A stretch of DNA of 64,000 nucleotides, from the NCBI RefSeq assembly GCF_001941485.1, contig NZ_CP009247.1, positions 1,984,001 to 2,048,000 of the forward strand, given 5' to 3'. Numbering within the stretch: position 1 is the first letter of the stretch; each line of letters starts with the position of its first letter. The notes below the pieces were generated by a model. The model did not search any database. It was not told the origin of the DNA and worked only from the letters and a program-made list of their open reading frames with translations. This document shows positions 1 through 64,000 of the stretch, one piece after another. The DNA comes from Corynebacterium frankenforstense DSM 45800. Lineage in GTDB: Bacteria; Actinomycetota; Actinomycetes; Mycobacteriales; Mycobacteriaceae. The translations under genes and the position numbers were made by a program.

Positions 1-2575
1 CCGCCGGTAGCCCGGAGACGTCGAGCGCGCCGTCGTCGACGAGCTCGCGGATGCGCGGGGCGACGGTCTGCGCGAAGGACCGGGTCTGCCGCGCCAGCCG
101 CGCGATCTGCGGCGAAGCCGACAGCTCGGTGGACTCGTGCTCGAGCATGACGGTGCAGGACGGCTCCACACCGACGACGGTCAGCCCCTCATCGAGGTAG
201 GGCTCGAGCACCTCGGCGCTGTGCTCGAGGACCTTCTTGGCCACGGTCAGCTGCCCCGTCGAGTGCCAGGTCAGCCCGCAGCACACGAATCCGTCGGGGA
301 TGATGACGTCGAAGCCGAGTGCCTCGAGCACGCGCACCGCCGCCTGCGCCGGCGCGGTGCCGAGTTGGTTGTTGAAGGAGTCCGGCCACAGCACCACCGT
401 CTCGCGGTCGTCGCTTGACGACGCCGCGTCCGCCCGCCGTCGCTGCCACCGTTGCAGGTTTTCGTGGGCGAAGTGGATCAGCGGACGGGTGGTGTCCAGG
501 CCCCCGGCGCGCGCCATGAGCTTGGAGACGACCGGGGCGTGCATGGCCCAGTCGACCATGCGCGGCACCAGGGGGATGCGGTGGGCGACTGCACCGAGCA
601 CCGGCAGCCAGCCCATCAGGTAGTGGGCCATGGGCCGGATGCGGTGGCGGTAGTGGTGGTGGAGGAACTCGGCCTTGTAGGTGGCCATGTCGACGTTGAC
701 GGGGCACTCGGAGGCGCAGGCCTTGCAGGACAGGCACAGATCGAGGGCCTCCTCGACCTCCTTGGAGCGCACGCCGTCGGGCAGTGCCTCGCCGCGGTAC
801 ATCTCGGCGAGCAGGCGGGCACGCCCACGGGTGGAGTGGACCTCGTCGCCCGTGATCTGGAAGGAGGGGCACATCGCGTCGTCCTCGGAGCGGCAGGCGG
901 ACACACCGACGCACCGGTTGATCGCGGAGAGGAAGTCACCCTTGTCCGAGGTGAAGCGGTGCACCGGGGTGATGTCCAGGCCGCGCTGGGCGGGGTCCAT
1001 GCGCAGGCCCTCGGTGACCTCGTCCGGATCGACGAGCACACCGGGGTTGCACACGCCCTCGGGGTCGAAGATCGCCTTGAACTCGGCGAAGAGGTCGAGC
1101 ATCTCCTTCGAGTACATCTCCGGCAGCAGGCTGGAGCGGGCGCGGCCGTCGCCGTGCTCGCCGGAGAGCGAGCCGCCGAAGGAGGAGACCAGCTGCGCGG
1201 CCTCGTGCATGAAGTCACGGAAGGCGGCGACCCCCGCGGGCGTCGTGAAGTCGAAGCCGATGCGCACGTGCACGCAGCCCTCGCCGAAGTGGCCGAAGGG
1301 GATGCCGCGCAGGTGGTAACGGTCCATCAGGGCGTAGAGACCGCGCAGGTAGTCGGCGAGGTTCTCCGGCGGCACCGCGGAGTCCTCCCAGTTGGGCCAG
1401 GCCTCGCCGCCGTCGGGCAGGCGGGTGACGGTGCCGGCCGAGGACTCGCGGATGCGCCACAGCCCACGCATCTCGGTCGGGTCGCTGACGACGACGTGGT
1501 CGATGGTGGCCACGCTGCCGGCGACCTGCTCGGCCGCTGCGACGGCCTCCTCGACGGTGTCGCCGCCGGTCTCGCAGTAGAGCCAGCCACCGGCGGCCAG
1601 CCCCTTGCGCTCGCCGGGCAGGTTCTTGCCCGCGTTGGCCTGGCCCTGCTTGGAGCGCAGGGCGGCCAGCAGGTCGCCACCCATGCCCTCGATGGTGGCC
1701 ACGCCGGGCTGGCGCAGCACAGGCGCGGCGGCAGCGGCGTCATAGACGGTCTCGAAGGCCAGCACGGCCAGCGCGCGGACCTTGGGCACCGGCACCAGGC
1801 GGACCTTCATCTTCGTGATCACGCCGAGGGTGCCCTCGGAGCCAGCGATCGCACGGGCGGGATTCTCGGCGAGGTGATGCAGCCCGTAGCCGGAGACCTG
1901 GCGCGGGAAGCGGCCCAACTCGGTGTCGATCAGCTCGGCGTTGTCGGCGTAAAGCGCGCGTAGCTTCGCGTCGATCTCCTCGTCGGAGCAGCCCTCGGGC
2001 CCGACGGTGACGGTGCGACCGTCGGCCAGCATCAGTTCCAGCGAGATCAGGTTGTCGGCCGCGGTGCCCCAGGCCACCGAGTGGGAGCCGCAGGCGTTGT
2101 TGGCCACCATGCCGCCGATGGTGCAGCGCGAGTGGGTCGACGGGTCCGGCCCGTAGGTCAGGCCGTGGGGCGCGGCGGCGCGGCGCAGCGCGTCGCAGAC
2201 CACGCCGGGCTCGACGACGGCGGTGCGCGCCTCCGCGTCGAGCTCGAGGATGCGGTTGAAGTGCGCCGAAGTGTCGACGACGACGCCCTCGCCGATCGCA
2301 TTGGCCGCGACCGAGGAGCCGCCGCCGCGGCCGGTGACCGACCAACCGCGCTCGCGGGCCACAGCGAGCACGTCGCGCAGATCCCCGACGCCGTGCGGCT
2401 CGGCGACAGCGGCGGGAATACGCCGGAAGAGCCCGGCGTCTGAGGAGTAGGCCACCCGCGTGGTCATGTCAGTGCGGAGTCCGGTGCGCGAACCCGCACC
2501 GTATACCGCGGGGTCGACGCGGTGGAACCGCAGGGTGTCTCCGGGCGTGGTCTTAGGAGTGGTCTGGTGCGGCAT
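1..2575 (-). CDS. FAD-binding and Fe-S oxidoreductase (D-lactate/2-hydroxyacid dehydrogenase type), 3' end outside window
   Basis: About 858 residues are visible; the C-terminus lies left of base 1. The N-terminal half is an FAD_binding_4 domain (GRGGGSSVAANAIG, then GPDPSTHSRCTIGGMVANNA and GSEGTLGVITK) followed by an FAD-oxidase C-terminal domain. The second half has a ferredoxin-like cluster (CLSCKACASECP) and a CCG domain (FVCCGLTWHSTGQ). This is the long GlcD/Dld-plus-GlpC architecture that oxidises D-lactate or a similar 2-hydroxyacid and passes electrons through Fe-S centres, probably to quinone at the membrane. The ATG at 2575 follows GGAAGGGATTC, a good ribosome site. It is divergent from a GntR/FCD regulator and shares an operator-like sequence with a permease gene, suggesting a small acid-utilisation regulon. 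The substrate is inferred only. Confidence 0.88.
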   Translation of the reverse strand, partial: MPHQTTPKTTPGDTLRFHRVDPAVYGAGSRTGLRTDMTTRVAYSSDAGLFRRIPAAVAEPHGVGDLRDVLAVARERGWSVTGRGGGSSVAANAIGEGVVVDTSAHFNRILELDAEARTAVVEPGVVCDALRRAAAPHGLTYGPDPSTHSRCTIGGMVANNACGSHSVAWGTAADNLISLELMLADGRTVTVGPEGCSDEEIDAKLRALYADNAELIDTELGRFPRQVSGYGLHHLAENPARAIAGSEGTLGVITKMKVRLVPVPKVRALAVLAFETVYDAAAAAPVLRQPGVATIEGMGGDLLAALRSKQGQANAGKNLPGERKGLAAGGWLYCETGGDTVEEAVAAAEQVAGSVATIDHVVVSDPTEMRGLWRIRESSAGTVTRLPDGGEAWPNWEDSAVPPENLADYLRGLYALMDRYHLRGIPFGHFGEGCVHVRIGFDFTTPAGVAAFRDFMHEAAQLVSSFGGSLSGEHGDGRARSSLLPEMYSKEMLDLFAEFKAIFDPEGVCNPGVLVDPDEVTEGLRMDPAQRGLDITPVHRFTSDKGDFLSAINRCVGVSACRSEDDAMCPSFQITGDEVHSTRGRARLLAEMYRGEALPDGVRSKEVEEALDLCLSCKACASECPVNVDMATYKAEFLHHHYRHRIRPMAHYLMGWLPVLGAVAHRIPLVPRMVDWAMHAPVVSKLMARAGGLDTTRPLIHFAHENLQRWQRRRADAASSSDDRETVVLWPDSFNNQLGTAPAQAAVRVLEALGFDVIIPDGFVCCGLTWHSTGQLTVAKKVLEHSAEVLEPYLDEGLTVVGVEPSCTVMLEHESTELSASPQIARLARQTRSFAQTVAPRIRELVDDGALDVSGLPA

Positions 2576-2620
2576 GAATCCCTTCCTCTGGCGCCTGCCT
2601 CGGATGCTCCGTTCCGGCAA

Positions 2621-2635
2621 CATGTTACACGCTAC
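2621..2635. promoter_or_regulatory. Putative GntR operator in the oxidase/regulator divergent gap
   Basis: catgttacacgctac; 13 of 15 bases are identical to catgttacgtgctac at 5154-5168 in front of the permease gene. The GT-T-AC core fits the GTNxAC core common to FCD-family operators. It lies about 45 bases before the oxidase start and just upstream of the regulator's -10 hexamer, so it could control both. Confidence 0.55.
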
Positions 2636-2650
2636 TGTCCATAGTCCGTG

Positions 2651-2656
2651 CATAAT
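2651..2656 (+). promoter_or_regulatory. -10 hexamer of the GntR gene, leaderless
   Basis: CATAAT ends six bases before ATG 2663, placing the transcript start at or next to the start codon. Confidence 0.5.
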
Positions 2657-2662
2657 GGGGCC

Positions 2663-3388
2663 ATGCAGACGCCGAGCACCCTGACCGAACAGGTGATGGA
2701 CACCGTCCGCGACAAGATCGTCGACGGGTCGATGTCCCCGGACACCTGGTACAGCGTCTACCAGCTCTCCGCCGAGCTCGGGGTCTCCCGCTCCCCCGTC
2801 CGCGACGCGCTGCTCCGCCTCGCGGAGGCCGGGCTGGTGAAGTTCACCCGCAACCGCGGCTTCCGCGTGGTGGAGACCCGCCCCGAGGACGTCGCGGAGA
2901 TCTTCGGGCTACGCCTGGGCATCGAGCCCTTCGCCGCCTACCGCGCCGCGCTCTCGCGCACCCCCGAGCAACTGGCCGCCGCCGACGACCTGGTGGCGCG
3001 CATGTCCGCACTCGCGGCGGTGGACGAGGCCGGAGACACGAATGAGTCCGGCGCACTCGAGGACGCGTTCTTCACCGAGGACCGCAAACTGCACTCCCTG
3101 ATCATGGACATGGGAGGCTCGCACCGCGGCGGCGCACTGGTTGAGACGCTGCGCACCCACACCCGCATCCTCGGCTCGAGTACGGCCGGCTCCTCACGCA
3201 CGCTCGCCGACATCCTCGACGAGCACCGCCCTGTCCTCGAAGCCATCCGCAACGGTGACGCGGAGGCCGCACGGGCGACGATGCGCGAGCACCTGACCAC
3301 CACCGGCAAGCTCCTGCTCCACCAGGCGCTCGGTGACGACACGACGCGCGCGACCGAGATCTGGTCGCGCTACGCCGCGGGGCTCTGA
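2663..3388 (+). CDS. GntR family transcriptional regulator, FCD subfamily
   Basis: 241 residues. The N-terminal winged helix spans roughly residues 8-70 (ELGVSRSPVRDALLRLAEAGLV). An FCD effector domain follows, with the metal-site pattern D140, H144, H188 and H210 (EDRKLH, DEHRP, MREHL) seen in LldR-like members. Such proteins sense small carboxylic acids. The start is ATG 2663, six bases after a -10-like CATAAT; a GTG at 2648 is in frame but lies inside the promoter. It is divergent from the FAD/Fe-S oxidase, with the permease downstream on the opposite strand. The repeated 15-mer upstream of both targets is its likely operator (inference). The effector may be the hydroxyacid used by the oxidase. 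Confidence 0.9.
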   Translation: MQTPSTLTEQVMDTVRDKIVDGSMSPDTWYSVYQLSAELGVSRSPVRDALLRLAEAGLVKFTRNRGFRVVETRPEDVAEIFGLRLGIEPFAAYRAALSRTPEQLAAADDLVARMSALAAVDEAGDTNESGALEDAFFTEDRKLHSLIMDMGGSHRGGALVETLRTHTRILGSSTAGSSRTLADILDEHRPVLEAIRNGDAEAARATMREHLTTTGKLLLHQALGDDTTRATEIWSRYAAGL

Positions 3389-3401
3389 TTCCCGGGAGGT
3401 T

Positions 3402-3662
3402 CTAGTCCTCCGGGTCGACGTCGCCCGGGCCGCGCAGACGGCGGTGCTCCGGCTGGTACTTCAGGCCGAAGGCGCACAGCGCGCACAAGGTCGAAGCCGC
3501 GAAGGCCCAGGGGCCGAGCCCTTCGGAGAGCCCGACGACCACGGACCCGGAGCCGAAAAACACTCCGACGAGCTGACCGAGCACAATCACGGCGCCCAGC
3601 AGCAGGAAGGCCGCGAGGAAAAAGAAGAACAGGGTCTTCACGCCGAGAAACAACTTGCTCAC
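3402..3662 (-). CDS. Small two-helix membrane protein downstream of TRAP-type permease
   Basis: 86 residues with two hydrophobic segments (about residues 8-35 and 40-68) and a charged tail, RRLRGPGDVDPED. The start is GTG 3662, preceded by GAGAGG eight bases upstream. It follows the permease gene by 95 bases on the same strand, so it is probably co-transcribed. I do not recognise the family. TRAP transporters need a small membrane subunit (DctQ, normally four helices, about 160 residues), and no normal DctQ or DctP gene is present. A miniature partner subunit is a possibility, not a conclusion. Confidence 0.6.
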   Translation of the reverse strand: MSKLFLGVKTLFFFFLAAFLLLGAVIVLGQLVGVFFGSGSVVVGLSEGLGPWAFAASTLCALCAFGLKYQPEHRRLRGPGDVDPED

Positions 3663-3669
3663 GATGCAG

Positions 3670-3724
3670 TCCTCTCAGATTCTCTCTGTCTCTGTTTTTC
3701 TATGTCTGTGTCTCTGTCTTCCGG
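3670..3724. repeat. Low-complexity pyrimidine tract between permease and small membrane gene
   Basis: About 55 bases built almost only from tct, ctgt and gtct steps on the plus strand. It is far lower in GC than its surroundings. On the transcribed strand it is a purine-rich, poorly structured spacer between the two genes, with a five-base homopolymer. Confidence 0.7.
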
Positions 3725-3757
3725 GGGCCGCGGCACCGGAGCGCAGCGGCCATCCGG

Positions 3758-5107
3758 TCAGCCGGGGATGTAGACCGGCAGCCAGCCCATGCCGGCGATC
3801 CAGGCCAGCAGGAGCATCGGGACCACGAAGTAGACGATGAGCGGGACGAACATCTTCGTCGGGTTCGCCTCCGCGATGGCCGCCGAGAGGTAGATCGGCG
3901 CACCGACGGGCGGGGAGGCACCCTCGGTGGAGGTGCACAGCAGCACGACGATGATCGCCAGCGTCGGGTCGGCCCCGACGGCGGTCAGCGCGGCCACGGC
4001 GGGAGCGCCGATCGCGGCGGCCGTCGCCGTCGAGGACAGCGGGGTGGCCACGACGATGACCAGGGCGCAGACCAGGGCGACCATGAGCGCGCGCGGCAGA
4101 TCCAGCGAGTCCAACCAGCCGGAGAGCTGCGGGCCCACGTCGAGCGACTCCATGACCTTGGCCGCGGCCAGCGCGGAGAACAGCGAGATGCCCACAGTGG
4201 CGAACTGCGGGGCGTCGCGGAGCAGCTGGACCCGGAAGTGTGCGTTGTTCTGCCGGATCCGGTTGGCACCCTCGAGCAGCGCGATGATGGTGATCAGGAT
4301 CGGCACCCACACGATGATGGAGATGGCCTTCACGCCGTCGCCGCCGATGCGGGCGTCGGACTTGAGCCACTCCGCCAGCGGGCCGATGGTCAGCACGACC
4401 GGGATGATTATGCCGATGAAGATCAGCGGCGAGCGCCACCCGGCGCGCATGGCGTCGGCGAAGGAGGAGCGGTCGGACTTCGGGGTGGCCGGCACCTTGT
4501 CCATGCGCGTCCACGCGAAGACCAGCAGCATGCGGTAGAGCACGGCCCAGCCACCGGCGCAGGCCAGGGCGACGTAGGTCGACGAAGCGGACGCCCCGGC
4601 CGCGGCGGGCAGGGCGAGGATGATGAACATCGTGGAGTTCGGCGGCAGTGCGACGCCCAGTCCGGAGTTGCCGGCCAGCAGCGTCGCCGCGCGCTCCTTG
4701 GACCAGCCGGTCTGCTTCATCCAGGGGATGGTCACCGAACCGACGGTGGCTGCGTTGCCCGCGGTGTTGCCGGCGATCAGGCCGATCATCGCGGAGCCAA
4801 GCGTCGAGACGTAGGCCGCACCGCCACGCAGGCGACCGAAGATCGAGTTGAGGATGGAGATCAGCCGGTCGATCAGGCCCGTCGACTGGACGATGATGCC
4901 CATGAAGACGAAGGCCATACCGGCGAAGGTGACCTCGGACTGGGCGGCCTCGACGACACTGTCCCACAGCAGGCGGGGCGCGTCGGTGCCACCGAATAAC
5001 GAGATGGCCAGCAGAGCGGCGAGCAGTGACTCGGCGATGTCGCGTTTGAACCCGACATTGAGCACCACCGTGACCGCGATGAAGACCAGAAGGGCGAGGA
5101 TACCCAT
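3758..5107 (-). CDS. TRAP-type large permease subunit (DctM-like)
   Basis: 449 residues and polytopic, with about 11-12 hydrophobic segments. The RGGAAYVSTLGSAM and GNTAGNAATVGSVTIP region, the following ALPP loop, and the late SPPVGAPIYLSAAIAE loop match the DctM/ion-transporter family that imports C4-dicarboxylates and other organic acids with sodium. ATG 5107 has AGGAG six bases upstream. It shares a 15-mer with the oxidase/regulator gap, so it is probably the importer of the acid oxidised by that enzyme (inference). There is no periplasmic DctP gene and no ordinary DctQ gene nearby; only the 86-residue membrane protein follows. Confidence 0.82.
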   Translation of the reverse strand: MGILALLVFIAVTVVLNVGFKRDIAESLLAALLAISLFGGTDAPRLLWDSVVEAAQSEVTFAGMAFVFMGIIVQSTGLIDRLISILNSIFGRLRGGAAYVSTLGSAMIGLIAGNTAGNAATVGSVTIPWMKQTGWSKERAATLLAGNSGLGVALPPNSTMFIILALPAAAGASASSTYVALACAGGWAVLYRMLLVFAWTRMDKVPATPKSDRSSFADAMRAGWRSPLIFIGIIIPVVLTIGPLAEWLKSDARIGGDGVKAISIIVWVPILITIIALLEGANRIRQNNAHFRVQLLRDAPQFATVGISLFSALAAAKVMESLDVGPQLSGWLDSLDLPRALMVALVCALVIVVATPLSSTATAAAIGAPAVAALTAVGADPTLAIIVVLLCTSTEGASPPVGAPIYLSAAIAEANPTKMFVPLIVYFVVPMLLLAWIAGMGWLPVYIPG

Positions 5108-5150
5108 CGTTGCTCCTCATGTTCGTCGGGAAACGTGGTGTCGGTCACGT

Positions 5151-5168
5151 TAGCATGTTACGTGCTAC
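5151..5168. promoter_or_regulatory. Putative GntR operator upstream of the permease
   Basis: TAGCATGTTACGTGCTA (5151-5167) is an imperfect palindrome with perfect TAGCA/TGCTA arms. The 15-mer at 5154-5168 differs at only two positions from 2621-2635. It lies about 45 bases before ATG 5107, the same distance as the first copy from the oxidase start. Confidence 0.6.
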
Positions 5169-5311
5169 ATCTACTACGCGGCGTCCCCATGGCCACCCCC
5201 GTCACGGGGTTTTTGCCCCCGCCCACCGCCGGGGCCAGAATATCCAGGTAACTGCCAGACAACCGTGAGCGTCCCTCGCCCACGCCCCAGGCCAGGAGAA
5301 CTGAAACCCCC

Positions 5312-7219
5312 GTGACCACCGCGACCGACACCCCAGTGCATCCCGTCGACCGGGTGCCCGCCCCGCCCAAGCTCGCGGCCCTGGGCCTGCAGCACGTCCT
5401 CGCCTTCTACGCCGGCGCCGTCATCGTGCCGCTGCTCATCGCCTCCTCGCTGAAGCTGGACACGGCCACCACCGTCCACCTGATCAACGCGGACCTGCTG
5501 ACCTGCGGCCTGGCCACGATCATCCAGTCGGTGGGCATCGGCCGGCACGTCGGCGTGCGCCTGCCCATCGTCCAGGGCGTGACCACCACGGCCGTCGCGC
5601 CGATCATCGCGGTCGGCCTCGGCGCGACCGACGGCGCGGGCGGCACCGCCGCACTGCCGACCATCTACGGCGCCGTCATCGTCGCCGGCGTCTTCACCTT
5701 CCTGGTCACCCCGGTCTTCGCCCGGCTGCTGAAGTACTTCCCGCCCGTGGTCACCGGCACCGTGCTGCTGGTGATGGGCACCTCGCTGCTGGCCGTCTCG
5801 ACCAACGACTTCGTCAACTACGCCGAGGGCACCCCCGCCGGCCGCGACCTGGCCTACGCCTTCGGCACCCTGCTGATCATCGTGCTCGCCCAGCGCTTCC
5901 TGCGCGGCTTCCTGGGCACCCTGTCCATCCTCATCGGCCTGGTCACCGGCACCGTCGTCGCGCTCGTCCTGGGCGACGCGAACCTCGACGCCGTCGGCGA
6001 CGCGGGCGTCTTCGGCATCACCACCCCGTTCTACTTCGGTGTCCCCCGCTTCGACCTGATGGCCTGCCTGGCGCTGATCATCGTCATGATCATCACGATG
6101 GTGGAGACCACCGGCGACGTCTTCGCCACCGGCGAGATCGTCGGCCGCCGCACCCGCCGCGAGGACGTCGCCCGCGCCATCCGCGCCGACGGCATCTCCA
6201 CCACCCTCGGCGGCGTGCTCAACTCCTTCCCGTACACCTGCTTCGCGCAGAACGTCGGCCTGGTCCGCATCACCGGCGTGAAGTCGCGCTGGGTGGCCGC
6301 CGCCGCGGCCGGCTTCATGATCGTGCTCGGCCTGCTGCCCAAGGCCGGCGCCGTGGTCGCCTCCATCCCCGCCCCGGTGCTCGGCGCGGCGTCGCTGATG
6401 CTCTTCGCCAACGTCGCCTGGGTCGGCATGCAGACCATCGGCAAGGCCGACATGTCGGACAACCGCAACTCGGTGATCGTGACCACCGCCCTCGGCCTGG
6501 CCATGCTCATCACCTTCCGCCCGGACGTCGCCGAGGTGCTGCCCACCTGGGCGCAGACCTTCTTCTCCTCGGGCATGTCCACCGGCGCGATCACGGCGAT
6601 CCTGCTCAACCTCCTCTTCTTCCACGTCGGCAACCAGTCCGGCGGCGAGGTCGCCCGCGGCCACTCGCTCGCGGAGGTCAACGAGTTCAGCCGCGAGGAG
6701 TTCGTCGAGGCCTTCAAGCCGCTGTTCAACAACCGCGTCTGGCCGCTCGAGGTCACCTGGGAGTCCCGCCCCTTCGAGTCCGTCGACACGCTGCGCGAGG
6801 CCGTCCAGGTCGCCGTGCTCTCCGCCGACCCGGCCCGCCGCGAGGAGCTCATCCACGACTACCCGGACATGGCCGAGCTGCTGCTCGTCGACGACGACGA
6901 GGCCGCGCAGATCTCCCGCGACCGCGGTTCGCTGGCCCTGGGCGACATCGACGACGTCGACGCCGAGCGCCTGCGCCGCATCTCCGCCGAGTACCGCGAG
7001 CGCTTCCACATGCCCTTCGTCGCCTTCCTGGACACCACCGACAGCGTCGACGACGTCGTGCGCGACGGCGTGCGCCGCCTGGCCAACTCCGACGAGCAGG
7101 AGCACCGCGTTGCACTCAGCCAGATCGTCGAGATCGCCGGCGACCGCTTCGACATGCTGCTCGCCGACGCCAACCCGGTGCGCTCCTCCTGGGAGCGCAA
7201 GTTCACCGAGCTGGACTGA
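5312..7219 (+). CDS. NCS2 nucleobase/urate permease fused to an OHCU-decarboxylase-like domain
   Basis: 635 residues. Roughly residues 20-440 form a uracil-xanthine (NCS2) permease: AALGLQHVLAFYAGAVIVPLL at the start, then VETTGDVFATGEIVG and the GGVLNSFPYTCFAQNVGLV substrate/ion region. After about residue 450 comes a segment like 2-oxo-4-hydroxy-4-carboxy-5-ureidoimidazoline decarboxylase (SAEYRERFHMPFVAFL, then RLANSDEQEHRVALSQIVEIAGDR), an enzyme of urate breakdown. The usual HPxL catalytic motif reads IHDYPDMA, so activity is uncertain. The fusion suggests coupled urate import and degradation. The GTG start at 5312 has AGGAG 13 bases upstream. No other ureide genes are seen in the window. 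Confidence 0.85.
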   Translation: MTTATDTPVHPVDRVPAPPKLAALGLQHVLAFYAGAVIVPLLIASSLKLDTATTVHLINADLLTCGLATIIQSVGIGRHVGVRLPIVQGVTTTAVAPIIAVGLGATDGAGGTAALPTIYGAVIVAGVFTFLVTPVFARLLKYFPPVVTGTVLLVMGTSLLAVSTNDFVNYAEGTPAGRDLAYAFGTLLIIVLAQRFLRGFLGTLSILIGLVTGTVVALVLGDANLDAVGDAGVFGITTPFYFGVPRFDLMACLALIIVMIITMVETTGDVFATGEIVGRRTRREDVARAIRADGISTTLGGVLNSFPYTCFAQNVGLVRITGVKSRWVAAAAAGFMIVLGLLPKAGAVVASIPAPVLGAASLMLFANVAWVGMQTIGKADMSDNRNSVIVTTALGLAMLITFRPDVAEVLPTWAQTFFSSGMSTGAITAILLNLLFFHVGNQSGGEVARGHSLAEVNEFSREEFVEAFKPLFNNRVWPLEVTWESRPFESVDTLREAVQVAVLSADPARREELIHDYPDMAELLLVDDDEAAQISRDRGSLALGDIDDVDAERLRRISAEYRERFHMPFVAFLDTTDSVDDVVRDGVRRLANSDEQEHRVALSQIVEIAGDRFDMLLADANPVRSSWERKFTELD

Positions 7220-7272
7220 CCCCGGTACCGCTGAACCCCGTACTACCTGGCCCGGCGGCGAGCGGCGCGCCC

Positions 7273-7278
7273 TATAAT
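7273..7278 (+). promoter_or_regulatory. -10 hexamer of panB, leaderless
   Basis: A consensus TATAAT ends eight bases before ATG 7287. There is no ribosome-binding site between them, so the panB mRNA probably starts at its ATG. Confidence 0.7.
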
Positions 7279-7286
7279 CCCGTGAC

Positions 7287-8120
7287 ATGCACGGTATTGA
7301 TGCTCGACGGGTGCGCACCCGCCACCTCGCCCAGGCCAAGGCCCAGGGCACAAAGATCACTGCCCTGACCAGTTATGACGCCCTGACGGCCGCCATCTTC
7401 GACGAGGCGGGCATCGACCTGCTCCTCGTCGGCGACTCGGCGGCCAACGTCGTACTCGGCCAGGACTCCACGCTGGGGATCACGCTCGACGAGATGATCA
7501 CCATGGCGCGCGCCGTCGCCGGCGCCGCGAAGCGCGCGTTCGTCGTCTGCGACCTGCCCTTCGGCAGCTACGAGGAGTCCGACGCCCAGGCCGTCGCCTC
7601 CTCGGTGCGCCTGATGAAGGAGGCCGGCGTCGCCGCCGTCAAGATCGAGGGCGGCGTCGAGATGGCCCCGACCATCCGCCGCATCGTCGACGCCGGCATC
7701 CCCGTCGTCGCCCACATCGGCTACACCCCGCAGTCCGAGCACGCCCTCGGCGGCCACGTCGTGCAGGGACGCGGCGACGCCGCCGAGCGGTTGCTTGCCG
7801 ACGCCGCGGCGGTCGCCGAGGCGGGTGCGTGCGCCGTGGTGCTGGAGATGGTGCCCGCCGAGCTCGCCGCCCGGGTGACCGCCGAGGTCGCCGTCCCGAC
7901 CATCGGCATCGGCGCCGGCGCCGGCTGCGACGGCCAGATCCTGGTCTGGACCGACGCCTTCGGCCTGGGCCGCGGCCGCGCCCCGCGCTTCGTGCGCCGC
8001 TTCGCGCAGCTCGGCGAGGACCTGCTCGCCGCCGCGCGCACCTACGCCGACGAGGTGGAGGCCGGTACCTTCCCGGCCGCCGCCGAGAGCTTCGGGGATT
8101 CGAAGGAGCGGGACAAGTGA
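7287..8120 (+). CDS. panB: 3-methyl-2-oxobutanoate hydroxymethyltransferase
   Basis: 277 residues, the usual length. It converts 2-oxoisovalerate plus methylene-tetrahydrofolate to ketopantoate, the first committed step of pantothenate synthesis, in the cytosol. Visible family signatures are [19 protein letters not shown], the metal-binding [11 protein letters not shown] and [11 protein letters not shown] segments, KIEGG, and [18 protein letters not shown]. It is translated from a leaderless transcript and its stop overlaps the panC start (GTGA), so the two are translationally coupled. Confidence 0.97.
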
Positions 8121-8932
8121 GCCCCGTCGTCACCCGCACCCCCGAGGAGCTGCGCGCCGCGCTCGCCGGACTCGACGGCACCGTGGGCCTGGTGCCCACC
8201 ATGGGTGCCCTGCACTCGGGCCACGCCTCGCTCGTGGCGAAGGCCGCGGAGGAGAACGACCACGTCGTCGTCAGCGTCTTCGTCAACCCGCTGCAGTTCA
8301 CCGACCTCGGCGACTGCGACGACTACCGCGACTACCCGCACGACGTCGACAAGGACGTCGCGTTCCTCTCCGACAAGGGCGTCGACGTCGTCTTCGCCCC
8401 GGAGGCGGAGGCGATGTACCCGCAGGGCGTGCCCGAGGTGTGGGTGCGCACCGGCCGGATGGGCGAGGTGCTCGAGGGCGCCTGGCGCCCCGGCCACTTC
8501 GACGGCGTGGCCACCGTGGTGACCAAGCTGCTCAGCCTCGTCCGCCCGGCGCGCGTCTACTTCGGCCAGAAGGACGCCCAGCAGCTGATGATCGTCCGCC
8601 GCATGGTCTCCGACCTGAACCTGGGCCCGGAGGTCCGCGCGGTGCCGATCGTGCGCGCCGCCGACGGTCTGGCCGAGTCCAGCCGCAACCAGCACCTCTC
8701 CCCCGAGGCCCGCTCCCGGGCCCTGGCCCTGCCGCGCGCGCTCGCCGCGATCGCGGACGGTACCGACCTGGAGACCGCCCGCGCCGAGCTGGCCGCCGCC
8801 GAGGGCGTGGAGCTGGACTACCTCGAGATCGTCGACCCGGCGACCTTCACCGCCGATCCCGAGGGCACCCTCGCCCTCGGCGCGATCCGCGTGGGCGGCA
8901 CCCGCCTGATCGACAACCGCCTGCTCGGGTAG
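8117..8932 (+). CDS. panC: Pantothenate synthetase
   Basis: 271 residues. ATP-dependent ligation of pantoate and beta-alanine. The nucleotide-binding [13 protein letters not shown] (HxGH variant HSGH), [11 protein letters not shown] and the SRNQHLSP loop are all present. The start is the GTG overlapping the panB stop by four bases; an upstream extension would run far into panB. xylB begins five bases after its stop, forming a panB-panC-xylB operon, an arrangement I recall from Corynebacterium glutamicum. Confidence 0.97.
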
Positions 8933-8937
8933 CCGCC

Positions 8938-10296
8938 GTGGTCGTCCTCGCGCTCGACCTCGGCACCTCCGGGGCGAAGGCCGCGCTCGTCGACGGCCGC
9001 GTGCTCACCGCCGCCCGGCACCCCTACCCCACCGACACGGCTCCCGACGGGCGCAGCGAGCAGGACCCGGACGACTGGCTCGCCGCCGCCCGCGCGGCGG
9101 TCACCGAGGTGCTCGCCGCCGGGCCGGCGCCTGAGCGCATGGCGCTGACCGGCCAGATGCAGGACGTCATCTGCCTCGACGCCGCCGGCCGGCCGCTGGG
9201 CCCCGCCGTCCTCTACGACGACACCCGCGCCGAGCCGCAGGCCCGCGCCCTCGCCGCCGAGCTGCCCGACTGGGCCGCCGTGACCGGCAACGAGCAGAAC
9301 GCGACCAGCTCCGCGGCCGTCCTGCGCCGCCTGCGCGAGACCGGCGATCCGCGCGCCGCGGCGGCCACCGTCCTCTTCTCCCCCGCCGGATACCTGGCCC
9401 ACGAGCTGGGCTGCCCGGCAGCGGTCGACTCCACCACCGCCTCGACGACGGGGCTGATGGACCTCGACGCCCGCGCCTGGTCACCGGCGGTCTGCGCGGC
9501 CGCCGGCGTCGACCCCGCCACCCTCCCGGCCATCGCCGACGGCCCCCTCGGCACCACCGCGGCCGAGCTCCTGGGCCTGCCCGCCGGCCTCCCCGTCGAC
9601 CTCGCCCCCGGCGACGCGGCCGCCACCACCGCCGGGGTGGTCGGACTCACGCCGGGCGACGACTACGTCTACCTGGGCACCAGCGGGTGGCACGCGCGCG
9701 TCGTCAAGCGACAGACCACGCAACCCGGGCTCGTGCACCGCCTGGCCGCCGGCGACGCCGAGCTGCGCATCGCCGCGCTCACCAGCGCGGGCGCAACCGC
9801 CGCCTGGGCGCGCCGCGCCTTCCTCGCCGACGCCACGCCGGAGGACGCCGACCGGCTGCTGACCGGGCGCCCGCGCGGGTTCACCGGGGTGCTCGCGCTG
9901 CCCAGCCTGCACGGCGAGCGCTTCCCCGTGCGCGACGCCGGGCTCGGCGCCGCGCTGGTCGGCGTGCACGAGGACCACGGGCCCGCCGAGCTCTACGCCG
10001 CCGTGCTCGAGGGCGTGGCCCTCGCCCTGTCGCACTCCGGCCTGGACTCCGACGCCGTGCTGCCGGTCACCGGCGGCGGCTCGCACTCGCGGCCCTGGCT
10101 GGAGATCCTCGCCGACGTCACCGGCCGCCCCGTGCGCGCCGTCAGCGGTACCGACGCCGCGCTGCTCGGCGCCGCCGGCTGCACCGCCGCGGCCGAGGGC
10201 GAGGTCATCGCGCCCGACCCGGCCGCCGTGGCCTCCTACCGCGGGGTGCGCGCCCGCCACCGTCACCTCTACGACGTCCTCGGCGAACTCGGCTGA
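8938..10296 (+). CDS. xylB: Xylulokinase (FGGY family)
   Basis: 452 residues. It phosphorylates D-xylulose for the pentose phosphate pathway. The N-terminal phosphate motif VLALDLGTSGAKAALVDG, the ALTGQMQDVICLD segment and the C-terminal TGGGSHSRPWLEILADV adenosine motif are typical. The start is GTG 8938, five bases after panC, so expression is tied to pantothenate synthesis. No xylose isomerase or xylose transporter gene is nearby. Another pentulose is possible, but XylB fits best from the panBC linkage. Confidence 0.9.
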   Translation: MVVLALDLGTSGAKAALVDGRVLTAARHPYPTDTAPDGRSEQDPDDWLAAARAAVTEVLAAGPAPERMALTGQMQDVICLDAAGRPLGPAVLYDDTRAEPQARALAAELPDWAAVTGNEQNATSSAAVLRRLRETGDPRAAAATVLFSPAGYLAHELGCPAAVDSTTASTTGLMDLDARAWSPAVCAAAGVDPATLPAIADGPLGTTAAELLGLPAGLPVDLAPGDAAATTAGVVGLTPGDDYVYLGTSGWHARVVKRQTTQPGLVHRLAAGDAELRIAALTSAGATAAWARRAFLADATPEDADRLLTGRPRGFTGVLALPSLHGERFPVRDAGLGAALVGVHEDHGPAELYAAVLEGVALALSHSGLDSDAVLPVTGGGSHSRPWLEILADVTGRPVRAVSGTDAALLGAAGCTAAAEGEVIAPDPAAVASYRGVRARHRHLYDVLGELG

Positions 10297-10384
10297 CAGC
10301 GCGCCGGCCGCGCGCGTGCCATATCGTGGTGGGGTAATCGCCCGCGCGCCGCGGGTGACCCCGAAACGGAAAGGTGGTCGCACC

Positions 10385-11335
10385 GTGGCCGGCGGACTCG
10401 CAGCCCTCCTCGACGACATCTCCGTCATCGCGCGCAACGCCGCGGCCCAGGCCGACGACGTCGCTGCGGCGGCGGGCAAGACCAGTTCCCGCGCGGCGGC
10501 CGTCGTCGTCGACGACGCCGCGGTGACCCCGGGCTACCTCCAGGGCGCCTCCCCGGCGCGCGAGCTGCCGATGATCTGGCGGATCACCAAGGGCTCCCTG
10601 GTCAACAAGATCGTCATCATCCTGCCCATCGCCCTGCTGCTCAGCTGGATCGCGCCCTGGGCGCTCACCCCGATCCTCATGTGCGGCGGCACCTACCTCG
10701 CCTTCGAGGGCGCGGAGAAGATCTGGGAGTACCTGCTGGGCAAGGGCCACGGCGGGGCCAGCCACCACGACGAGGGCGGCCGCAGCGAGGACGAGGTGGT
10801 CAAGGCCGCCATCCGCACCGACCTGATCCTCTCCGCGGAGATCATGGTCATCTCGCTCAACGAGGTCGCCGACGAGCCGCTGTGGATGCGCGCGGCCGTC
10901 CTCGTCGTCGTCGCGCTGCTGGTCACCTGCGGCGTCTACGGCGTGGTCGCGCTGCTGGTCAAGATGGACGACGTCGGCGCGCACCTCGACCGCGGGTCCG
11001 ACGGCGCGCTCGCCGCGCTCGGCCGCGGCATGGTCCACGCGATGCCGCGGATCATGACGGTGCTCTCCGTGGTGGGCACCTTCGCGATGCTCTGGGTCGG
11101 CGGGCACATCCTCGTCGTCGGCGTGGCCGAGTTCGGCTGGCACGCCCCGCACGAGCTCGTCGCCCGTCTCTCCGGGCTCACCGACATCGGCGCGCTGAGC
11201 TGGCTGATCGACACCGCCTGCTCCGCGGTGGTCGGCTTCATCGTCGGCTCGGCGGTCGCCGGGATCGTCTGGGGCGTACAGCGCGCCCGCGGCCGCAGCC
11301 ACAGCCCCGGCGCGGAGTCGCAGACCCACGCCTGA
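10385..11335 (+). CDS. DUF808 family membrane protein
   Basis: 316 residues. The N-terminus MAGGLAALLDDISVIARNAA and the ILMCGGTYLAFEGAEKIWEYL segment are hallmarks of DUF808 (YedI-like), an uncharacterised inner-membrane family. About five to six hydrophobic segments follow (around residues 70-100, 165-195, 225-250 and 280-305). GTG 10385 is preceded by AAAGGTGG; longer starts lack this. It is a separate unit between xylB and rbsK. The function is unknown. Confidence 0.88.
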   Translation: MAGGLAALLDDISVIARNAAAQADDVAAAAGKTSSRAAAVVVDDAAVTPGYLQGASPARELPMIWRITKGSLVNKIVIILPIALLLSWIAPWALTPILMCGGTYLAFEGAEKIWEYLLGKGHGGASHHDEGGRSEDEVVKAAIRTDLILSAEIMVISLNEVADEPLWMRAAVLVVVALLVTCGVYGVVALLVKMDDVGAHLDRGSDGALAALGRGMVHAMPRIMTVLSVVGTFAMLWVGGHILVVGVAEFGWHAPHELVARLSGLTDIGALSWLIDTACSAVVGFIVGSAVAGIVWGVQRARGRSHSPGAESQTHA

Positions 11336-11389
11336 GGCCCGGCGACGACGCTAGGCTGGACCGCAACGGACCCCCACGAAGGAGCACCC

Positions 11390-12301
11390 ATGAGCAAGAT
11401 CGTCGTCGTCGGTTCGATCAACGCGGACCTCAACACCCGCGTCGCCCGCCACCCGCAGCCCGGCGAGACGCTGATGGCCACCGGCGGCGGGATCACCGCC
11501 GGCGGCAAGGGCGCCAACCAGGCCGTCGCCGCCGCCCGCCTCGGCGCGGAGGTGGCGATGGTCGGCGCCGTGGGCCGCGACGCCTACGCCGCGCCGGCCA
11601 CCGAGCTGCTCCGCGACGCCGGGGTGGACCTGGCCGCCGTCGCCGAGACCGACGAGACGACCGGCCTGGCCGTCATCACCGTCGACGCCGCCGGCGAGAA
11701 CACCATCCTCGTCGTCGCCGGCGCGAACGGCACCGTCGACGCCGCCGCGGTGGAAAAGGCCCGCGACCTGATCGCCGGTGCCGAGGTGGTGCTGCTGCAG
11801 GGCGAGATCCCCGCCGAGGGCTTCGCCGCGGCCGTCGCGATCGCCCGGGAGGCGGGCGTGCGCGTGGTGGTCAACCTGGCGCCGGTCATCGAGGTCGACC
11901 GCGACGCGCTGCTGGCCGCCGACCCGCTGATGGCCAACGAGCACGAGGCCGGCCTCATCCTCGACCAGCTCGGCGCGGGCATCGACTCCGAGGACCCCGG
12001 GCGCCTGGCCGCCGCGCTGCTCGAGGTGGGCTTCCCCTCGGTGCTGCTCACGCTCGGCGCGGCCGGCGCGATGGTCGCCGACGCCGAGGGCACCACGGCG
12101 ATCCCCACGCCGAGGATCGAGGCGGTGGACACCGTCGGAGCGGGTGACGCCTTCGCGGGCGCCTACGTCGCCCGCCTGGTGGCCGGCGACACGATTCGCG
12201 ACGCCGCGCGCTACGCGGCCCGGGTGGGCGCCTTCGCCGCCACCGGGCGCGGCGCACAGGCCTCCTACCCGCGCGTCGGCGACGCCCTGCCGGAGGTCTA
12301 G
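11390..12301 (+). CDS. rbsK: Ribokinase
   Basis: 303 residues, PfkB family. ATP-dependent phosphorylation of D-ribose to ribose-5-phosphate. Signatures are VVVGSINADLNTRV, GGGITAGGKGANQAVAAARLGA, and near the end DTVGAGDAFAGAYVA, which carries the catalytic aspartate and anion hole. ATG 11390 has GAAGGAG nine bases upstream. No ribose transporter or LacI-type regulator is adjacent. Other PfkB sugar kinases are possible, but the N-terminal motif favours ribokinase. Confidence 0.92.
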   Translation: MSKIVVVGSINADLNTRVARHPQPGETLMATGGGITAGGKGANQAVAAARLGAEVAMVGAVGRDAYAAPATELLRDAGVDLAAVAETDETTGLAVITVDAAGENTILVVAGANGTVDAAAVEKARDLIAGAEVVLLQGEIPAEGFAAAVAIAREAGVRVVVNLAPVIEVDRDALLAADPLMANEHEAGLILDQLGAGIDSEDPGRLAAALLEVGFPSVLLTLGAAGAMVADAEGTTAIPTPRIEAVDTVGAGDAFAGAYVARLVAGDTIRDAARYAARVGAFAATGRGAQASYPRVGDALPEV

Positions 12302-12423
12302 GCCCCCGCGTCCCTGACCGGCGCGGTTATCGGGGCGGGGCGCCCGCTCGCTAGCATTTGTCGCGGACGACACACCCGGGTACGGGTGTCGGCCCACGCA
12401 CTGTCCCCGTCCCGAGGCCCTCC

Positions 12424-13662
12424 ATGACCGCTGCCACCCCCACCCGCACCCGGCGGATCGACGCCAGCTGGGCGATCTCCCTGTTCGGCACCGCCGTCGG
12501 CGCCGGCATCCTCTTCCTGCCGATCAACGCCGGCGCCTCCGGCGTGTGGCCGCTCATCATCGCGACCCTCCTGATCGGGCCGATGACCTACTTCTCGCAC
12601 CGCGCGCTCGCGCGCATGGTCTGCGTCTCCCCGCGCAAGGGCGAGGACATCACCGTCGTCGCCCGCGACTACTTCGGCACCACCGCCGGCTGGGTGGTCA
12701 CCGTCCTCTACTTCGCGGCGATCTACCCGATCGTGCTCATCTACGGGGTGAGCATCACCAACACCGTCGACAGCCTGATCGTCAACCAGCTCGGCGGCCC
12801 GCAGATCAACCGCGTGCTGCTCTCCGGCCTGCTCGTCGGCTCGATGACCCTGGTGATGGTCTTCGGCCAGAAGCTCATGCTCGCCGTGACCCAGGTGCTG
12901 GTCTACCCGCTGATCTTCCTGCTCGGCGCGATCTCGCTGTACCTTGTGCCCTCCTGGAACCTCGAGGGCTTCTTCGGTGCACCCTCGCCCGGGGTGTGGG
13001 CCACCGTCGGCGCGGTCTGGCTGGTCATCCCGGTGCTGGTCTTCTCCTTCAACCACTCCCCGGCGATCTCCCAGTTCTCGCTGGCCATGCAGCGCACCCA
13101 CGGCGACAACGCCGCCCGGCGCGCCAGCGTCGTGCTGGCCGCCACCGCGACGCTGCTGACCGTCTTCACGATGTTCTTCGTGTGGTCCTGCTCGCTGGCG
13201 CTCGGCGCCGACGGGCTGGCCGACGCCCGCGAGGCGAACCTGCCGGTGCTCTCGCACCTGGCCAACGTCTTCGACAACCCCGTGCTGACCTACCTGGCGC
13301 CGGTCATCGCGATCGCCGCGATCGTCTCCTCGTACTTCGGCCACGTGCTCGGCGCGAGCGAGGGCGCGGCGAGCATCGTGCGCGGCGTCCTCAACCGTCC
13401 CCTCCCCGAGCGCGGCCTGCAGCTGGGCGTCTACGCCTTCATCTTCCTGACCACGTGGCTGGCGGCGGTGCTCAACCCGGGCGTGCTCGACCTGATTGAG
13501 ACGCTCTCCGGGCCCGTCATCGCCGCGCTGCTCTACCTGATGCCGATGTACGCGATCCGCAGGGTGCCCGCGCTGGCGCCCTACCGCAGGCACGCCTCCA
13601 ACGTCTTCGTCGTGGTGGCGGGCCTGGTGGCCATCAGCGCGGTCATCTACGCGATGTTCTAG
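12424..13662 (+). CDS. Serine/threonine-type amino acid permease (SdaC/HAAAP family)
   Basis: 412 residues with about 11 membrane segments. The start ISLFGTAVGAGILFLPINAGASG is the conserved first helix of hydroxy/aromatic amino acid permeases. VFSFNHSPAISQFS and SYFGHVLGASEGAASIV match SdaC-like proton-coupled serine transporters. ATG 12424 has only a weak GAGG upstream. Its TAG stop is shared tail to tail with the next leftward gene through CTAG at 13659-13662. The substrate is inferred from the family. Confidence 0.87.
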   Translation: MTAATPTRTRRIDASWAISLFGTAVGAGILFLPINAGASGVWPLIIATLLIGPMTYFSHRALARMVCVSPRKGEDITVVARDYFGTTAGWVVTVLYFAAIYPIVLIYGVSITNTVDSLIVNQLGGPQINRVLLSGLLVGSMTLVMVFGQKLMLAVTQVLVYPLIFLLGAISLYLVPSWNLEGFFGAPSPGVWATVGAVWLVIPVLVFSFNHSPAISQFSLAMQRTHGDNAARRASVVLAATATLLTVFTMFFVWSCSLALGADGLADAREANLPVLSHLANVFDNPVLTYLAPVIAIAAIVSSYFGHVLGASEGAASIVRGVLNRPLPERGLQLGVYAFIFLTTWLAAVLNPGVLDLIETLSGPVIAALLYLMPMYAIRRVPALAPYRRHASNVFVVVAGLVAISAVIYAMF

Positions 13663-13970
13663 GCCGCCCCGCCCGCGTCCACGGCCTCCTGGACGAGACA
13701 CTCCACGATCGCGCGGAGCTTGACCTTGCCCACCCCACGGAACGTGGAGACCTCCACGACGGAGGCGTCGAGCGGGACCGGGAAGCCGGAGAGCCAGCGC
13801 AGCGCGACCGGGGATCCCGGTGCAACCGCCTCCGGCAGGTGCGCCGGGTCGAGCGCCGGGGAGAGCGAGGACAGCGGCCGGTCCGTGCACCGCGACAGCC
13901 ACAGCTCCGCCAGCTCCGGCACCGAGCCCGAGACCGGACCGTCGAAGCCCGGCCAGGCCAGTGTCGCCAC
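13659..13970 (-). CDS. Hypothetical protein with helix-hairpin-helix-like C-terminus
   Basis: 103 residues, not recognised. The C-terminal STFRGVGKVKLRAIVECLV resembles a helix-hairpin-helix (hydrophobic-x-GhGxxKxxAI) that can contact DNA, but the similarity is short. GTG 13970 is preceded by GAGAGG. It lies ten bases after the small gene at 13980-14132 and behind the BASS symporter, so the three may form one transcript. It overlaps the stop of the amino acid permease by four bases, tail to tail. Confidence 0.55.
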   Translation of the reverse strand: MATLAWPGFDGPVSGSVPELAELWLSRCTDRPLSSLSPALDPAHLPEAVAPGSPVALRWLSGFPVPLDASVVEVSTFRGVGKVKLRAIVECLVQEAVDAGGAA

Positions 13971-13979
13971 GGGCCTCTC

Positions 13980-14132
13980 TCAGCTTGCGTACCAGCGGGG
14001 CAGCTCGGCGAAGTCGAGCACGTGCTCCTCGGGCACCTCGAAGGTCTCCTCGAGTGCGTCCAGGTCCTCGTCGTGCGCGGAGTCCGGCTCGGGCCCGAGC
14101 CGGTGCGCACCGTGGTTCCGGTGGTGCTCCAT
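13980..14132 (-). CDS. Small acidic protein, unknown
   Basis: 50 residues, running from MEHHRNHGAH to LDFAELPRWYAS. The middle is strongly acidic and the tail aromatic. It starts 11 bases after the symporter stop and ends just before the next gene, so its position fits an operon member. GGAGG is present but only one base from the ATG, which is too close for an ideal ribosome site. There is no known family. Confidence 0.42.
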   Translation of the reverse strand: MEHHRNHGAHRLGPEPDSAHDEDLDALEETFEVPEEHVLDFAELPRWYAS

Positions 14133-14143
14133 GCCTCCGGATC

Positions 14144-15103
14144 TTAGGCGTCCGGCAGGGGGCGCCGCCGCATGAACGCCGCGTAGATCGCGCCGGTGAT
14201 GTTGTGCAGCACCGCCGCGACCGCGCCGGGCAGTGCGGCCTCGGGCGCGAAGAAGCGCGCGGACATGCCCGAGGCCAGGCCGGCCGACTGGGTGCCGATC
14301 TCGGTGGCCAGGGTGCGGTTGACCGTCTCCGGCAGGCGGAAGACCTTGCCGGTCAGGTAGCCCAGCAGGTAGCCCAGCGCGTTGTGGAGCAGCACGGCGC
14401 CGAAGACGCCGACGCCGATGCTGGCCAGCCGCTCCGCGTTCGCGCCGACGGTACCGAAGACGACGCCGCCGATGAAGACGATGGAGACCACCGGCAGGAC
14501 CGGCAGGATGCGGTCGACCAGGTCGCCGGCCACGGCGCGCACGATCAGGCCGCCGACGACGGGCGCGAGCACGGTCTCGACCAGGCTGAGCGCCATCGCG
14601 CCCGGGTCGACGTCGGTGCGGGTGCCCGAGAGCAGCAGCATCAGGATCGGGGTCATGACCGGCGAGACCAGCGTGGAGACACTGGTCATGGCCACGGAGA
14701 CCGCCACGTCGCCCTTCGCCAGGTAGGCGATGACGTTCGAGGAGGTGCCGCCGGGCACGGAGCCCAGCATCAGCAGGCCGACCGCGACACCCGGGTCGAG
14801 GCGCAGCGCCTTGGCCACCCCGACGGCCAGCAGCGGCATGATCGCGAACTGGGCGACCACGCCGATGAACACGGGCGCCGGGCGGGTGGCCACGACCTTG
14901 AAGTCGGGCAGCGTCAGCGTCAGGCCCATCGAGAACATGATCACGATCAGGAACGCGGTGATGTGGTCGGTCAGCGGAATGAAGGGGCCGGGGAAGAAGA
15001 AGGCGATGGCGGTACCGAGGAGGATGAAGATCGGGAAGCCGGTCACGACAATTCGTGCCGAGCGGTTGTCGGTCGCGCGGGTGTCCAGGTTCGTCTGGGT
15101 CAC
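14144..15103 (-). CDS. Bile acid:sodium symporter (BASS) family transporter
   Basis: 319 residues with about nine to ten membrane segments. The GSVPGGTSSNVIAYLAKGDVALSV-like stretch (here GGTSSNVIAYLAKGDVAVSV) and the later TEIGTQSAGLASGMSARFF segment hold the conserved sodium-site residues of the family. Bacterial members carry organic anions such as pantoate/pantothenate precursors or taurocholate, and nothing here fixes the substrate. ATG 15103 follows GAAGGAAGGCG. A perfect 13-bp inverted repeat lies 51 bases upstream and may be a regulator site. Confidence 0.88.
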   Translation of the reverse strand: MTQTNLDTRATDNRSARIVVTGFPIFILLGTAIAFFFPGPFIPLTDHITAFLIVIMFSMGLTLTLPDFKVVATRPAPVFIGVVAQFAIMPLLAVGVAKALRLDPGVAVGLLMLGSVPGGTSSNVIAYLAKGDVAVSVAMTSVSTLVSPVMTPILMLLLSGTRTDVDPGAMALSLVETVLAPVVGGLIVRAVAGDLVDRILPVLPVVSIVFIGGVVFGTVGANAERLASIGVGVFGAVLLHNALGYLLGYLTGKVFRLPETVNRTLATEIGTQSAGLASGMSARFFAPEAALPGAVAAVLHNITGAIYAAFMRRRPLPDA

Positions 15104-15153
15104 GGTATTCGCCTTCCTTCCGGCGTATCAGTCCATGGGATCCGTTTCCCACG

Positions 15154-15166
15154 GTGTGAATCACAC
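15154..15166. promoter_or_regulatory. Perfect inverted repeat upstream of the BASS symporter
   Basis: GTGTGA-A-TCACAC, flanked by G and T (15153-15167). It is symmetric around one base and lies 51 bases before the symporter start, in the divergent gap with the PTS genes. The arms resemble the TGTGA/TCACA half-sites of CRP/GlxR, but the spacing of one base does not fit GlxR, which uses six. Confidence 0.45.
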
Positions 15167-15296
15167 TAGCCTTCGACCCATGACGTGTCGAAGACCACCC
15201 CCATAGGGGATTCCTGGAGCATACATCCACTCATCTGATGTCTGCCATTGGGATACCCTCTGAAAGTCATTGGAATGCCTTTCGGAGACGGTTAAA

Positions 15297-16076
15297 ATGC
15301 CTTCCATGACCACACTTTCCGAACTCCTCGCGGACGAGTCGACGGCCCTCGACGCCCACGCGCGGGACTGGCGCGACGCCGTGCGGCAGGCCGGGGACCT
15401 CCTCGGCGCCGCCGGCGTCGCGGAGCCCGAGTACACCGACGCCATGATCGCCAGCCTCGAGGAACACGGCCCCTACATCGTGATCTCCCCCGGCTTCGCC
15501 TTCGCCCACGCCCGTCTCTCCGAGGCCGTCCACCGCACCGGCATCTCCTGGCTGCGCCTGGCCGAGCCCGTCGAGTTCGGCCACGCGAAGAACGACCCCG
15601 TCAGCCTCGTCGTGGCGCTCGCCGCCCGCGACGACAAGGCGCACACCACCGCCATGGCCCAGCTGGCGAAGTTGCTCGGAGATTCCCGACGCCGCGCGGC
15701 GCTCGACGCCGCGCGCACCCCCGCCGAGCTGCGCGAGGTGCTCGACGCCGCGGCAGGCGCGGCGTCGTCAAGCACGCAGGAGGGCACCACCCGCAACAAG
15801 ATCCTCACCGTCTGCGGCAACGGGCTGGGTACCTCGCTCTTCCTGAAGAACACCCTCGAGGAGGTGCTCGACCGCTGGGGCTGGGCGCCCTTCATCACCG
15901 TCGAGGCCACCGACACCATCTCCGCGAAGGGCAAGGCCAAGGAGGCCGACCTCGTGCTGACCTCCGGCGAGATCGCCCGCACCCTCGGCGACGTGGGCAT
16001 CCCCGTCCACGTCATCGGGGACTTCACCTCCACCACCGAGATCGACGCCGCGCTGCGCGAGCTCTACGACATCTAG
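15297..16076 (+). CDS. Ascorbate-type PTS fused EIIA-EIIB protein
   Basis: 259 residues. Residues 1-150 are a UlaC-like EIIA domain with the phosphorylatable H71 in GFAFAHARL. After a linker (GAASSSTQEG) residues 167-259 are a UlaB-like EIIB domain with C173 in TVCGNGLGTS. In E. coli these are separate proteins. Phosphate passes from HPr to H71, to C173, and to sugar entering through EIIC, encoded 15 bases downstream. ATG 15297 has GGAGA eight bases upstream. The linker DNA carries one exact copy of the 13-mer GCGGCGTCGTCAA. Confidence 0.92.
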   Translation: MPSMTTLSELLADESTALDAHARDWRDAVRQAGDLLGAAGVAEPEYTDAMIASLEEHGPYIVISPGFAFAHARLSEAVHRTGISWLRLAEPVEFGHAKNDPVSLVVALAARDDKAHTTAMAQLAKLLGDSRRRAALDAARTPAELREVLDAAAGAASSSTQEGTTRNKILTVCGNGLGTSLFLKNTLEEVLDRWGWAPFITVEATDTISAKGKAKEADLVLTSGEIARTLGDVGIPVHVIGDFTSTTEIDAALRELYDI

Positions 16077-16091
16077 GCAAGGAGCCTGCAC

Positions 16092-17675
16092 ATGGACTGG
16101 CTGATCGCCATCCCCCAATTCCTCGTCAACGAGATCCTCTCGGTGCCGGCGTTCCTCATCGGCATCATCACCGCCGTCGGCCTGGCGGCCATGCGCCGCT
16201 CCGTCGGCCAGGTCATCGGCGGGGCCATCAAGGCCACGCTCGGCTTCCTGCTCATCGGCGCCGGCGCCACGCTCGTCTCCGCCACCCTCGAGCCGCTCGG
16301 CGCGATGATCCAGGGCGCGCTCGGCGCCCAGGGCGTGGTGCCCACCAACGAGGCCATCGCCGGCATCGCCCAGCAGCAGTACGGTTCCCAGGTCGCCTGG
16401 GTGATGATCCTCGGCTTCGCCGTCTCCCTGCTGCTCGCCCGCTTCACCCCGCTCAGCTACGTCTTCCTGACCGGCCACCACGTGCTGTTCATGGCGACGA
16501 TGCTCGCGATCATCCTGATCACCGCCGGCTACGACGACTGGCTGGTCATCGCCCTCGGCGCCGTGCTGCTGGGCGTCCTGATGGTCGCCCTGCCCGCCAT
16601 CGCCCACCCGTGGACCCGCCGCATCACCGGCGACGACTCGGTGGCCATCGGCCACTTCGGCACCGCCGGCTACCTGCTCTCCGGCGCCGTGGGCAAGCTC
16701 GTCGGCGGCCGCGGGAAGCACGAGAGCCGCTCCACCGAGGAGCTCGAACTGCCCGACGGCCTGCGCTTCCTGCGCGACTCGATGGTCGCCACCGCGCTGT
16801 CGATGTCGCTGATGTACATCGTCCTGGCGTTCCTGTCCATGGCCCGCCAGGGCACCGAGGCCGCCTACGCCGCCTTCCCGGACGGCGCAAGTGGCCCGGG
16901 CAACTTCATCATGCAGTCCTTCACCGAGGGCCTGCAGTTCGGCGTGGCCGTCGCCGTGATCCTCTTCGGCGTGCGCACCATCCTCGGTGAGCTCGTGCCC
17001 GCCTTCCAGGGCATCGCCGCCAAGGTCGTGCCCGGCGCGATCCCGGCGCTCGACGCCCCGATCGTCTTCCCCTACGCGCAGAACGCCGTGCTCATCGGCT
17101 TCATCTTCTCCTTCCTCGGCGGCCTGGTCGGTCTCGCGGTGCTCTCGCTGTGGCTCAACCCGGTCTTCGGCGCCGCGCTGATCCTGCCCGGACTCGTGCC
17201 GCACTTCTTCACCGGCGGCGCGGCCGGCGTCTACGGCAACGCCACCGGCGGGCGCCGGGGCGCGGCCGCGGGCGCCTTCGCCAACGGCCTGCTGATCACC
17301 TTCCTGCCGGCCTTCCTGCTCGGCGTGCTCGGCGCCTTCGGCTCCGAGAACACGACCTTCGGCGACGCCGACTTCGGCTGGTTCGGCATCCTCGTCGGCT
17401 CCGCCGGCAACGTCGGCGGTGTGGCCGGCCTGCTGCTCATCGTGCTCGTCGGCGCGGCCGTCTTCGGCCTGGGCCTGTTCAGCCAGAGGAAGCTCGTCGA
17501 GGGGAACTGGGACCCGACGCCCTGGCGCGAGAAGCCGGGCTCGGCGGCGCCCACCGCTGCCGCCTCCTCGGATGCCTCCGACGCCGAGGGCACCGCCACC
17601 GGCACCTCCGCGAAGTACCCGAAGATCGCGCCGCCGGCCGGCGCGCCCACCCCGCCCCCGGCGCCGGTGGACTGA
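16092..17675 (+). CDS. ulaA: PTS ascorbate transporter subunit IIC (UlaA-like)
   Basis: 527 residues. It is the membrane channel of an ascorbate-family PTS, with about 11 helices. Family features are LLIGAGATLVSATLEPLG, FLTGHHVLFMATM, the NFIMQSFTEGLQFG and DAPIVFPYAQNAVLIGF loops, and FTGGAAGVYGNATGG. AAGGAG precedes ATG 16092. The C-terminus has a roughly 60-residue cytosolic tail rich in Pro, Ala, Ser and Thr that the E. coli protein lacks. No ula catabolic genes (lactonase, decarboxylase, epimerases) or UlaR follow, so the incoming sugar acid may be handled elsewhere or may differ from ascorbate. Confidence 0.92.
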   Translation: MDWLIAIPQFLVNEILSVPAFLIGIITAVGLAAMRRSVGQVIGGAIKATLGFLLIGAGATLVSATLEPLGAMIQGALGAQGVVPTNEAIAGIAQQQYGSQVAWVMILGFAVSLLLARFTPLSYVFLTGHHVLFMATMLAIILITAGYDDWLVIALGAVLLGVLMVALPAIAHPWTRRITGDDSVAIGHFGTAGYLLSGAVGKLVGGRGKHESRSTEELELPDGLRFLRDSMVATALSMSLMYIVLAFLSMARQGTEAAYAAFPDGASGPGNFIMQSFTEGLQFGVAVAVILFGVRTILGELVPAFQGIAAKVVPGAIPALDAPIVFPYAQNAVLIGFIFSFLGGLVGLAVLSLWLNPVFGAALILPGLVPHFFTGGAAGVYGNATGGRRGAAAGAFANGLLITFLPAFLLGVLGAFGSENTTFGDADFGWFGILVGSAGNVGGVAGLLLIVLVGAAVFGLGLFSQRKLVEGNWDPTPWREKPGSAAPTAAASSDASDAEGTATGTSAKYPKIAPPAGAPTPPPAPVD

Positions 17676-17710
17676 CCTGCCGCTCGGGCAGGCGGTCGAG
17701 CGGGGCCGGT

Positions 17711-17716
17711 TAGGCT
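17711..17716 (+). promoter_or_regulatory. -10 hexamer of the mutarotase gene, leaderless
   Basis: TAGGCT ends seven bases before ATG 17724, with no ribosome-binding site between them. Confidence 0.5.
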
Positions 17717-17723
17717 GGGTCGC

Positions 17724-18494
17724 ATGACCCAGCCCTTCCCCCGCCCCGAGATCCCCGGGGCCGCCGACGCCCAGGTCGCCGGCCCCGTCACCTTCACCGA
17801 CCACGGCGCGCACCTGCTGTCCGCCGACTCGGCCACCGGCGAGCTGTTCTACCTCTCCGCCGACGCCGACTACTCCCCCGGCTCCTCGATCCGCGGCGGC
17901 GTGCCCGTCATCGCCCCCTGGTTCAACGACCTGATCGAGGGCCGCGAGCCCGCCCACGGTTGGGCCCGCCGCCGTCAGTGGAACCACGAGCCGCACGAGG
18001 ACGGCTACGACGCCTGGGTGACCTGGCGCGGCCTGCGCCTCGTGCTCACGGTGCGCGGCGCCGCCGACTCGCTGAGCGTGGGCCTCGACGTGCTCAACCG
18101 CGGCATCACCACCCAGCCCGTCCAGCTGGCGCTGCACCCCTACTTCGCGGTCTCCGACGTCACGCAGGTCATGGTCGCCCGCGCCGACGGCCGCACCTAC
18201 GAGTTCGACGGCACTCTCGTCGACTCCCGCGAGCCGCACGCCGCCGTCGGCGGCCCGACCCGCATCATCGACCGGGCCGGCGGCCGCGAGATCGCCGTCT
18301 TCGACCAGGGCGCGGACCACACCGTGGTGTGGAACCCCGGCGAGGCCGACGCCCCCGGCGACCTGGACGCCGACGGCTGGCGCCGCTTCGTCTGCGTCGA
18401 GCCCGCCCGCCTGGGCACCCGCCTGCGCGGCTTCACCCTGGCCCCGGGCCAGTCGGCCACCATCGGGATGCGCGTGGAGACCCGGGAGCTCTAG
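17724..18494 (+). CDS. D-hexose-6-phosphate mutarotase (YeaD type)
   Basis: 256 residues, aldose-1-epimerase fold. It interconverts alpha and beta anomers of hexose 6-phosphates in the cytosol. The substrate-binding IRGGVPVIAPWF (RGGxPxxxPWF), the catalytic histidine in LALHPYFAVSD and the catalytic glutamate in CVEPARLG are all present. It lies 48 bases after the EIIC gene but has its own -10-like hexamer. It ends in a 12-bp stem hairpin shared with the convergent transporter gene. Confidence 0.88.
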   Translation: MTQPFPRPEIPGAADAQVAGPVTFTDHGAHLLSADSATGELFYLSADADYSPGSSIRGGVPVIAPWFNDLIEGREPAHGWARRRQWNHEPHEDGYDAWVTWRGLRLVLTVRGAADSLSVGLDVLNRGITTQPVQLALHPYFAVSDVTQVMVARADGRTYEFDGTLVDSREPHAAVGGPTRIIDRAGGREIAVFDQGADHTVVWNPGEADAPGDLDADGWRRFVCVEPARLGTRLRGFTLAPGQSATIGMRVETREL

Positions 18495-18504
18495 CTCCCG
18501 GGTC
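18479..18504. terminator. Hairpin between convergent mutarotase and TsuA-TusA genes
   Basis: GACCCGGGAGCT, a two-base loop, then AGCTCCCGGGTC: a perfect 12-bp stem. The mutarotase stop codon lies inside it. There is no T-run, so bidirectional termination is inferred from position. Confidence 0.55.
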
Positions 18505-18517
18505 CCGGACGTGGGCG

Positions 18518-19939
18518 TTACTTCCGGATCGTGATCTGCCAGCCCGCGTCGCCCTTGGCGTGGAAGTCGGTGACCTCGTGGCCGTTCTCCGCGGCCCACC
18601 GCGGGATCGTCTCCGTGCCCTGGGTGCAGTCGAAGTCGATGACCAACTCCTCGCCGGCGTCCAGCGAGTCGAGCACGTCCTTGGTCTCGATCAGGGGGAA
18701 CGGGCACACGGCGCCCATCTGGTCGAGGAAGTAGCGGCCCTGCCCGATCTCGCGGGCCTTGGCCTTCTTCTTGCCGGCCACCGTGACCAGCCCCGTGGCC
18801 ACCTGGAAGTTGCCGGCGACGGCCGCACCGTCGCCGCCCCGGCCACCGGCCGGGCGCTGCGGCGCGCCGACGGTGACGGACTCGGCGACGCCGTGCGACG
18901 CGGCGTCGTCAAGCACCTCGTCCTCGGCGGAGGTGGGCGCCTCGGCGGGCTTGAGCCACAGCTTGGCCGCAACGCCCACGCCGAGGGCCATGAACAGCAG
19001 CGCGACCCAGCCCTGGTAGCTGAACAGGGAGGTCTGGACCATGCCGTTGCCCACGGTGCAGCCGCCGGCCAGCGAGGCACCGACGCCCATGCCGACGCCG
19101 CCGACCACGGAGCGCACCGCCTGGGTGGCGTCGGGCAGGCGGACGCGGAATTCGCCGGTCGCGCGCGCCGCGATCCAGGAGCCGACGAGGATGCCGAGCA
19201 CCAGCATCACGCCCCAGTCCATGCGCTCGGCGTCGCCGGTGACCGTCCAGTTGGCCAGGTTGGCGCTCGGGGTCGTGATGCCCAGGCCGTCGTTGCGGCC
19301 GGTGGCGGCCGAGAGCGGCCAGGCGATCACGCCGAGCACGCCGACGGCCACCGCGGCGGCGTAGACGTGCAGCGGGCGCTTCCAGCGCGACCCTCCGAGG
19401 CTCGCGACCTTCGGCGCGGCGGCCTCCCGCTGCAGGAAGCGGTTCGCGGCCCAGCCGGTGAACAGGGCGAAGGGGATCGCGAACCACCACAGCGAGACGC
19501 CGAAGGTGCGCGGCAGGTCGGTCCAGCCGGTGTCCCAGGAGCGCAGGAACTCGTTGAAGCCGGTCAGCGGGCCGGTCTTCATCGCGGCGGCGGACAGGCA
19601 GTACATGATCAGCGCGATCCACGAGCCGACCAGGCCCTCGCCCGAGCGGTACCAGGTGCCCGAGGCGCAGCCGCCGGCGAGCACGATGGCCAGGCCGAAG
19701 ATGAAGCCGCCGATGACGACCGCGGCGGGCTTGAAGGTGGTCGCCTCGGGCGCGATGACGCCGGCGCCGGTCAGCGCGGCGATGCCGACGGCGTGGACGG
19801 CGATGACGATGAACAGCGCGACGAGGGTACGCCAGGAGCGCTGCAGGAAGAGGTCACGCAGCATGCCGGTGACGCAGAAGCGTCCGCGCTGCATGACGAT
19901 GCCGAGCACGGCGCCGAGCGCCAGGCCGGTGACGATCAT
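18518..19939 (-). CDS. YeeE/YedE (TsuA-type) thiosulfate transporter fused to TusA sulfur-carrier domain
   Basis: 473 residues. Residues 1-330 are a YeeE/YedE membrane domain with cysteines C22 (RGRFC), C91 (GGCASG) and C294 (GGCTVGNG). These correspond to the essential channel cysteines known in Spirochaeta TsuA, which relay thiosulfate across the membrane. After a long Ala/Gly-rich cytosolic linker, residues 398-473 are a TusA/SirA domain with the sulfur-accepting C412 in VCPFP. Transporter and carrier are usually separate neighbouring genes (yeeE, yeeD). ATG 19939 has GAGGAG five bases upstream; longer in-frame starts reach through the promoter. Two McbR-like sites lie 77-115 bases upstream, predicting repression when methionine or cysteine is plentiful. 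Confidence 0.92.
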   Translation of the reverse strand: MIVTGLALGAVLGIVMQRGRFCVTGMLRDLFLQRSWRTLVALFIVIAVHAVGIAALTGAGVIAPEATTFKPAAVVIGGFIFGLAIVLAGGCASGTWYRSGEGLVGSWIALIMYCLSAAAMKTGPLTGFNEFLRSWDTGWTDLPRTFGVSLWWFAIPFALFTGWAANRFLQREAAAPKVASLGGSRWKRPLHVYAAAVAVGVLGVIAWPLSAATGRNDGLGITTPSANLANWTVTGDAERMDWGVMLVLGILVGSWIAARATGEFRVRLPDATQAVRSVVGGVGMGVGASLAGGCTVGNGMVQTSLFSYQGWVALLFMALGVGVAAKLWLKPAEAPTSAEDEVLDDAASHGVAESVTVGAPQRPAGGRGGDGAAVAGNFQVATGLVTVAGKKKAKAREIGQGRYFLDQMGAVCPFPLIETKDVLDSLDAGEELVIDFDCTQGTETIPRWAAENGHEVTDFHAKGDAGWQITIRK

Positions 19940-20015
19940 GGGGTCTCCTCTGTGATCTTCCGCGGGCCCGGGAGCCGGGCCCGTCTCAGGGAACGTCCCG
20001 GATCCTAGCGCGCGC

Positions 20016-20031
20016 TGGACTCCTTTGTCTA
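20016..20031. promoter_or_regulatory. McbR-like operator 1
   Basis: TGGAC-TCCTTT-GTCTA matches nine of ten positions of the C. glutamicum McbR consensus TAGAC-N6-GTCTA. It is on the upstream side of the thiosulfate transporter gene. Confidence 0.6.
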
Positions 20032-20038
20032 GACACAG

Positions 20039-20054
20039 CAGACCGAATGGTCTA
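20039..20054. promoter_or_regulatory. McbR-like operator 2
   Basis: CAGAC-CGAATG-GTCTA matches nine of ten positions of TAGAC-N6-GTCTA. It starts 23 bases from the first site, about two helical turns, so two dimers could bind on one face. The sites also lie upstream of the divergent FUSC gene. Confidence 0.65.
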
Positions 20055-20144
20055 TGAGACACGGAACATCCGGGGCGGAAATTCCCGCCCGGTGCTATGG
20101 TTTGCCAGTTCGAACACAACCGAAGAATGAAGGAGGAACCGCCC

Positions 20145-21875
20145 GTGGCCGCCGACCCCGCGCACCCCGCCGACCCCACATCGCCCGAGCCCCCGGAGCC
20201 GATGCCGGCCCGTCCCGACCCGTGGACGCTGCTGACCTCCTTCTCCACCCCGGGCCCGCGCTGGCCCGGCGCGCTGCGCGCTGCACTGGCCCTCGCCTTG
20301 CCGGGTGCGGCGGCCCTCCTGCTCGGCTTCGACAACGAGATGCTGCTCATCGCGGCCGGCGGCTTCACCGTCATCTACGGCGAGGGCCACCCCTACCGCA
20401 CGCGCTGGCGCGTGATGGCCGTCGCCGGCGGGCTGATCGCGCTGGCCTCGGTCTCGGGCGCGTTCGTCGGCTCCGTCGCCTTCAGCCACCTCTCCGCAGG
20501 CGCCGCCCACTGGTGGCTCGCGCTGCCGGCGATCTTCACCGCGCTGATCGCCACGATCGGCGCCTTCGTGCAGAACGCGCTGCGCCTGCCCGCGCCGGGC
20601 TCCTTCTTCATCGTCATGGTCGGCGGCGGCGCGACGATGGTCGCCCGCCTGGGCCTGAACCCCGTCGAGGTCGGCGCGTGGTCCCTGGTCGGCGCGCTGT
20701 CCGCGATGGTCATCGGCATGGCCCCGGCACTCATCCACCGCCACCGCCCGGAGACCCAGGCCGTGGAGACCCTCGAGCGCACCGTCGCCGAGTTCGCCGC
20801 CGCGCCGCGCCCGGCCGTCGCCAAGAAGCACCAGGCCGAGTCCGCCCTGCAGACCGCCTGGGTCAGCCTGTCCGACGCCGGCGTGGTCCGCGGCGGGCAC
20901 GTCATCGACCCCGCCCGCTCCGAACTGGCGCGCCGCACCGTCGCCGCGCACCGGCGCCTGGCCGGCCTGGACTCCCGCTTCGCCGGCACCGAGCAGTCCG
21001 AGGAGATGGAGGACTCCCCCGTCTACGTCGACCTCGAGCGCACCGCGATCCCGCACGCCCGCCCGACGGTCGCCTACCGCATCTACCGCTCGATCCACCC
21101 CTACTCGCACGCGACGATGACGGCGACGAAGGTCGCGCTGGCCTCGCTGCTGGCCGGCGCGATCGGCCTGGCGCTGCAGCTGGACCGCCCGGACTGGGCC
21201 GTGGTCAGCGTGCTGCTGACCCTGCAGTGGGGCCCCTCGCGCGTGCCGGGGACGATCCGCGGCGTGCAGCGCCTCGTCGGCTCCGTGGCCGGCATCGGCT
21301 TCTTCGCCCTGCTCCACGCGACCGGCGTCGAAGGCTGGTCGCTGCTGGCGGTGCTGGCGGTCTGCCAGTTCTTCGCCGAGATCTTCGTGGTGCGCAACTA
21401 CGCCTTCTGCGTCATCTTCACCACCCCGCTGGCGCTGCTCATGGGCGGTGCGGGCACGGCTCCGCTGGGCTCGGTGGTCGTCTCCCGCACCACGGAGGTC
21501 GCGCTCGCGGTGACCTTCGCACTGCTGATGCTGTGGTTCTGGCAGCCGGGTGCCGAGCCGCGCCACCACGCACGCCTCGTCGCCCGCTGCCACAAGGCGA
21601 TGGGCTCACTGCTCGGCGCGCTGCTGACCACCAACCCGGCCGGCGCGCTGGCCGAGCGCCGCGACCTGCAGTACGAGCTGCTCTCCGAGCGCCGCGCCGC
21701 GCAGACGCTGGTCAACGACACCCCCGAGGCCGCCGAGCGGGAGTGGCCGCGCCACGTCGCCATCCAGCAGGCCGGCTACGCGCTGCTCGACCACTGCACG
21801 CGCAACGACGCCCGCGAGCTCACCCTCGACGAGATCACCGAGCTCTCCCGCCGCGTGCGCGCCAGCGGCGACTGA
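20145..21875 (+). CDS. FUSC family (aromatic-acid-efflux-like) membrane protein
   Basis: 576 residues. Two clusters of membrane helices (about residues 35-185 and 320-470) each lead into cytosolic segments, the duplicated FUSC/YccC layout. VALASLLAGAIGLALQLDRPDWAVVSVLLTLQ-like wording in the second half is characteristic. Relatives export aromatic acids or fusaric acid; the substrate is unknown here. The start is GTG 20145 with AGGAGG eight bases upstream. Two in-frame ATGs (20097 and 20127) precede that ribosome site and are rejected. A GTTCGAAC palindrome lies at 20108-20115. Confidence 0.85.
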   Translation: MAADPAHPADPTSPEPPEPMPARPDPWTLLTSFSTPGPRWPGALRAALALALPGAAALLLGFDNEMLLIAAGGFTVIYGEGHPYRTRWRVMAVAGGLIALASVSGAFVGSVAFSHLSAGAAHWWLALPAIFTALIATIGAFVQNALRLPAPGSFFIVMVGGGATMVARLGLNPVEVGAWSLVGALSAMVIGMAPALIHRHRPETQAVETLERTVAEFAAAPRPAVAKKHQAESALQTAWVSLSDAGVVRGGHVIDPARSELARRTVAAHRRLAGLDSRFAGTEQSEEMEDSPVYVDLERTAIPHARPTVAYRIYRSIHPYSHATMTATKVALASLLAGAIGLALQLDRPDWAVVSVLLTLQWGPSRVPGTIRGVQRLVGSVAGIGFFALLHATGVEGWSLLAVLAVCQFFAEIFVVRNYAFCVIFTTPLALLMGGAGTAPLGSVVVSRTTEVALAVTFALLMLWFWQPGAEPRHHARLVARCHKAMGSLLGALLTTNPAGALAERRDLQYELLSERRAAQTLVNDTPEAAEREWPRHVAIQQAGYALLDHCTRNDARELTLDEITELSRRVRASGD

Positions 21876-22115
21876 CCGCGTTCAATTGACGACGTCCCGG
21901 TGGTCACCGGCGCGCGCGTGCGTGGGGCGTCTGGCGGGGGCGGGGCGGCGCAGCCGCCCCGGGACGGGGACGCCGACGGGGAGGGGCGCAGCCCCGGGCG
22001 GGGCGCGGGGGCGTCGGAAATCTGGGGGCCGGGGACAGGTCGCGCAGACAGGGACGTGCGACGCGCGGGACGCCGCAAAGTCGGGGACGCGGCGGAAGAG
22101 ACGGGCACTGACATG

Positions 22116-22129
22116 GTAAAGCACTTTAC
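22116..22129. promoter_or_regulatory. Operator-like palindrome GTAAAG-CA-CTTTAC
   Basis: Six-base perfect arms around CA, AT-rich within very GC-rich surroundings. No regulator gene is adjacent. Confidence 0.35.
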
Positions 22130-22215
22130 TGCTTCGTGGAATGAGACCCAGAGTTGGCGGACTCCATGATTGGGCGGTGCAGCGGGGAAGTAGATTACTG
22201 CTCCCCTCCCCGAGC

Positions 22216-22299
22216 CCCACCGCACCCGTGTCGGAGCCCACCGCACCCGTGTCGGAGCCCACCGCGCCGGTGTCGGGTCCCACCGCGCCGGCATCCGAC
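22216..22299. repeat. Four 21-bp tandem repeats
   Basis: Units start at 22216, 22237, 22258 and 22279. The first two are identical (cccaccgcacccgtgtcggag); the third and fourth diverge. Read in one plus frame they spell the heptapeptide PTAPVSE, but no supported gene contains them. Confidence 0.85.
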
Positions 22300-22348
22300 C
22301 ACCACCGACCCCGTTCGCACACGTGAACGTGTCCTGTCACGCCCCTCC

Positions 22349-22354
22349 TATAGA
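22349..22354 (+). promoter_or_regulatory. Probable -10 of the HNH gene
   Basis: TATAGA about 70 bases before ATG 22426. A CGTTC-N8-GAACG inverted repeat at 22312-22329 lies near the -35 position and could be a regulator site. Confidence 0.4.
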
Positions 22355-22425
22355 CTGCTGAACGTAACCGGAAAGTCCATCATCACCGCAGTTCAGAACC
22401 ATTTTTCGGGGAGTGGAGAACGACC

Positions 22426-23808
22426 ATGACCGGACACGCAGGCGCCCGGAGACAACCCGGACCAGACACAAACACCAGTTCCACCAGACGTGTGAGAGAC
22501 GCCACCGCACCACCGCCGCCGAAGCGGCTCGTGGACGGCCACGTTCCACCGGCGGGCGGCTCGAATCCGGCCTTCTTCTACTCGCACACGGACGTCACCG
22601 ACCCCGTCGCACTGGCCGGCCGCGAGGCCCGTCGGGCCGTGTGGCGGCTGTGGATGGACAACCTGCCGGGCCCGGACGAGCAACTGGAGAACTACGCCGC
22701 CCGGATGGCCGCGGCCACCGGCGAGAGCCACTTCACCATCAAGGACTCCTACATCCCCGGGCTGGTCAGCCTGGAGGAGAAGCTGCCGCGGCTGGTCGCG
22801 CTGCAGGACATGCTCGCGCACGTCTCGATGGTCAGCCTGCGCAAGATCGGCGAGCGCATCAGCATCATCGACTCCCCCGAGGCCCTCGCGCAGATCGACG
22901 CCGGCATCACCGGCTTCCTGACCCCCACCGCGCCCCGGCAGTCGATCCCGACGACCCGGCAGATCACCCGCAAGATCAACGAGCTGATCAACCAGTTCGA
23001 CCCCGAGGTCTTCCTCGACGACCACACCGAACTCGACGAGAACCGGGTGGCCCCGGGCGCCTTCGGCATCGACGACCGCAGACCCGGGGTCACGGAGTTC
23101 TACCTGACGCTGCCCAAGGACATGGGCCAGCTGCTGATGAAGAAGGTGGACGCCTACGCCTTCCACCACGATTGCTCGCGGGCGACCGCCTTCCACCAGC
23201 TGCTCGCCAAGTCGGGCAAGGTCAGCGTGGCGATGAACCTCTACACGGCCAAGGACATCGAGAACGCCCCGGTGTGGATGCCGGGTGCGGGCTGGCTCAA
23301 CGAGGAGGGCGACGAGCGCTGGCGGTCCATGATCACCACCTACCGCGACCTGGACGAGGGCCGGCTCGAGGAGACCGCGGCCCACGACGCGACCGCCGGC
23401 CTGAAGGCCTGGACGGCCGGGGTGCACGACAGCTGCGCCGCGCCGAGCTCGACGACCGAGACCGAGGGCACCCAGATCGAGCACCGCGTCCCGCACGAGA
23501 CAGGCGGGGTAACGGCGCTGGACAACCTCTCGCGGCTCTCCCAGCGCTGGCACAACCTCAAGACCGAGGGACACGTGCGCTACCTGGCCGACCCGTCGAC
23601 CGGGATCACCGTGTGGTGGACCGACGAGGGACACTGGACGGTCAGCGTGCCGGAGGGCCCGCTCAGCCCGAAGGGCGCGCGCTTCGCCCGCTCGGTCGGC
23701 GAGTACCGCACCGAGAAGGCCACCCGCCGGCGCGCGGCGGCCGAGGCCGCCCGGCACCGCCGCAACGCGGAGCTGGGGTACGACCCCCTGGCTCCCCCGC
23801 CGTTCTGA
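22426..23808 (+). CDS. Corynebacterial HNH-endonuclease-like protein with degenerate zinc site
   Basis: 460 residues. The long helical N-terminal region (about 60-330) resembles the DUF222-type domain of actinobacterial HNH proteins. The HNH segment is at residues 337-380: C337, I-E-H at 351-353, GG at 360-361, N367, and WHN at 375-377 with K379. Active relatives usually have CxxC...DH...HH with paired zinc cysteines. Here the partner cysteines are Ser/Thr and the first Asp is Glu, so catalysis may be lost or altered. GGAG upstream of ATG 22426 supports the start. These proteins occur in many copies in the genus; their role is unknown. Confidence 0.78.
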   Translation: MTGHAGARRQPGPDTNTSSTRRVRDATAPPPPKRLVDGHVPPAGGSNPAFFYSHTDVTDPVALAGREARRAVWRLWMDNLPGPDEQLENYAARMAAATGESHFTIKDSYIPGLVSLEEKLPRLVALQDMLAHVSMVSLRKIGERISIIDSPEALAQIDAGITGFLTPTAPRQSIPTTRQITRKINELINQFDPEVFLDDHTELDENRVAPGAFGIDDRRPGVTEFYLTLPKDMGQLLMKKVDAYAFHHDCSRATAFHQLLAKSGKVSVAMNLYTAKDIENAPVWMPGAGWLNEEGDERWRSMITTYRDLDEGRLEETAAHDATAGLKAWTAGVHDSCAAPSSTTETEGTQIEHRVPHETGGVTALDNLSRLSQRWHNLKTEGHVRYLADPSTGITVWWTDEGHWTVSVPEGPLSPKGARFARSVGEYRTEKATRRRAAAEAARHRRNAELGYDPLAPPPF

Positions 23809-23888
23809 TGGGCGGCGTCATCCCGGTGGTCGTACCGGTGGTCGTCCCGGTCGCCGGCGCGTCAGGCGCGACAGGCGCGACAGGTGCA

Positions 23889-25820
23889 CTAAGCGCGCTC
23901 GGTTCCCTGGCCGTCCTCGCGCTCGGCGTCGCTCTCGCCGTAGGGCACACCCTCGGAGTCGGTGTGCTCGGTGTACCAGCGGCTGTAGGTCGGGTCCTCG
24001 GTGGCGAAGTCCGAGCCCGCGCCCTCGCGGGAGGACACGTGCTCCGAGGCGAAGACGAAGTCGTCGCCGTGCTCCTCGATGCCGCGGTGCACACCCTTGG
24101 CGATCGCGGCGTCGGCGTAGCGGCGCCGGATCATGTACGGGTCGTTGCGCAGGTCGATCGCCCAGCAGACCATGGCGGCGAGCAGGATCACCACGAACGG
24201 CAGCGAGCAGGTGACCATCACCGCCTGCAGGCCGGACAGCGCGTTCTGGCCGCCGGCGAGCAGCAGGAACAGGGAGATCAGGCCGAGGGCCAGGCCCCAG
24301 ATCACGCTGACGGAACGCGTCGGCATCGGCCGGCCGTTCTGGGACATCGAGCCCATGACCACCGTCGCCGAGTCGGCCGCGGTCACGAAGAAGATCAGGA
24401 TGGCCACCAGCGTGACCACCTGGGTGATCGTGGACAGCGGGAGGCTGTCCAGCAGGTCGAACATGACGTTCTCGCCGGAGTCCACGATCTCGAGGCCCAT
24501 GCCGTTCATGACCTGGGAGATCGCGGTGCCGCCGAAGATCGTGTACCAGACCACCGAGATCATCCCCGGCGCGAAGATGACGACGAGCACGTACTCGCGG
24601 ATGGTGCGCCCGCGGGAGATCTTGGCGATGAACATGCCGACGAACGGCGACCAGGACAGCCACCAGGCCCAGTACATCGTGGTCCAGGTCGTCATGAACT
24701 CGGCGTTGTCGCCGCCCTGGCTCGGGAAGACGGAGAACAGCTCGGGCACCCGGCCCAGGAAGTCCGCGAAGCCGCTGGGCATCAGGTCGAGCAGGAAGAC
24801 CGTCGGCCCGGTGACGAGCACGAAGGCCGCCAGCACGATGACCAGGAGCATGTTCACGTTCGACAGGAAGCGGATGCCCTTCTTCACGCCGGTGACCGCG
24901 GAGATGATGAACAGCGCGGTCAGCAGGGAGACGGACACGATCAGGAAGGTGTTGCCCGCCGTCGACCAGCCGGTGACGATCTCGGTGCCCGCCTGGATCT
25001 GCAGCGCGCCGATGCCCAGCGAGGTCGCCGTGCCGAAGAGGGTGACCAGGAGGGCGAAGATGTCGATGATCCGGCCGACGAAGCGGCGCGGGCCGTTCGG
25101 GAAGACCGGCTCGAAGAGCGCGGAGATCAGCGGCAGCCGCCCGCGGCGGTAGGTCGCGTACGCGATCGCGCCGCCGACCACGGCGTAGATGCCCCAGGTG
25201 AACAGCGTCTGGTGGAAGAGCGCCTGGGAGAGGGCGGGCAGCACGTTGGCCATCGTCCCCGACTCCGCGTCCGAGGCCGGCGGGGCCTGGAGGAAGTGGC
25301 TCATCGGCTCCATCGGGCCGTAGAAGATCAGCCCGATGCCCAGCCCCGCGGCGAAGAGCATGGAGATCCAGCTCGCCCGCGAGTAGTCCGGCTCCTCGTC
25401 GTCCTCGCCGAGGCGGATGTTGCCCGTCGGCGCGACCGCGATCGCCAGCAGGAAGACCATGATCGCCGCGACCATGGCGGTGAACAGCCAGCCGAAGTTG
25501 GCCGTGACCCACTCGCGCATGCCGGTGCCGACCTCGTTGAGGTTGTCGGGGGCGAACATCGCCCAGAGCAGCACCGCCACCGAGACGACGAGCGCGGCGG
25601 CGAAGACGGACCAGCTCGTCGGGAAGGCCACGCCGGTCTTCTCCACGCCGATGCCCGGGATCAGCCCCGGGTGGATGTCTTCGCCCCGCTTCCGGCGCTT
25701 CGAGCGCTTGCCGCGCTTGCGGCGCACCTCGGTGACGACGGTGCGGTCCTCGGCGGTGCGTTCCGCGCGCCGGCGTTGGCTCTCGGACTCCGGTTCCTGC
25801 TCCGGTCGGTGATCGTCCAC
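23889..25820 (-). CDS. BCCT family osmolyte transporter, copy 1
   Basis: 643 residues. Twelve membrane segments with the BCCT core: the glycine-rich FAAGLGIGLIFYGPMEP stretch of helix 3, and TMYWAWWLSWSPFVGMFIAKISRGRTIRE, the family signature holding the tryptophan substrate box. Members import betaine, ectoine, proline or carnitine with sodium. The N-tail is strongly basic (RRKRGKRSKRRKRGED, about residues 33-48) and the C-tail acidic, the reverse of BetP, whose basic C-tail senses osmotic stress. GTG 25820 has GAGAGGGG upstream. It is divergent from a second BCCT gene. Confidence 0.93.
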   Translation of the reverse strand: MDDHRPEQEPESESQRRRAERTAEDRTVVTEVRRKRGKRSKRRKRGEDIHPGLIPGIGVEKTGVAFPTSWSVFAAALVVSVAVLLWAMFAPDNLNEVGTGMREWVTANFGWLFTAMVAAIMVFLLAIAVAPTGNIRLGEDDEEPDYSRASWISMLFAAGLGIGLIFYGPMEPMSHFLQAPPASDAESGTMANVLPALSQALFHQTLFTWGIYAVVGGAIAYATYRRGRLPLISALFEPVFPNGPRRFVGRIIDIFALLVTLFGTATSLGIGALQIQAGTEIVTGWSTAGNTFLIVSVSLLTALFIISAVTGVKKGIRFLSNVNMLLVIVLAAFVLVTGPTVFLLDLMPSGFADFLGRVPELFSVFPSQGGDNAEFMTTWTTMYWAWWLSWSPFVGMFIAKISRGRTIREYVLVVIFAPGMISVVWYTIFGGTAISQVMNGMGLEIVDSGENVMFDLLDSLPLSTITQVVTLVAILIFFVTAADSATVVMGSMSQNGRPMPTRSVSVIWGLALGLISLFLLLAGGQNALSGLQAVMVTCSLPFVVILLAAMVCWAIDLRNDPYMIRRRYADAAIAKGVHRGIEEHGDDFVFASEHVSSREGAGSDFATEDPTYSRWYTEHTDSEGVPYGESDAEREDGQGTERA

Positions 25821-26106
25821 TGGCTCGACCCCTCTCTTTCTGTGCGTCTAATGCCTCAGCTGGAAGACGTAGAGGCTAACACCGATCCCCCACGAACGGG
25901 GGCCGAGACGTGTGTGACATTCGGGCGCCTCACAGCGAGCAGGCATAATCAGCCGGGTACCTGTACTCCACCGCCCGCGCAGCGCACCGCGTCTCCGACC
26001 CGCAGCACCGCACCACCGCACGCAGACGCGCCGACGGCGCGGCGCGCGGTCGTCGGCAAGCGGGGACGACGCCGGGGCCCCGGGGGCGAGGAAGGGACCG
26101 CACCCG
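25821..26106. promoter_or_regulatory. Divergent promoter region between the two BCCT genes
   Basis: 286 bases without a gene. CATAAT at 25944-25949 is a possible -10 for the rightward gene. A CCCCC/GGGGG inverted repeat (about 25886-25900) lies nearer the leftward gene. The shared gap suggests joint osmotic control, which the sequence alone does not prove. Confidence 0.4.
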
Positions 26107-28041
26107 GTGCCCGAACAATCCCGCAAGAGCCGGCCCGAGGTCCACGAGCGCAAGCTCGTCCACCGGCTGCTCTCCCAGACCCGCTCGACCTCCGTCGGCA
26201 TCTACCCGCACGACATCCACCCCGGCCTCGTGCCCGGCATCAGCGTCGACGAGCAACGCAACAGCTTCGGCGTGGACCGCTTCGTCTTCAGCGTGACCGC
26301 CGCGCTCATCGTCGCGTTCATCGCCTGGGGCATCATCAACCCCGACAGCGTGGCCGCGACCGCGGACACCGCCTTCTCCTGGGCGATGGTCAACGCGTCC
26401 TGGCTGCTCAACGCCGTGATGATGGTCGGCATCGGCGCGACCATCTACCTCGCCTGCTCGCGCTTCGGGCGCATCCGGCTGGGCACCGACGACGAGGAGC
26501 CCGAGTTCAGCCGCTTCTCCTGGGTGGCCATGATGTTCGGCGCCGGCATCGGCGTGGGCATCTTCTTCTTCGGCCCCTCCGAGCCGCTGTCCTACTACCT
26601 GACCCCGCCGCCGCACACCGTCGACCCGGAGACCCCCGAGGCGCTGCACCAGGCGATGGCGCAGTCGCACTTCCACTGGGCCGTGGCCGCCTGGGCGCTC
26701 TACGCGCTGGTCGGCGGCGCGCTGGCCTACTCCTCCTACCGGCGCGGGCGCCCCGCCCTGCTCTCCTCGGCGTTCCGCTCGCTGCTCGGCCCCCGCGCCA
26801 ACGGGGTGCTGGGCCGTGTCATCGACATGCTCGCGATCTTCGCCACCGTCTTCGGCACCGCCGCCACGCTGGGTCTCTCCGCGATCCAGATCGGCCAGGG
26901 CGTCGAGATCGTCTCCGGCGCCGGCCCGCTGGGCAACAACGCGCTGATCGCCATTATCGCGGTGCTGACCTGTGGGTTCATCGTCTCAGCGGTCTCGGGC
27001 GTCTCGCGCGGCATCCGCTACCTGTCCAACACGAACATCACGCTGACGCTCGCGCTGGTCGCCTTCGTCTTCCTCGCGGGCCCGACGCTCTTCCTGCTCA
27101 ACCTCATCCCCTCGGGCATCCTGACCTACTTCCAGGAGCTGCCCGCGATGCTGGGCAAGTCGCTGTCCTGGGGCGAGGAGACCATCGACTTCCAGTCCGG
27201 CTGGACCTCGTTCTACTGGGCCTGGTGGATCGCGTGGACGCCGTTCGTCGGCATGTTCATCGCGCGCATCTCCCGCGGGCGCACGCTGCGCGAGTTCGCC
27301 GTGGTCACGCTCGCGGTGCCCAGCCTGATCCTGGCGCTGGCCTTCACCGTCTTCGGCGGCGCGGCGATCACGCTCTCGCGCGAGGGCGTGGCCGGCTTCG
27401 ACGGCTCGGCGACCCCGGAGCAGGTGCTCTTCGCGCTCTTCGACACCCTGCCGCTGGCGCAGCTGACCCCGTTCGTGCTCATCTTCGTCCTCGCGGTCTT
27501 CTTCATCACCTCCGCGGACTCGGCCTCCGTGGTCATGGGCACGCTCTCCTCGCAGGGCGACACCGCCCCGAAGAAGCTCGTCGTGGTCTTCTGGGGCCTG
27601 GCGATGATGGGCATCGCGGTGGTCATGCTGCTCACCGGCGGCGAGGACGCCCTGTCCGGCCTGCAGTCGCTGACCATCCTCATCGCGCTGCCGTTCTCGG
27701 TGGTGCTGCTCGCGCTGGTGGTCGCGTTCATCAAGGATCTCTCGACGGACCCGGCGGCGCTGCGCCGCAGCTACGGCGACGCCGCGGTCAAGAACGCGGT
27801 CTACCGCGGCCTGGCCGAGTACGGCGACGACTTCGAGCTCGCCGTGCGCCGCTCCGAGAAGGGCATGGGCGCCGGCGCGGCCTTCGACTCCACCTCCGAG
27901 GACTACACGCAGTGGTACCGCCGCACCGACGAGGAGGGCCGCGACGTCGGCTTCGACTACACCTCCGGCGAGTGGGGCGACGGCTCCCCCGACGCCACCC
28001 ACCCCTCGGCCTACCCGGAGGGTGACGAACGCCGCGAGTGA
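26107..28041 (+). CDS. BCCT family osmolyte transporter, copy 2
   Basis: 644 residues and the same fold as its divergent neighbour, but well diverged: GAGIGVGIFFFGPSEPLSYY in helix 3 and TSFYWAWWIAWTPFVGMFIARISRGRTLRE as signature. The different glycine motif (GAGIGVG versus GLGIG) suggests a different substrate or coupling ion. The C-terminal tail after about residue 555 is about 90 residues long, acidic and rich in Asp, Ser and Tyr. GTG 26107 has GAGGAAGGGA upstream. The family assignment is firm; the substrate is not. Confidence 0.93.
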   Translation: MPEQSRKSRPEVHERKLVHRLLSQTRSTSVGIYPHDIHPGLVPGISVDEQRNSFGVDRFVFSVTAALIVAFIAWGIINPDSVAATADTAFSWAMVNASWLLNAVMMVGIGATIYLACSRFGRIRLGTDDEEPEFSRFSWVAMMFGAGIGVGIFFFGPSEPLSYYLTPPPHTVDPETPEALHQAMAQSHFHWAVAAWALYALVGGALAYSSYRRGRPALLSSAFRSLLGPRANGVLGRVIDMLAIFATVFGTAATLGLSAIQIGQGVEIVSGAGPLGNNALIAIIAVLTCGFIVSAVSGVSRGIRYLSNTNITLTLALVAFVFLAGPTLFLLNLIPSGILTYFQELPAMLGKSLSWGEETIDFQSGWTSFYWAWWIAWTPFVGMFIARISRGRTLREFAVVTLAVPSLILALAFTVFGGAAITLSREGVAGFDGSATPEQVLFALFDTLPLAQLTPFVLIFVLAVFFITSADSASVVMGTLSSQGDTAPKKLVVVFWGLAMMGIAVVMLLTGGEDALSGLQSLTILIALPFSVVLLALVVAFIKDLSTDPAALRRSYGDAAVKNAVYRGLAEYGDDFELAVRRSEKGMGAGAAFDSTSEDYTQWYRRTDEEGRDVGFDYTSGEWGDGSPDATHPSAYPEGDERRE

Positions 28042-28065
28042 GCGGCGCTTATGCGCCCCGGGCCG

Positions 28066-28071
28066 TAAGCT
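28066..28071 (+). promoter_or_regulatory. -10 hexamer of the DUF1707 gene, leaderless
   Basis: TAAGCT ends seven bases before ATG 28079. Confidence 0.45.
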
Positions 28072-28078
28072 CGTGAGT

Positions 28079-28726
28079 ATGACCGACGAGACCCCGCGGC
28101 GCCGCGCGACCGACGCCGAACGGCAGCGCACCTCCGATCTCCTCGCCGAGGCCATGGGCCGCGGCCAGCTCACCATCGCGGAGTTCGAGGAGCGCTCCGC
28201 CGCCGCCTTCAACGCCCGCTTCGCCGACGAGCTCGGCGGATTGCTTGACGACGTCGCGCCCGACGAGCCCGTGGCGCGTGCCCCACGTGAGGAGCCCGAC
28301 CGGGTGCGCGACGCCGTCGCGCTGGCGCGTGGCCAGGTCGGCCACTCGATGCAGAACGCCAGCGGGTTCTCGATGGGCATCCTCGGCGGCACCGAGATGA
28401 AGCGGTGGACCTGCGGCGAGGACCACCTCTCGCTGGCGATCCTGGGTGGCACGGAGCTCGACCTGAGCGACGCGCGCCTGGAGAGCCACGAGACCACCAT
28501 CACGGCCATCGCGATCTGCGGCGGCGTCGACGTCTACGTGCCCGAGGGCGTGCGCGTCGTCTGCGACGGCGCGGGCGTGCTCGGCGGCTTCGAGGTCACG
28601 ACGGACCGGCGCGTGCAGGTGCACCAGTGGGAGCTGCCCGACGACGCCCCGGTGGTGCGCGTGACCGGCCTGGCGCTGATGGGCGGGGTGGAAGTGAAGA
28701 TCGTGCCCGCGGGAGGTCGCCCGTGA
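28079..28726 (+). CDS. DUF1707 domain protein with LiaF-like C-terminus
   Basis: 215 residues. The N-terminal RATDAERQRTSDLLAEAMGRGQLTIAEFEERSAAA is the DUF1707 (SHOCT-like) domain common in actinobacteria. The C-terminal half (from about residue 95) has repeated LGGTE, CGGVDVYVP and LMGGVEVKI turns, as in the beta-helical cell-wall-stress response domain of LiaF-type proteins. No membrane segment is visible, so it is probably cytosolic or membrane-associated through a partner. Its stop overlaps the start of the next membrane-protein gene (GTGA), so the two are translationally coupled. Confidence 0.82.
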   Translation: MTDETPRRRATDAERQRTSDLLAEAMGRGQLTIAEFEERSAAAFNARFADELGGLLDDVAPDEPVARAPREEPDRVRDAVALARGQVGHSMQNASGFSMGILGGTEMKRWTCGEDHLSLAILGGTELDLSDARLESHETTITAIAICGGVDVYVPEGVRVVCDGAGVLGGFEVTTDRRVQVHQWELPDDAPVVRVTGLALMGGVEVKIVPAGGRP

Positions 28727-29940
28727 GCCGACCGCGTCTGACCGGGCTGGACCTGGCCCGCGGCCTGGCCGTGCTCGGCATGATGGTCGCGCACCTGGGT
28801 CCGAAGGGCGGCTGGATCGAGACGGCCACCGACGGCTTCCCCTCGGCGATGTTCGCCGTGCTGGCCGGCTGCTCGCTGTCCCTGATGAACTCGCGCGCCG
28901 ACGCGGAGGGTGGGCCGGCCGTCGCCCGGGCCCGCTTCCGGGCGCTGGTGCGCGGCCTGCTGCTCATCGCCGCGGGCGTCGTGCTCGGCGTCCTGCCGAC
29001 GACGATCCTCATCGTGCTCGTGCCCGTGGGCGCGATCTACGTGCTGCTGGGCCCGCTGACCCGCTGGCGCACCTGGACGCTCGCGCTGGCCTTCGTGGGG
29101 CTGGTGCTGTTCAGCGGGCTGGCGGCCGTGGTCACCGGCTTCACCGGGGGCTACCCGCCGCTGGCCTGGCTGGCCTACGGCGTCTTCGGCATGCTGCTGC
29201 ACCGGGTGTTCTTCGCCGCGCGCGAGTGGGCGGTGGGCACCGCGCTGCTGGGCGCGGCGCTCGGGGCGGCCGGGCTGGTGCACCGGCACCTGGCGGGCGC
29301 CGGGGTGCCGGGGACGGCCACGAACCCGGGCACGGGCGTGGCGGCGGCGTTCCTCTCCCCCGTCGGCCACTCCGGCGGGGTGCTCGACGTGCTCTACTCG
29401 TGCGGCGTGGCGGCCGCGCTGACGGGGCTGTGCCTGTGGGTCTGCCACGCGCCGACGCCGCGGCGGGCGGTCTTCCCGCTGCGCGCGGTGGGCACGATGG
29501 CGCTGACGGTCTACGTCCTCCACGTGGTGACCGCGACCGTCCCGCTGAGCGGGGTCCTCGACGGGCCCGAGGCCGCGGACGCGGTGCCCTACTCCTCGAC
29601 GCCCTCCTCCCCCTACGGCGACAAGGACTTCGACGAGTTCCGCGAGGAGGTCGCCGGGCTGGACGACTGGCAGGACTGGACCGCCTACGAGTCGCGGCTC
29701 TTCGAGGACGCCTACACGGAGCAGACCGGCCAGACCCCGGGCGAGATCGCGGTGCCCGAGGACGGCGGTCACCCCTGGTGGCTCGCCGGATCGGTGCTGG
29801 CCGCGGTGGTGCTGTGCCCGCTGTGGCGCCGGCGCTTCGAGCGCGGTCCGCTGGAGGCGCTGCTGCGACGGACGATCGACCGGATCGCCGCCGAGGACCT
29901 GCCGGCGCGGCCGGGGAGGCGCACCTCGGACGCGCGCTGA
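28723..29940 (+). CDS. Polytopic membrane protein, DUF418/heparan-acetyltransferase-like
   Basis: 405 residues with nine to ten membrane segments. The opening RLTGLDLARGLAVLGMMVAHLGP is typical of the acyltransferase-like superfamily (DUF418, DUF1624, YeiB) whose members move acyl groups across or at the membrane. A charged extracytoplasmic loop of about 75 residues (DFDEFREEVAGLDDWQDW and following) precedes the last helix. It starts at the GTG overlapping the DUF1707 stop. A role in envelope modification is plausible but unproven. Confidence 0.72.
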   Translation: MSRPRLTGLDLARGLAVLGMMVAHLGPKGGWIETATDGFPSAMFAVLAGCSLSLMNSRADAEGGPAVARARFRALVRGLLLIAAGVVLGVLPTTILIVLVPVGAIYVLLGPLTRWRTWTLALAFVGLVLFSGLAAVVTGFTGGYPPLAWLAYGVFGMLLHRVFFAAREWAVGTALLGAALGAAGLVHRHLAGAGVPGTATNPGTGVAAAFLSPVGHSGGVLDVLYSCGVAAALTGLCLWVCHAPTPRRAVFPLRAVGTMALTVYVLHVVTATVPLSGVLDGPEAADAVPYSSTPSSPYGDKDFDEFREEVAGLDDWQDWTAYESRLFEDAYTEQTGQTPGEIAVPEDGGHPWWLAGSVLAAVVLCPLWRRRFERGPLEALLRRTIDRIAAEDLPARPGRRTSDAR

Positions 29941-29943
29941 GCG

Positions 29944-31794
<1,851 letters not shown>

Positions 31795-31943
31795 GTGCGC
31801 TTCGGTCACCTTTCTTCGCTGAACCTGCCCCACTCTACCCAACGTGCGGGTATAAGCTAAGCGGTGACGCCGACCGGCCGGACGGGCGCGTACGCCCAGG
31901 TCGTCGGCGGGACCAACCCCGGAACGCACGCGAAGAACCACCG

Positions 31944-32486
31944 ATGCCCTCTCCCCCAGCCCGCACCCGCCTCGGGCGGCTGCTGCGCCGCGTACTTCCC
32001 GACGCCCCGCCCATCGAGGCCGGGCTGGCCCGCATCAACGCCCGCCTGGGGCGCGGCACCCGCGAGGACGACCGCGACCGCGCGCAGGAGGCCGTGCGCG
32101 TGCACACCACCGACTCCGTGGCCCGCGCCCTCTACTACGCGCCCGGCATGGACGGGCAGGCCGAGCCGGGCGAGGTCGTCTTCATCTGGGCGCCCTCCGA
32201 CGGCGCGGACGCCCCGCTGCGCGAGCGGGCGATCCTGGTCGTCGGCCACAACCGCAACACGGTGCTGGGGCTGCTGATCTCGCCGAACCCGGAGCACGCC
32301 GACGACGACCGGTGGCTGGGCATCGGCACCGGCGACTTCGACGCCTCCGGACGCTCCTGCTGGGTGCGCCTGGACCGGGTGCTCGAGGTCTCCGAGCTGG
32401 GCATCCGCCGCCAGGGCATCTTCCTGCCGCGCGGACGCTTCGACCGCATCGCCGCGAAGCTGCGCTCCCGCTACGGGTGGAGCTGA
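31944..32486 (+). CDS. PemK/MazF family protein without a partner antitoxin
   Basis: 180 residues. From about residue 70 it carries the PemK/MazF fold as seen in actinobacteria: [55 protein letters not shown]. The N-terminal 65 residues are an extra basic/helical segment. MazF proteins are endoribonucleases, but this lineage sits between lepA and rpsT without an antitoxin gene, so it may not be a toxin. The ATG start lacks a clear ribosome site. Confidence 0.8.
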
Positions 32487-32706
32487 ACCGGCGGAACCGG
32501 ACCTGGCGAGCTGAGTGGACCAGGTCCTGTGTTTTGGGGATCCGCCCCGCGCGCTGGTACCATCTCCCGGGTTGACCGCGCCACGGGTGCGGTCGCGCCG
32601 ACCGGATGAGGCGTTCAGGACCTTGGGTTCGCCCGAACGGCCGGTGCCCGGAGCGAGAGCTCCCGGAACGCGTCCAGAACCATTTCGACGTCAAAGAGGT
32701 AGTCCC

Positions 32707-32970
32707 ATGGCGAACATCAAGCAGCAGAAGAAGCGCGTCCTGACGAACGAGAAGCGTCGTCAGCGCAACAAGGCGGTCCGCTCCGCGGCCCGCACCGAGA
32801 TCCGCAAGTTCCGCGAGGCCGTCGAGGCCGGCGACAAGTCCGCCGCCGAGGCCCAGCTGCGCGTCGCGTCGCGCACCCTGGACAAGGCCGTCACCAAGGG
32901 CGTCTTCCACCGCAACAACGCGGCGAACAAGAAGTCCAACATGGCCCGCGCCCTGAACAAGCTGGCCTGA
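32707..32970 (+). CDS. rpsT: 30S ribosomal protein S20
   Basis: 87 residues, the family length. [23 protein letters not shown] and the C-terminal [19 protein letters not shown] are diagnostic. It binds 16S rRNA early in small-subunit assembly. AAAGAGGTAG precedes ATG 32707. The 220-base leader holds a GACCGC/GCGGTC hairpin and a GGAGC-GAGA-GCTCC tetraloop hairpin that might serve autoregulation. It ends at a strong intrinsic terminator. Confidence 0.98.
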
Positions 32971-32991
32971 CGCTCGCCTGAGCAGCAGGAG

Positions 32992-33020
32992 AACCGCCGA
33001 CGCCACGTCGGCGGTTTTTT
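32992..33020 (+). terminator. Intrinsic terminator after rpsT
   Basis: ACCGCCGACG, loop CCA, CGTCGGCGGT: a perfect 10-bp stem followed by six T. The clearest terminator in the window. Confidence 0.93.
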
Positions 33021-33049
33021 CGTGTCCGCGCCCAGCCCCTCCCCCACAC

Positions 33050-33694
33050 CTAGAAGAGTGCTACGGCGCCCCGCCAGGCGAGGACGGCGCCGATGAGCAG
33101 GAAGATCACGCCCGCGCCGATGTCGATCCAGGCGCCCGCGCCCAGCAGCCGGCGCCGCACCGCCTCGGTGGAGACGACGGTGGCCAAAAGCCAGAAGTAG
33201 GCGATCGAGGGCAGCCAGAGGGCGAGCACGAGCAGCGCGGCCTCGCCGAGGGAGGGGTCCGGCGGCAGCAGCGGGCCGACGATCGCGGCGAGGAAGAGCA
33301 CGATCTTCGGGTTCGACAGGTTCGTCGCCAGCCCGGTGCGCCAGGCCGACCACGGCGTGCCCAGGGCGGCCGCGGCGGCCTCGGCGTCCACCGGCGGCTC
33401 GCGGCGCTGGCGCAGCCCCGAGGCGGCCATGCCGCGGCCCATGAGCACCAGGAAGACGCCGCCGACGAGCTCGATGACCCCGACGGCGGCCGGGTAGGCG
33501 CTGAAGAGCGCGGCGGCGCCGAGGACGGTGGCCGTGATCCAGATCAGCGCGCCCGTCTGCACGCCGGCGACGGCGCGGTAGGCGTGGGTGCGCGAGCGGG
33601 TGGCCAGCCGGGTGACCAGCAGGATGTCCGGGCCGGGCGAGGCGACGCCGAGCAGGTTGAGCAGCATCGCCGAGGCGAACTGGGCCCAGGTCAC
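33050..33694 (-). CDS. LysE/RhtB family exporter
   Basis: 214 residues with six membrane segments. The family start is clear: LLNLLGVASPGPDILLVTRLATRSRTHAYRAVAGVQTGALIW, followed by ATNLSNPKIVLFLAAIVGPLL. RhtB-type members export amino acids or their analogues. Its start overlaps the stop of the ankyrin gene (ATGA), so the two form an operon. The substrate is unknown. Confidence 0.9.
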   Translation of the reverse strand: MTWAQFASAMLLNLLGVASPGPDILLVTRLATRSRTHAYRAVAGVQTGALIWITATVLGAAALFSAYPAAVGVIELVGGVFLVLMGRGMAASGLRQRREPPVDAEAAAAALGTPWSAWRTGLATNLSNPKIVLFLAAIVGPLLPPDPSLGEAALLVLALWLPSIAYFWLLATVVSTEAVRRRLLGAGAWIDIGAGVIFLLIGAVLAWRGAVALF

Positions 33695-34077
33695 CTCAGT
33701 CGGTCCAGGAGGTCCTCGCGGCCGAACATACGCGCGGTGTCGACGGGGCTGGGGGTGCCCGCGGTGGGCGAGGCGCCGGCGTCGAGAAGCGCGTCGACGA
33801 CGTCGTCCTCCTTCTTGAAGATGGCGCCGGCCAGCGGCGCCTGGCCGCGGTCGTTGAGCTTGTCGACGTCCGCGCCGCGTTCCACGAGCGCGCGCACCAG
33901 TGCGGCCCGGCCCGCGTAGGCGGCGAGCATGAGCAGCGTGTTGCCGTCCTGGTTCGCCAGGTCGACGGGCACGCCCGCGTCGACGTAGGCCAGGAGCGTC
34001 TCGTCGCCCTCGCGGGCCATGTCGAACAGGCGGCCGGCCAGTTCCTGGACGTCTTCGGGGAGCTCGGGGTTCGTCAT
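33691..34077 (-). CDS. Ankyrin-repeat protein
   Basis: 128 residues with about three ankyrin repeats (DGNTLLMLAAYAGRAALVRALVERGADVDKLN is the clearest, around residues 45-78). It is a protein-binding scaffold with no catalytic motif. ATG 34077 lies seven bases after a TAGAGT hexamer, implying leaderless translation; an in-frame GTG at 34086 falls inside that hexamer and is less likely. It overlaps the exporter start by four bases. Confidence 0.88.
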   Translation of the reverse strand: MTNPELPEDVQELAGRLFDMAREGDETLLAYVDAGVPVDLANQDGNTLLMLAAYAGRAALVRALVERGADVDKLNDRGQAPLAGAIFKKEDDVVDALLDAGASPTAGTPSPVDTARMFGREDLLDRLR

Positions 34078-34084
34078 GGCAGAC

Positions 34085-34090
34085 ACTCTA
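34085..34090 (-). promoter_or_regulatory. -10 hexamer of the ankyrin gene, leaderless
   Basis: TAGAGT on the minus strand, seven bases before ATG 34077; it includes the holA stop codon. Confidence 0.45.
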
Positions 34091-35032
34091 ACCGGCCAGC
34101 CGGGCGATGCGGCGCACGGCGTTCTCGACGGCGTACTCGGCCTGGCCGCCCTGTCCCTTGACCTCCGCGTCGAGCTCGGCCATGAGGATCACGGCGCGCG
34201 AGACGGCCTCGCCGGACCAGCGGCGGGCCACGGGCAGCGTCTTCTTGATCACGAAGGGGTGGGCGCCGATCTCGCGGGCCAGGGCGTTCTGGTCGGCCCG
34301 GCCCCGCGTGGAGTAGAGGCGGGCGATCATGCCGACCTTGTTGCTCAGCGCCGAGGCGATGGGCACCGGGCTCGTGCCGAGCTGGAGGGCCCGGCGCACG
34401 GCGGCCACGGCGCGGGAGGTCTGGCCGGAGACGGCCCAGTCGGCGATGTCGAAGTTGGAGACCTCGGCGACGCCGGCGTAGTAGGCGCGGACCACGGCGG
34501 TGGTCACGGGCCCGTCGGCGTCCTCGACGAGCTGCTCGACCGCGATGGCGAGCTCCCGCGGGTCCGAGCCGACCCCCTCGAGGACCGCGCGCACCACGTC
34601 GGGGGCGACCTGGGCGCCGCGCTCGCGGAACTCGCGGGTGACCCAGCCCTGCAGGTCGCGCTGCCGGATCTCCTCGGCGGGCCAGACGTGCGCGATCTTG
34701 GCGAGCTTCTCGGCCATCTTCTTCGTGCGGCCCTTGCCGGTGTGCTCGACGACGAGGTAGATGCCGGGGCCGGGGTCGACGGCGGCCTTGAGGATCTGCT
34801 CGGCGGCCTCGTTTCCGGCCTTGTCGGCGTCGTGGAGGACCACGATGCGGTCGTCGCCGAAGAGCGACGGGGAGAGGACCTCGAGCAGTTCGGCGGCGGT
34901 GATGTCCCCCGCGCGCATGTCGGTGACGGTGATCCCCTCCCGGCCGGCGCGGATCTGGTCGACGATCGCCGCCCGGGCGCGTTCCGCCAGGAACGTCTCC
35001 GGCCCCAGGATCAGGTGCACCTGCTCGTCCAT
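34088..35032 (-). CDS. holA: DNA polymerase III subunit delta
   Basis: 314 residues. The clamp-loader subunit that opens the beta clamp. VHLILGPETFLAERA at the N-terminus, a Rossmann-like domain with GIYLVVEHTGKGR, and the C-terminal collar domain (NFDIADWAVSGQTSRAVAAVRR) fit the family. The start is uncertain: ATG 35032 has GGTGG close upstream, and ATG 35041 adds three residues. It normally neighbours comEC; here a foreign-looking gene lies between them. Confidence 0.93.
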   Translation of the reverse strand: MDEQVHLILGPETFLAERARAAIVDQIRAGREGITVTDMRAGDITAAELLEVLSPSLFGDDRIVVLHDADKAGNEAAEQILKAAVDPGPGIYLVVEHTGKGRTKKMAEKLAKIAHVWPAEEIRQRDLQGWVTREFRERGAQVAPDVVRAVLEGVGSDPRELAIAVEQLVEDADGPVTTAVVRAYYAGVAEVSNFDIADWAVSGQTSRAVAAVRRALQLGTSPVPIASALSNKVGMIARLYSTRGRADQNALAREIGAHPFVIKKTLPVARRWSGEAVSRAVILMAELDAEVKGQGGQAEYAVENAVRRIARLAG

Positions 35033-35092
35033 GGCCACCATCGTGCCACACGGCCCCGCGCGGCCCGACCGCAGGCGGATCACGGGCGGGTT

Positions 35093-35155
35093 CCGGCTGG
35101 ATCACCGTTGACTCCGGCTGGATGACCGTTGACTCCGGGTGGATCACCGTTTAAT
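35093..35155. repeat. Three 21-bp tandem repeats between holA and the membrane protein gene
   Basis: Units at 35093, 35114 and 35135 (ccggctggatcaccgttgact; the second differs by one base, the third ends in taat). A degenerate fourth unit may precede at 35072. The 21-base period equals two helical turns, as expected for a stack of binding sites on one face. Confidence 0.85.
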
Positions 35156-35275
35156 TGCTTGAACCAAATCTCGGTGTTACCCTGCACACGCCTCAGGCTG
35201 CCCCGGGGGCATGCCGCGCCGTGGCACGGCCTCGGACCGTGCAGGCCGCCGTCCGCCATGTGATTGGAGTAGCCC

Positions 35276-36013
35276 GTGAACCGCGCCCAAGTCGTGTCGT
35301 CGCTTCGGCACCTGCTCAAGATCGTGCAGCAGCTCGACCTGACCGACCAGAAGATGGCGGAGATCGAGCAGGAACGGACGAAGCTGCGGTACCGCCCCAT
35401 CCGTAAGAGGCTGTCCCGCAGGGCCTGGCTCCTCATCCCGCTCGTGCTGGGTATCTGCTCCGCGGTGTTCAACTGGCGCAGCCCCTCGGCGGTGATCTCC
35501 CGACTGCTCTTCGGCGAGACCGCCATCGACGAGATGACCTTCGGCTGGCTGGCCTATCTGGCGTTCGACTACGTCCTGGTGCTCGCACTCCTCTACGTCG
35601 GCGTGTTCCTCCTCGATCTCGTGCTCGCCCGGGTGAACAACGCCGCCAACCGGGGAAAGTTCCGGAAGAAGACGGAGGAGCTCCACCACGTCGCGGGCGT
35701 CCAGGGGGCGCTCAGGAACAAGCTCCGCACGGACTACCTGAAACTCGGCGGCGAGAACTTCTACCCGGACGACTACATGGCGGCCTCCATGCTCACCATC
35801 GTCATCCGGAACATCGAGTCGATGCGTGCCGACTCCGTCGGCGCCGCGATCAGGTTGATGCACCAGGACGAGCAGTCCCAGCAGATGCTGGCGGCGCTGA
35901 AGCGGACCGAGCGCCAGCAGCAGCAGATCATGCGGAACCAGCGGGCCGCCGAGCGGGCCCGCAACTTCGACAACTTCATGCTCGAGCAGTCCTTCTGGGA
36001 CTCGCGGCGCTGA
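35276..36013 (+). CDS. Unknown two-helix membrane protein with coiled-coil ends
   Basis: 245 residues, no recognised family. The N-terminal 45 residues are charged and heptad-like (HLLKIVQQLDLTDQKMAEIEQ). Two hydrophobic segments follow (about 50-66 and 88-120), and the last 50 residues are Gln/Arg-rich coiled coil (LKRTERQQQQIMRNQRAAERARN). GTG 35276 has TTGGAG upstream. Base composition looks less GC-rich than the neighbours by eye. It interrupts the usual comEC-holA order and its last 38 bases overlap the end of comEC tail to tail, suggesting a late insertion. Confidence 0.75.
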   Translation: MNRAQVVSSLRHLLKIVQQLDLTDQKMAEIEQERTKLRYRPIRKRLSRRAWLLIPLVLGICSAVFNWRSPSAVISRLLFGETAIDEMTFGWLAYLAFDYVLVLALLYVGVFLLDLVLARVNNAANRGKFRKKTEELHHVAGVQGALRNKLRTDYLKLGGENFYPDDYMAASMLTIVIRNIESMRADSVGAAIRLMHQDEQSQQMLAALKRTERQQQQIMRNQRAAERARNFDNFMLEQSFWDSRR

Positions 36014-37367
36014 CGGCCCGGCGGCGCCGGGTCAGGAGCGCGAAGACGACCCACCCGTAGCAAACCACCACCCACAGGGGGCCGGCGGCCACGGTGGCCA
36101 GGGGCAGCTCGGCCAGTGCGACGGCGACGCGGTGAATCCACCAGGTGCACGGTTCCAGCAGGAGGAGGGGGACGGCCTCGAGGCCACCGGGCAGGACGGC
36201 GAGTCCCGCGGCGATAAGCCCGAGGACGGTCACGGGGGCCACGGCGGGTGCGACGAGCACGTTGGCGGCCACGGAGACCAGCGAGACCCGGCCGGCCATG
36301 CCCGCGATCAGGGGCATGGTCACCACGTCGGCGGCCAGGGCCACGCACGCGGCACGGGCGAGGGCGTCGGGGAGCCAGGGGCGCGCCAGCGCCCGGTAGA
36401 GCGCCGGGAAGACGGCGACGATGCCCGCGGTGGCGGCCGCCGAGAGCGCGAAGCCCCACTGCGCGGCCAGCCCGGGGTCGACGAGCAGCAGCACGAGGAC
36501 GGCCAGGCAGAGCCCGTGGGCGGGCTCCAGGCGCGCGGAGCCGATCACGGCGAGCAGGCCCACCGAGCCGGTCACCGCGGCGCGCAGGACGGACGGTTCG
36601 GTGCCGACGAGGGCGACGAAGACGACGAGCGCGGCGAAGGCGGCGCCGACCTGCACGCGCGGGCCCAGACCGAGCAGCCGCACGATGAGGAAGGCCGCGG
36701 CGGTCACGACGGTGACGTTGGCCCCGGAGACCGCGGTGAGGTGCGTCAGGCCGGTGTCGATGTAGGCCTGCTCCTCGGCCGGGGCCATCAGCGAGGTGTC
36801 GCCGAGGACCATGCCGGGCACCAGCCCGCGCGAGGACTCCCCCACGTGGTCCTCAGCGGCCTGTCGCAGCGCCGCGCGGACCCCGGCGACCCAGCCGGCG
36901 TGGCCGGTGGGCTCGCCGGTCTCGAGGGAGCCTGCGGTGCCGGTGTAGCCGGCCAGGCCGGGCGACTCGTCGGCCCGCCAGCGCACGTCCGCGGTGACCG
37001 GGGTGCCCGCGGGCAGGTGGGGAAGCTCCTCGTCGCGCAGGAAGACCGGCAGCGGGGCGGGGCGGTCGGGCACCTGCACGCGCAGCAGCCAGAGCCCGGG
37101 GTCGAGCCGGCGGGCCGGGGCGGCCAGGGTGCCGGTGATCTCGGCCGACGGGCGCACCGCGACGCGCGCCGCGCTCACGGCGGTGACCACGGTCTGGGCG
37201 GCGCCGGCCGCGGCCATGAGAATCGCCTGCCCCGGCGCGCGCAGGTACCACGCGGCACCGGCGGCCAGGGCGGTCACAAGGAGCGCGGGCCACCAGGTGC
37301 CCAGGAGGATGACGAGGGCGACCGCCCAGGCCAGGAGGGCCGCCGGGGCCAGGCGCAGCTCGCTCAC
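35976..37367 (-). CDS. comEC: ComEC/Rec2-type DNA uptake channel, no metallo-hydrolase domain
   Basis: 463 residues. The competence-protein membrane domain is clear: GLTHLTAVSGANVTVVTAAAF, PSVLRAAVTGSVGLLAVIG and QWGFALSAAATAGIV, plus an N-terminal OB-like region. It would conduct single-stranded DNA into the cytosol. The C-terminal metallo-beta-lactamase domain of longer homologues (total about 750 residues) is absent. It overlaps the comEA stop by four bases (ATGA). Confidence 0.93.
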   Translation of the reverse strand: MSELRLAPAALLAWAVALVILLGTWWPALLVTALAAGAAWYLRAPGQAILMAAAGAAQTVVTAVSAARVAVRPSAEITGTLAAPARRLDPGLWLLRVQVPDRPAPLPVFLRDEELPHLPAGTPVTADVRWRADESPGLAGYTGTAGSLETGEPTGHAGWVAGVRAALRQAAEDHVGESSRGLVPGMVLGDTSLMAPAEEQAYIDTGLTHLTAVSGANVTVVTAAAFLIVRLLGLGPRVQVGAAFAALVVFVALVGTEPSVLRAAVTGSVGLLAVIGSARLEPAHGLCLAVLVLLLVDPGLAAQWGFALSAAATAGIVAVFPALYRALARPWLPDALARAACVALAADVVTMPLIAGMAGRVSLVSVAANVLVAPAVAPVTVLGLIAAGLAVLPGGLEAVPLLLLEPCTWWIHRVAVALAELPLATVAAGPLWVVVCYGWVVFALLTRRRRAVSAASPRRTARA

Positions 37368-38074
37368 AGCGTGACCTGGTCGCGCAGCGCCTCGAGCTTG
37401 GCCGGGCCGATGCCGCGGACCTCGGTGAGCTGGTCGATAGAGGTGAATCCGCCGATGGACTCGCGGTGCTCGACGATGGCGGCGGCGGTGACCTCGCCGA
37501 TGCCCTGGAGGGTGGTCAGCTCGGCGGCGTCGGCGGAGTTGAGCGAGACGGCACCTCCGCCACCTGAGCCGCCGCCACCGGGCGCGGGCGCGGGCGCCGG
37601 CGCCGGTTCCGGGACCGGCTCGCCCGGGGCGGGGACGACGAGCTGCTCGCCGTCGGTGAGGCGCTGCGCGAGGTTCACCGCGCGCGGGTCGACCCCCTCG
37701 AGCGCGCCGGCGGCCTCGAGGGCGTCGGCCGCACGTGAACCCGGCGGCAGGGTGACGAGTCCCGGGTGGGCGACGTGGCCGACGACGGAGACCACCAGGT
37801 CACCGCTCCCCTCGCTCCCGGCGTCGCCGGGAGCGGCCGTGGCGGAGAGGGGTGGGACGGGCACACCGGAGGCGGGCGCGGCGTCGGAAATCTCTTTCTC
37901 GGGGCCGGAGGAGACGATCAACCAGACGACGACGGCTACGGCGAGGACGGCGGCGACGAGTGCGCCCTGGCGGGCGGTGACGCGCAGGCGCGGCGCCGGG
38001 TAGGCGACGCGCATCAGGTCTTCCTCGCCGGTGGGCCGGGCCAGCTCGCCGAGGAGGTCTGCGACGGACTTCAT
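37364..38074 (-). CDS. comEA: ComEA-type DNA-binding protein
   Basis: 236 residues. One membrane anchor (about residues 38-56), a SLBB-like segment (VSVVGHVAHPGLVTLPPGSRAADALEAAG), a Pro/Gly linker, and a C-terminal helix-hairpin-helix pair (LNSADAAELTTLQGIGEVTAAAIVEHR, then GIGPAKLEALRDQV) that binds incoming double-stranded DNA outside the membrane. ATG 38074 lies seven bases after a TAGCGT hexamer, so it is probably leaderless. It is coupled to comEC. Confidence 0.94.
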   Translation of the reverse strand: MKSVADLLGELARPTGEEDLMRVAYPAPRLRVTARQGALVAAVLAVAVVVWLIVSSGPEKEISDAAPASGVPVPPLSATAAPGDAGSEGSGDLVVSVVGHVAHPGLVTLPPGSRAADALEAAGALEGVDPRAVNLAQRLTDGEQLVVPAPGEPVPEPAPAPAPAPGGGGSGGGGAVSLNSADAAELTTLQGIGEVTAAAIVEHRESIGGFTSIDQLTEVRGIGPAKLEALRDQVTL

Positions 38075-38081
38075 GGCCGTG

Positions 38082-38087
38082 ACGCTA
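38082..38087 (-). promoter_or_regulatory. -10 hexamer of comEA, leaderless
   Basis: TAGCGT on the minus strand, seven bases before ATG 38074. Confidence 0.45.
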
Positions 38088-38127
38088 GGCGGCCGGACGG
38101 TCACGCGGCGTGCGGGAGAAGGGCGGT

Positions 38128-38152
38128 TGTGGATGGTTCGGGGCCATCCACA
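38128..38152 (-). terminator. Hairpin after degV
   Basis: TGTGGATGG, a seven-base loop, CCATCCACA: a perfect 9-bp stem three bases beyond the degV stop. There is no T-run; termination or RNA-end stabilisation is inferred. Confidence 0.5.
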
Positions 38153-38155
38153 GGC

Positions 38156-38965
38156 TCACAGGCCGAGGTCGAGATCCCTCAGGTGGTTGGAGTAGACGAC
38201 GCTGACGCCCAGCGAGCCGGGGCCGGCGTGCACGGCGAGGACGTCGCTGAGCTCGACCATCATCACCGTGGAGCCCTCGGGGAGGACCTCCTCGAGCATC
38301 TCGGAGAGGCGACGGCCGGACTCGCGGGCCTCGTTCTCCTGGATGGCGACGAAGACGGGCTCGCCCTCGGCGCCCTCGAGGACGAGCTCGACGAGCCGGC
38401 TGAAGGCCTTGGTCTGGGTGCGCGTCTTGGCGGCCAGCTCGATCTTGCCGTCCTCGATGCGCATGATCGGCTTGCTGGCCAGCGCCGTGGAGAGCACCGC
38501 CGTGGCCGTCGAGATGCGGCCCGAGCGGCGCAGCTCGTCGAGGCGGTGCAGGTAGACCCACGTCGCCGAGCGCTCGAGGATGTCGACGGCCAGCGCGTAG
38601 CACTCGTCGAGACCCGCGCCGTCCTGGGCCAGGCGGGCGGCGGCCATCGCCGCCGCACCGACGGCCATGCCGACCGCGCCGGTGTCGACCACGCGCACCG
38701 CGTCGTCGAAGATGGCCGCGGCGGCCACCGCCGAGGACCACGTGGAGCTGAGCTCCTTGGACAGGTGCAGGGCCACCACGCCGTCGTCGCCGCCGCGCTC
38801 GAGCTGGCGGGCGTAGGCCGCGCACAGCTCCAGCGAGGACAGCCCGGCCGTGGAGGCACCCTCGTCGGTGCTCATCACGTGCAGGTCGATGACGGTGATG
38901 CCGAGCTCCTCGGCCACGCCCGGGGGCAGTCCGGCCGAGGAGTCGGTGACGATGCGCACGCTCAC
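38156..38965 (-). CDS. DegV family fatty-acid-binding protein
   Basis: 269 residues. VRIVTDSSAGLPPGVAEELGITVIDLHV at the start and the LDELRRSGRIST segment are DegV signatures. These proteins bind a fatty acid and, in firmicutes, present it to fatty acid kinase (FakB role). The start is the GTG overlapping the gpgP stop (GTGA). It belongs to the nadD-rsfS-gpgP-degV run, the same order as in mycobacteria. Confidence 0.92.
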   Translation of the reverse strand: MSVRIVTDSSAGLPPGVAEELGITVIDLHVMSTDEGASTAGLSSLELCAAYARQLERGGDDGVVALHLSKELSSTWSSAVAAAAIFDDAVRVVDTGAVGMAVGAAAMAAARLAQDGAGLDECYALAVDILERSATWVYLHRLDELRRSGRISTATAVLSTALASKPIMRIEDGKIELAAKTRTQTKAFSRLVELVLEGAEGEPVFVAIQENEARESGRRLSEMLEEVLPEGSTVMMVELSDVLAVHAGPGSLGVSVVYSNHLRDLDLGL

Positions 38966-39678
38966 CGGGCGCTCCCCTCCCCCATGTCGGCGTTGCCCTC
39001 GACCGCGCCGGTGGAGCCCAGGTTCCAGCCGTCGAGGTACCACTGGGCGTCCCCGACGGTCTCCGGGGTGAAGGCGGCGCCGGCGGCGGGCGCCTCCGGG
39101 CGGTAGCGCGGACGGGCGGTCAGCTGCACCCAGCAGCCGTTGCCCAGGCCCGAGAGCAGCGGGTACTGGTCCACCGCGAAGCCCAGCAGGTCGGAGGTCA
39201 GCGCGGAGATCGCGCCGCCGTGGGCGACGACGAGCAACGCGGCGTCCTCCCACTCCGGCCAGGCGGCCATCTCCTCGTCGATGACGGGGCGGGCGCGGCG
39301 GGCGACGTCGAGGCGGGACTCGCCGCCGGGCGGGGCCCAGGAGGCGTCGTGGCGCCAGTGGGCGCGCGCACCCGGCAGCTCGGCGTCGACCTCGGCGCCG
39401 GTGCGGCCCTGCCACTCGCCCAGGTGGGTCTCGCGCAGGCGGGCGTCGCGGCGCACCTCGAGGCCGAGGACCTCGCCGATCGCCTCGGCGGTGGTGGCCG
39501 CGCGCTCCAGGTCGGAGGAGAGGATCCTCCTGATGCCCGCGCCGCGGAGCAGCCCGGCGGCCCGGCGCGCCTGTGCGCGGCCGGTCTCGGAGAGCTCGGT
39601 GTCGATGTGGCCCTGCATCCGCCGGGTCGCGTTGTAGGTGGTCTGCCCGTGGCGGACCATGATCAGTCGCCTGCCCAT
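38962..39678 (-). CDS. gpgP: Histidine phosphatase, probable glucosyl-3-phosphoglycerate phosphatase
   Basis: 238 residues. The histidine phosphatase motif LIMVRHGQTTYN carries the phospho-accepting His, with a second catalytic His in VVAHGGAISAL. Position between rsfS and degV matches mycobacterial GpgP (Rv2419c), which makes glucosylglycerate for methylglucose lipopolysaccharide. That specific function is inferred from synteny; a phosphoglycerate-mutase-like phosphatase is the safe call. ATG 39678 has GGAAG upstream. Confidence 0.85.
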   Translation of the reverse strand: MGRRLIMVRHGQTTYNATRRMQGHIDTELSETGRAQARRAAGLLRGAGIRRILSSDLERAATTAEAIGEVLGLEVRRDARLRETHLGEWQGRTGAEVDAELPGARAHWRHDASWAPPGGESRLDVARRARPVIDEEMAAWPEWEDAALLVVAHGGAISALTSDLLGFAVDQYPLLSGLGNGCWVQLTARPRYRPEAPAAGAAFTPETVGDAQWYLDGWNLGSTGAVEGNADMGEGSAR

Positions 39679-39691
39679 GGAAGGCTTCCGG

Positions 39692-40156
39692 CTAGAAGCC
39701 CACGCCGGGGGCCTCGGCGGCCAGCGGCAGGTCCTCGACGGACTCGGCGTCCTTCGGGTCGACCTCGTCGGCCCAGCGGCCGGGGCGCTCGGGCGGCTCG
39801 AGGCCCTCGACCTCGATGAGCGGGCAGTCGCGGTACAGGCGGTCCAGGCCGTAGAACTCACGCTCCGCGGTGCGCTGGACGTGCACGACGACTCCGCCGT
39901 AGTCGAGGAGGACCCAGAGATACTCGCGGTTTCCCTCGCGGCGCAGCGGCTCGGCGCCGGCCTCGGACATCGCGTCCTCGACGGCGTCGACGATCGCGCG
40001 CACCTGCGGCTCGCTGCCGGCGGAGGCGATCACGAAGGCGTCGCTGATTGCCAGGACGTCGGAGACGTCGATGACGGCGGTGTTCTCAGCCTGCTTGTCG
40101 TCGGCGGCCAGGGCCGCCACGGACGCGAGGCGACGGGATTCCTCGGAGACAGTCAC
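39692..40156 (-). CDS. rsfS: Ribosome silencing factor
   Basis: 154 residues. The core NTAVIDVSDVLAISDAFVIASAGSEPQVRAIVDAVED and the later YLWVLLDYGGVVVHVQRTAEREFYGLDRLY are diagnostic for RsfS, which binds L14 and blocks subunit joining under starvation. An acidic C-terminal tail of about 40 residues is extra relative to E. coli. GTG 40156 has AGAGGAA upstream. It lies 52 bases after nadD on the same strand. Confidence 0.95.
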   Translation of the reverse strand: MTVSEESRRLASVAALAADDKQAENTAVIDVSDVLAISDAFVIASAGSEPQVRAIVDAVEDAMSEAGAEPLRREGNREYLWVLLDYGGVVVHVQRTAEREFYGLDRLYRDCPLIEVEGLEPPERPGRWADEVDPKDAESVEDLPLAAEAPGVGF

Positions 40157-40208
40157 TCAGTTCCTCTTGTCTAGGGATAGGGTTGTTCACCCCGATCTTT
40201 GCACGTCG

Positions 40209-40865
40209 TCACTGACGCCGCGAATGCGGGCTGGTCAGACGGTCCTCGCCGGCGGTCGAATAGAGCCGGCGCTTGGCGATGTACTGCACCACCCCGTCCG
40301 GCACCAGGTACCAGACCGGGGCGCCGGCGGCGGCGCGCTCGCGGCAGTCGGTCGAGGAGATCGCCAGGGCCGGCACGTCCACCAGGGAGACGTGCTCGCG
40401 GTGCACCTCGGGCACGACGGCCTCGTCGAGCTCGTAGCCGGGTCGGGTGACCCCGATGAAGTGGGCGAGGTCGAGCATGCTCTCCCAGTCGTGCCAGGTG
40501 ACGATCGAGCGCATGGCGTCGGCGCCGGTGATGAAGAAGAGCTCGGCGTCCGGGAACTGCGCGCGCAGGTCCGTCAGGGTGTCCACGGTGTAGGTGGGCC
40601 CGCCGCGGTCGATGTCGACGCGGCTGACGGAGAACCGCGGGTTCGAGGCGGTGGCGATGACCGTCATCAGGTAGCGGTCCTCGGCGTCAGAGACCTTCTT
40701 GTCCGCCTTCTGCCACGGGTTGCCCGTGGGCACGAAGATGACCTTGTCCAGCGCGAAGCGGTGGGCGACCTCGCTGGCGGCGACGAGGTGACCGTGGTGG
40801 ATCGGGTCGAAGGTGCCGCCCATGATGCCGACACGCTGGCGCGGTGCGCCGTTCGGGCTAGTCAT
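40209..40865 (-). CDS. nadD: Nicotinate-nucleotide adenylyltransferase
   Basis: 218 residues. It adenylates nicotinate mononucleotide in NAD synthesis. The nucleotidyltransferase motif [18 protein letters not shown] (HxGH), [10 protein letters not shown] and the [13 protein letters not shown] motif are present. ATG 40865 lies eight bases after TATAGT, implying a leaderless transcript. Confidence 0.97.
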
Positions 40866-40873
40866 GGGACGGA

Positions 40874-40879
40874 ACTATA
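40874..40879 (-). promoter_or_regulatory. -10 hexamer of nadD, leaderless
   Basis: TATAGT on the minus strand, eight bases before ATG 40865; it lies inside the 3' end of the upstream cutinase-like gene. Confidence 0.5.
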
Positions 40880-41693
40880 CGTCTCCGTCCACCATGCGTG
40901 CCAGGGCGTCGGCGACCTCGGCCTCGCGCGGGGCGTGCTCCGGGCGGCCCGTGAAGTAGGTGTCGTGCGGGCCGCCGCCGTCGCCCAGGGCGAGCGCGGC
41001 GGCCTCCGGGGAGAAGTCGCAGCTGAAGTCCTTGGGCAGGCAGTACTCCACGCGCTCGACCTCGCCGGCGGGCACGCGCGGGATGCCCATGAGCTCCGGC
41101 AGGCCGGGCAGCGCGCCGTGGGGCGCGTGCGGGTCGCCGAGGTAGATCACCCCGCGCAGCCGGCCCTGCGCGTGCAGCCGGGTCTCCAGGCCGGTGAGCA
41201 CCGTCGCGCCCTGCGAGTAGCCGAGCAGCACGTAGTCGGGCCGGCAGCCGGTCTCGGCCTCGTGGCGCTCGAGGTGGCCGGGCAGCGCCTCGATCGTCGC
41301 GCGCGGGTCGGAGGCGTGGACCTGGCCGAGCTCCGGGATGACCTCGAGGGCGCGCCGTGCCGTGTCGGCGGGGCTGAGCCGCTCGCCTTCCTCGGCGAGC
41401 TGCGGCAGGCCGAGGGTGCCCGGGTAGACCTCGCGGTCGAGCGCGATGAGCTCGGCGCGCGCGTTGAGGCCCGGGTGGCGGGCCTCGGCGAGGTCGAGGA
41501 GCCCGCGCAGAGTCTTGCCCTCGTCCCCGAAGCCGGGGTCGTCCTGGTCCGTGCCTCGGGCGGCGATGACGGCGACGTCCCGGCAGGTCTCCGGGGCGGG
41601 CACGGCGGCGTCGGCCACGGGAGCGACGGTCCCGGCGAGGACCAGCGCGCCGGCGGCGAGGGCGGCTCTTCTGGCGGTGGCGGCGAGGCTCAT
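40875..41693 (-). CDS. Secreted cutinase-family serine esterase
   Basis: 272 residues. A signal peptide (about 1-30, ending ADAAVPA) is followed by a cutinase-type alpha/beta-hydrolase domain: CRDVAVIAARGTDQ with C37 near the start, the nucleophile S160 in LLGYSQGATVL, and C150 as the probable disulfide partner. Mycolata cutinases hydrolyse lipids or mycolyl-type esters in the envelope; the substrate is not known here. It starts four bases after proA, so the two are probably co-transcribed, with no metabolic link that I can see. Confidence 0.85.
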   Translation of the reverse strand: MSLAATARRAALAAGALVLAGTVAPVADAAVPAPETCRDVAVIAARGTDQDDPGFGDEGKTLRGLLDLAEARHPGLNARAELIALDREVYPGTLGLPQLAEEGERLSPADTARRALEVIPELGQVHASDPRATIEALPGHLERHEAETGCRPDYVLLGYSQGATVLTGLETRLHAQGRLRGVIYLGDPHAPHGALPGLPELMGIPRVPAGEVERVEYCLPKDFSCDFSPEAAALALGDGGGPHDTYFTGRPEHAPREAEVADALARMVDGDV

Positions 41694-41697
41694 GAGA

Positions 41698-42999
41698 TCA
41701 GGGCCGGGTCTGGCCGTCCCCCTCGAGGATCCACTTGGTGCTGGTCAACTCCGGCAGGGCCATCGGCCCGCGGGCGTGCAGCTTCTGGGTGGAGATGCCG
41801 ATCTCGGCGCCCATGTCGTACTGCTCGCCGTCGGTGAAGGCCGTCGAGGCGTTGACCATGACGGCCGCGGCGTCGACCTCGGCGGTGAAGCGCTCGCAGA
41901 CCCGGCGCGACTCGGCGCAGACGGCCTCGGTGTGCCCGGTGGTCCAGCGCGCGATGTGCGCGATGGCCCCGTCCACGCCGTCGACGACGGCGCAAGCGAT
42001 GTCCATCGACAGGTACTCCTCGCCCCAGTCGTGCTCGTCGGCGGCGACGACGTCGCGGGCGCCGAAGGCGGCCAGCTCGTCGACGTCGCCGTGCACGGTG
42101 ACCCCCGCCTCCTGGAGGGCGCGCACCACGGCGAGCCGCGCGGCGTCGTCAAGCGCGGAGTCGAGCAGGACGGTCTCGGTGGCGTTGCACACCGACGGCC
42201 GGCGCGTCTTGCCGTTGAGGACGATCGCGATGGCCTGCTCGAGGTCGGCCGAGGCGTCGATGTAGACGTGGCAGTTGCCGGTGCCGGTCTCGATGGCGGG
42301 CACCGTGGCACCCAGGACGACGGTCTCGATGAGCTTCGCGCCGCCGCGCGGGATGACGACGTCGACGAGCCCGCGGGCGGTGATCAGGTCGCGCACGGAA
42401 CCGTGGGACTCGCACGGCAGCAGGTGGACGGCCTCGCGCGGCAGGCCGGAGGCCTCGAGGGCGTCGCGCAGCACCGCGACCAGGGCCTCGTTGGAGCGCC
42501 GGGCCGAGCGCGAGCCGCGCAGGAGCGCGACGTTGCCGGCCTTGAGGGCGAGCCCGAAGGCGTCGACGGTGACGTTGGGGCGGGCCTCGTAGACCATGCC
42601 CATCACGCCGAGCGGGACGCGCACGCGGCGCATGCGGATGCCGTTGCCCATCACGTGGCCGCCGAGGACCTCGCCGACGGGGTCGGTCAGCGCGGCGACC
42701 TGGCGCAGGCCGGCGGCCATGCCGGCCACGCGCGCGGCGTCGAGGCTCAGGCGGTCGATGAGCGACCCGCTCATCCCGGCGGCGCGACCGGCCTCGACGT
42801 CGGCGCCGTTGGCGGCGAGCACCTCGTCGGTGCGCGCCTCGAGCGCGTCGGCGGCGGCGTGCAGCGCGGCGTTCTTCCGGTCGCTGCTCAGCCGGGCGAT
42901 CGCGGGGGCGACGGCGCGCGCGGCGCGGGCGGCGGCGAGCACCTCCCCGCGTTCGCGGCGGCGCTCGGGGGTCTCGTCGTGGGTCTCGTCGGCGGTCAT
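41698..42999 (-). CDS. proA: Glutamate-5-semialdehyde dehydrogenase (gamma-glutamyl phosphate reductase)
   Basis: 433 residues. The second step of proline synthesis: NADPH reduction of gamma-glutamyl phosphate. [27 protein letters not shown] and the catalytic cysteine in [15 protein letters not shown] are typical. ATG 42999 lies eight bases after TACACT, so it is leaderless and has its own promoter. It is the last of the proB, dehydrogenase, dehydrogenase, proA run. One exact copy of GCGGCGTCGTCAA (42140-42152) lies inside the gene. Confidence 0.97.
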
Positions 43000-43007
43000 G
43001 GCCCACG

Positions 43008-43013
43008 AGTGTA
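43008..43013 (-). promoter_or_regulatory. -10 hexamer of proA, leaderless
   Basis: TACACT on the minus strand, eight bases before ATG 42999. Confidence 0.45.
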
Positions 43014-43035
43014 GTGCGCCCGGCGGGCCCGGGGG

Positions 43036-43950
43036 TCAGTACTGGGCGGCGACGTCGACCTCGGTGGGCATGCGCTCGCCGGCCTCGAAGGCGGCGATGT
43101 TCTCGAGGGTGCGCGGGCCGGTGACCCGGTGCATGTTGGGCAGCGTGTTCGCGCTGTGCGGGGTGATCAACACGTTGTCCATCGCCCACAGCGGGTGGTC
43201 CTCGGGCAGCGGCTCCGGGTCGGTGACGTCCAGGCCCGCCCCGCCCAGGTGGCCGGAGGCGAGGGCCGCGACCAGCGCGTCGGTGTCGACGGTGCCGCCG
43301 CGGCCGGTGTTGACCACGATGCAGCCGGCCTTCAGCGCGGCGAGCAGGTCGGCGTCGACGACGCCGCGGGTGGCGTCCGTCAGCGGCAGCAGGTTGACCA
43401 GCACGTCGACGCGGCCCCAGGCCCCGGCGGCGTCGGCGAGCGCCACCGTCTCGTGGGCGCCGGGCACGTCGCGCCCGGAGGTGTTGACCGCGATGACGTG
43501 GACGTGGAAGGGCGCGAGCATCTCGATGAGGCGCTCGCCGATGCCACCGGCGCCGAGGATGACCACGGTCATCTCGTGGAAGAGGTAGCGGGAGCGGGCC
43601 TGGATGGTCGGCACGACGTCGAAGGAGCCGGCCCGGGTGGCCAGCTTGTGCTCGTGCAGGACGCCGAGCAGCAGGCCCAGGGTCGACTCGGCGACGCTGT
43701 CGGCGTACCAGCCGGCCGCGTTCGCCCAGCGCACCTTCGGGTCGAGCTGGCCGTTGCGGACCAGCGCGTCGAGGCCCGCGAAGGCGGTCTGGACGAACCT
43801 GATGTTGTCGGGCAGCTCCGGGAAGGCGTCCCAGTAGCCGGTGTAGAGCAGGAAGTCGGCCTTCTCGAGGTCCTCGACGCGCTCGTGACCGGCGGCGGCG
43901 AGGTCGGCCTCGGTCTCCTCCCAGGGCTCGGGCAGCATGACGTATCTCAT
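43036..43950 (-). CDS. D-isomer-specific 2-hydroxyacid dehydrogenase, copy A
   Basis: 304 residues. NAD-binding VVILGAGGIGERLIEML, catalytic Arg in VNTGRGGTVDTDALVAAL, catalytic Glu in LDVTDPEPLPEDHPLW and catalytic His in ITPHSANT are all present. The first 100 residues are the divergent substrate domain. It occupies the place of the unknown dehydrogenase gene (unkdh) described between proB and proA in C. glutamicum. It follows its paralogue by five bases on the same strand. The substrate is unknown. Confidence 0.9.
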   Translation of the reverse strand: MRYVMLPEPWEETEADLAAAGHERVEDLEKADFLLYTGYWDAFPELPDNIRFVQTAFAGLDALVRNGQLDPKVRWANAAGWYADSVAESTLGLLLGVLHEHKLATRAGSFDVVPTIQARSRYLFHEMTVVILGAGGIGERLIEMLAPFHVHVIAVNTSGRDVPGAHETVALADAAGAWGRVDVLVNLLPLTDATRGVVDADLLAALKAGCIVVNTGRGGTVDTDALVAALASGHLGGAGLDVTDPEPLPEDHPLWAMDNVLITPHSANTLPNMHRVTGPRTLENIAAFEAGERMPTEVDVAAQY

Positions 43951-43955
43951 GGCTC

Positions 43956-44879
43956 TCAGTATCCCGCCTCGACGTCGACCTCGGTCGGCATGGTCTCCCC
44001 GTTCGCGAAGGCGGCGGCGTTGGCCACGATCTGCGGGCCGATCAGGTGGCGCGCCACGCGGTCGGTGGCGGCGATGTGCGGGGAGATGGTGCAGTTGGGC
44101 AGCGGCCACAGCGGGTGGCCGTCGGGCAGCGGCTCCGGGTCGGTGACCTCGAGGCCGGCGCCGGCGATCTCGCCGTCGCGCAGGGCGGCCACCAGGGCGT
44201 CGGTGTCCACCAGCGGGCCGCGGCCGACGTTGACCAGCACGGCGGAGTCCTTCATGCGGCGCAGCACCGAGGCGTCGACGAGGCCGCGGGTGGACTCCGT
44301 CAGCGGGGCGGAGAGCACCACGGCGTCGGCACACGACCAGAACTCCGCGTCGGCGTAGGCCTCGGCGGCGGCGAGCGTCTCGTCGGCGCCGGGCACGTCG
44401 CGCCCGGAGTTGTTGACGGCGATGACGCGGCAGCCGAAGGGCTCGAGCATCCCGATCAGCGCCCGGGCGATGCCGCCGGCGCCGACGAGCGCGACGGTGG
44501 GCCCGCGGAAGAGCCAGCCCTGGGCGGCGTCGAGGTCCAGGCGCGCGTCGAAGGAGGCGGCCAGCGCCGCGGCCTTGTGCTGGTGCAGCTGGGAGAGCAG
44601 CAGCGCCAGGGCGGTCTCGGCGACGGGGCGGGCGTAGACGCCGCCGGCGTTGGCCCAGCGCACCGAGCCGTCGATGACGCCGGCGTCGATGAGCTCCTCG
44701 ACCCCGGCGAAGACGTACTGGACGAAGCCGACCGAGTCGGGCAGGCGCGGGAAGCCCTCCGCACCTCCGGACCAGACGAGGAAATCGGCCTCGTCGAGGT
44801 CGCGGGTGTACCCGTGGCCGGCGGCCTCGAGTTCGGCGACGGGTTCGGGCCAGGCGTCGGGCAGCATGGTGAACTTCAT
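43956..44879 (-). CDS. D-isomer-specific 2-hydroxyacid dehydrogenase, copy B
   Basis: 307 residues, a tandem paralogue of the next gene. They share the start (MKFTMLPDAWPE versus MRYVMLPEPWEE) and the end (MPTEVDV). Motifs are VALVGAGGIARALIGML, VNVGRGPLVDTDALVAAL, LEVTDPEPLPDGHPLW and ISPHIAATD. All three catalytic residues are kept, so both copies look active. ATG 44879 lies seven bases after TAGTCT (leaderless). C. glutamicum has one gene here, so this is a lineage duplication or a second copy kept from an older one. Confidence 0.9.
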   Translation of the reverse strand: MKFTMLPDAWPEPVAELEAAGHGYTRDLDEADFLVWSGGAEGFPRLPDSVGFVQYVFAGVEELIDAGVIDGSVRWANAGGVYARPVAETALALLLSQLHQHKAAALAASFDARLDLDAAQGWLFRGPTVALVGAGGIARALIGMLEPFGCRVIAVNNSGRDVPGADETLAAAEAYADAEFWSCADAVVLSAPLTESTRGLVDASVLRRMKDSAVLVNVGRGPLVDTDALVAALRDGEIAGAGLEVTDPEPLPDGHPLWPLPNCTISPHIAATDRVARHLIGPQIVANAAAFANGETMPTEVDVEAGY

Positions 44880-44886
44880 GCCGCCC

Positions 44887-44892
44887 AGACTA
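44887..44892 (-). promoter_or_regulatory. -10 hexamer of dehydrogenase copy B, leaderless
   Basis: TAGTCT on the minus strand, seven bases before ATG 44879; it overlaps the end of proB closely. Confidence 0.4.
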
Positions 44893-44893
44893 A

Positions 44894-46018
44894 CTAGAGC
44901 CGGGAGGCGAAGTTGGACAGGTAGTCGGCGTGCACGACGGGCCGGCGGCGGGCGGGCGGCAGCTCGCCGCTGTGCAGGCCGAGCATGCCGCGCAGCACGG
45001 GGGCGTCGTAGTTGACCTCGCCGCGGCCGACGACCTGCCCGTCGGGGCCGAGGATGTCGACGATGTCGCCGCGGGAGAACTCGCCCTCGGCCGCCGTGAT
45101 GCCCACCGGCAGCAGCGAGGTGCCCCCGGCGGTCACGGCGTCGACCGCGCCGCGGTCGAGCACGAGGGTGCCCTCGGCGTCCGCGGCGTAGAGGGCCCAG
45201 AACTTCCAGGCCGACAGCGCGCGCTCGGGGCGCGGGTGGAAGACGGTGCCCACGTCCGCCGCCCCCAGGGCGTCCGCGATGTTTCCCGCCGAGGTCAGCA
45301 GCACCGGCACGCCGCCGCGGGTGGCCAGGCGCGCGGCGGAGACCTTGGAGGCCATCCCGCCGGTGCCCACCGCTCCCCCGGCGCCGGCCACGACGCCGTT
45401 GAGGTCGTGGCCGGTGCGCACCTCGGGCACGAAGCGCGCGCCCGGGTCGGCCGGGTTGCGGTCGTAGAGGCCGTCGACGTCGCTGAGCAGGATCAGCGCG
45501 TCGGCCTTGGTGAGATTGGCGACGATCGCGGCCAGCCGGTCGTTGTCGCCGAAGCGGAACTCGCTGGTGGCCACCGTGTCATTTTCATTGATGACGGGCA
45601 CCGTGCCGAGCCGGCGCAGCCGGCCCAGCGTGCGCTGGGCGTTGCGGGCGCGGTCGCGCCGCCCGGCGTCGCCGGAGGTGAGCAGCACCTGCGCGGCGGT
45701 CACACCGTAGCGGGCGAAGCTGGCGGACCAGGCGTTGACCAGGTGGACCTGGCCGACGGCGGCGACGGCCTGTTTGGTGGCCAGGTCGGTCGGGCGGGCG
45801 GGGAGGTGCAGCGGCCCCATGCCGGCGGCCACCGCGCCCGAGGAGACGACGGTGACGTCACCGCCGCGGGCCATGCGCCCGTGCAGGGCGTCGACGAAGT
45901 GGTCGATGCGGGCGGTGTCGACGAGGTGGTCGGGGCCGGTCAGCGAGGACGAGCCGAACTTGACCACCACGTGGCGCGCGGCAGCGATCCGGGCGCGCAC
46001 ATCCGACGTTTCACTCAT
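44894..46018 (-). CDS. proB: Glutamate 5-kinase
   Basis: 374 residues. The first step of proline synthesis and its feedback-control point. The amino acid kinase domain shows [47 protein letters not shown] and [14 protein letters not shown]-terminal PUA domain (about 285-374; [22 protein letters not shown]) is present, as in other two-domain kinases. ATG 46018 lies eight bases after TAGCAT, and obg ends just upstream. Confidence 0.97.
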
Positions 46019-46026
46019 GGGTGAAC

Positions 46027-46032
46027 ATGCTA
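46027..46032 (-). promoter_or_regulatory. -10 hexamer of proB, leaderless
   Basis: TAGCAT on the minus strand, eight bases before ATG 46018 and directly after the obg stop. Confidence 0.5.
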
Positions 46033-46033
46033 G

Positions 46034-47554
<1,521 letters not shown>

Positions 47555-47616
47555 GGTGGGACTCTCCTGGTTCTCTCGGGCGGCTCGCCTGCAGGTGACG
47601 CACGCGAGCCTACAGA

Positions 47617-47655
47617 AGAGCGCGGGCCCGCCCGGTGAAGGCGGACCCGCGCTCT
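47617..47655 (-). terminator. Long hairpin between rpmA and obg
   Basis: AGAGCGCGGGCCCGCC, a seven-base loop, GGCGGACCCGCGCTCT: a 16-bp stem with one mismatch. The leftward transcript then reads TCTTCTGT, a weak T-rich end. It probably attenuates or processes rplU-rpmA-obg mRNA. Confidence 0.65.
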
Positions 47656-47676
47656 GCGGTATAAGTGGACCGGGTG

Positions 47677-47976
47677 TTACGCGGTCGCGGCCTCGGTGGC
47701 CTCGGCCTCCGGGGCGGCCTCGAGGGACACCTCGTCGACGTTGACCACGCGACGGTTGCGCTTGGTGGAGAAGCGCACCTCGCCGGCCTTCAGGGCGAAG
47801 AGCGTGTCGTCGCCGCCGCGGCCGACGTTCTCACCGGGGTGGAACTTGGTGCCGCGCTGGCGGACGAGGATCTCGCCGGTGTTGACGAGCTGGCCACCGA
47901 AACGCTTGACGCCGAGGCGCTTGGCGTTGGAGTCACGGCCGTTGCTGGAGCTGGAAGCACCCTTCTTGTGTGCCAT
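47677..47976 (-). CDS. rpmA: 50S ribosomal protein L27
   Basis: 99 residues; [28 protein letters not shown] is the conserved start, with no N-terminal peptide to be cleaved off as in firmicutes. The C-terminus is longer than usual by about a dozen residues (Ala/Glu-rich [14 protein letters not shown]). AAGGAGG precedes ATG 47976. It lies 45 bases after rplU. L27 reaches the peptidyl-transferase centre. Confidence 0.98.
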
Positions 47977-48021
47977 GTGGAATTCCCTCCTTCGCGGGAA
48001 AGTTTGCGCGCTCTGGGCGTC

Positions 48022-48327
48022 TTACTTGATGGAGTTGATCTTGAGGACGGTCAGCTTCTGACGGTGACCGACGCGGCGCTTGTAACCGGTCTTGTTCTTG
48101 TACTTCATGGTCTTGACCTTCGGGCCCTTGGTCTGCTCGACGATCTCGGCGTCAACGCTGACACCCTCGAGCTCGGAGGCCTTGGCCTTGACGTCGGCGC
48201 CGTCGACGAGCAGAACCGGGGAGAGAGCCACGGCCGTGCCCGGCTCACCCTCGATCTTCTCGACCTTGACGAGGTCACCTTCAGCGACCTTGTACTGCTT
48301 GCCGCCGGTCTTGACGATCGCGTACAT
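48022..48327 (-). CDS. rplU: 50S ribosomal protein L21
   Basis: 101 residues, standard. [18 protein letters not shown] and the [16 protein letters not shown]-terminal motif are diagnostic. AAAGGGG is the ribosome site. The 217 bases between rne and this gene hold a GGGCC-GAAA-GGCCC tetraloop hairpin (about 48452-48466), and no further gene is seen there. Confidence 0.98.
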
Positions 48328-48544
48328 AGGCGGGCTACCCCTTTAAAAATCTCGAATCTCGGTTCAGGATCCCGTCGACGGGCCTGACTGGTACATGATG
48401 TGTTCTGGTGCGCCGGACCCTCCCGTGCGGAGGGCGCGGAAAATCCACGCGGGGCCGAAAGGCCCGTCCGGAGCAGCGACTGTCAAAGACTACCCCGGGC
48501 ACACGCGAAAAGACAAACCACGTTCCGCCCGGGGTGCGCCCCGA

Positions 48545-51500
48545 CTAGCCGCGCCGACGCGTCGCGCGACGGCGTCCGCGGCGCCGCCCGTGCTGCGCGC
48601 CGGACTCCCGGCGGGGCTCCTCGCGGGCCGGCTCGGCCTTGCGCTTCGGCTCAGCCCTGTGGTCCGGCTCGCGCTCCGTACGACGCGTGGTGCGGCGCAC
48701 GGCCCGGCGGCCACGGCGACCGCGACGCCCGCGGACGACCTTCGTCTCCGTGGACGAGGCGTCCTCGGCGGAGTCCCCGGCGTCGGAGTCGGCGTCGGAG
48801 TCCGAGCCGCGCCCGGCGCCGTGCCCGGGCTCGCGGTGCTCCGGCTCGGGCTCCTCGGTGAAGTCCTCCCGGCGCGGCCGGTGGTCCGAGCGCGAGTTGC
48901 CGCGGGTGCGGCGCCTGCGGCGCGGGGACTTCTCGAACTCCTCGAGGGCGGTCTCGTAGTCCGCGCCCGAGGGCTCGTCCGGGTCCTCGGCGTCGGCCTG
49001 GCTCAGGGCGTGGTCGACGATGCGGGTGATCTCCTCTACGCCCGCGTCGCCGCGCTCCTCGGTCCGGTCCGCGGAACGCTCGCGACCCCGGCCCCGACCG
49101 CGCCCACGGCGGCCGCGCCGGCCGCGGCGGGCCCGCGAACCGCGGCCCTCGCGCTCCTCGTGCGAGTCGTCCGAGCCGCGCGAGTCCCGCTCCGGCGCCT
49201 CGTCCCCGGCGGCCTCGTCGCCGCCGGCCACGACGCTGGCGGCCAGCTTCTCGAGCTCCTCGTCGGAGGCACGCCCCGCGCCGCGCCCACGGCGCCGGCG
49301 CGACGGACGCCCGTCGTGCGCGGCGTCGTCAATCTCCTTGGTCTCCTTGCGGCGCGGGTCGCCGGAGCCGTGGCCCTTGTCGCGGTCGTGGCGGCGACGG
49401 TCGCGCTCCTCGTGGCGGCGCGCCTTGTCGTCCTCCTCGACCGGGTCCTCGTGCAGGATGATGCCGCGGCCGTCACAGCACTCGCAGCGCGTGGAGAAGG
49501 TCTCCAGCAGGCCGGTGCCCAGGCGCTTGCGGGTCAGCTGGACCAGGCCCAGCGAGGTGACCTCGGAGACCTGGTGGCGGGTGCGGTCGCGGCCGAGCGC
49601 CTCGGTCAGGCGGCGCAGCACCAGGTCGCGGTTCTCCGGCAGCACCATGTCGATGAAGTCGACGACGATCATGCCGCCGATGTCGCGCAGCCGCAGCTGG
49701 CGGACGATCTCCTCGGCGGCCTCGAGGTTGTTGCGGGTGACCGTCTCCTCGAGGTTGCCGCCGGAGCCGGTGAAGCGGCCGGTGTTGACGTCGATGACGG
49801 TCATCGCCTCGGTGCGGTCGATGACCAGCGAGCCGCCGGAGGGCAGGAAGACCACGCGGCCGAGCGCCTTCTGCAGCTGCTCGTCGATGCGGTGCACCTC
49901 GAAGGCGTCGCGGTTGCCGTGCTCGCGGCGGTCGAAGCGCTCGAGGCGGTCCTCGAGGTCCGGGGCCACCGAGTGCACGTAGTTCTGCACGGTGTTCCAG
50001 GAGCGCTCGCCGTCGACGATCAGGCGGGTGAAGTCCTCGTTGAAGAGGTCGCGGACCACCTTGACCAGCATGTCCGGCTCCTCGTAGAGGGTCACCGGGC
50101 GCGAGCCCCTCGACTTCTTCTCCCGCTTGGCGGCCTCCTGGATGTCCTCCCACTGGCGGTGCAGGCGGCGCACGTCGGCGGCGATGGCCTCCTCGGGCAC
50201 GTTCTCCGCGGCGGTGCGGATGATGGCGCCGCCGTGCTCGGGCATGACGTGGCGCAGGATCTGCTTGAGGCGCTTGCGCTCGGGCACGGGCAGCTTGCGG
50301 GAGATGCCCGCGCTGCGCCCGCCCGGCACGTAGACGAGGAAGCGGCCGGCCAGCGAGATCTGGGTGGTCAGGCGCGCGCCCTTGTGACCGACCGGGTCCT
50401 TGGTGACCTGGACGACGATCTGGTCGCCGGACTTCAGCGCCTGCTCGATGCGGCGCGAACGCCCGCCGAGCCCCGCCGAGCGCCAGTCGACCTCGCTGGC
50501 GTAGAGCACGCCGTTGCGGCCCTGGCCGATGTCGATGAAGGCGGCCTCCATGCTCGGCAGCACGTTCTGCACGCGGCCCAGGTAGAGGTTGCCGATGATC
50601 GTCGACTGCGTCTCCGAGGTCACGAAGTGCTCGACGAGCATCTCGTCCTCGAGCACGCCGACCTGCACGACGGTGCCCGGGTGGTCGCTGCGGGTGCGCT
50701 CGCGCACGACCATCTCGCGCTTGACGGACTCGCGGCGCGCCAGGAATTCCTCCTCGGTGAGCACGTGGCGGCGCTGGCGGGCCTCCTCGCGACGCTCGCT
50801 GCGGCGGCGGCGCTTCGCCTCGAGGCGCGTGGAGCCCTTCAGGGCCACCGGCTCGTCGGGCAGCTCGCCCTCGGAGCCGTCGAGCGCGTGCTCGACGGCG
50901 CTCTCCGCGTGGTGGGCGTGGGCGTCCGCGTCCGTGTCGGCGTCGTCGTGGTCGTCGTTGTCGCTTGCCGACGTCGCGCGGCGTCCGCGACCGCGGCCCG
51001 TGCCGCGGCGGCCGCGGCGACGGCGCGAGGAGCGGCGGGAACGCGGCGCGTCGTCGTTCTGCCCGGCGTCGTCCTCTGCGTCGGGGTTGTCCTCGGCGTC
51101 CGAGTCCGAGTCGTTGTCGGCGGAGTTGTCGGAGTTGTCGTCCGAGCTGTCGTTTTCGGAGTCGGCGGAGTTTTTGTCGGCGGAGTTGCTGTCCGCCTCC
51201 TCGCCCGGGGAGAGGAAGACCGGAGAGTCCGCGTCGCGGCCGGCGGCCTTGTCCTTGAGCTCGTCGTCGACCTTGCGCTCGATCTGGTTGATCTCGTTGG
51301 CGACGTTGTTCTCCACCTGGACGCGGATGTTCGCCAGCTCGGCGTCGTCCCGGTCGTCGGTGGTCTCGGTGGCCTCGTCGGCGGTGTCCCCGGTCTTCCC
51401 GGAGTCGGCGACCTGGCCCTCGGTCCGCTCCTCGGCGGCCTCGGCCTTCTCGGTCTTCTCGGCCTTCTCGGACTTCTCCGGCTTCGTGGTCTTCTTGGCC

Positions 51501-52147
51501 CTCCGGGCCCGCTTCGCCTTCTTGGGCTCCTCGGTCTTTTCGTCCTTATCGGCGGCAGGTGCGGCGGCGGCCGCGTCGAGGACACGGTTCGCCTCCTCGC
51601 GGGAAAGGGAGGACTGGGCGACCTTCTTCAGGCCCAGCTCGGCCAGGGCGTCGACGAGCTCACGCGAGGAGAGCCCGATCATCTTGGCCAGGGCGTGGAC
51701 GCGGGTCTTCTCCCCCAGCTGCGCGCGGTCCAGGCGAGCGGCGAGCGTCGCGTTGGCCTCCGGGACCGACACGGTCTCGGCGGCCTTCTCCGGGGTCTTC
51801 TCCGTGGTTTTGGCGGCGGTCTTCTTCGACGACTTCTTGGCGCCCTTCTTCGAGGCGTCCTTCTTCGCCGTCGCCTTCGTGGCCTTCTTCGTGGCCTTGC
51901 GGGTGGACTTGCGGCGGGTCTTCTTCGCCGGCTTCCCGGGCTCCGCGGCCTCCTCGGCGACGGGCGCGGACTCGGCGGCGGTGGTCTCGGCGGCCTCGCC
52001 GGCGGGACGCTTCACGGAGCGCTTGCGGGTGCGCTTGGTGGCGCGGCGACGGGTGCCGGCCGACTTCTTCTCCCCGGTCTTGTCCGGGGCCTGGTTTTCC
52101 GCGGTGTCCGGGGCTTCTTCAGTTTTCTTCTTCGGGCTCTTCGCCAC
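48545..52147 (-). CDS. rne: Ribonuclease E/G with N-terminal IF2_N-like and long disordered regions
   Basis: 1200 residues. It is the main single-strand endoribonuclease for mRNA decay and rRNA/tRNA processing. Order: Lys/Ala-rich segment (1-140); an IF2_N-like helical domain (about 145-192, KTRVHALAKMIGLSSRELVDALAELG); acidic and Arg-rich disordered stretch (200-480); S1 domain (about 517-600); RNase core with catalytic D786 in VIDVNTGRF and D829/D833 in VVDFIDM; the zinc-link segment TRCECCDGRG (C888, C890, C891); and an Arg/Asp/Glu-rich tail to 1200, likely the RNA and partner binding scaffold. The unstructured regions flank a central core, unlike the C-terminal-only scaffold of E. coli. 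One exact GCGGCGTCGTCAA lies at 49320-49332. Confidence 0.96.
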   Translation of the reverse strand: MAKSPKKKTEEAPDTAENQAPDKTGEKKSAGTRRRATKRTRKRSVKRPAGEAAETTAAESAPVAEEAAEPGKPAKKTRRKSTRKATKKATKATAKKDASKKGAKKSSKKTAAKTTEKTPEKAAETVSVPEANATLAARLDRAQLGEKTRVHALAKMIGLSSRELVDALAELGLKKVAQSSLSREEANRVLDAAAAAPAADKDEKTEEPKKAKRARRAKKTTKPEKSEKAEKTEKAEAAEERTEGQVADSGKTGDTADEATETTDDRDDAELANIRVQVENNVANEINQIERKVDDELKDKAAGRDADSPVFLSPGEEADSNSADKNSADSENDSSDDNSDNSADNDSDSDAEDNPDAEDDAGQNDDAPRSRRSSRRRRGRRGTGRGRGRRATSASDNDDHDDADTDADAHAHHAESAVEHALDGSEGELPDEPVALKGSTRLEAKRRRRSERREEARQRRHVLTEEEFLARRESVKREMVVRERTRSDHPGTVVQVGVLEDEMLVEHFVTSETQSTIIGNLYLGRVQNVLPSMEAAFIDIGQGRNGVLYASEVDWRSAGLGGRSRRIEQALKSGDQIVVQVTKDPVGHKGARLTTQISLAGRFLVYVPGGRSAGISRKLPVPERKRLKQILRHVMPEHGGAIIRTAAENVPEEAIAADVRRLHRQWEDIQEAAKREKKSRGSRPVTLYEEPDMLVKVVRDLFNEDFTRLIVDGERSWNTVQNYVHSVAPDLEDRLERFDRREHGNRDAFEVHRIDEQLQKALGRVVFLPSGGSLVIDRTEAMTVIDVNTGRFTGSGGNLEETVTRNNLEAAEEIVRQLRLRDIGGMIVVDFIDMVLPENRDLVLRRLTEALGRDRTRHQVSEVTSLGLVQLTRKRLGTGLLETFSTRCECCDGRGIILHEDPVEEDDKARRHEERDRRRHDRDKGHGSGDPRRKETKEIDDAAHDGRPSRRRRGRGAGRASDEELEKLAASVVAGGDEAAGDEAPERDSRGSDDSHEEREGRGSRARRGRRGRRGRGRGRGRERSADRTEERGDAGVEEITRIVDHALSQADAEDPDEPSGADYETALEEFEKSPRRRRRTRGNSRSDHRPRREDFTEEPEPEHREPGHGAGRGSDSDADSDAGDSAEDASSTETKVVRGRRGRRGRRAVRRTTRRTEREPDHRAEPKRKAEPAREEPRRESGAQHGRRRGRRRATRRRG

Positions 52148-52451
52148 GGGAATGTCTCCTTGTGCTCTGACGGTCGCCCGGCGCGCGCGGGCCCGCGGGG
52201 ACCCGCCCCGGGCGCAGACGGTCCACCTGGACCGCCGCCGCCGCTCGGGACGCGGGACCCCGGCCCGGGCGTCTCCTCTTCGAGGGAGGGCCGACCGTGG
52301 GCGGGTTGATTATGAGTCTGTGTGGCGGGGCCGTGCCCCGCGTGCGGCGGGGCGCACCCGCCTCGTCCACCATTCTGACACACGCCCCGGCATTTGGCCG
52401 CGGGGCGCGGCCCGGCGCGCGCCCTGATCTCCCCGCGCTACCCTGGCCCCG
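52148..52451. other. 304-base gap: rne leader and divergent promoter region
   Basis: Leftward, a CATAAT hexamer at about 52311-52316 could be the rne -10, giving a leader of about 155 bases that is very GC-rich and would fold strongly. Long rne leaders are autoregulatory in E. coli; the same is possible here. Rightward, the TACCCT of the next gene sits at 52439-52444. No gene was found. Confidence 0.5.
52439..52444 (+). promoter_or_regulatory. -10 hexamer of the membrane/winged-helix gene, leaderless
   Basis: TACCCT ends seven bases before ATG 52452. Confidence 0.45.
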
Positions 52452-53222
52452 ATGAACACCGAGCCCGCCCGCCGCAGCCCCGCCACTCCCCCGGCCCTCC
52501 CACAGGCGCTGGCCCCCTCGGCGACGGTGACCTCGATCTTCGCCGTCGGCGCCGGGGTGTCCACGGCCGCGATGCACCTCGGGGCCTCGGTGGTGGGCTT
52601 CGGCGTGCTCGCCGTGATGTACATCGCCATCTACCTCGCCGAGCCGCGGGCCCTCGCCGAGGGCGAGGGCTACGACATCAAGACGCTGGCGCCCACCGAC
52701 TTCAACGGCAAGGCGTTCCTGCTGCCCGCCGCAGTCACCCTGCTGGGCCCCGCGGTCGGCCACCTGGTGCCCGCCGGCGCGCTCGACCTGCCGCTGTGGG
52801 TGCCCGCCGCGGGCCTGGGCGTGGCCTCCGGGGCGGCCGCCGCCCTCGCGCTGCGCGCCGGCTACCGCCGCAAGAGCCGGGCGGGAAAGCGCCGGCTCCA
52901 GGCCATCGTCGCCGCCGGCGACATCGCCGACGTCACCGACGCCCGCCTGGGCGCGGCCGAGGCGCACCTCGACGTGCTCGGCGCGCTGGTGCGCCTCGGT
53001 GCGGTCGACGGCATCCGCGTGCGCACCTGGCTGCTCGGCCGGGCCCTCGGGGTTGCCGAGGAGGACTCCGCCGAGGCGCTGGCCCCCGCCCTGCGGGAAC
53101 TGCGCGCCGAGGGGCTCGTCGCGACCTCGGACATCGACGCCGGCGACCGCCGCGCCGAGGTCTTCGTCGAGCTGACGCGCACCGGCGCGCGCACGCTGCA
53201 CGCGCTGCACGAGGGGCGCTGA
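52452..53222 (+). CDS. Membrane protein with C-terminal winged-helix-like domain, unknown
   Basis: 256 residues. Three to four hydrophobic segments occupy about residues 25-65, 88-112 and 115-138, then a basic stretch (YRRKSRAGKRR). From about residue 170 the sequence LDVLGALVRLGAVDGIRVRTWLLGRALG...DRRAEVFVELTRTGARTLHAL reads like a MarR/PadR-type winged helix (helix pattern, then DxxDRR-beta wing, then LTxxGxxTL). If so, it is a membrane-tethered DNA-binding protein. The similarity is by eye only. It is probably a single-gene unit divergent from rne. Confidence 0.68.
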   Translation: MNTEPARRSPATPPALPQALAPSATVTSIFAVGAGVSTAAMHLGASVVGFGVLAVMYIAIYLAEPRALAEGEGYDIKTLAPTDFNGKAFLLPAAVTLLGPAVGHLVPAGALDLPLWVPAAGLGVASGAAAALALRAGYRRKSRAGKRRLQAIVAAGDIADVTDARLGAAEAHLDVLGALVRLGAVDGIRVRTWLLGRALGVAEEDSAEALAPALRELRAEGLVATSDIDAGDRRAEVFVELTRTGARTLHALHEGR

Positions 53223-53292
53223 CGCGCCGACGGCGACCACCGGGGCGTCGGAAATTGTGGGCGAAAGCGCACATGGAGGCCGCCCCGCCCCA

Positions 53293-53298
53293 TAGGCT
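53293..53298 (+). promoter_or_regulatory. -10 hexamer of the thioesterase gene, leaderless
   Basis: TAGGCT ends six bases before ATG 53305. Confidence 0.5.
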
Positions 53299-53304
53299 CG
53301 GGGC

Positions 53305-54081
53305 ATGGCAGACGAATCGTTCTTCGTGCGCACCGGCGCGCACACCTTCGAGCCGACCGCGCACGCCGGCGGCGCCTGGTCCGACGAGGACCACCACTTC
53401 GCCCCGCTGGCCGGGCTGCTCGTCCACGAGATGGAGAACGCGCAGCGTGCGGGCGCGCCGGGCCAGCTCGCGCGCGTGAGCTTCGACATCCTCGGGCGCC
53501 TGCCGTTCACCGGCTTCGAGGTCGCCGTCGAGGTGGTCCGACCCGGGCGCACCATCGAGCTGGTGCAGGCGACCATGACAAGCGGGGACCGCCCGGTGCT
53601 CACCGCGCGGGCCTGGTACCTGGCGGCCTTCGACTCGAGCGCGGGCGCCGGGGTCGAGGAGGCGCCGATCGAGCCGCCGCACGCCGGAGAGGAACGCGAC
53701 ATGACGGCCACCTGGCCGGGCGGGTTCATCGCCCAGATCGTCTCCCGGCAGGTCTCCACGCCGCGGCCGGGTGCGTCGACGACGTGGATCACCTCGCCGA
53801 ACACGCTGGTGGCCGGGGAGGACAGCCACGACGTCGCCGAGTTCATCGCCCGCGTCGACGCGGCCAACGGTGTGGCCCCGCGCGGTGAGCCCGGCGAGTG
53901 GGCGTTCCCGAACGTGGACCTGACCGTGCACCTCTTCCGGCGCCCGGACCCGCAGTGGACGGGGCTGGACACCACGGTCTCCTGGGGCCCGGACGGGGTG
54001 GGGCTGACCAGCTCGGTGCTGCACGACGTCCACGGGCCGGTCGGCCGGGCCAACCAGTGCCTGACGGTGCGCAGGGCGTGA
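53305..54081 (+). CDS. Thioesterase family protein (TesB-like double hotdog)
   Basis: 258 residues. FEPTAHAGGAWSDEDHHFAPLAGLLVHEMENA opens the first hotdog domain. LARVSFDILGRLPFTGFEVAVEVVRPGRTIELVQATM is the family core, and a second domain runs from about residue 150 to the end (LTSSVLHDVHGPVGRANQCLTV). It would hydrolyse an acyl-CoA in the cytosol. The acyl chain is unknown. It is leaderless, and convergent with ndk across a shared hairpin. Confidence 0.85.
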   Translation: MADESFFVRTGAHTFEPTAHAGGAWSDEDHHFAPLAGLLVHEMENAQRAGAPGQLARVSFDILGRLPFTGFEVAVEVVRPGRTIELVQATMTSGDRPVLTARAWYLAAFDSSAGAGVEEAPIEPPHAGEERDMTATWPGGFIAQIVSRQVSTPRPGASTTWITSPNTLVAGEDSHDVAEFIARVDAANGVAPRGEPGEWAFPNVDLTVHLFRRPDPQWTGLDTTVSWGPDGVGLTSSVLHDVHGPVGRANQCLTVRRA

Positions 54082-54109
54082 AAAACGCCCCCGCGTCAGG
54101 CGGGGGCGT
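54081..54109 (-). terminator. Intrinsic terminator of ndk
   Basis: On the minus strand ACGCCCCCGC, five-base loop, GCGGGGGCGT followed by five T. The 10-bp stem lies 13 bases after the ndk stop; the thioesterase stop is at its other foot, so it may work both ways. Confidence 0.85.
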
Positions 54110-54121
54110 GGGAGGTGCGGA

Positions 54122-54532
54122 TCAGAGGTTCGGGAACCAGATGCCGATCTCGCGCTCGGCGGACTCCGGGGAGTCCGAGCCGTGGACGACGTTCTCGGCC
54201 ACGGACAGGCCGAAGTCGCCGCGGATGGTGCCCGGGGTGGCCTTGGATACCGGGTCGGTGCCGCCGGCCAGCTGACGCCACGCCTCGATGGCGCGCTCGC
54301 CCTCGACCACGCCGGCGATCAGCGGCGCGGAGGTGATGAAGTCGACCAGCTCGCCGAAGAACGGCTTGTCCTTGTGCTCCTCGTAGTGCTTCTCGGCCGT
54401 CTCGCGGTCGGTCACGCGCAGGTCGAGGGCGGCAAGCTTGAGGCCCTTGGCCTCGATACGGGAGATGATCTCACCGACGAGGCCGCGCCGGACGCCGTCG
54501 GGCTTGATGAGGATGAGGGTGCGTTCAGTCAT
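54122..54532 (-). CDS. ndk: Nucleoside diphosphate kinase
   Basis: 136 residues, the classical length. It balances NTP pools by phosphate transfer through a histidine. [23 protein letters not shown] and the active-site His in [17 protein letters not shown] are present. ATG 54532 lies seven bases after TAGGGT, so it is leaderless. It ends at a strong terminator, so it is a single-gene unit. Confidence 0.98.
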
Positions 54533-54539
54533 GGCCGTC

Positions 54540-54545
54540 ACCCTA
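54540..54545 (-). promoter_or_regulatory. -10 hexamer of ndk, leaderless
   Basis: TAGGGT on the minus strand, seven bases before ATG 54532. Confidence 0.5.
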
Positions 54546-54687
54546 CCGGAGCACCCCCTGACCCGCCGCACCCGGAGGCCCGCCCGGACCCGCGCGGTCC
54601 CCCGGATTGGTGGGGCCGCACAGGCGCCGCAAAAGAATTCGCCGCGGTTTAACCCGGACGTAACCCCGGGGTGGTCGGCTGACGGGC

Positions 54688-56241
54688 ATGACTCTGATTT
54701 CCCCCATCTCCGGGCGCCGCGTGACCGCCGGCGTCACCGCGGTCACCCTCGCCCTCGGCCTCGCCGTCGTCCCCGCCGAAGCGCAGGAGGGCTCCAGCGG
54801 GCTGCCGCACCGCGCCGAGGACCTGATGATCACCCCCGGTCCCGACGAGACCAGCCTGAACCTGTCCTGGCGCAGCTCCGGCACCGGCACCGAGTACGTG
54901 CAGATCGCCCCGGCCGGCGAGGACCTCGAGGCGGCCGAGCAGGTCCCCGCCGAGCAGAAGCTGAACTCGCGGGTCGGCCAGTCGCGCAAGGCCACCGTCA
55001 CCGGGCTCGAGCCCGAGACCGCCTACACCTACCGCGTGGGCAGCGACGACGCCGGCTGGAGCGAGCCGGCCGAGTACACCACCGAGGCCTTCGACGGCGC
55101 CTGGAACTTCCTCTACGTGGGCGACCCGCAGATCGGCGCGAGCGGCGACGCCGCCGCCGACGGCGAGCAGTGGCGCCGCACCATGGACACGATGACCGCC
55201 GCGCACCCGGACGCCTCCTGGCTGCTCTCCGGCGGCGACCAGGTCAACCAGTTCAGCTTCGACGAGTACGACGAGTTCCACAGCCCGGGGCAGCTGCGCA
55301 GCCTGCCGACGACGACGATCATGGGCAACCACGAGGTCTTCGCCCCGCAGCTCTTCGACGAGCAGTTCAACGTGCCCAACCGGGCCGCCGACGCGCGCAA
55401 CTACTACTTCGAGCACAACAACGCGCTCGTCGTCGCGCTCGACTCCAACGCCATTGGCCCCCAGATCCAGCGCAACGTCGACTACCTGCGCCAGACCGTC
55501 ACCGAGCACGGCGCGGACAAGGACTGGGTCATCGTGACCTACCACCACGCGCCGTTCAGCCAGGGCTACCACTACTTCGACCCGGACGTCACCGCCCAGC
55601 GCGAGGCCTACGCGCCGGTGCTCTCCGAGCTCGGCGTGGACCTGGTGCTCAGCGGCCACGACCACATCCACACCCGCACCCACCTGATGGAGGGCCTGGA
55701 GCCGGTGGTCCCGGAGGAGGCCGCCGGCCCCGGCGACGTGCTGCACCCCGAGGAGGGCCAGACGGTCTACCTGACCGGCAGCTCCTCGACCGGCTCGAAG
55801 TTCTACGACCTGGCCGGGCCGACCCGCGCCGACCGCCACGAGGGGATCACCCGCGAGGAGGCCGCCGAGCAGGGACTGCCGCACGAGTCGACCGCCTGGT
55901 GGGACCAGGACTACACCCCCGACTACAGCAGCGTCGAGGTCGACGGCGAGACGCTGAAGGTGACCACCCGCAACGTCGCCGACGGCTCGCTCGTCGACGA
56001 GTTCACCCTCGACCGCTCCGGTGCGCCGGACGAGCCGGGCGACGGGGACGACGGGGACCAGCCGGGCCACGACGGTTCCTCCGGTTCCTCCGAGGGCGGG
56101 GCCATCGCGGCCGGCGTGCTCGGCGGGCTCACCCTGTTCGGGCTGCTGGGCGCGCTCATCGCGGTCCTCGGCCAGCCCGGCACACTGGCCGACGTCGACG
56201 CCCGCACCCGCGACTTCCTCACCCGCCTGGGCGTGATCTAG
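54688..56241 (+). CDS. Secreted, membrane-anchored metallophosphoesterase (purple-acid-phosphatase type)
   Basis: 517 residues. Signal peptide (about 1-32, ending AEAQ); fibronectin-III-like N-domain (about 45-130; [21 protein letters not shown]); then the metallophosphoesterase domain with metal ligands in [28 protein letters not shown] and SGHDHIHTR. After an acidic Gly/Ser linker, a C-terminal hydrophobic helix (about 468-490) anchors it. It probably releases phosphate from organic esters outside the membrane. The start ATG 54688 has no strong ribosome site. Confidence 0.88.
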
Positions 56242-56278
56242 CGCGCCGCGGGACCGGTCGGGCGCGCGGGCCGGCCGG

Positions 56279-56881
56279 TCAGCGCCCGCCCCGCTCGCCG
56301 GAGTAGGTGCCGTCGGAGTAGAACTCGCCGTCCCCGGTCTTGATGCGCACCGTCGTGCCCAGCGGCTCGCCGGCCAGGAACTTGTCCTCGAGGTCGTCGA
56401 CCTCCCGGCGCCAGCGGAAGGTCTTCCACCCGTCCTTGAACCCGGCGTCCCCCGGGTCGGTGAAGAGCAGCGCGACGTGGTAGTCGGTCAGCAGGTAGAG
56501 GAACGCCCGGTTGTAGTCCACGTCCACCGTGTGCCCGTCCGGGGCGAAGGTCCACAGCTCCCCGGTGTCCGCCATGTGCGAGTAGCGCTCGTGGACCTCG
56601 TCGATGTGCCTGCGGTTGAACTCGTAGCCGGAGAGCCACCCCGCCATCGAGGTGGAGCCGGAGCCGGCGCCCGTGTCCGTCGGCACCGGGTCGGGCCCGC
56701 TGAGCAGGCGCCAGGCGATCGTGCCGAGGACCCCGACGATCGCGAGCACCGCGACGACGCCCACGGCGAGCACGGCGAGCGCACCGCGGCGGGTGCCGCC
56801 CTGCTCCCCCTCGGGCCCCGTGGCCCCGTCGCCGCCGGGTCCCCCGTCGGGGAGTTCCTGGAGTTCTTCGTCGGCGGACAT
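56279..56881 (-). CDS. Unknown single-pass membrane protein
   Basis: 200 residues. An acidic, glycine-rich cytosolic N-tail (1-32), one membrane helix (about 34-58), then an extracytoplasmic domain (from about 80; SGYEFNRRHIDEVHERYSHMADTGELWTF). ATG 56881 follows GAGAGGACGGCAGGCC. No family recognised. It converges on the phosphatase gene and stands 134 bases from the DUF4233 gene, with no sign of an operon. Confidence 0.7.
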   Translation of the reverse strand: MSADEELQELPDGGPGGDGATGPEGEQGGTRRGALAVLAVGVVAVLAIVGVLGTIAWRLLSGPDPVPTDTGAGSGSTSMAGWLSGYEFNRRHIDEVHERYSHMADTGELWTFAPDGHTVDVDYNRAFLYLLTDYHVALLFTDPGDAGFKDGWKTFRWRREVDDLEDKFLAGEPLGTTVRIKTGDGEFYSDGTYSGERGGR

Positions 56882-57015
56882 GGCCTGCCGTCCTCTCGCC
56901 GTGGTCGCTGGTGCGGGCGGCCTGACGGAAAAACACTGTCGCCCGACAAAAGAATAACCCCCGGGGAGGACCGGGGGTGCAGGTTCCGCGCGCGGAGGCG
57001 CGGCGCGGGGACCGC

Positions 57016-57453
57016 CTACATGTGCTGGGTGGTCAACAGCCCACGGCGCATACGCTCGATGAGGTTGGAGCGCAGGTAGAGGATGTAGGCCCACACGGCG
57101 ATGAACAGCAGGGCGACGATGCCCATCGACGGGTGGATGAGGAAGCCCGCCAGGGCTACGACCTGCAGCACCACAGTGGCAGTGATCGCCCAGCTGTACC
57201 GCTGCAGAAAGGCCAGCACCAGGAAGGCCAGCGAGAGCACCGTCACCGATACCCAGTTGACGGTGGTCCAGTAGGCGCCCCCGTCGACGCGCAGGATGAC
57301 GGTGAGCACCAGCGCGAAGCTGATCGCCTCCATGACCAGGGTGCCGGCCATCACGCCGCGCAGGCCCTTGAGCGGGTCCTTCTCCGGGGCGTGCCCCGGG
57401 CCCAGCGGGCCGTACTCGACCCCGGCGGTCTCGTTCGCGGGCCTGTCGCTCAC
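57016..57453 (-). CDS. DUF4233 membrane protein
   Basis: 145 residues with four membrane helices (about 32-55, 62-82, 88-105 and 108-127). The KGLRGVMAGTLVMEAISFALVLTVI start is the family mark. It overlaps the folC stop by four bases (ATGA), the constant companion of folC in actinobacteria; its role is unknown. Confidence 0.9.
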   Translation of the reverse strand: MSDRPANETAGVEYGPLGPGHAPEKDPLKGLRGVMAGTLVMEAISFALVLTVILRVDGGAYWTTVNWVSVTVLSLAFLVLAFLQRYSWAITATVVLQVVALAGFLIHPSMGIVALLFIAVWAYILYLRSNLIERMRRGLLTTQHM

Positions 57454-59105
57454 GCGGGCTCCTTTCCGAAGAGGGTGCGGGCCTCACCGGCGGTGACCAC
57501 CGAGCCGGTGACGATGACGCCGGAGCCGGACTGGATGTCGGCGTCCTCGGCCAGTTCGAAGGCCAACTCTACCGCCCCGGGCAGGGCCGCGGCGACGTGC
57601 ACGCGCTCCTCGCCGAAGATCTCGCGGGCGATCTCCGCCAGCGACTCGGCGTCCAGCGCGCGCGGCGAGGTGTTGGCCGTGCACACGATCTCGCTGAGGT
57701 GCGGCTCGAGCTCGGTGAGGATCCCGCGGACGTCCTTGTCCGCCAGGATGCCGACGACACCGATGAGGCGGCGGAAGTCGAAGTCGCGCTCGAGGGCCGC
57801 GCCCAGGGCACGCGCGCCGTGCGGGTTGTGCGCGGCGTCGATGAAGGTCGTCGGCGTCGAGCGCACCCGCTCGAGGCGACCCGGCGAGGTGACCTGGGCG
57901 AAGCCGCGGCGCACCGTGTCCTGGTCGAGCTGGCGGCCGGCGCCGGCGCCGAAGAACGCCTCGACGGCGGCCAGGGCGACCGCGGCGTTGCGCGCCTGGT
58001 GCTCGCCGGACAGGGGCAGGAAGATGTCGGTGTACTCGCCGGCCAGGCCCCGGATGGTCAGGGTCTGCCCGCCGACGGCCACGCCGGCGGACTCCACGCC
58101 GAACTCGACGCCCGCGCGGGCGACGGCGGCGTCGACCTCGACGGTGCGGCGCAGCAGCACCTCCATCGCCTCGGGCTCCTGCTCGGCGAGGACCGCGATG
58201 TTGTCCGGCGGGGTCAGCAGGTCGTCGGCGTCCCAGCGGGACTTGATGATCCCGGCCTTCTCCCCGGCGATCTCGGCGACGGTGTCGCCGAGGTACTGGG
58301 TGTGGTCCAGGCCGACGGGCATGACGACGGCGACCTGGGCGGAGACGACGTTGGTGGCGTCCCAGCGCCCGCCCATGCCGACCTCGACGACGCCGACGTC
58401 CACCGGCGCGTCCGCGAAGGCCGCGTAGGCCATGGCGGTGAGCACCTCGAACTTGCTCATCGGCACCCCGAAGCGCTCGTCGACCATCTCGACGTAGGGT
58501 TCGATCTCCCGCCACGTCTCCACGTAGCGGCGCGGGTGCACGGGCACGCCGTCGATGGCGATGCGCTCGGTGACCTGCTGCAGGTGCGGGCTGGTGGTGC
58601 GCCCGGTGCGGCGGTGGAAGGCGCGCAGCAGCGACTCGACCATGCGCACCACGGAGGTCTTGCCGTTGGTGCCGGCGACGAGGATGACCGGGTAGGCGTT
58701 CTGGGGCGAGCCCAGCAGGTCCATCAGGGCCTCGACGCGCTCGAGGGTCGGGTCGATCTTCGTCTCCGGCCAGCGCCGGTTGAGCTCGGCCTCGACCTCG
58801 GCCAGGGCGGCGAGGTCCTCCTCGGTGACGGGTTCCTCGATGGCGACGTCCTCGGCGGGACCGGCCTCCTCGGCCATGTCGATCGGCAGGCTCAGGCCCG
58901 TCTCGTCGAGGTGCACACCGGCCGAGGCGTCGGCCCCGGCGCCGAGGTTCTCCTCGGCCTCCTCCAGGCGGTGCAGCTCCTCGGCGGTCAGCGCCTCTCC
59001 GGCGAGCATCGCCTCGGCGAGCTCGGCGTCGCTGCGCTGACGGGCGCCGTCGGCGCCGGGCGTCGAGCCCGACGCGGCGTCGTCAATCGAACCGTCGTCT
59101 GCCAT
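57450..59105 (-). CDS. folC: Folylpolyglutamate synthase/dihydrofolate synthase with acidic N-terminal extension
   Basis: 551 residues. It adds glutamate to dihydropteroate and folates. The Mur-ligase-like core has the ATP loop VILVAGTNGKTSVVRM, HLQQVTERIAIDG and VEVGMGGRWDATNVV. The recognisable core starts near residue 98 (DLAALAEVEAELNRRWPE). Before it lie about 95 residues rich in Asp, Glu, Ala and Gly, longer than in most relatives. ATG 59105 overlaps the valS stop by one base (TGATG); later in-frame starts would remove the extension. One exact 13-mer repeat lies at 59074-59086. Confidence 0.95.
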   Translation of the reverse strand: MADDGSIDDAASGSTPGADGARQRSDAELAEAMLAGEALTAEELHRLEEAEENLGAGADASAGVHLDETGLSLPIDMAEEAGPAEDVAIEEPVTEEDLAALAEVEAELNRRWPETKIDPTLERVEALMDLLGSPQNAYPVILVAGTNGKTSVVRMVESLLRAFHRRTGRTTSPHLQQVTERIAIDGVPVHPRRYVETWREIEPYVEMVDERFGVPMSKFEVLTAMAYAAFADAPVDVGVVEVGMGGRWDATNVVSAQVAVVMPVGLDHTQYLGDTVAEIAGEKAGIIKSRWDADDLLTPPDNIAVLAEQEPEAMEVLLRRTVEVDAAVARAGVEFGVESAGVAVGGQTLTIRGLAGEYTDIFLPLSGEHQARNAAVALAAVEAFFGAGAGRQLDQDTVRRGFAQVTSPGRLERVRSTPTTFIDAAHNPHGARALGAALERDFDFRRLIGVVGILADKDVRGILTELEPHLSEIVCTANTSPRALDAESLAEIAREIFGEERVHVAAALPGAVELAFELAEDADIQSGSGVIVTGSVVTAGEARTLFGKEPA

Positions 59106-61819
59106 CAGTTCATCGCCTCCAGACGCTGACGGATGCGGGCGACCTCCTCCTCGGCGATCACGCGGCGCTCACGGATGCCGTTGACCACCTTCTCGGGGGC
59201 CTTGTCCACGAAGTTGGGGTTGTCGAGTTTCTTGCCCGTGGTCTCGAGCTCCTTCTCGGCCTTGGCCAGCTCCTTCTCCAGGCGCTTGCGCTCGGCGGCC
59301 TTGTCGACGGTGCCGGAGGTGTCCAGCGCGACCTCGACGGTGGCCTGGTTGAGGCGCACCTCGACCGAGGCGGAGGCGTCGAAGTCCTCGCCCGGGGCCT
59401 CGACGCGGGCCAGGGAGCGGATCAGGTCCTCCTGGTCGGCCAGGTCGGCCGCCGCGAAGTCGAGGCGGGCGGGCACCTTCTGGGAGGGCTTGACGCCCTG
59501 GTCGGAGCGGAAGCGCCGGATCTCGGTGATCAGGGTCTGCGCGTCGGCGATGCGGCGGGCGGCGACCTCGTCGGTGGTCGCACCGCCGTTGGTGTCGGCC
59601 ACGCCCGGCCAGGAGGCAGTCATCAGCGACTCCTCGCCGGTCAGCGCGGTCCAGAGCACCTCGGTGACGAACGGCATGGCCGGGTGCAGCAGGCGGAGCA
59701 GCACGTCGAGGACGCGGCCCAGGACGATCTTGGTGTTCTCGCCGACGACGTTGGCGCCGTCGCGCGGGATCTGGGTCTTGGCGATCTCGAGGTACCAGTC
59801 GCAGAACTCGTCCCAGGCGAAGTGGTAGAGCTCCTCGTTGGCCTTGGCGAACTGGTAGTCGTCGAAGTAGGCGTCGACGCGGCCGCGGACCTCCTCGAGG
59901 CGGTCGAGGATCCAGCGGTCGGCGTCGGTGAGCACGTCGCGGTCCGGCAGCAGGTCGACGTGCGCGCCGTTCATCAGGGCGAAGCGCGCGGCGTTGAAGA
60001 GCTTGGTGGCGAAGTTGCGGGAGCTCTGCGCGTGGTCCTCGCCCACCGGCAGGTCGACGCCGGGGTTGGCGCCGCGGGCCAGGGTGAAGCGCAGGGCGTC
60101 GGCGCCGTAGCGCTCGACCCAGTCCATCGGGTCGATGCCGTTGCCCAGCGACTTCGACATCTTGCGGCCCTTCTCGTCGCGGACCAGGCCGTGCAGGAAG
60201 AGGTCGGTGAACGGGATCTGCGGGCGGGACTCCGCGCCCTCGCCGAGGATCTCCGGGGTGATCTTGGCGGCGAAGGTGCCGAACATCATCATGCGGGCCA
60301 CCCAGAAGAACAGGATGTCGTAGGCGGTGACCAGCACGGAGGTCGGGTAGAACTTCGCCAGCTCCGGGGTGGAGTCCGGCCAGCCCATCGTGGAGAAGGG
60401 CCACAGGGCCGAGGAGAACCAGGTGTCCAGGACGTCCGGGTCCTGCTCCCAGCCCTCCGGCGGGGTGTCGTCGGGTCCGCAGCAGACCATCTCGCGGTTG
60501 CCCTCGGCGTCGGCCGGGCCGTACCAGATCGGGATGCGGTGGCCCCACCACAGCTGGCGCGAGATCGTCCAGTCGTGCATGTCGTCGACCCAGTCGAAGT
60601 AGCGCGGCTCGAGGTTCTTCGGGTGGATGGTGGTGTCGCCGGAGCGCACCGCGTCGCCGGCCATCTTGGCCAGCTCGTCGACCTTGACGAACCACTGCAG
60701 CGACAGGCGCGGCTCGATCGGCTCGCCGGAGCGCTCGGAGTGGCCGACGGAGTGGACGTAGGGGCGGACCTCCTTGACGATGCGCCCCTGCTCGCGCAGC
60801 GCCTCGCGGATCGCCTCGCGGGCCTCCTCGCGGGTCAGCCCGTCGAAGCGGGTGCCGGTGCCGTTGATCTTGCCGTCCTCGTCGATGACCTGCGGCATGG
60901 GCAGGTCGTGGCGCAGGCCCATCGCGTAGTCGTTCGGGTCGTGGGCCGGGGTGATCTTGACGGCGCCGGTGCCGAACTCGGGGTCGACGTAGTCGTCGGC
61001 GATGACGGTCAGCGTCAGGTCGTCGCGGAAGGGGTGCGGGAAGGTCTGGCCGACCATGTCGGTGTAGCGCTCGTCGTCCGGGTGGACGGCGACGGCGACG
61101 TCGCCGAGCATCGTCTCGATACGCGTGGTGGCGACGATGATGTGCGGCTCGTCGTCGTTGAGCGAGCCGTAGCGGAAGCTGACCAGCTCGCCCTCGACGT
61201 CCTTGTAGGTGACCTCGATGTCGCTGACGGCGGTGCGCAGCTCGGGCGACCAGTTGACCAGGCGGTTGGCCCGGTAGATCATGCCGCGGTCGTAGAGCTC
61301 CTTGAAGATGGTCTGCACGGCGCGCGACAGGCCGTCGTCGAGGGTGAAGCGCTCGCGCTCCCAGTCGACGGAGTCGCCGATGGCGCGCATCTGCTCGAGG
61401 ATGCGCCCGCCGTACTGCTCCTTCCACTCCCAGACCTTCTCCACGAACTCCTCACGGGTGTAGTCGTGGCGGGTCTTGCCCTCGGTCTCGGCGAGCATGC
61501 CCTCGACCTTGGACTGGGTGGCGATGCCGGCGTGGTCCATGCCGGGCAGCCAGAGCACCTCGAAGCCCTGCATGCGCTTGCGGCGGGCCAGGCCGTCCAT
61601 GAGGGTGTGGTCCAGCGCGTGGCCCATGTGCAGCTGGCCGGTGACGTTCGGCGGCGGCAGCACGATGGAGAACGCCGGCTTGTCGCTGGCGGGGTCGGCG
61701 TGGAAGTAACCGCGGTCCTGCCAGCGCTGGTAGAGCTCGGCCTCGTGCTCCTTGGGGTCCCAGCTCTTGGGCAGCAGGTCGGCGCGGTTGTCGGTGTGTG
61801 CGGCGTTCTGGTCAGTCAC
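59105..61819 (-). CDS. valS: Valine--tRNA ligase
   Basis: 904 residues. [15 protein letters not shown] (HIGH motif), [14 protein letters not shown] (KMSKS) and the CP1 editing domain (about 200-350) are in place. The C-terminal coiled coil that grips tRNA is also present (about 840-904, [20 protein letters not shown]). The start is GTG 61819, eight bases after TATGAT, so leaderless; the in-frame TTG at 61828 lies in that hexamer. There is no T-box leader. Operon valS-folC-DUF4233. Confidence 0.98.
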
Positions 61820-61827
61820 AGCGACCA

Positions 61828-61833
61828 ATCATA
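61828..61833 (-). promoter_or_regulatory. -10 hexamer of valS, leaderless
   Basis: TATGAT on the minus strand, eight bases before GTG 61819. A TGACCCCG/CGGGGTCA hairpin (61915-61953) lies further upstream in the divergent gap. Confidence 0.55.
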
Positions 61834-62005
61834 GCGGCCGGGTGTGCGCGTTAACGCGCCGGTCGGCGCCGTCCGGCGTGCGCGTGTGGCCCGTGCTTGA
61901 CGACGCCCGCGTATGACCCCGGCCACTGCGCACGTGCGGCACGTTCGGGGTCACGTAAATACCACAGGTGACTTTCCCGCGCTCGGCGCCCACCCGGAAC
62001 GGGGG

Positions 62006-62011
62006 TAAGGT
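62006..62011 (+). promoter_or_regulatory. -10 hexamer of the MFS gene, leaderless
   Basis: TAAGGT ends eight bases before GTG 62020. Confidence 0.45.
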
Positions 62012-62019
62012 GGCTCCTC

Positions 62020-63615
62020 GTGACTGATTCGTCGATGAAGAGGGAAGAAAACAAGGCACAGAACCCGGGTGCGCATCTGCCGGCGGTGGCCAAGCACGAC
62101 CCGAAGTGGGTCAGCGTGGTGGGCACCTCGCGGCGGTACAACCGCAATCTCATGCTCGTGGTGCTGCTGATCGCGCTGGCGATGTCGCTGATCCAGGTAA
62201 GCTCCGTCAACGTGGCGCTCAGCTCGATCGCCACGGCCACGGGGGCGTCCTCCACGGAGCTGCAGTGGATCCTGTCCGGCTACGCGCTGGCCATCGGTGT
62301 CGCGCTGGTGCCGTCGGGGCGTCTGGGTGACCTGATCGGGCGTGCGGAGCTGTTCACGGCGGGCATGGTGTTGTTCACGCTGGCCTCCACGGCCTGCGGC
62401 CTGGTCAGCCACGCGGGCGTCCTCAACGTGCTGCGCGTGCTGCAGGGGCTGGCCGCGGGCGTGTTCTCCCCGCAGATCACCGGCATCATCCAGCAGTACT
62501 TCCGCGGCCAGGCGCGCGCGAAGGCCTTCGCGCTCTTCGGCTTCGTCATCTCGGTCTCCGTGGCGCTCGGCCCGGTGATGGCCGGCGTGCTCATCCAGCT
62601 GCTCGGCGGGCAGACCGGCTGGCGCTCGACGTTCCTGATCAACCTGCCGCTGGGTGTCGCCGGCGTGGTCGCGGCCCTGATGTGGCTGCCCTTCGGCGCG
62701 GAGCGGCGCCGCCGCGACGCGGGCAAGGGCTCGCACCTGGTGGCCCGGCGCATCGACCTGGACCCGGTGGGCACCGTGCTGCTGGTGCTCACGGTCGTGA
62801 TGATCATGCTGCCCTTCGTCACCCGCAACCACCCGATGGTCTGGCTGCTGCTGCCGGCGGCCCTGTTCACCGGCGCCTGCTGGATCCTCTGGGAGCGCCG
62901 CTACGCCGCGCGCGGCAAGGACCCGATGGTGGACCTGCGGCTGTTCACGCTGAGCTCCTTCAGCTACTGCAACGCGGTGGCCGCCCTGCAGTTTCTGGGC
63001 ATCACCTCGGTCTTCGCCCTGGTGGCCATCTACCTGCAGCAGGGCCTGGGCCGCTCGGCGCTGCTGGCCGGTGTCATCGGCCTGCCCAACGCGGCGTTCT
63101 CCGCGGTCTCCTCGCTGTGGTCCGGCAGGTACGCCATCAACTACGGCCGCGGCCTGCAGGTCTTCGCCGTGGGCATGATGGCCCTCGGCGTGACGCTGGC
63201 CGCGGGTGCGGCCTTCATGGTCCCGCAGGGCTGGTCGGTGTGGTGGCTGGCCGTCGGTTTCGGCGTGCAGGGCGTCGGCCAGGGCATGATGGCCTCGGTC
63301 AACCAGACCCAGGCGATGCTCGACGTCCCGCCGGCCCAGGGCGGCGTGGCCGGCGGTGTGACCCAGACGGTGCAGCGCATCACCACCGCCATCGGCAACG
63401 CGATGATGACGGGCATCTTCTTCGCGCTGGCCGCCGGCGCGGGCGGCGCCGCGGTGGGCGCGGCCGAGTCCGTGCGCGCCTGGTCCGACGCGATCGCGGT
63501 GGCCTACCTGACCATCGGCGCGATCATGGTGGTCTGCCTGGGCGTGGCCGTGGCCTACTGGCGCACCGGCCGCCGCGGCGGCAGCCACCAGGCCGTCACC
63601 GTCCGGGCGGAGTAG
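62020..63615 (+). CDS. MFS drug:proton antiporter, DHA2 (14-helix) type
   Basis: 531 residues with 14 predicted helices after a 40-residue cytosolic start. LQWILSGYALAIGVALVPSGRLGDLIGRAELF (motif A) and FALFGFVISVSVALGPVMAGVLIQLLGGQTGWRSTFLIN (motif C, antiporter GP signature) place it with the DHA2 multidrug exporters. GTG 62020 lies eight bases after a TAAGGT hexamer. Divergent from valS; no adjacent TetR gene within the window. Confidence 0.92.
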   Translation: MTDSSMKREENKAQNPGAHLPAVAKHDPKWVSVVGTSRRYNRNLMLVVLLIALAMSLIQVSSVNVALSSIATATGASSTELQWILSGYALAIGVALVPSGRLGDLIGRAELFTAGMVLFTLASTACGLVSHAGVLNVLRVLQGLAAGVFSPQITGIIQQYFRGQARAKAFALFGFVISVSVALGPVMAGVLIQLLGGQTGWRSTFLINLPLGVAGVVAALMWLPFGAERRRRDAGKGSHLVARRIDLDPVGTVLLVLTVVMIMLPFVTRNHPMVWLLLPAALFTGACWILWERRYAARGKDPMVDLRLFTLSSFSYCNAVAALQFLGITSVFALVAIYLQQGLGRSALLAGVIGLPNAAFSAVSSLWSGRYAINYGRGLQVFAVGMMALGVTLAAGAAFMVPQGWSVWWLAVGFGVQGVGQGMMASVNQTQAMLDVPPAQGGVAGGVTQTVQRITTAIGNAMMTGIFFALAAGAGGAAVGAAESVRAWSDAIAVAYLTIGAIMVVCLGVAVAYWRTGRRGGSHQAVTVRAE

Positions 63616-63641
63616 GCCGCACCGGGGTCCGGGGCCCGGGG

Positions 63642-64000
63642 TCAGCGCCCGACGGTCGCCTCGACCACGCCGTCGACGCCCTCGACGGCGATGCGCACCG
63701 TGGCGATGCCGTCGGGGTCGACGGTCACGGTCTCCTCGACCAGGGGGCCGGGTCCGTCCGCGCGCCGTTCGACGCGCACCCGGGCGAGCTGCGCGGCGTC
63801 GGCACCCGCGAGCGCCGGGTCGAAGGGGACGGTGACCTCGGCCAGGAGGCTCAGGTCCCCGGGGGTGCCGTTTTCGGCGTCGAGGGCGGAGTACTCCACG
63901 TAGCGGAAGACGCCGACGTTGTGCGCGGCGCGGTAGCGGCGGGTCACGCGCACGAAGCCGTCCTCGTCGGCCTCCAGGCCCGGGGCGACCAGCGGGTCGA
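63642..64000 (-). CDS. C-terminal part of an unidentified protein (possibly Hsp70-like), 5' end outside window
   Basis: 119 residues visible up to the stop at 63642. RRYRAAHNVGVFRYVEYSALD and SLLAEVTVPFDPAL are followed by beta-rich sequence ending VEATVGR. The alternating beta pattern resembles the substrate-binding end of actinobacterial Hsp70-family proteins, but the ATPase half is outside the window, so this is a guess. No membrane segment seen. Confidence 0.6.
   Translation of the reverse strand, partial: DPLVAPGLEADEDGFVRVTRRYRAAHNVGVFRYVEYSALDAENGTPGDLSLLAEVTVPFDPALAGADAAQLARVRVERRADGPGPLVEETVTVDPDGIATVRIAVEGVDGVVEATVGR

Follow-up and report, generated by a model that had tools for sequence, protein, structure and literature searches.

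The window analysed here is a 64-kb stretch (bases 1984001-2048000) of the single-contig genome of Corynebacterium frankenforstense DSM 45800 (2,604,152 bp; genome G000 in our comparisons). It carries three adjacent genes, comEA, comEC, and holA, and a short repeat dispersed over both strands. The original prediction had placed six exact copies of a 13-mer in the window, and all six were found where they had been placed (415 on the reverse strand; 15759, 18900, 42140, 49320, and 59074 on the forward strand). With up to one mismatch allowed, the 13-mer occurs at 12 places in the window (shuffle mean 0.43, maximum 3), while the 9-mer TTGACGACG occurs 10 times (shuffle mean 0.58), one copy of which, at 9699, had gone unlisted, and the core GRCGTCGNNAAKC occurs 16 times. 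Several near copies had also been claimed; those at 7793, 22010, 37880, and 50963 match the wider motif described below and a further one is a one-mismatch copy at 46527, while that at 53245 was not recovered. Genes were called twice, each time heuristically, with an earlier, cruder call that missed the YeeE-TusA gene and a later one made with a codon-usage caller. The sites and genes are as follows:

413..428, reverse strand: site CGCGGCGTCGTCAAGC with the exact 13-mer at 415-427, within an FAD-oxidase/Fe-S protein gene
7793..7808, reverse strand: site CGCGGCGTCGGCAAGC, in a Pantoate_transf (panB-type) gene
12193..12208, reverse strand: site CGCGGCGTCGCGAATC, in a PfkB-type gene
15681..15696, reverse strand: site CGCGGCGTCGGGAATC, in the EIIA-EIIB gene, 80 bp from the opposite-strand site at 15758
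15758..15773, forward strand: site CGCGGCGTCGTCAAGC with the exact 13-mer at 15759-15771, in the PTS EIIA-EIIB linker
18899..18914, forward strand: site CGCGGCGTCGTCAAGC with the exact 13-mer at 18900-18912, in the linker between Sulf_transp (YeeE) and TusA (Pfam)
22007..22022, forward strand: site GGGGGCGTCGGAAATC, intergenic in both gene calls
28243..28258, reverse strand: site CGCGACGTCGTCAAGC, intergenic in the earlier gene call and genic in the codon-usage call
33775..33790, forward strand: core site GGCGTCGAGAAGC, its upstream bases off the consensus, in an ankyrin-repeat gene
33858..33873, reverse strand: core site GACGTCGACAAGC, its upstream bases likewise off the consensus, in the same ankyrin-repeat gene as the 33775 site, 80 bp apart
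34088..35083, reverse strand: holA, DNA polymerase III delta (Pfam DNA_pol3_delta_C, 7e-12), the downstream neighbour of comEC
35976..37367, reverse strand: comEC, the natural-transformation DNA channel (Pfam Competence, E 1.7e-48)
37364..38104, reverse strand: comEA, an SLBB and helix-hairpin-helix DNA-binding protein (Pfam HHH_3, E 8.7e-20; SLBB, 2.4e-9)
37877..37892, forward strand: site CGCGGCGTCGGAAATC, within comEA
42139..42154, forward strand: site CGCGGCGTCGTCAAGC with the exact 13-mer at 42140-42152, in a gene with an Aldedh domain
49319..49334, forward strand: site CGCGGCGTCGTCAATC with the exact 13-mer at 49320-49332, in the RNase E/G gene, past the Pfam domain and in the C-terminal tail of the protein
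50963..50978, reverse strand: site CGCGACGTCGGCAAGC, in the RNase E/G gene
59073..59088, forward strand: site CGCGGCGTCGTCAATC with the exact 13-mer at 59074-59086, at the N-terminal end of a Mur-ligase-type gene (Pfam)
61895..61910, reverse strand: site GCGGGCGTCGTCAAGC, intergenic in both gene calls

The placement of several copies in interdomain linkers and tails, as first proposed, agrees with the Pfam domain boundaries (EIIA-EIIB, YeeE-TusA, the RNase E/G tail, and the Mur-ligase-type end), and the sites at 15681 and 15761 fall in the stretch separating EIIA from EIIB or at a domain edge. The gene holding the 59073 site is presumably folC, a name that does not come from Pfam. The copy at 61897, said to lie in a gap between genes, belongs to the site at 61895, which is intergenic under both calls.

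Across the 2.6 Mb genome, the exact 13-mer occurs 121 times (67 forward, 54 reverse), and its reversed pattern does not occur. From 42 contexts the 13-mer was extended to CGCGGCGTCGTCAAKC, with no strong shared flank past ~16 bp. In a 464 kb sample (the window plus 20 stretches, 17.8% of the genome), departures from the full motif, which we read as CGSGRCGTCGKMAAKY, were concentrated at few positions; the one-mismatch forms clustered in the manner of a recognition site, whereas decay would spread them evenly. The top-ranked over-represented 10- to 12-mers of this sample under an order-4 Markov model were forms of the motif, with GGCGTCGTCAAT alone present in 33 copies against 0.13 expected. 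The core GRCGTCGNNAAKC, which is degenerate and non-palindromic, has 728 copies in the genome against 11 of its reversed control, divided 360/368 between the strands, and site density is about 2.8 per 10 kb. The initial observation is thus confirmed as real, and the motif is larger in scale than had been stated. Among 138 sites, seven neighbouring pairs lay within 150 bp of each other; as their orientations were mixed, a terminator role is not established.

The repeat is widespread in the genus, as conservation in related species bears out. Of 242 Corynebacterium genomes, 163 carry the CGTCG form (at least 100 copies and at least five times the reversed control, with 1 added to both in the ratio) and 17 are dominated by a second dialect, GRCATCGNNAAKC, which differs by one base (CATCG; at least 100 copies and more than the CGTCG count); 15 are intermediate and 47 have neither form. 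Core copies total 86,517 over the 242 genomes, against 3,400 for the reversed control. GRCATCGNNAAKC numbers 147-814 copies in the 17 dominant genomes and 4-109 in the others of the genus, and several genomes at control level for the CGTCG form turned out to carry it. GRCRTCGNNAAKC was present in 293-799 copies (control 10-33) in five Corynebacterium genomes among the best 80 of 156 loci, and in 51-170 copies (control 22-70) in six chosen genomes of other genera. In a family-wide draw of 201 genomes, the 185 outside the genus were mostly near control, with the core reaching about five-fold over control in genera g5 and g23 (142 versus 28 in one g23 genome); in-frame codons may explain part of this excess, because the reversed control ignores codon frames.

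A tree of 52 TadA proteins, from a hand-chosen, non-random sample of the 242 genomes, requires about five changes of the CATCG label, at least two of which are forced by well-supported branches, so that this gene's tree implies more than one change of dialect. Two CGTCG species (G004 and G128) are nested in a nine-row TadA clade whose other seven rows are CATCG.

The exchange between dialects could be followed site by site in two genomes that lie close on the TadA tree, G006 (695 CATCG and 38 CGTCG sites) and G004 (701 CGTCG and 72 CATCG sites), over two collinear regions of 220 kb per genome, 145 kb of which aligned at 80% identity. The 75 CATCG sites of G006 corresponded in G004 to 32 full CGTCG sites, 3 CATCG sites, 18 non-sites, and 2 indels, with the remaining 20 in the unaligned third of the sequence of this one genome pair, a split that does not discriminate for or against exclusion of sites from accessory DNA. 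At 56 aligned G006 motif sites, the switch base in G004 was G in 37 and A in 9; at CATCG pentamers outside the motif, the same base was G in 195 and A in 716 of 988. Other motif positions were 71-98% identical and flanks averaged 78%. A tighter control shrinks the contrast, with GRCATCG lacking the full motif reading G in G004 at 92 of 248 places. In the reverse direction, the CGTCG of G004 read A in G006 at 36 of 60 motif sites and 137 of 513 places outside the motif (97 of 210 for GRCGTCG without the full motif). The switch rate in G006 was 18, 24, 28, 47, and 66% with 0, 1, 2, 3, and 4 matches to the downstream AAKC, respectively, and in G004 it was 24, 40, 42, 63, and 60%. Our reading of these rates is that switching appears to track the entire motif, with half-motifs seemingly switching too; isoleucine-valine exchange at GGC-ATC/GTC may add to the switching in the tighter control. 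Aligned sites private to one genome were mostly of the resident dialect (18 of 20 CATCG in G006; 21 of 23 CGTCG in G004). Together, the dialects and the in-place switch point, as they would for DNA uptake sequences, to a recognition factor that changes and to a bias in how sites are replaced, and such a concerted switch would be difficult to explain by codon use, by decay of methylated sites, or by selection acting on one site at a time.

Several other explanations for the repeat were weighed against these data. That the motif simply follows from codon usage or from a recurring peptide (LDDAA, IDDAA) is barely credible. It draws on the uneven use of frames, with 60 of the 90 coding core sites of the 464 kb sample in one antisense frame under the codon-usage gene call (45 of 89 under the earlier one), but all six frames are used, and the copies had been correctly described as not confined to one. 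The excess also persists over a dicodon null, the check named at the outset, with those 90 sites against 4.0 (40 runs, maximum 8), as it does over within-gene synonymous shuffles (9.4; 100 runs, maximum 14), a comparison that also takes in the earlier remark on rare codons. The exact 13-mer occurs 29 times in called genes against 0.3 (dicodon) and 1.3 (synonymous), and the earlier gene call gave 89 coding sites against 3.6 and 9.9, respectively. Under both calls, moreover, 39 of 129 sites are wholly intergenic, in ~13% of the sequence, and the dialects extend across the genus. A binding site for a protein that organises or segregates the chromosome (KOPS-, Noc-, matS-, or Chi-like) is unlikely, yet is the most plausible of these alternatives, as hundreds of short sites with a defined, degenerate consensus lie along the whole chromosome. 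However, neither strand of the exact copies is restricted to part of the chromosome or switches across ten bins, and their spacing is random (CV 0.91; random range 0.83-1.18). The strand balance (67/54 and 360/368) and the lack of a half-chromosome switch argue against a polar chromosome-organising or recombination signal, and with the random spacing they led us to reject polar signals such as KOPS and Chi; given a weak GC skew along the genome, polarity was judged from strand counts and bins rather than from a mapped ori or dif. Noc and SlmA sites are palindromic. The motif here is not, and a concerted in-place change of many sites would need separate selection at each if they served such a protein.

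Both remaining alternatives are far less probable. If a DNA methyltransferase acted on the motif, deamination of a methylated cytosine could account for the dialect change from CG to CA, and CGTCG and CATCG do differ by a C to T transition on the opposite strand at a CpG. Methylation leaves the excess unexplained, however; the CGTCG species nested within the mostly CATCG TadA clade represent the reverse of deamination, and the private aligned sites carry mostly the resident dialect. We consider this reading very improbable. It is slightly less probable still that a mobile element (REP, MITE, or insertion target) left the repeats behind. The repeat family is dispersed, as would then be expected, but the 42 contexts share no strong flank beyond the motif length, the motif is non-palindromic, and aligned loci switch in place.

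Of the four readings offered in the original prediction (uptake, chromosome organisation, recombination, and modification), uptake is the best supported, by the dialects and the in-place switch. Judged from genome sequence, the repeat is most likely a DNA uptake sequence (DUS) of a Corynebacterium species, maintained through a bias in natural transformation. It is DUS-like in those features that can be judged from sequence: copy excess, presence on both strands, coding and intergenic positions, dialects, and competence genes. The motif and its excess, the strand balance, the genus spread, the dialects, the in-place switching, and the presence of competence genes were obtained directly; uptake, receptor, and drive are what we infer. 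In this model, a DNA receptor on the surface or in the periplasm, linked to the Tad/Flp pilus and to ComEA/ComEC, would favour fragments with about CGSGRCGTCGKMAAKY, and fragments from kin would then be taken up and recombined more often. Such an uptake bias would multiply and conserve the motif where proteins tolerate it, and a shift in receptor preference would convert sites in place to the new dialect. We also think it probable, with somewhat less confidence, that corynebacterial uptake sequences have an origin independent of the Gram-negative ones. They would act via a Tad/Flp pilus across the mycomembrane and a putative receptor, whose specificity would have switched more than once, rewriting hundreds of sites where they stand and setting up genus-wide kin barriers to gene exchange.

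Besides comEA and comEC in the window, the genome encodes dprA at 1,666,801 and a Tad/Flp cluster at ~295.9-301.6 kb. TadA was identified by Pfam, and its neighbours we take from their position to be a CpaE-like protein, TadB- and TadC-like frames, Flp, TadE, and TadF. ComEC was found in 241 of the 242 genus genomes and DprA in all 151 examined, and being near-universal they do not separate motif carriers from non-carriers. ComEC and a TadA also occur in motif-less genomes and hence do not predict the motif. A strong Tad-ATPase match was present in 153 of the 163 CGTCG carriers against 31 of 63, and in 170 of the 180 genomes carrying one dialect or the other, compared with 15 of the 47 motif-less genomes. 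This association is tied to phylogeny and provides no independent evidence. Against the TadA of G000, that of the 47 motif-less genomes showed 46-53% identity in 33 and 56-67% in 13, with one genome lacking TadA, and a single deep clade of the TadA tree unites eleven motif-less species. We considered whether the motif was lost because the Tad pilus was lost, and rejected this, as 67 of 73 chosen genomes gave a match to a TadA query. Apart from TadB, where the 8-row set was uninformative, no alignment column of the Tad proteins sorted perfectly with dialect, and G004 and G006 have the same mature Flp pilin. The identity of ComEA, TadC, and TadF falls under the lower quartile of 141 ortholog pairs, which does not single out a receptor.

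To our knowledge, uptake sequences have been described only in two Gram-negative families, the Neisseriaceae and Pasteurellaceae. The uptake signal sequence (USS) of the Pasteurellaceae is a short, non-palindromic repeat with many copies on both strands. The corynebacterial repeat is alike in these respects, but has another sequence and belongs to another phylum. For the USS, a minor-pilin receptor is predicted in a 2025 paper (PMC12616744). The DUS of the Neisseriaceae is likewise short and non-palindromic, with dialects that vary between species, sometimes by one base, and 2245-5918 copies per genome in three Neisseriaceae genomes, according to Frye et al. 2013 (PMC3630211), and competence genes are present here as well. 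The corynebacterial repeat is unrelated to the DUS in sequence; it occurs in an actinobacterial host at a lower density, with a Tad/Flp cluster replacing the neisserial type IV pilus. A precedent for the pilus is Micrococcus luteus, also an actinobacterium with tad and comEA/comEC, in which deleting any gene but one of its two tad clusters abolished transformation (PMC4322843). The term 'uptake sequence' is absent from the text of that paper, and according to a 2023 paper there are no reports of uptake sequences in mycobacteria (PMC10526031). In the part of the open-licence PMC literature searched (uptake sequences, competence, and the heptamer GGCGTCG), we found no report of such a repeat for Corynebacterium or Actinobacteria. 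If the uptake reading is true, an independent actinobacterial case with dialects would mean that DNA self-recognition evolves convergently. It would also be a sign of natural transformation in Corynebacterium, on which the same literature has no such report, and related species with switched dialects would allow mapping of the receptor.

Further variation among species was seen in and around the motif. The screen of 80-120 kb each from G014, G070, G039, and G154 found no comparable motif. The preferred bases at the NN positions differ by species, with TC, GC, or GA in G000, AG in G037, AT in G080, and GC in G004. Sites in G071 were of the CGCGRCGTCAT type, and G084 carries a CCGTCACCATCAAT-like word, which may be another dialect or a coding repeat.

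The natural-competence genes comEA and comEC lie in the window together with holA (DNA polymerase III delta), and a motif site is located at window position 37880, within comEA itself. The motif also occurs in the C. frankenforstense chromosome as a joined pair of copies.

Window 34088-38104, minus strand: comEA, comEC and holA, mutually adjoining
G000:C1:1858830-1858855: perfect 26-bp inverted repeat, formed by two exact 13-mers joined 3′ end to 3′ end

Across the genus, matches to the Tad/Flp pilus gene tadA contained in-frame stops in three genomes (G072, G184, and G228) and comEC matches were split into two pieces in three (G072, G001, and G231), suggesting that these genes are broken in some species. 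These genomes carried between 45 (G228) and 596 (G001) copies of the motif core.

In G071, a species with neither the CGTCG nor the CATCG dialect, we noted a further, strongly over-represented variant, CGCGRCGTCAT followed by CAAT-like bases; CGCGGCGTCAT occurred 18 times in 100 kb (stretches L067-L070 and L111; 0.19 expected). G084 contained nine copies of CCGTCACCATC in 80 kb (L149-L152; 0.17 expected), possibly another dialect or a coding repeat. The repeated words of G023, such as CAATGAAAGTCT (17 occurrences in 80 kb; L059-L062), probably represent a CRISPR-like or tandem array. Outside the genus, GRCGTCGNNAAKC reached up to ~5-fold above the reversed control (the pattern read backwards) in genera g5 and g23 of the family, an excess that may stem from an effect of codons or from a related but weaker signal.
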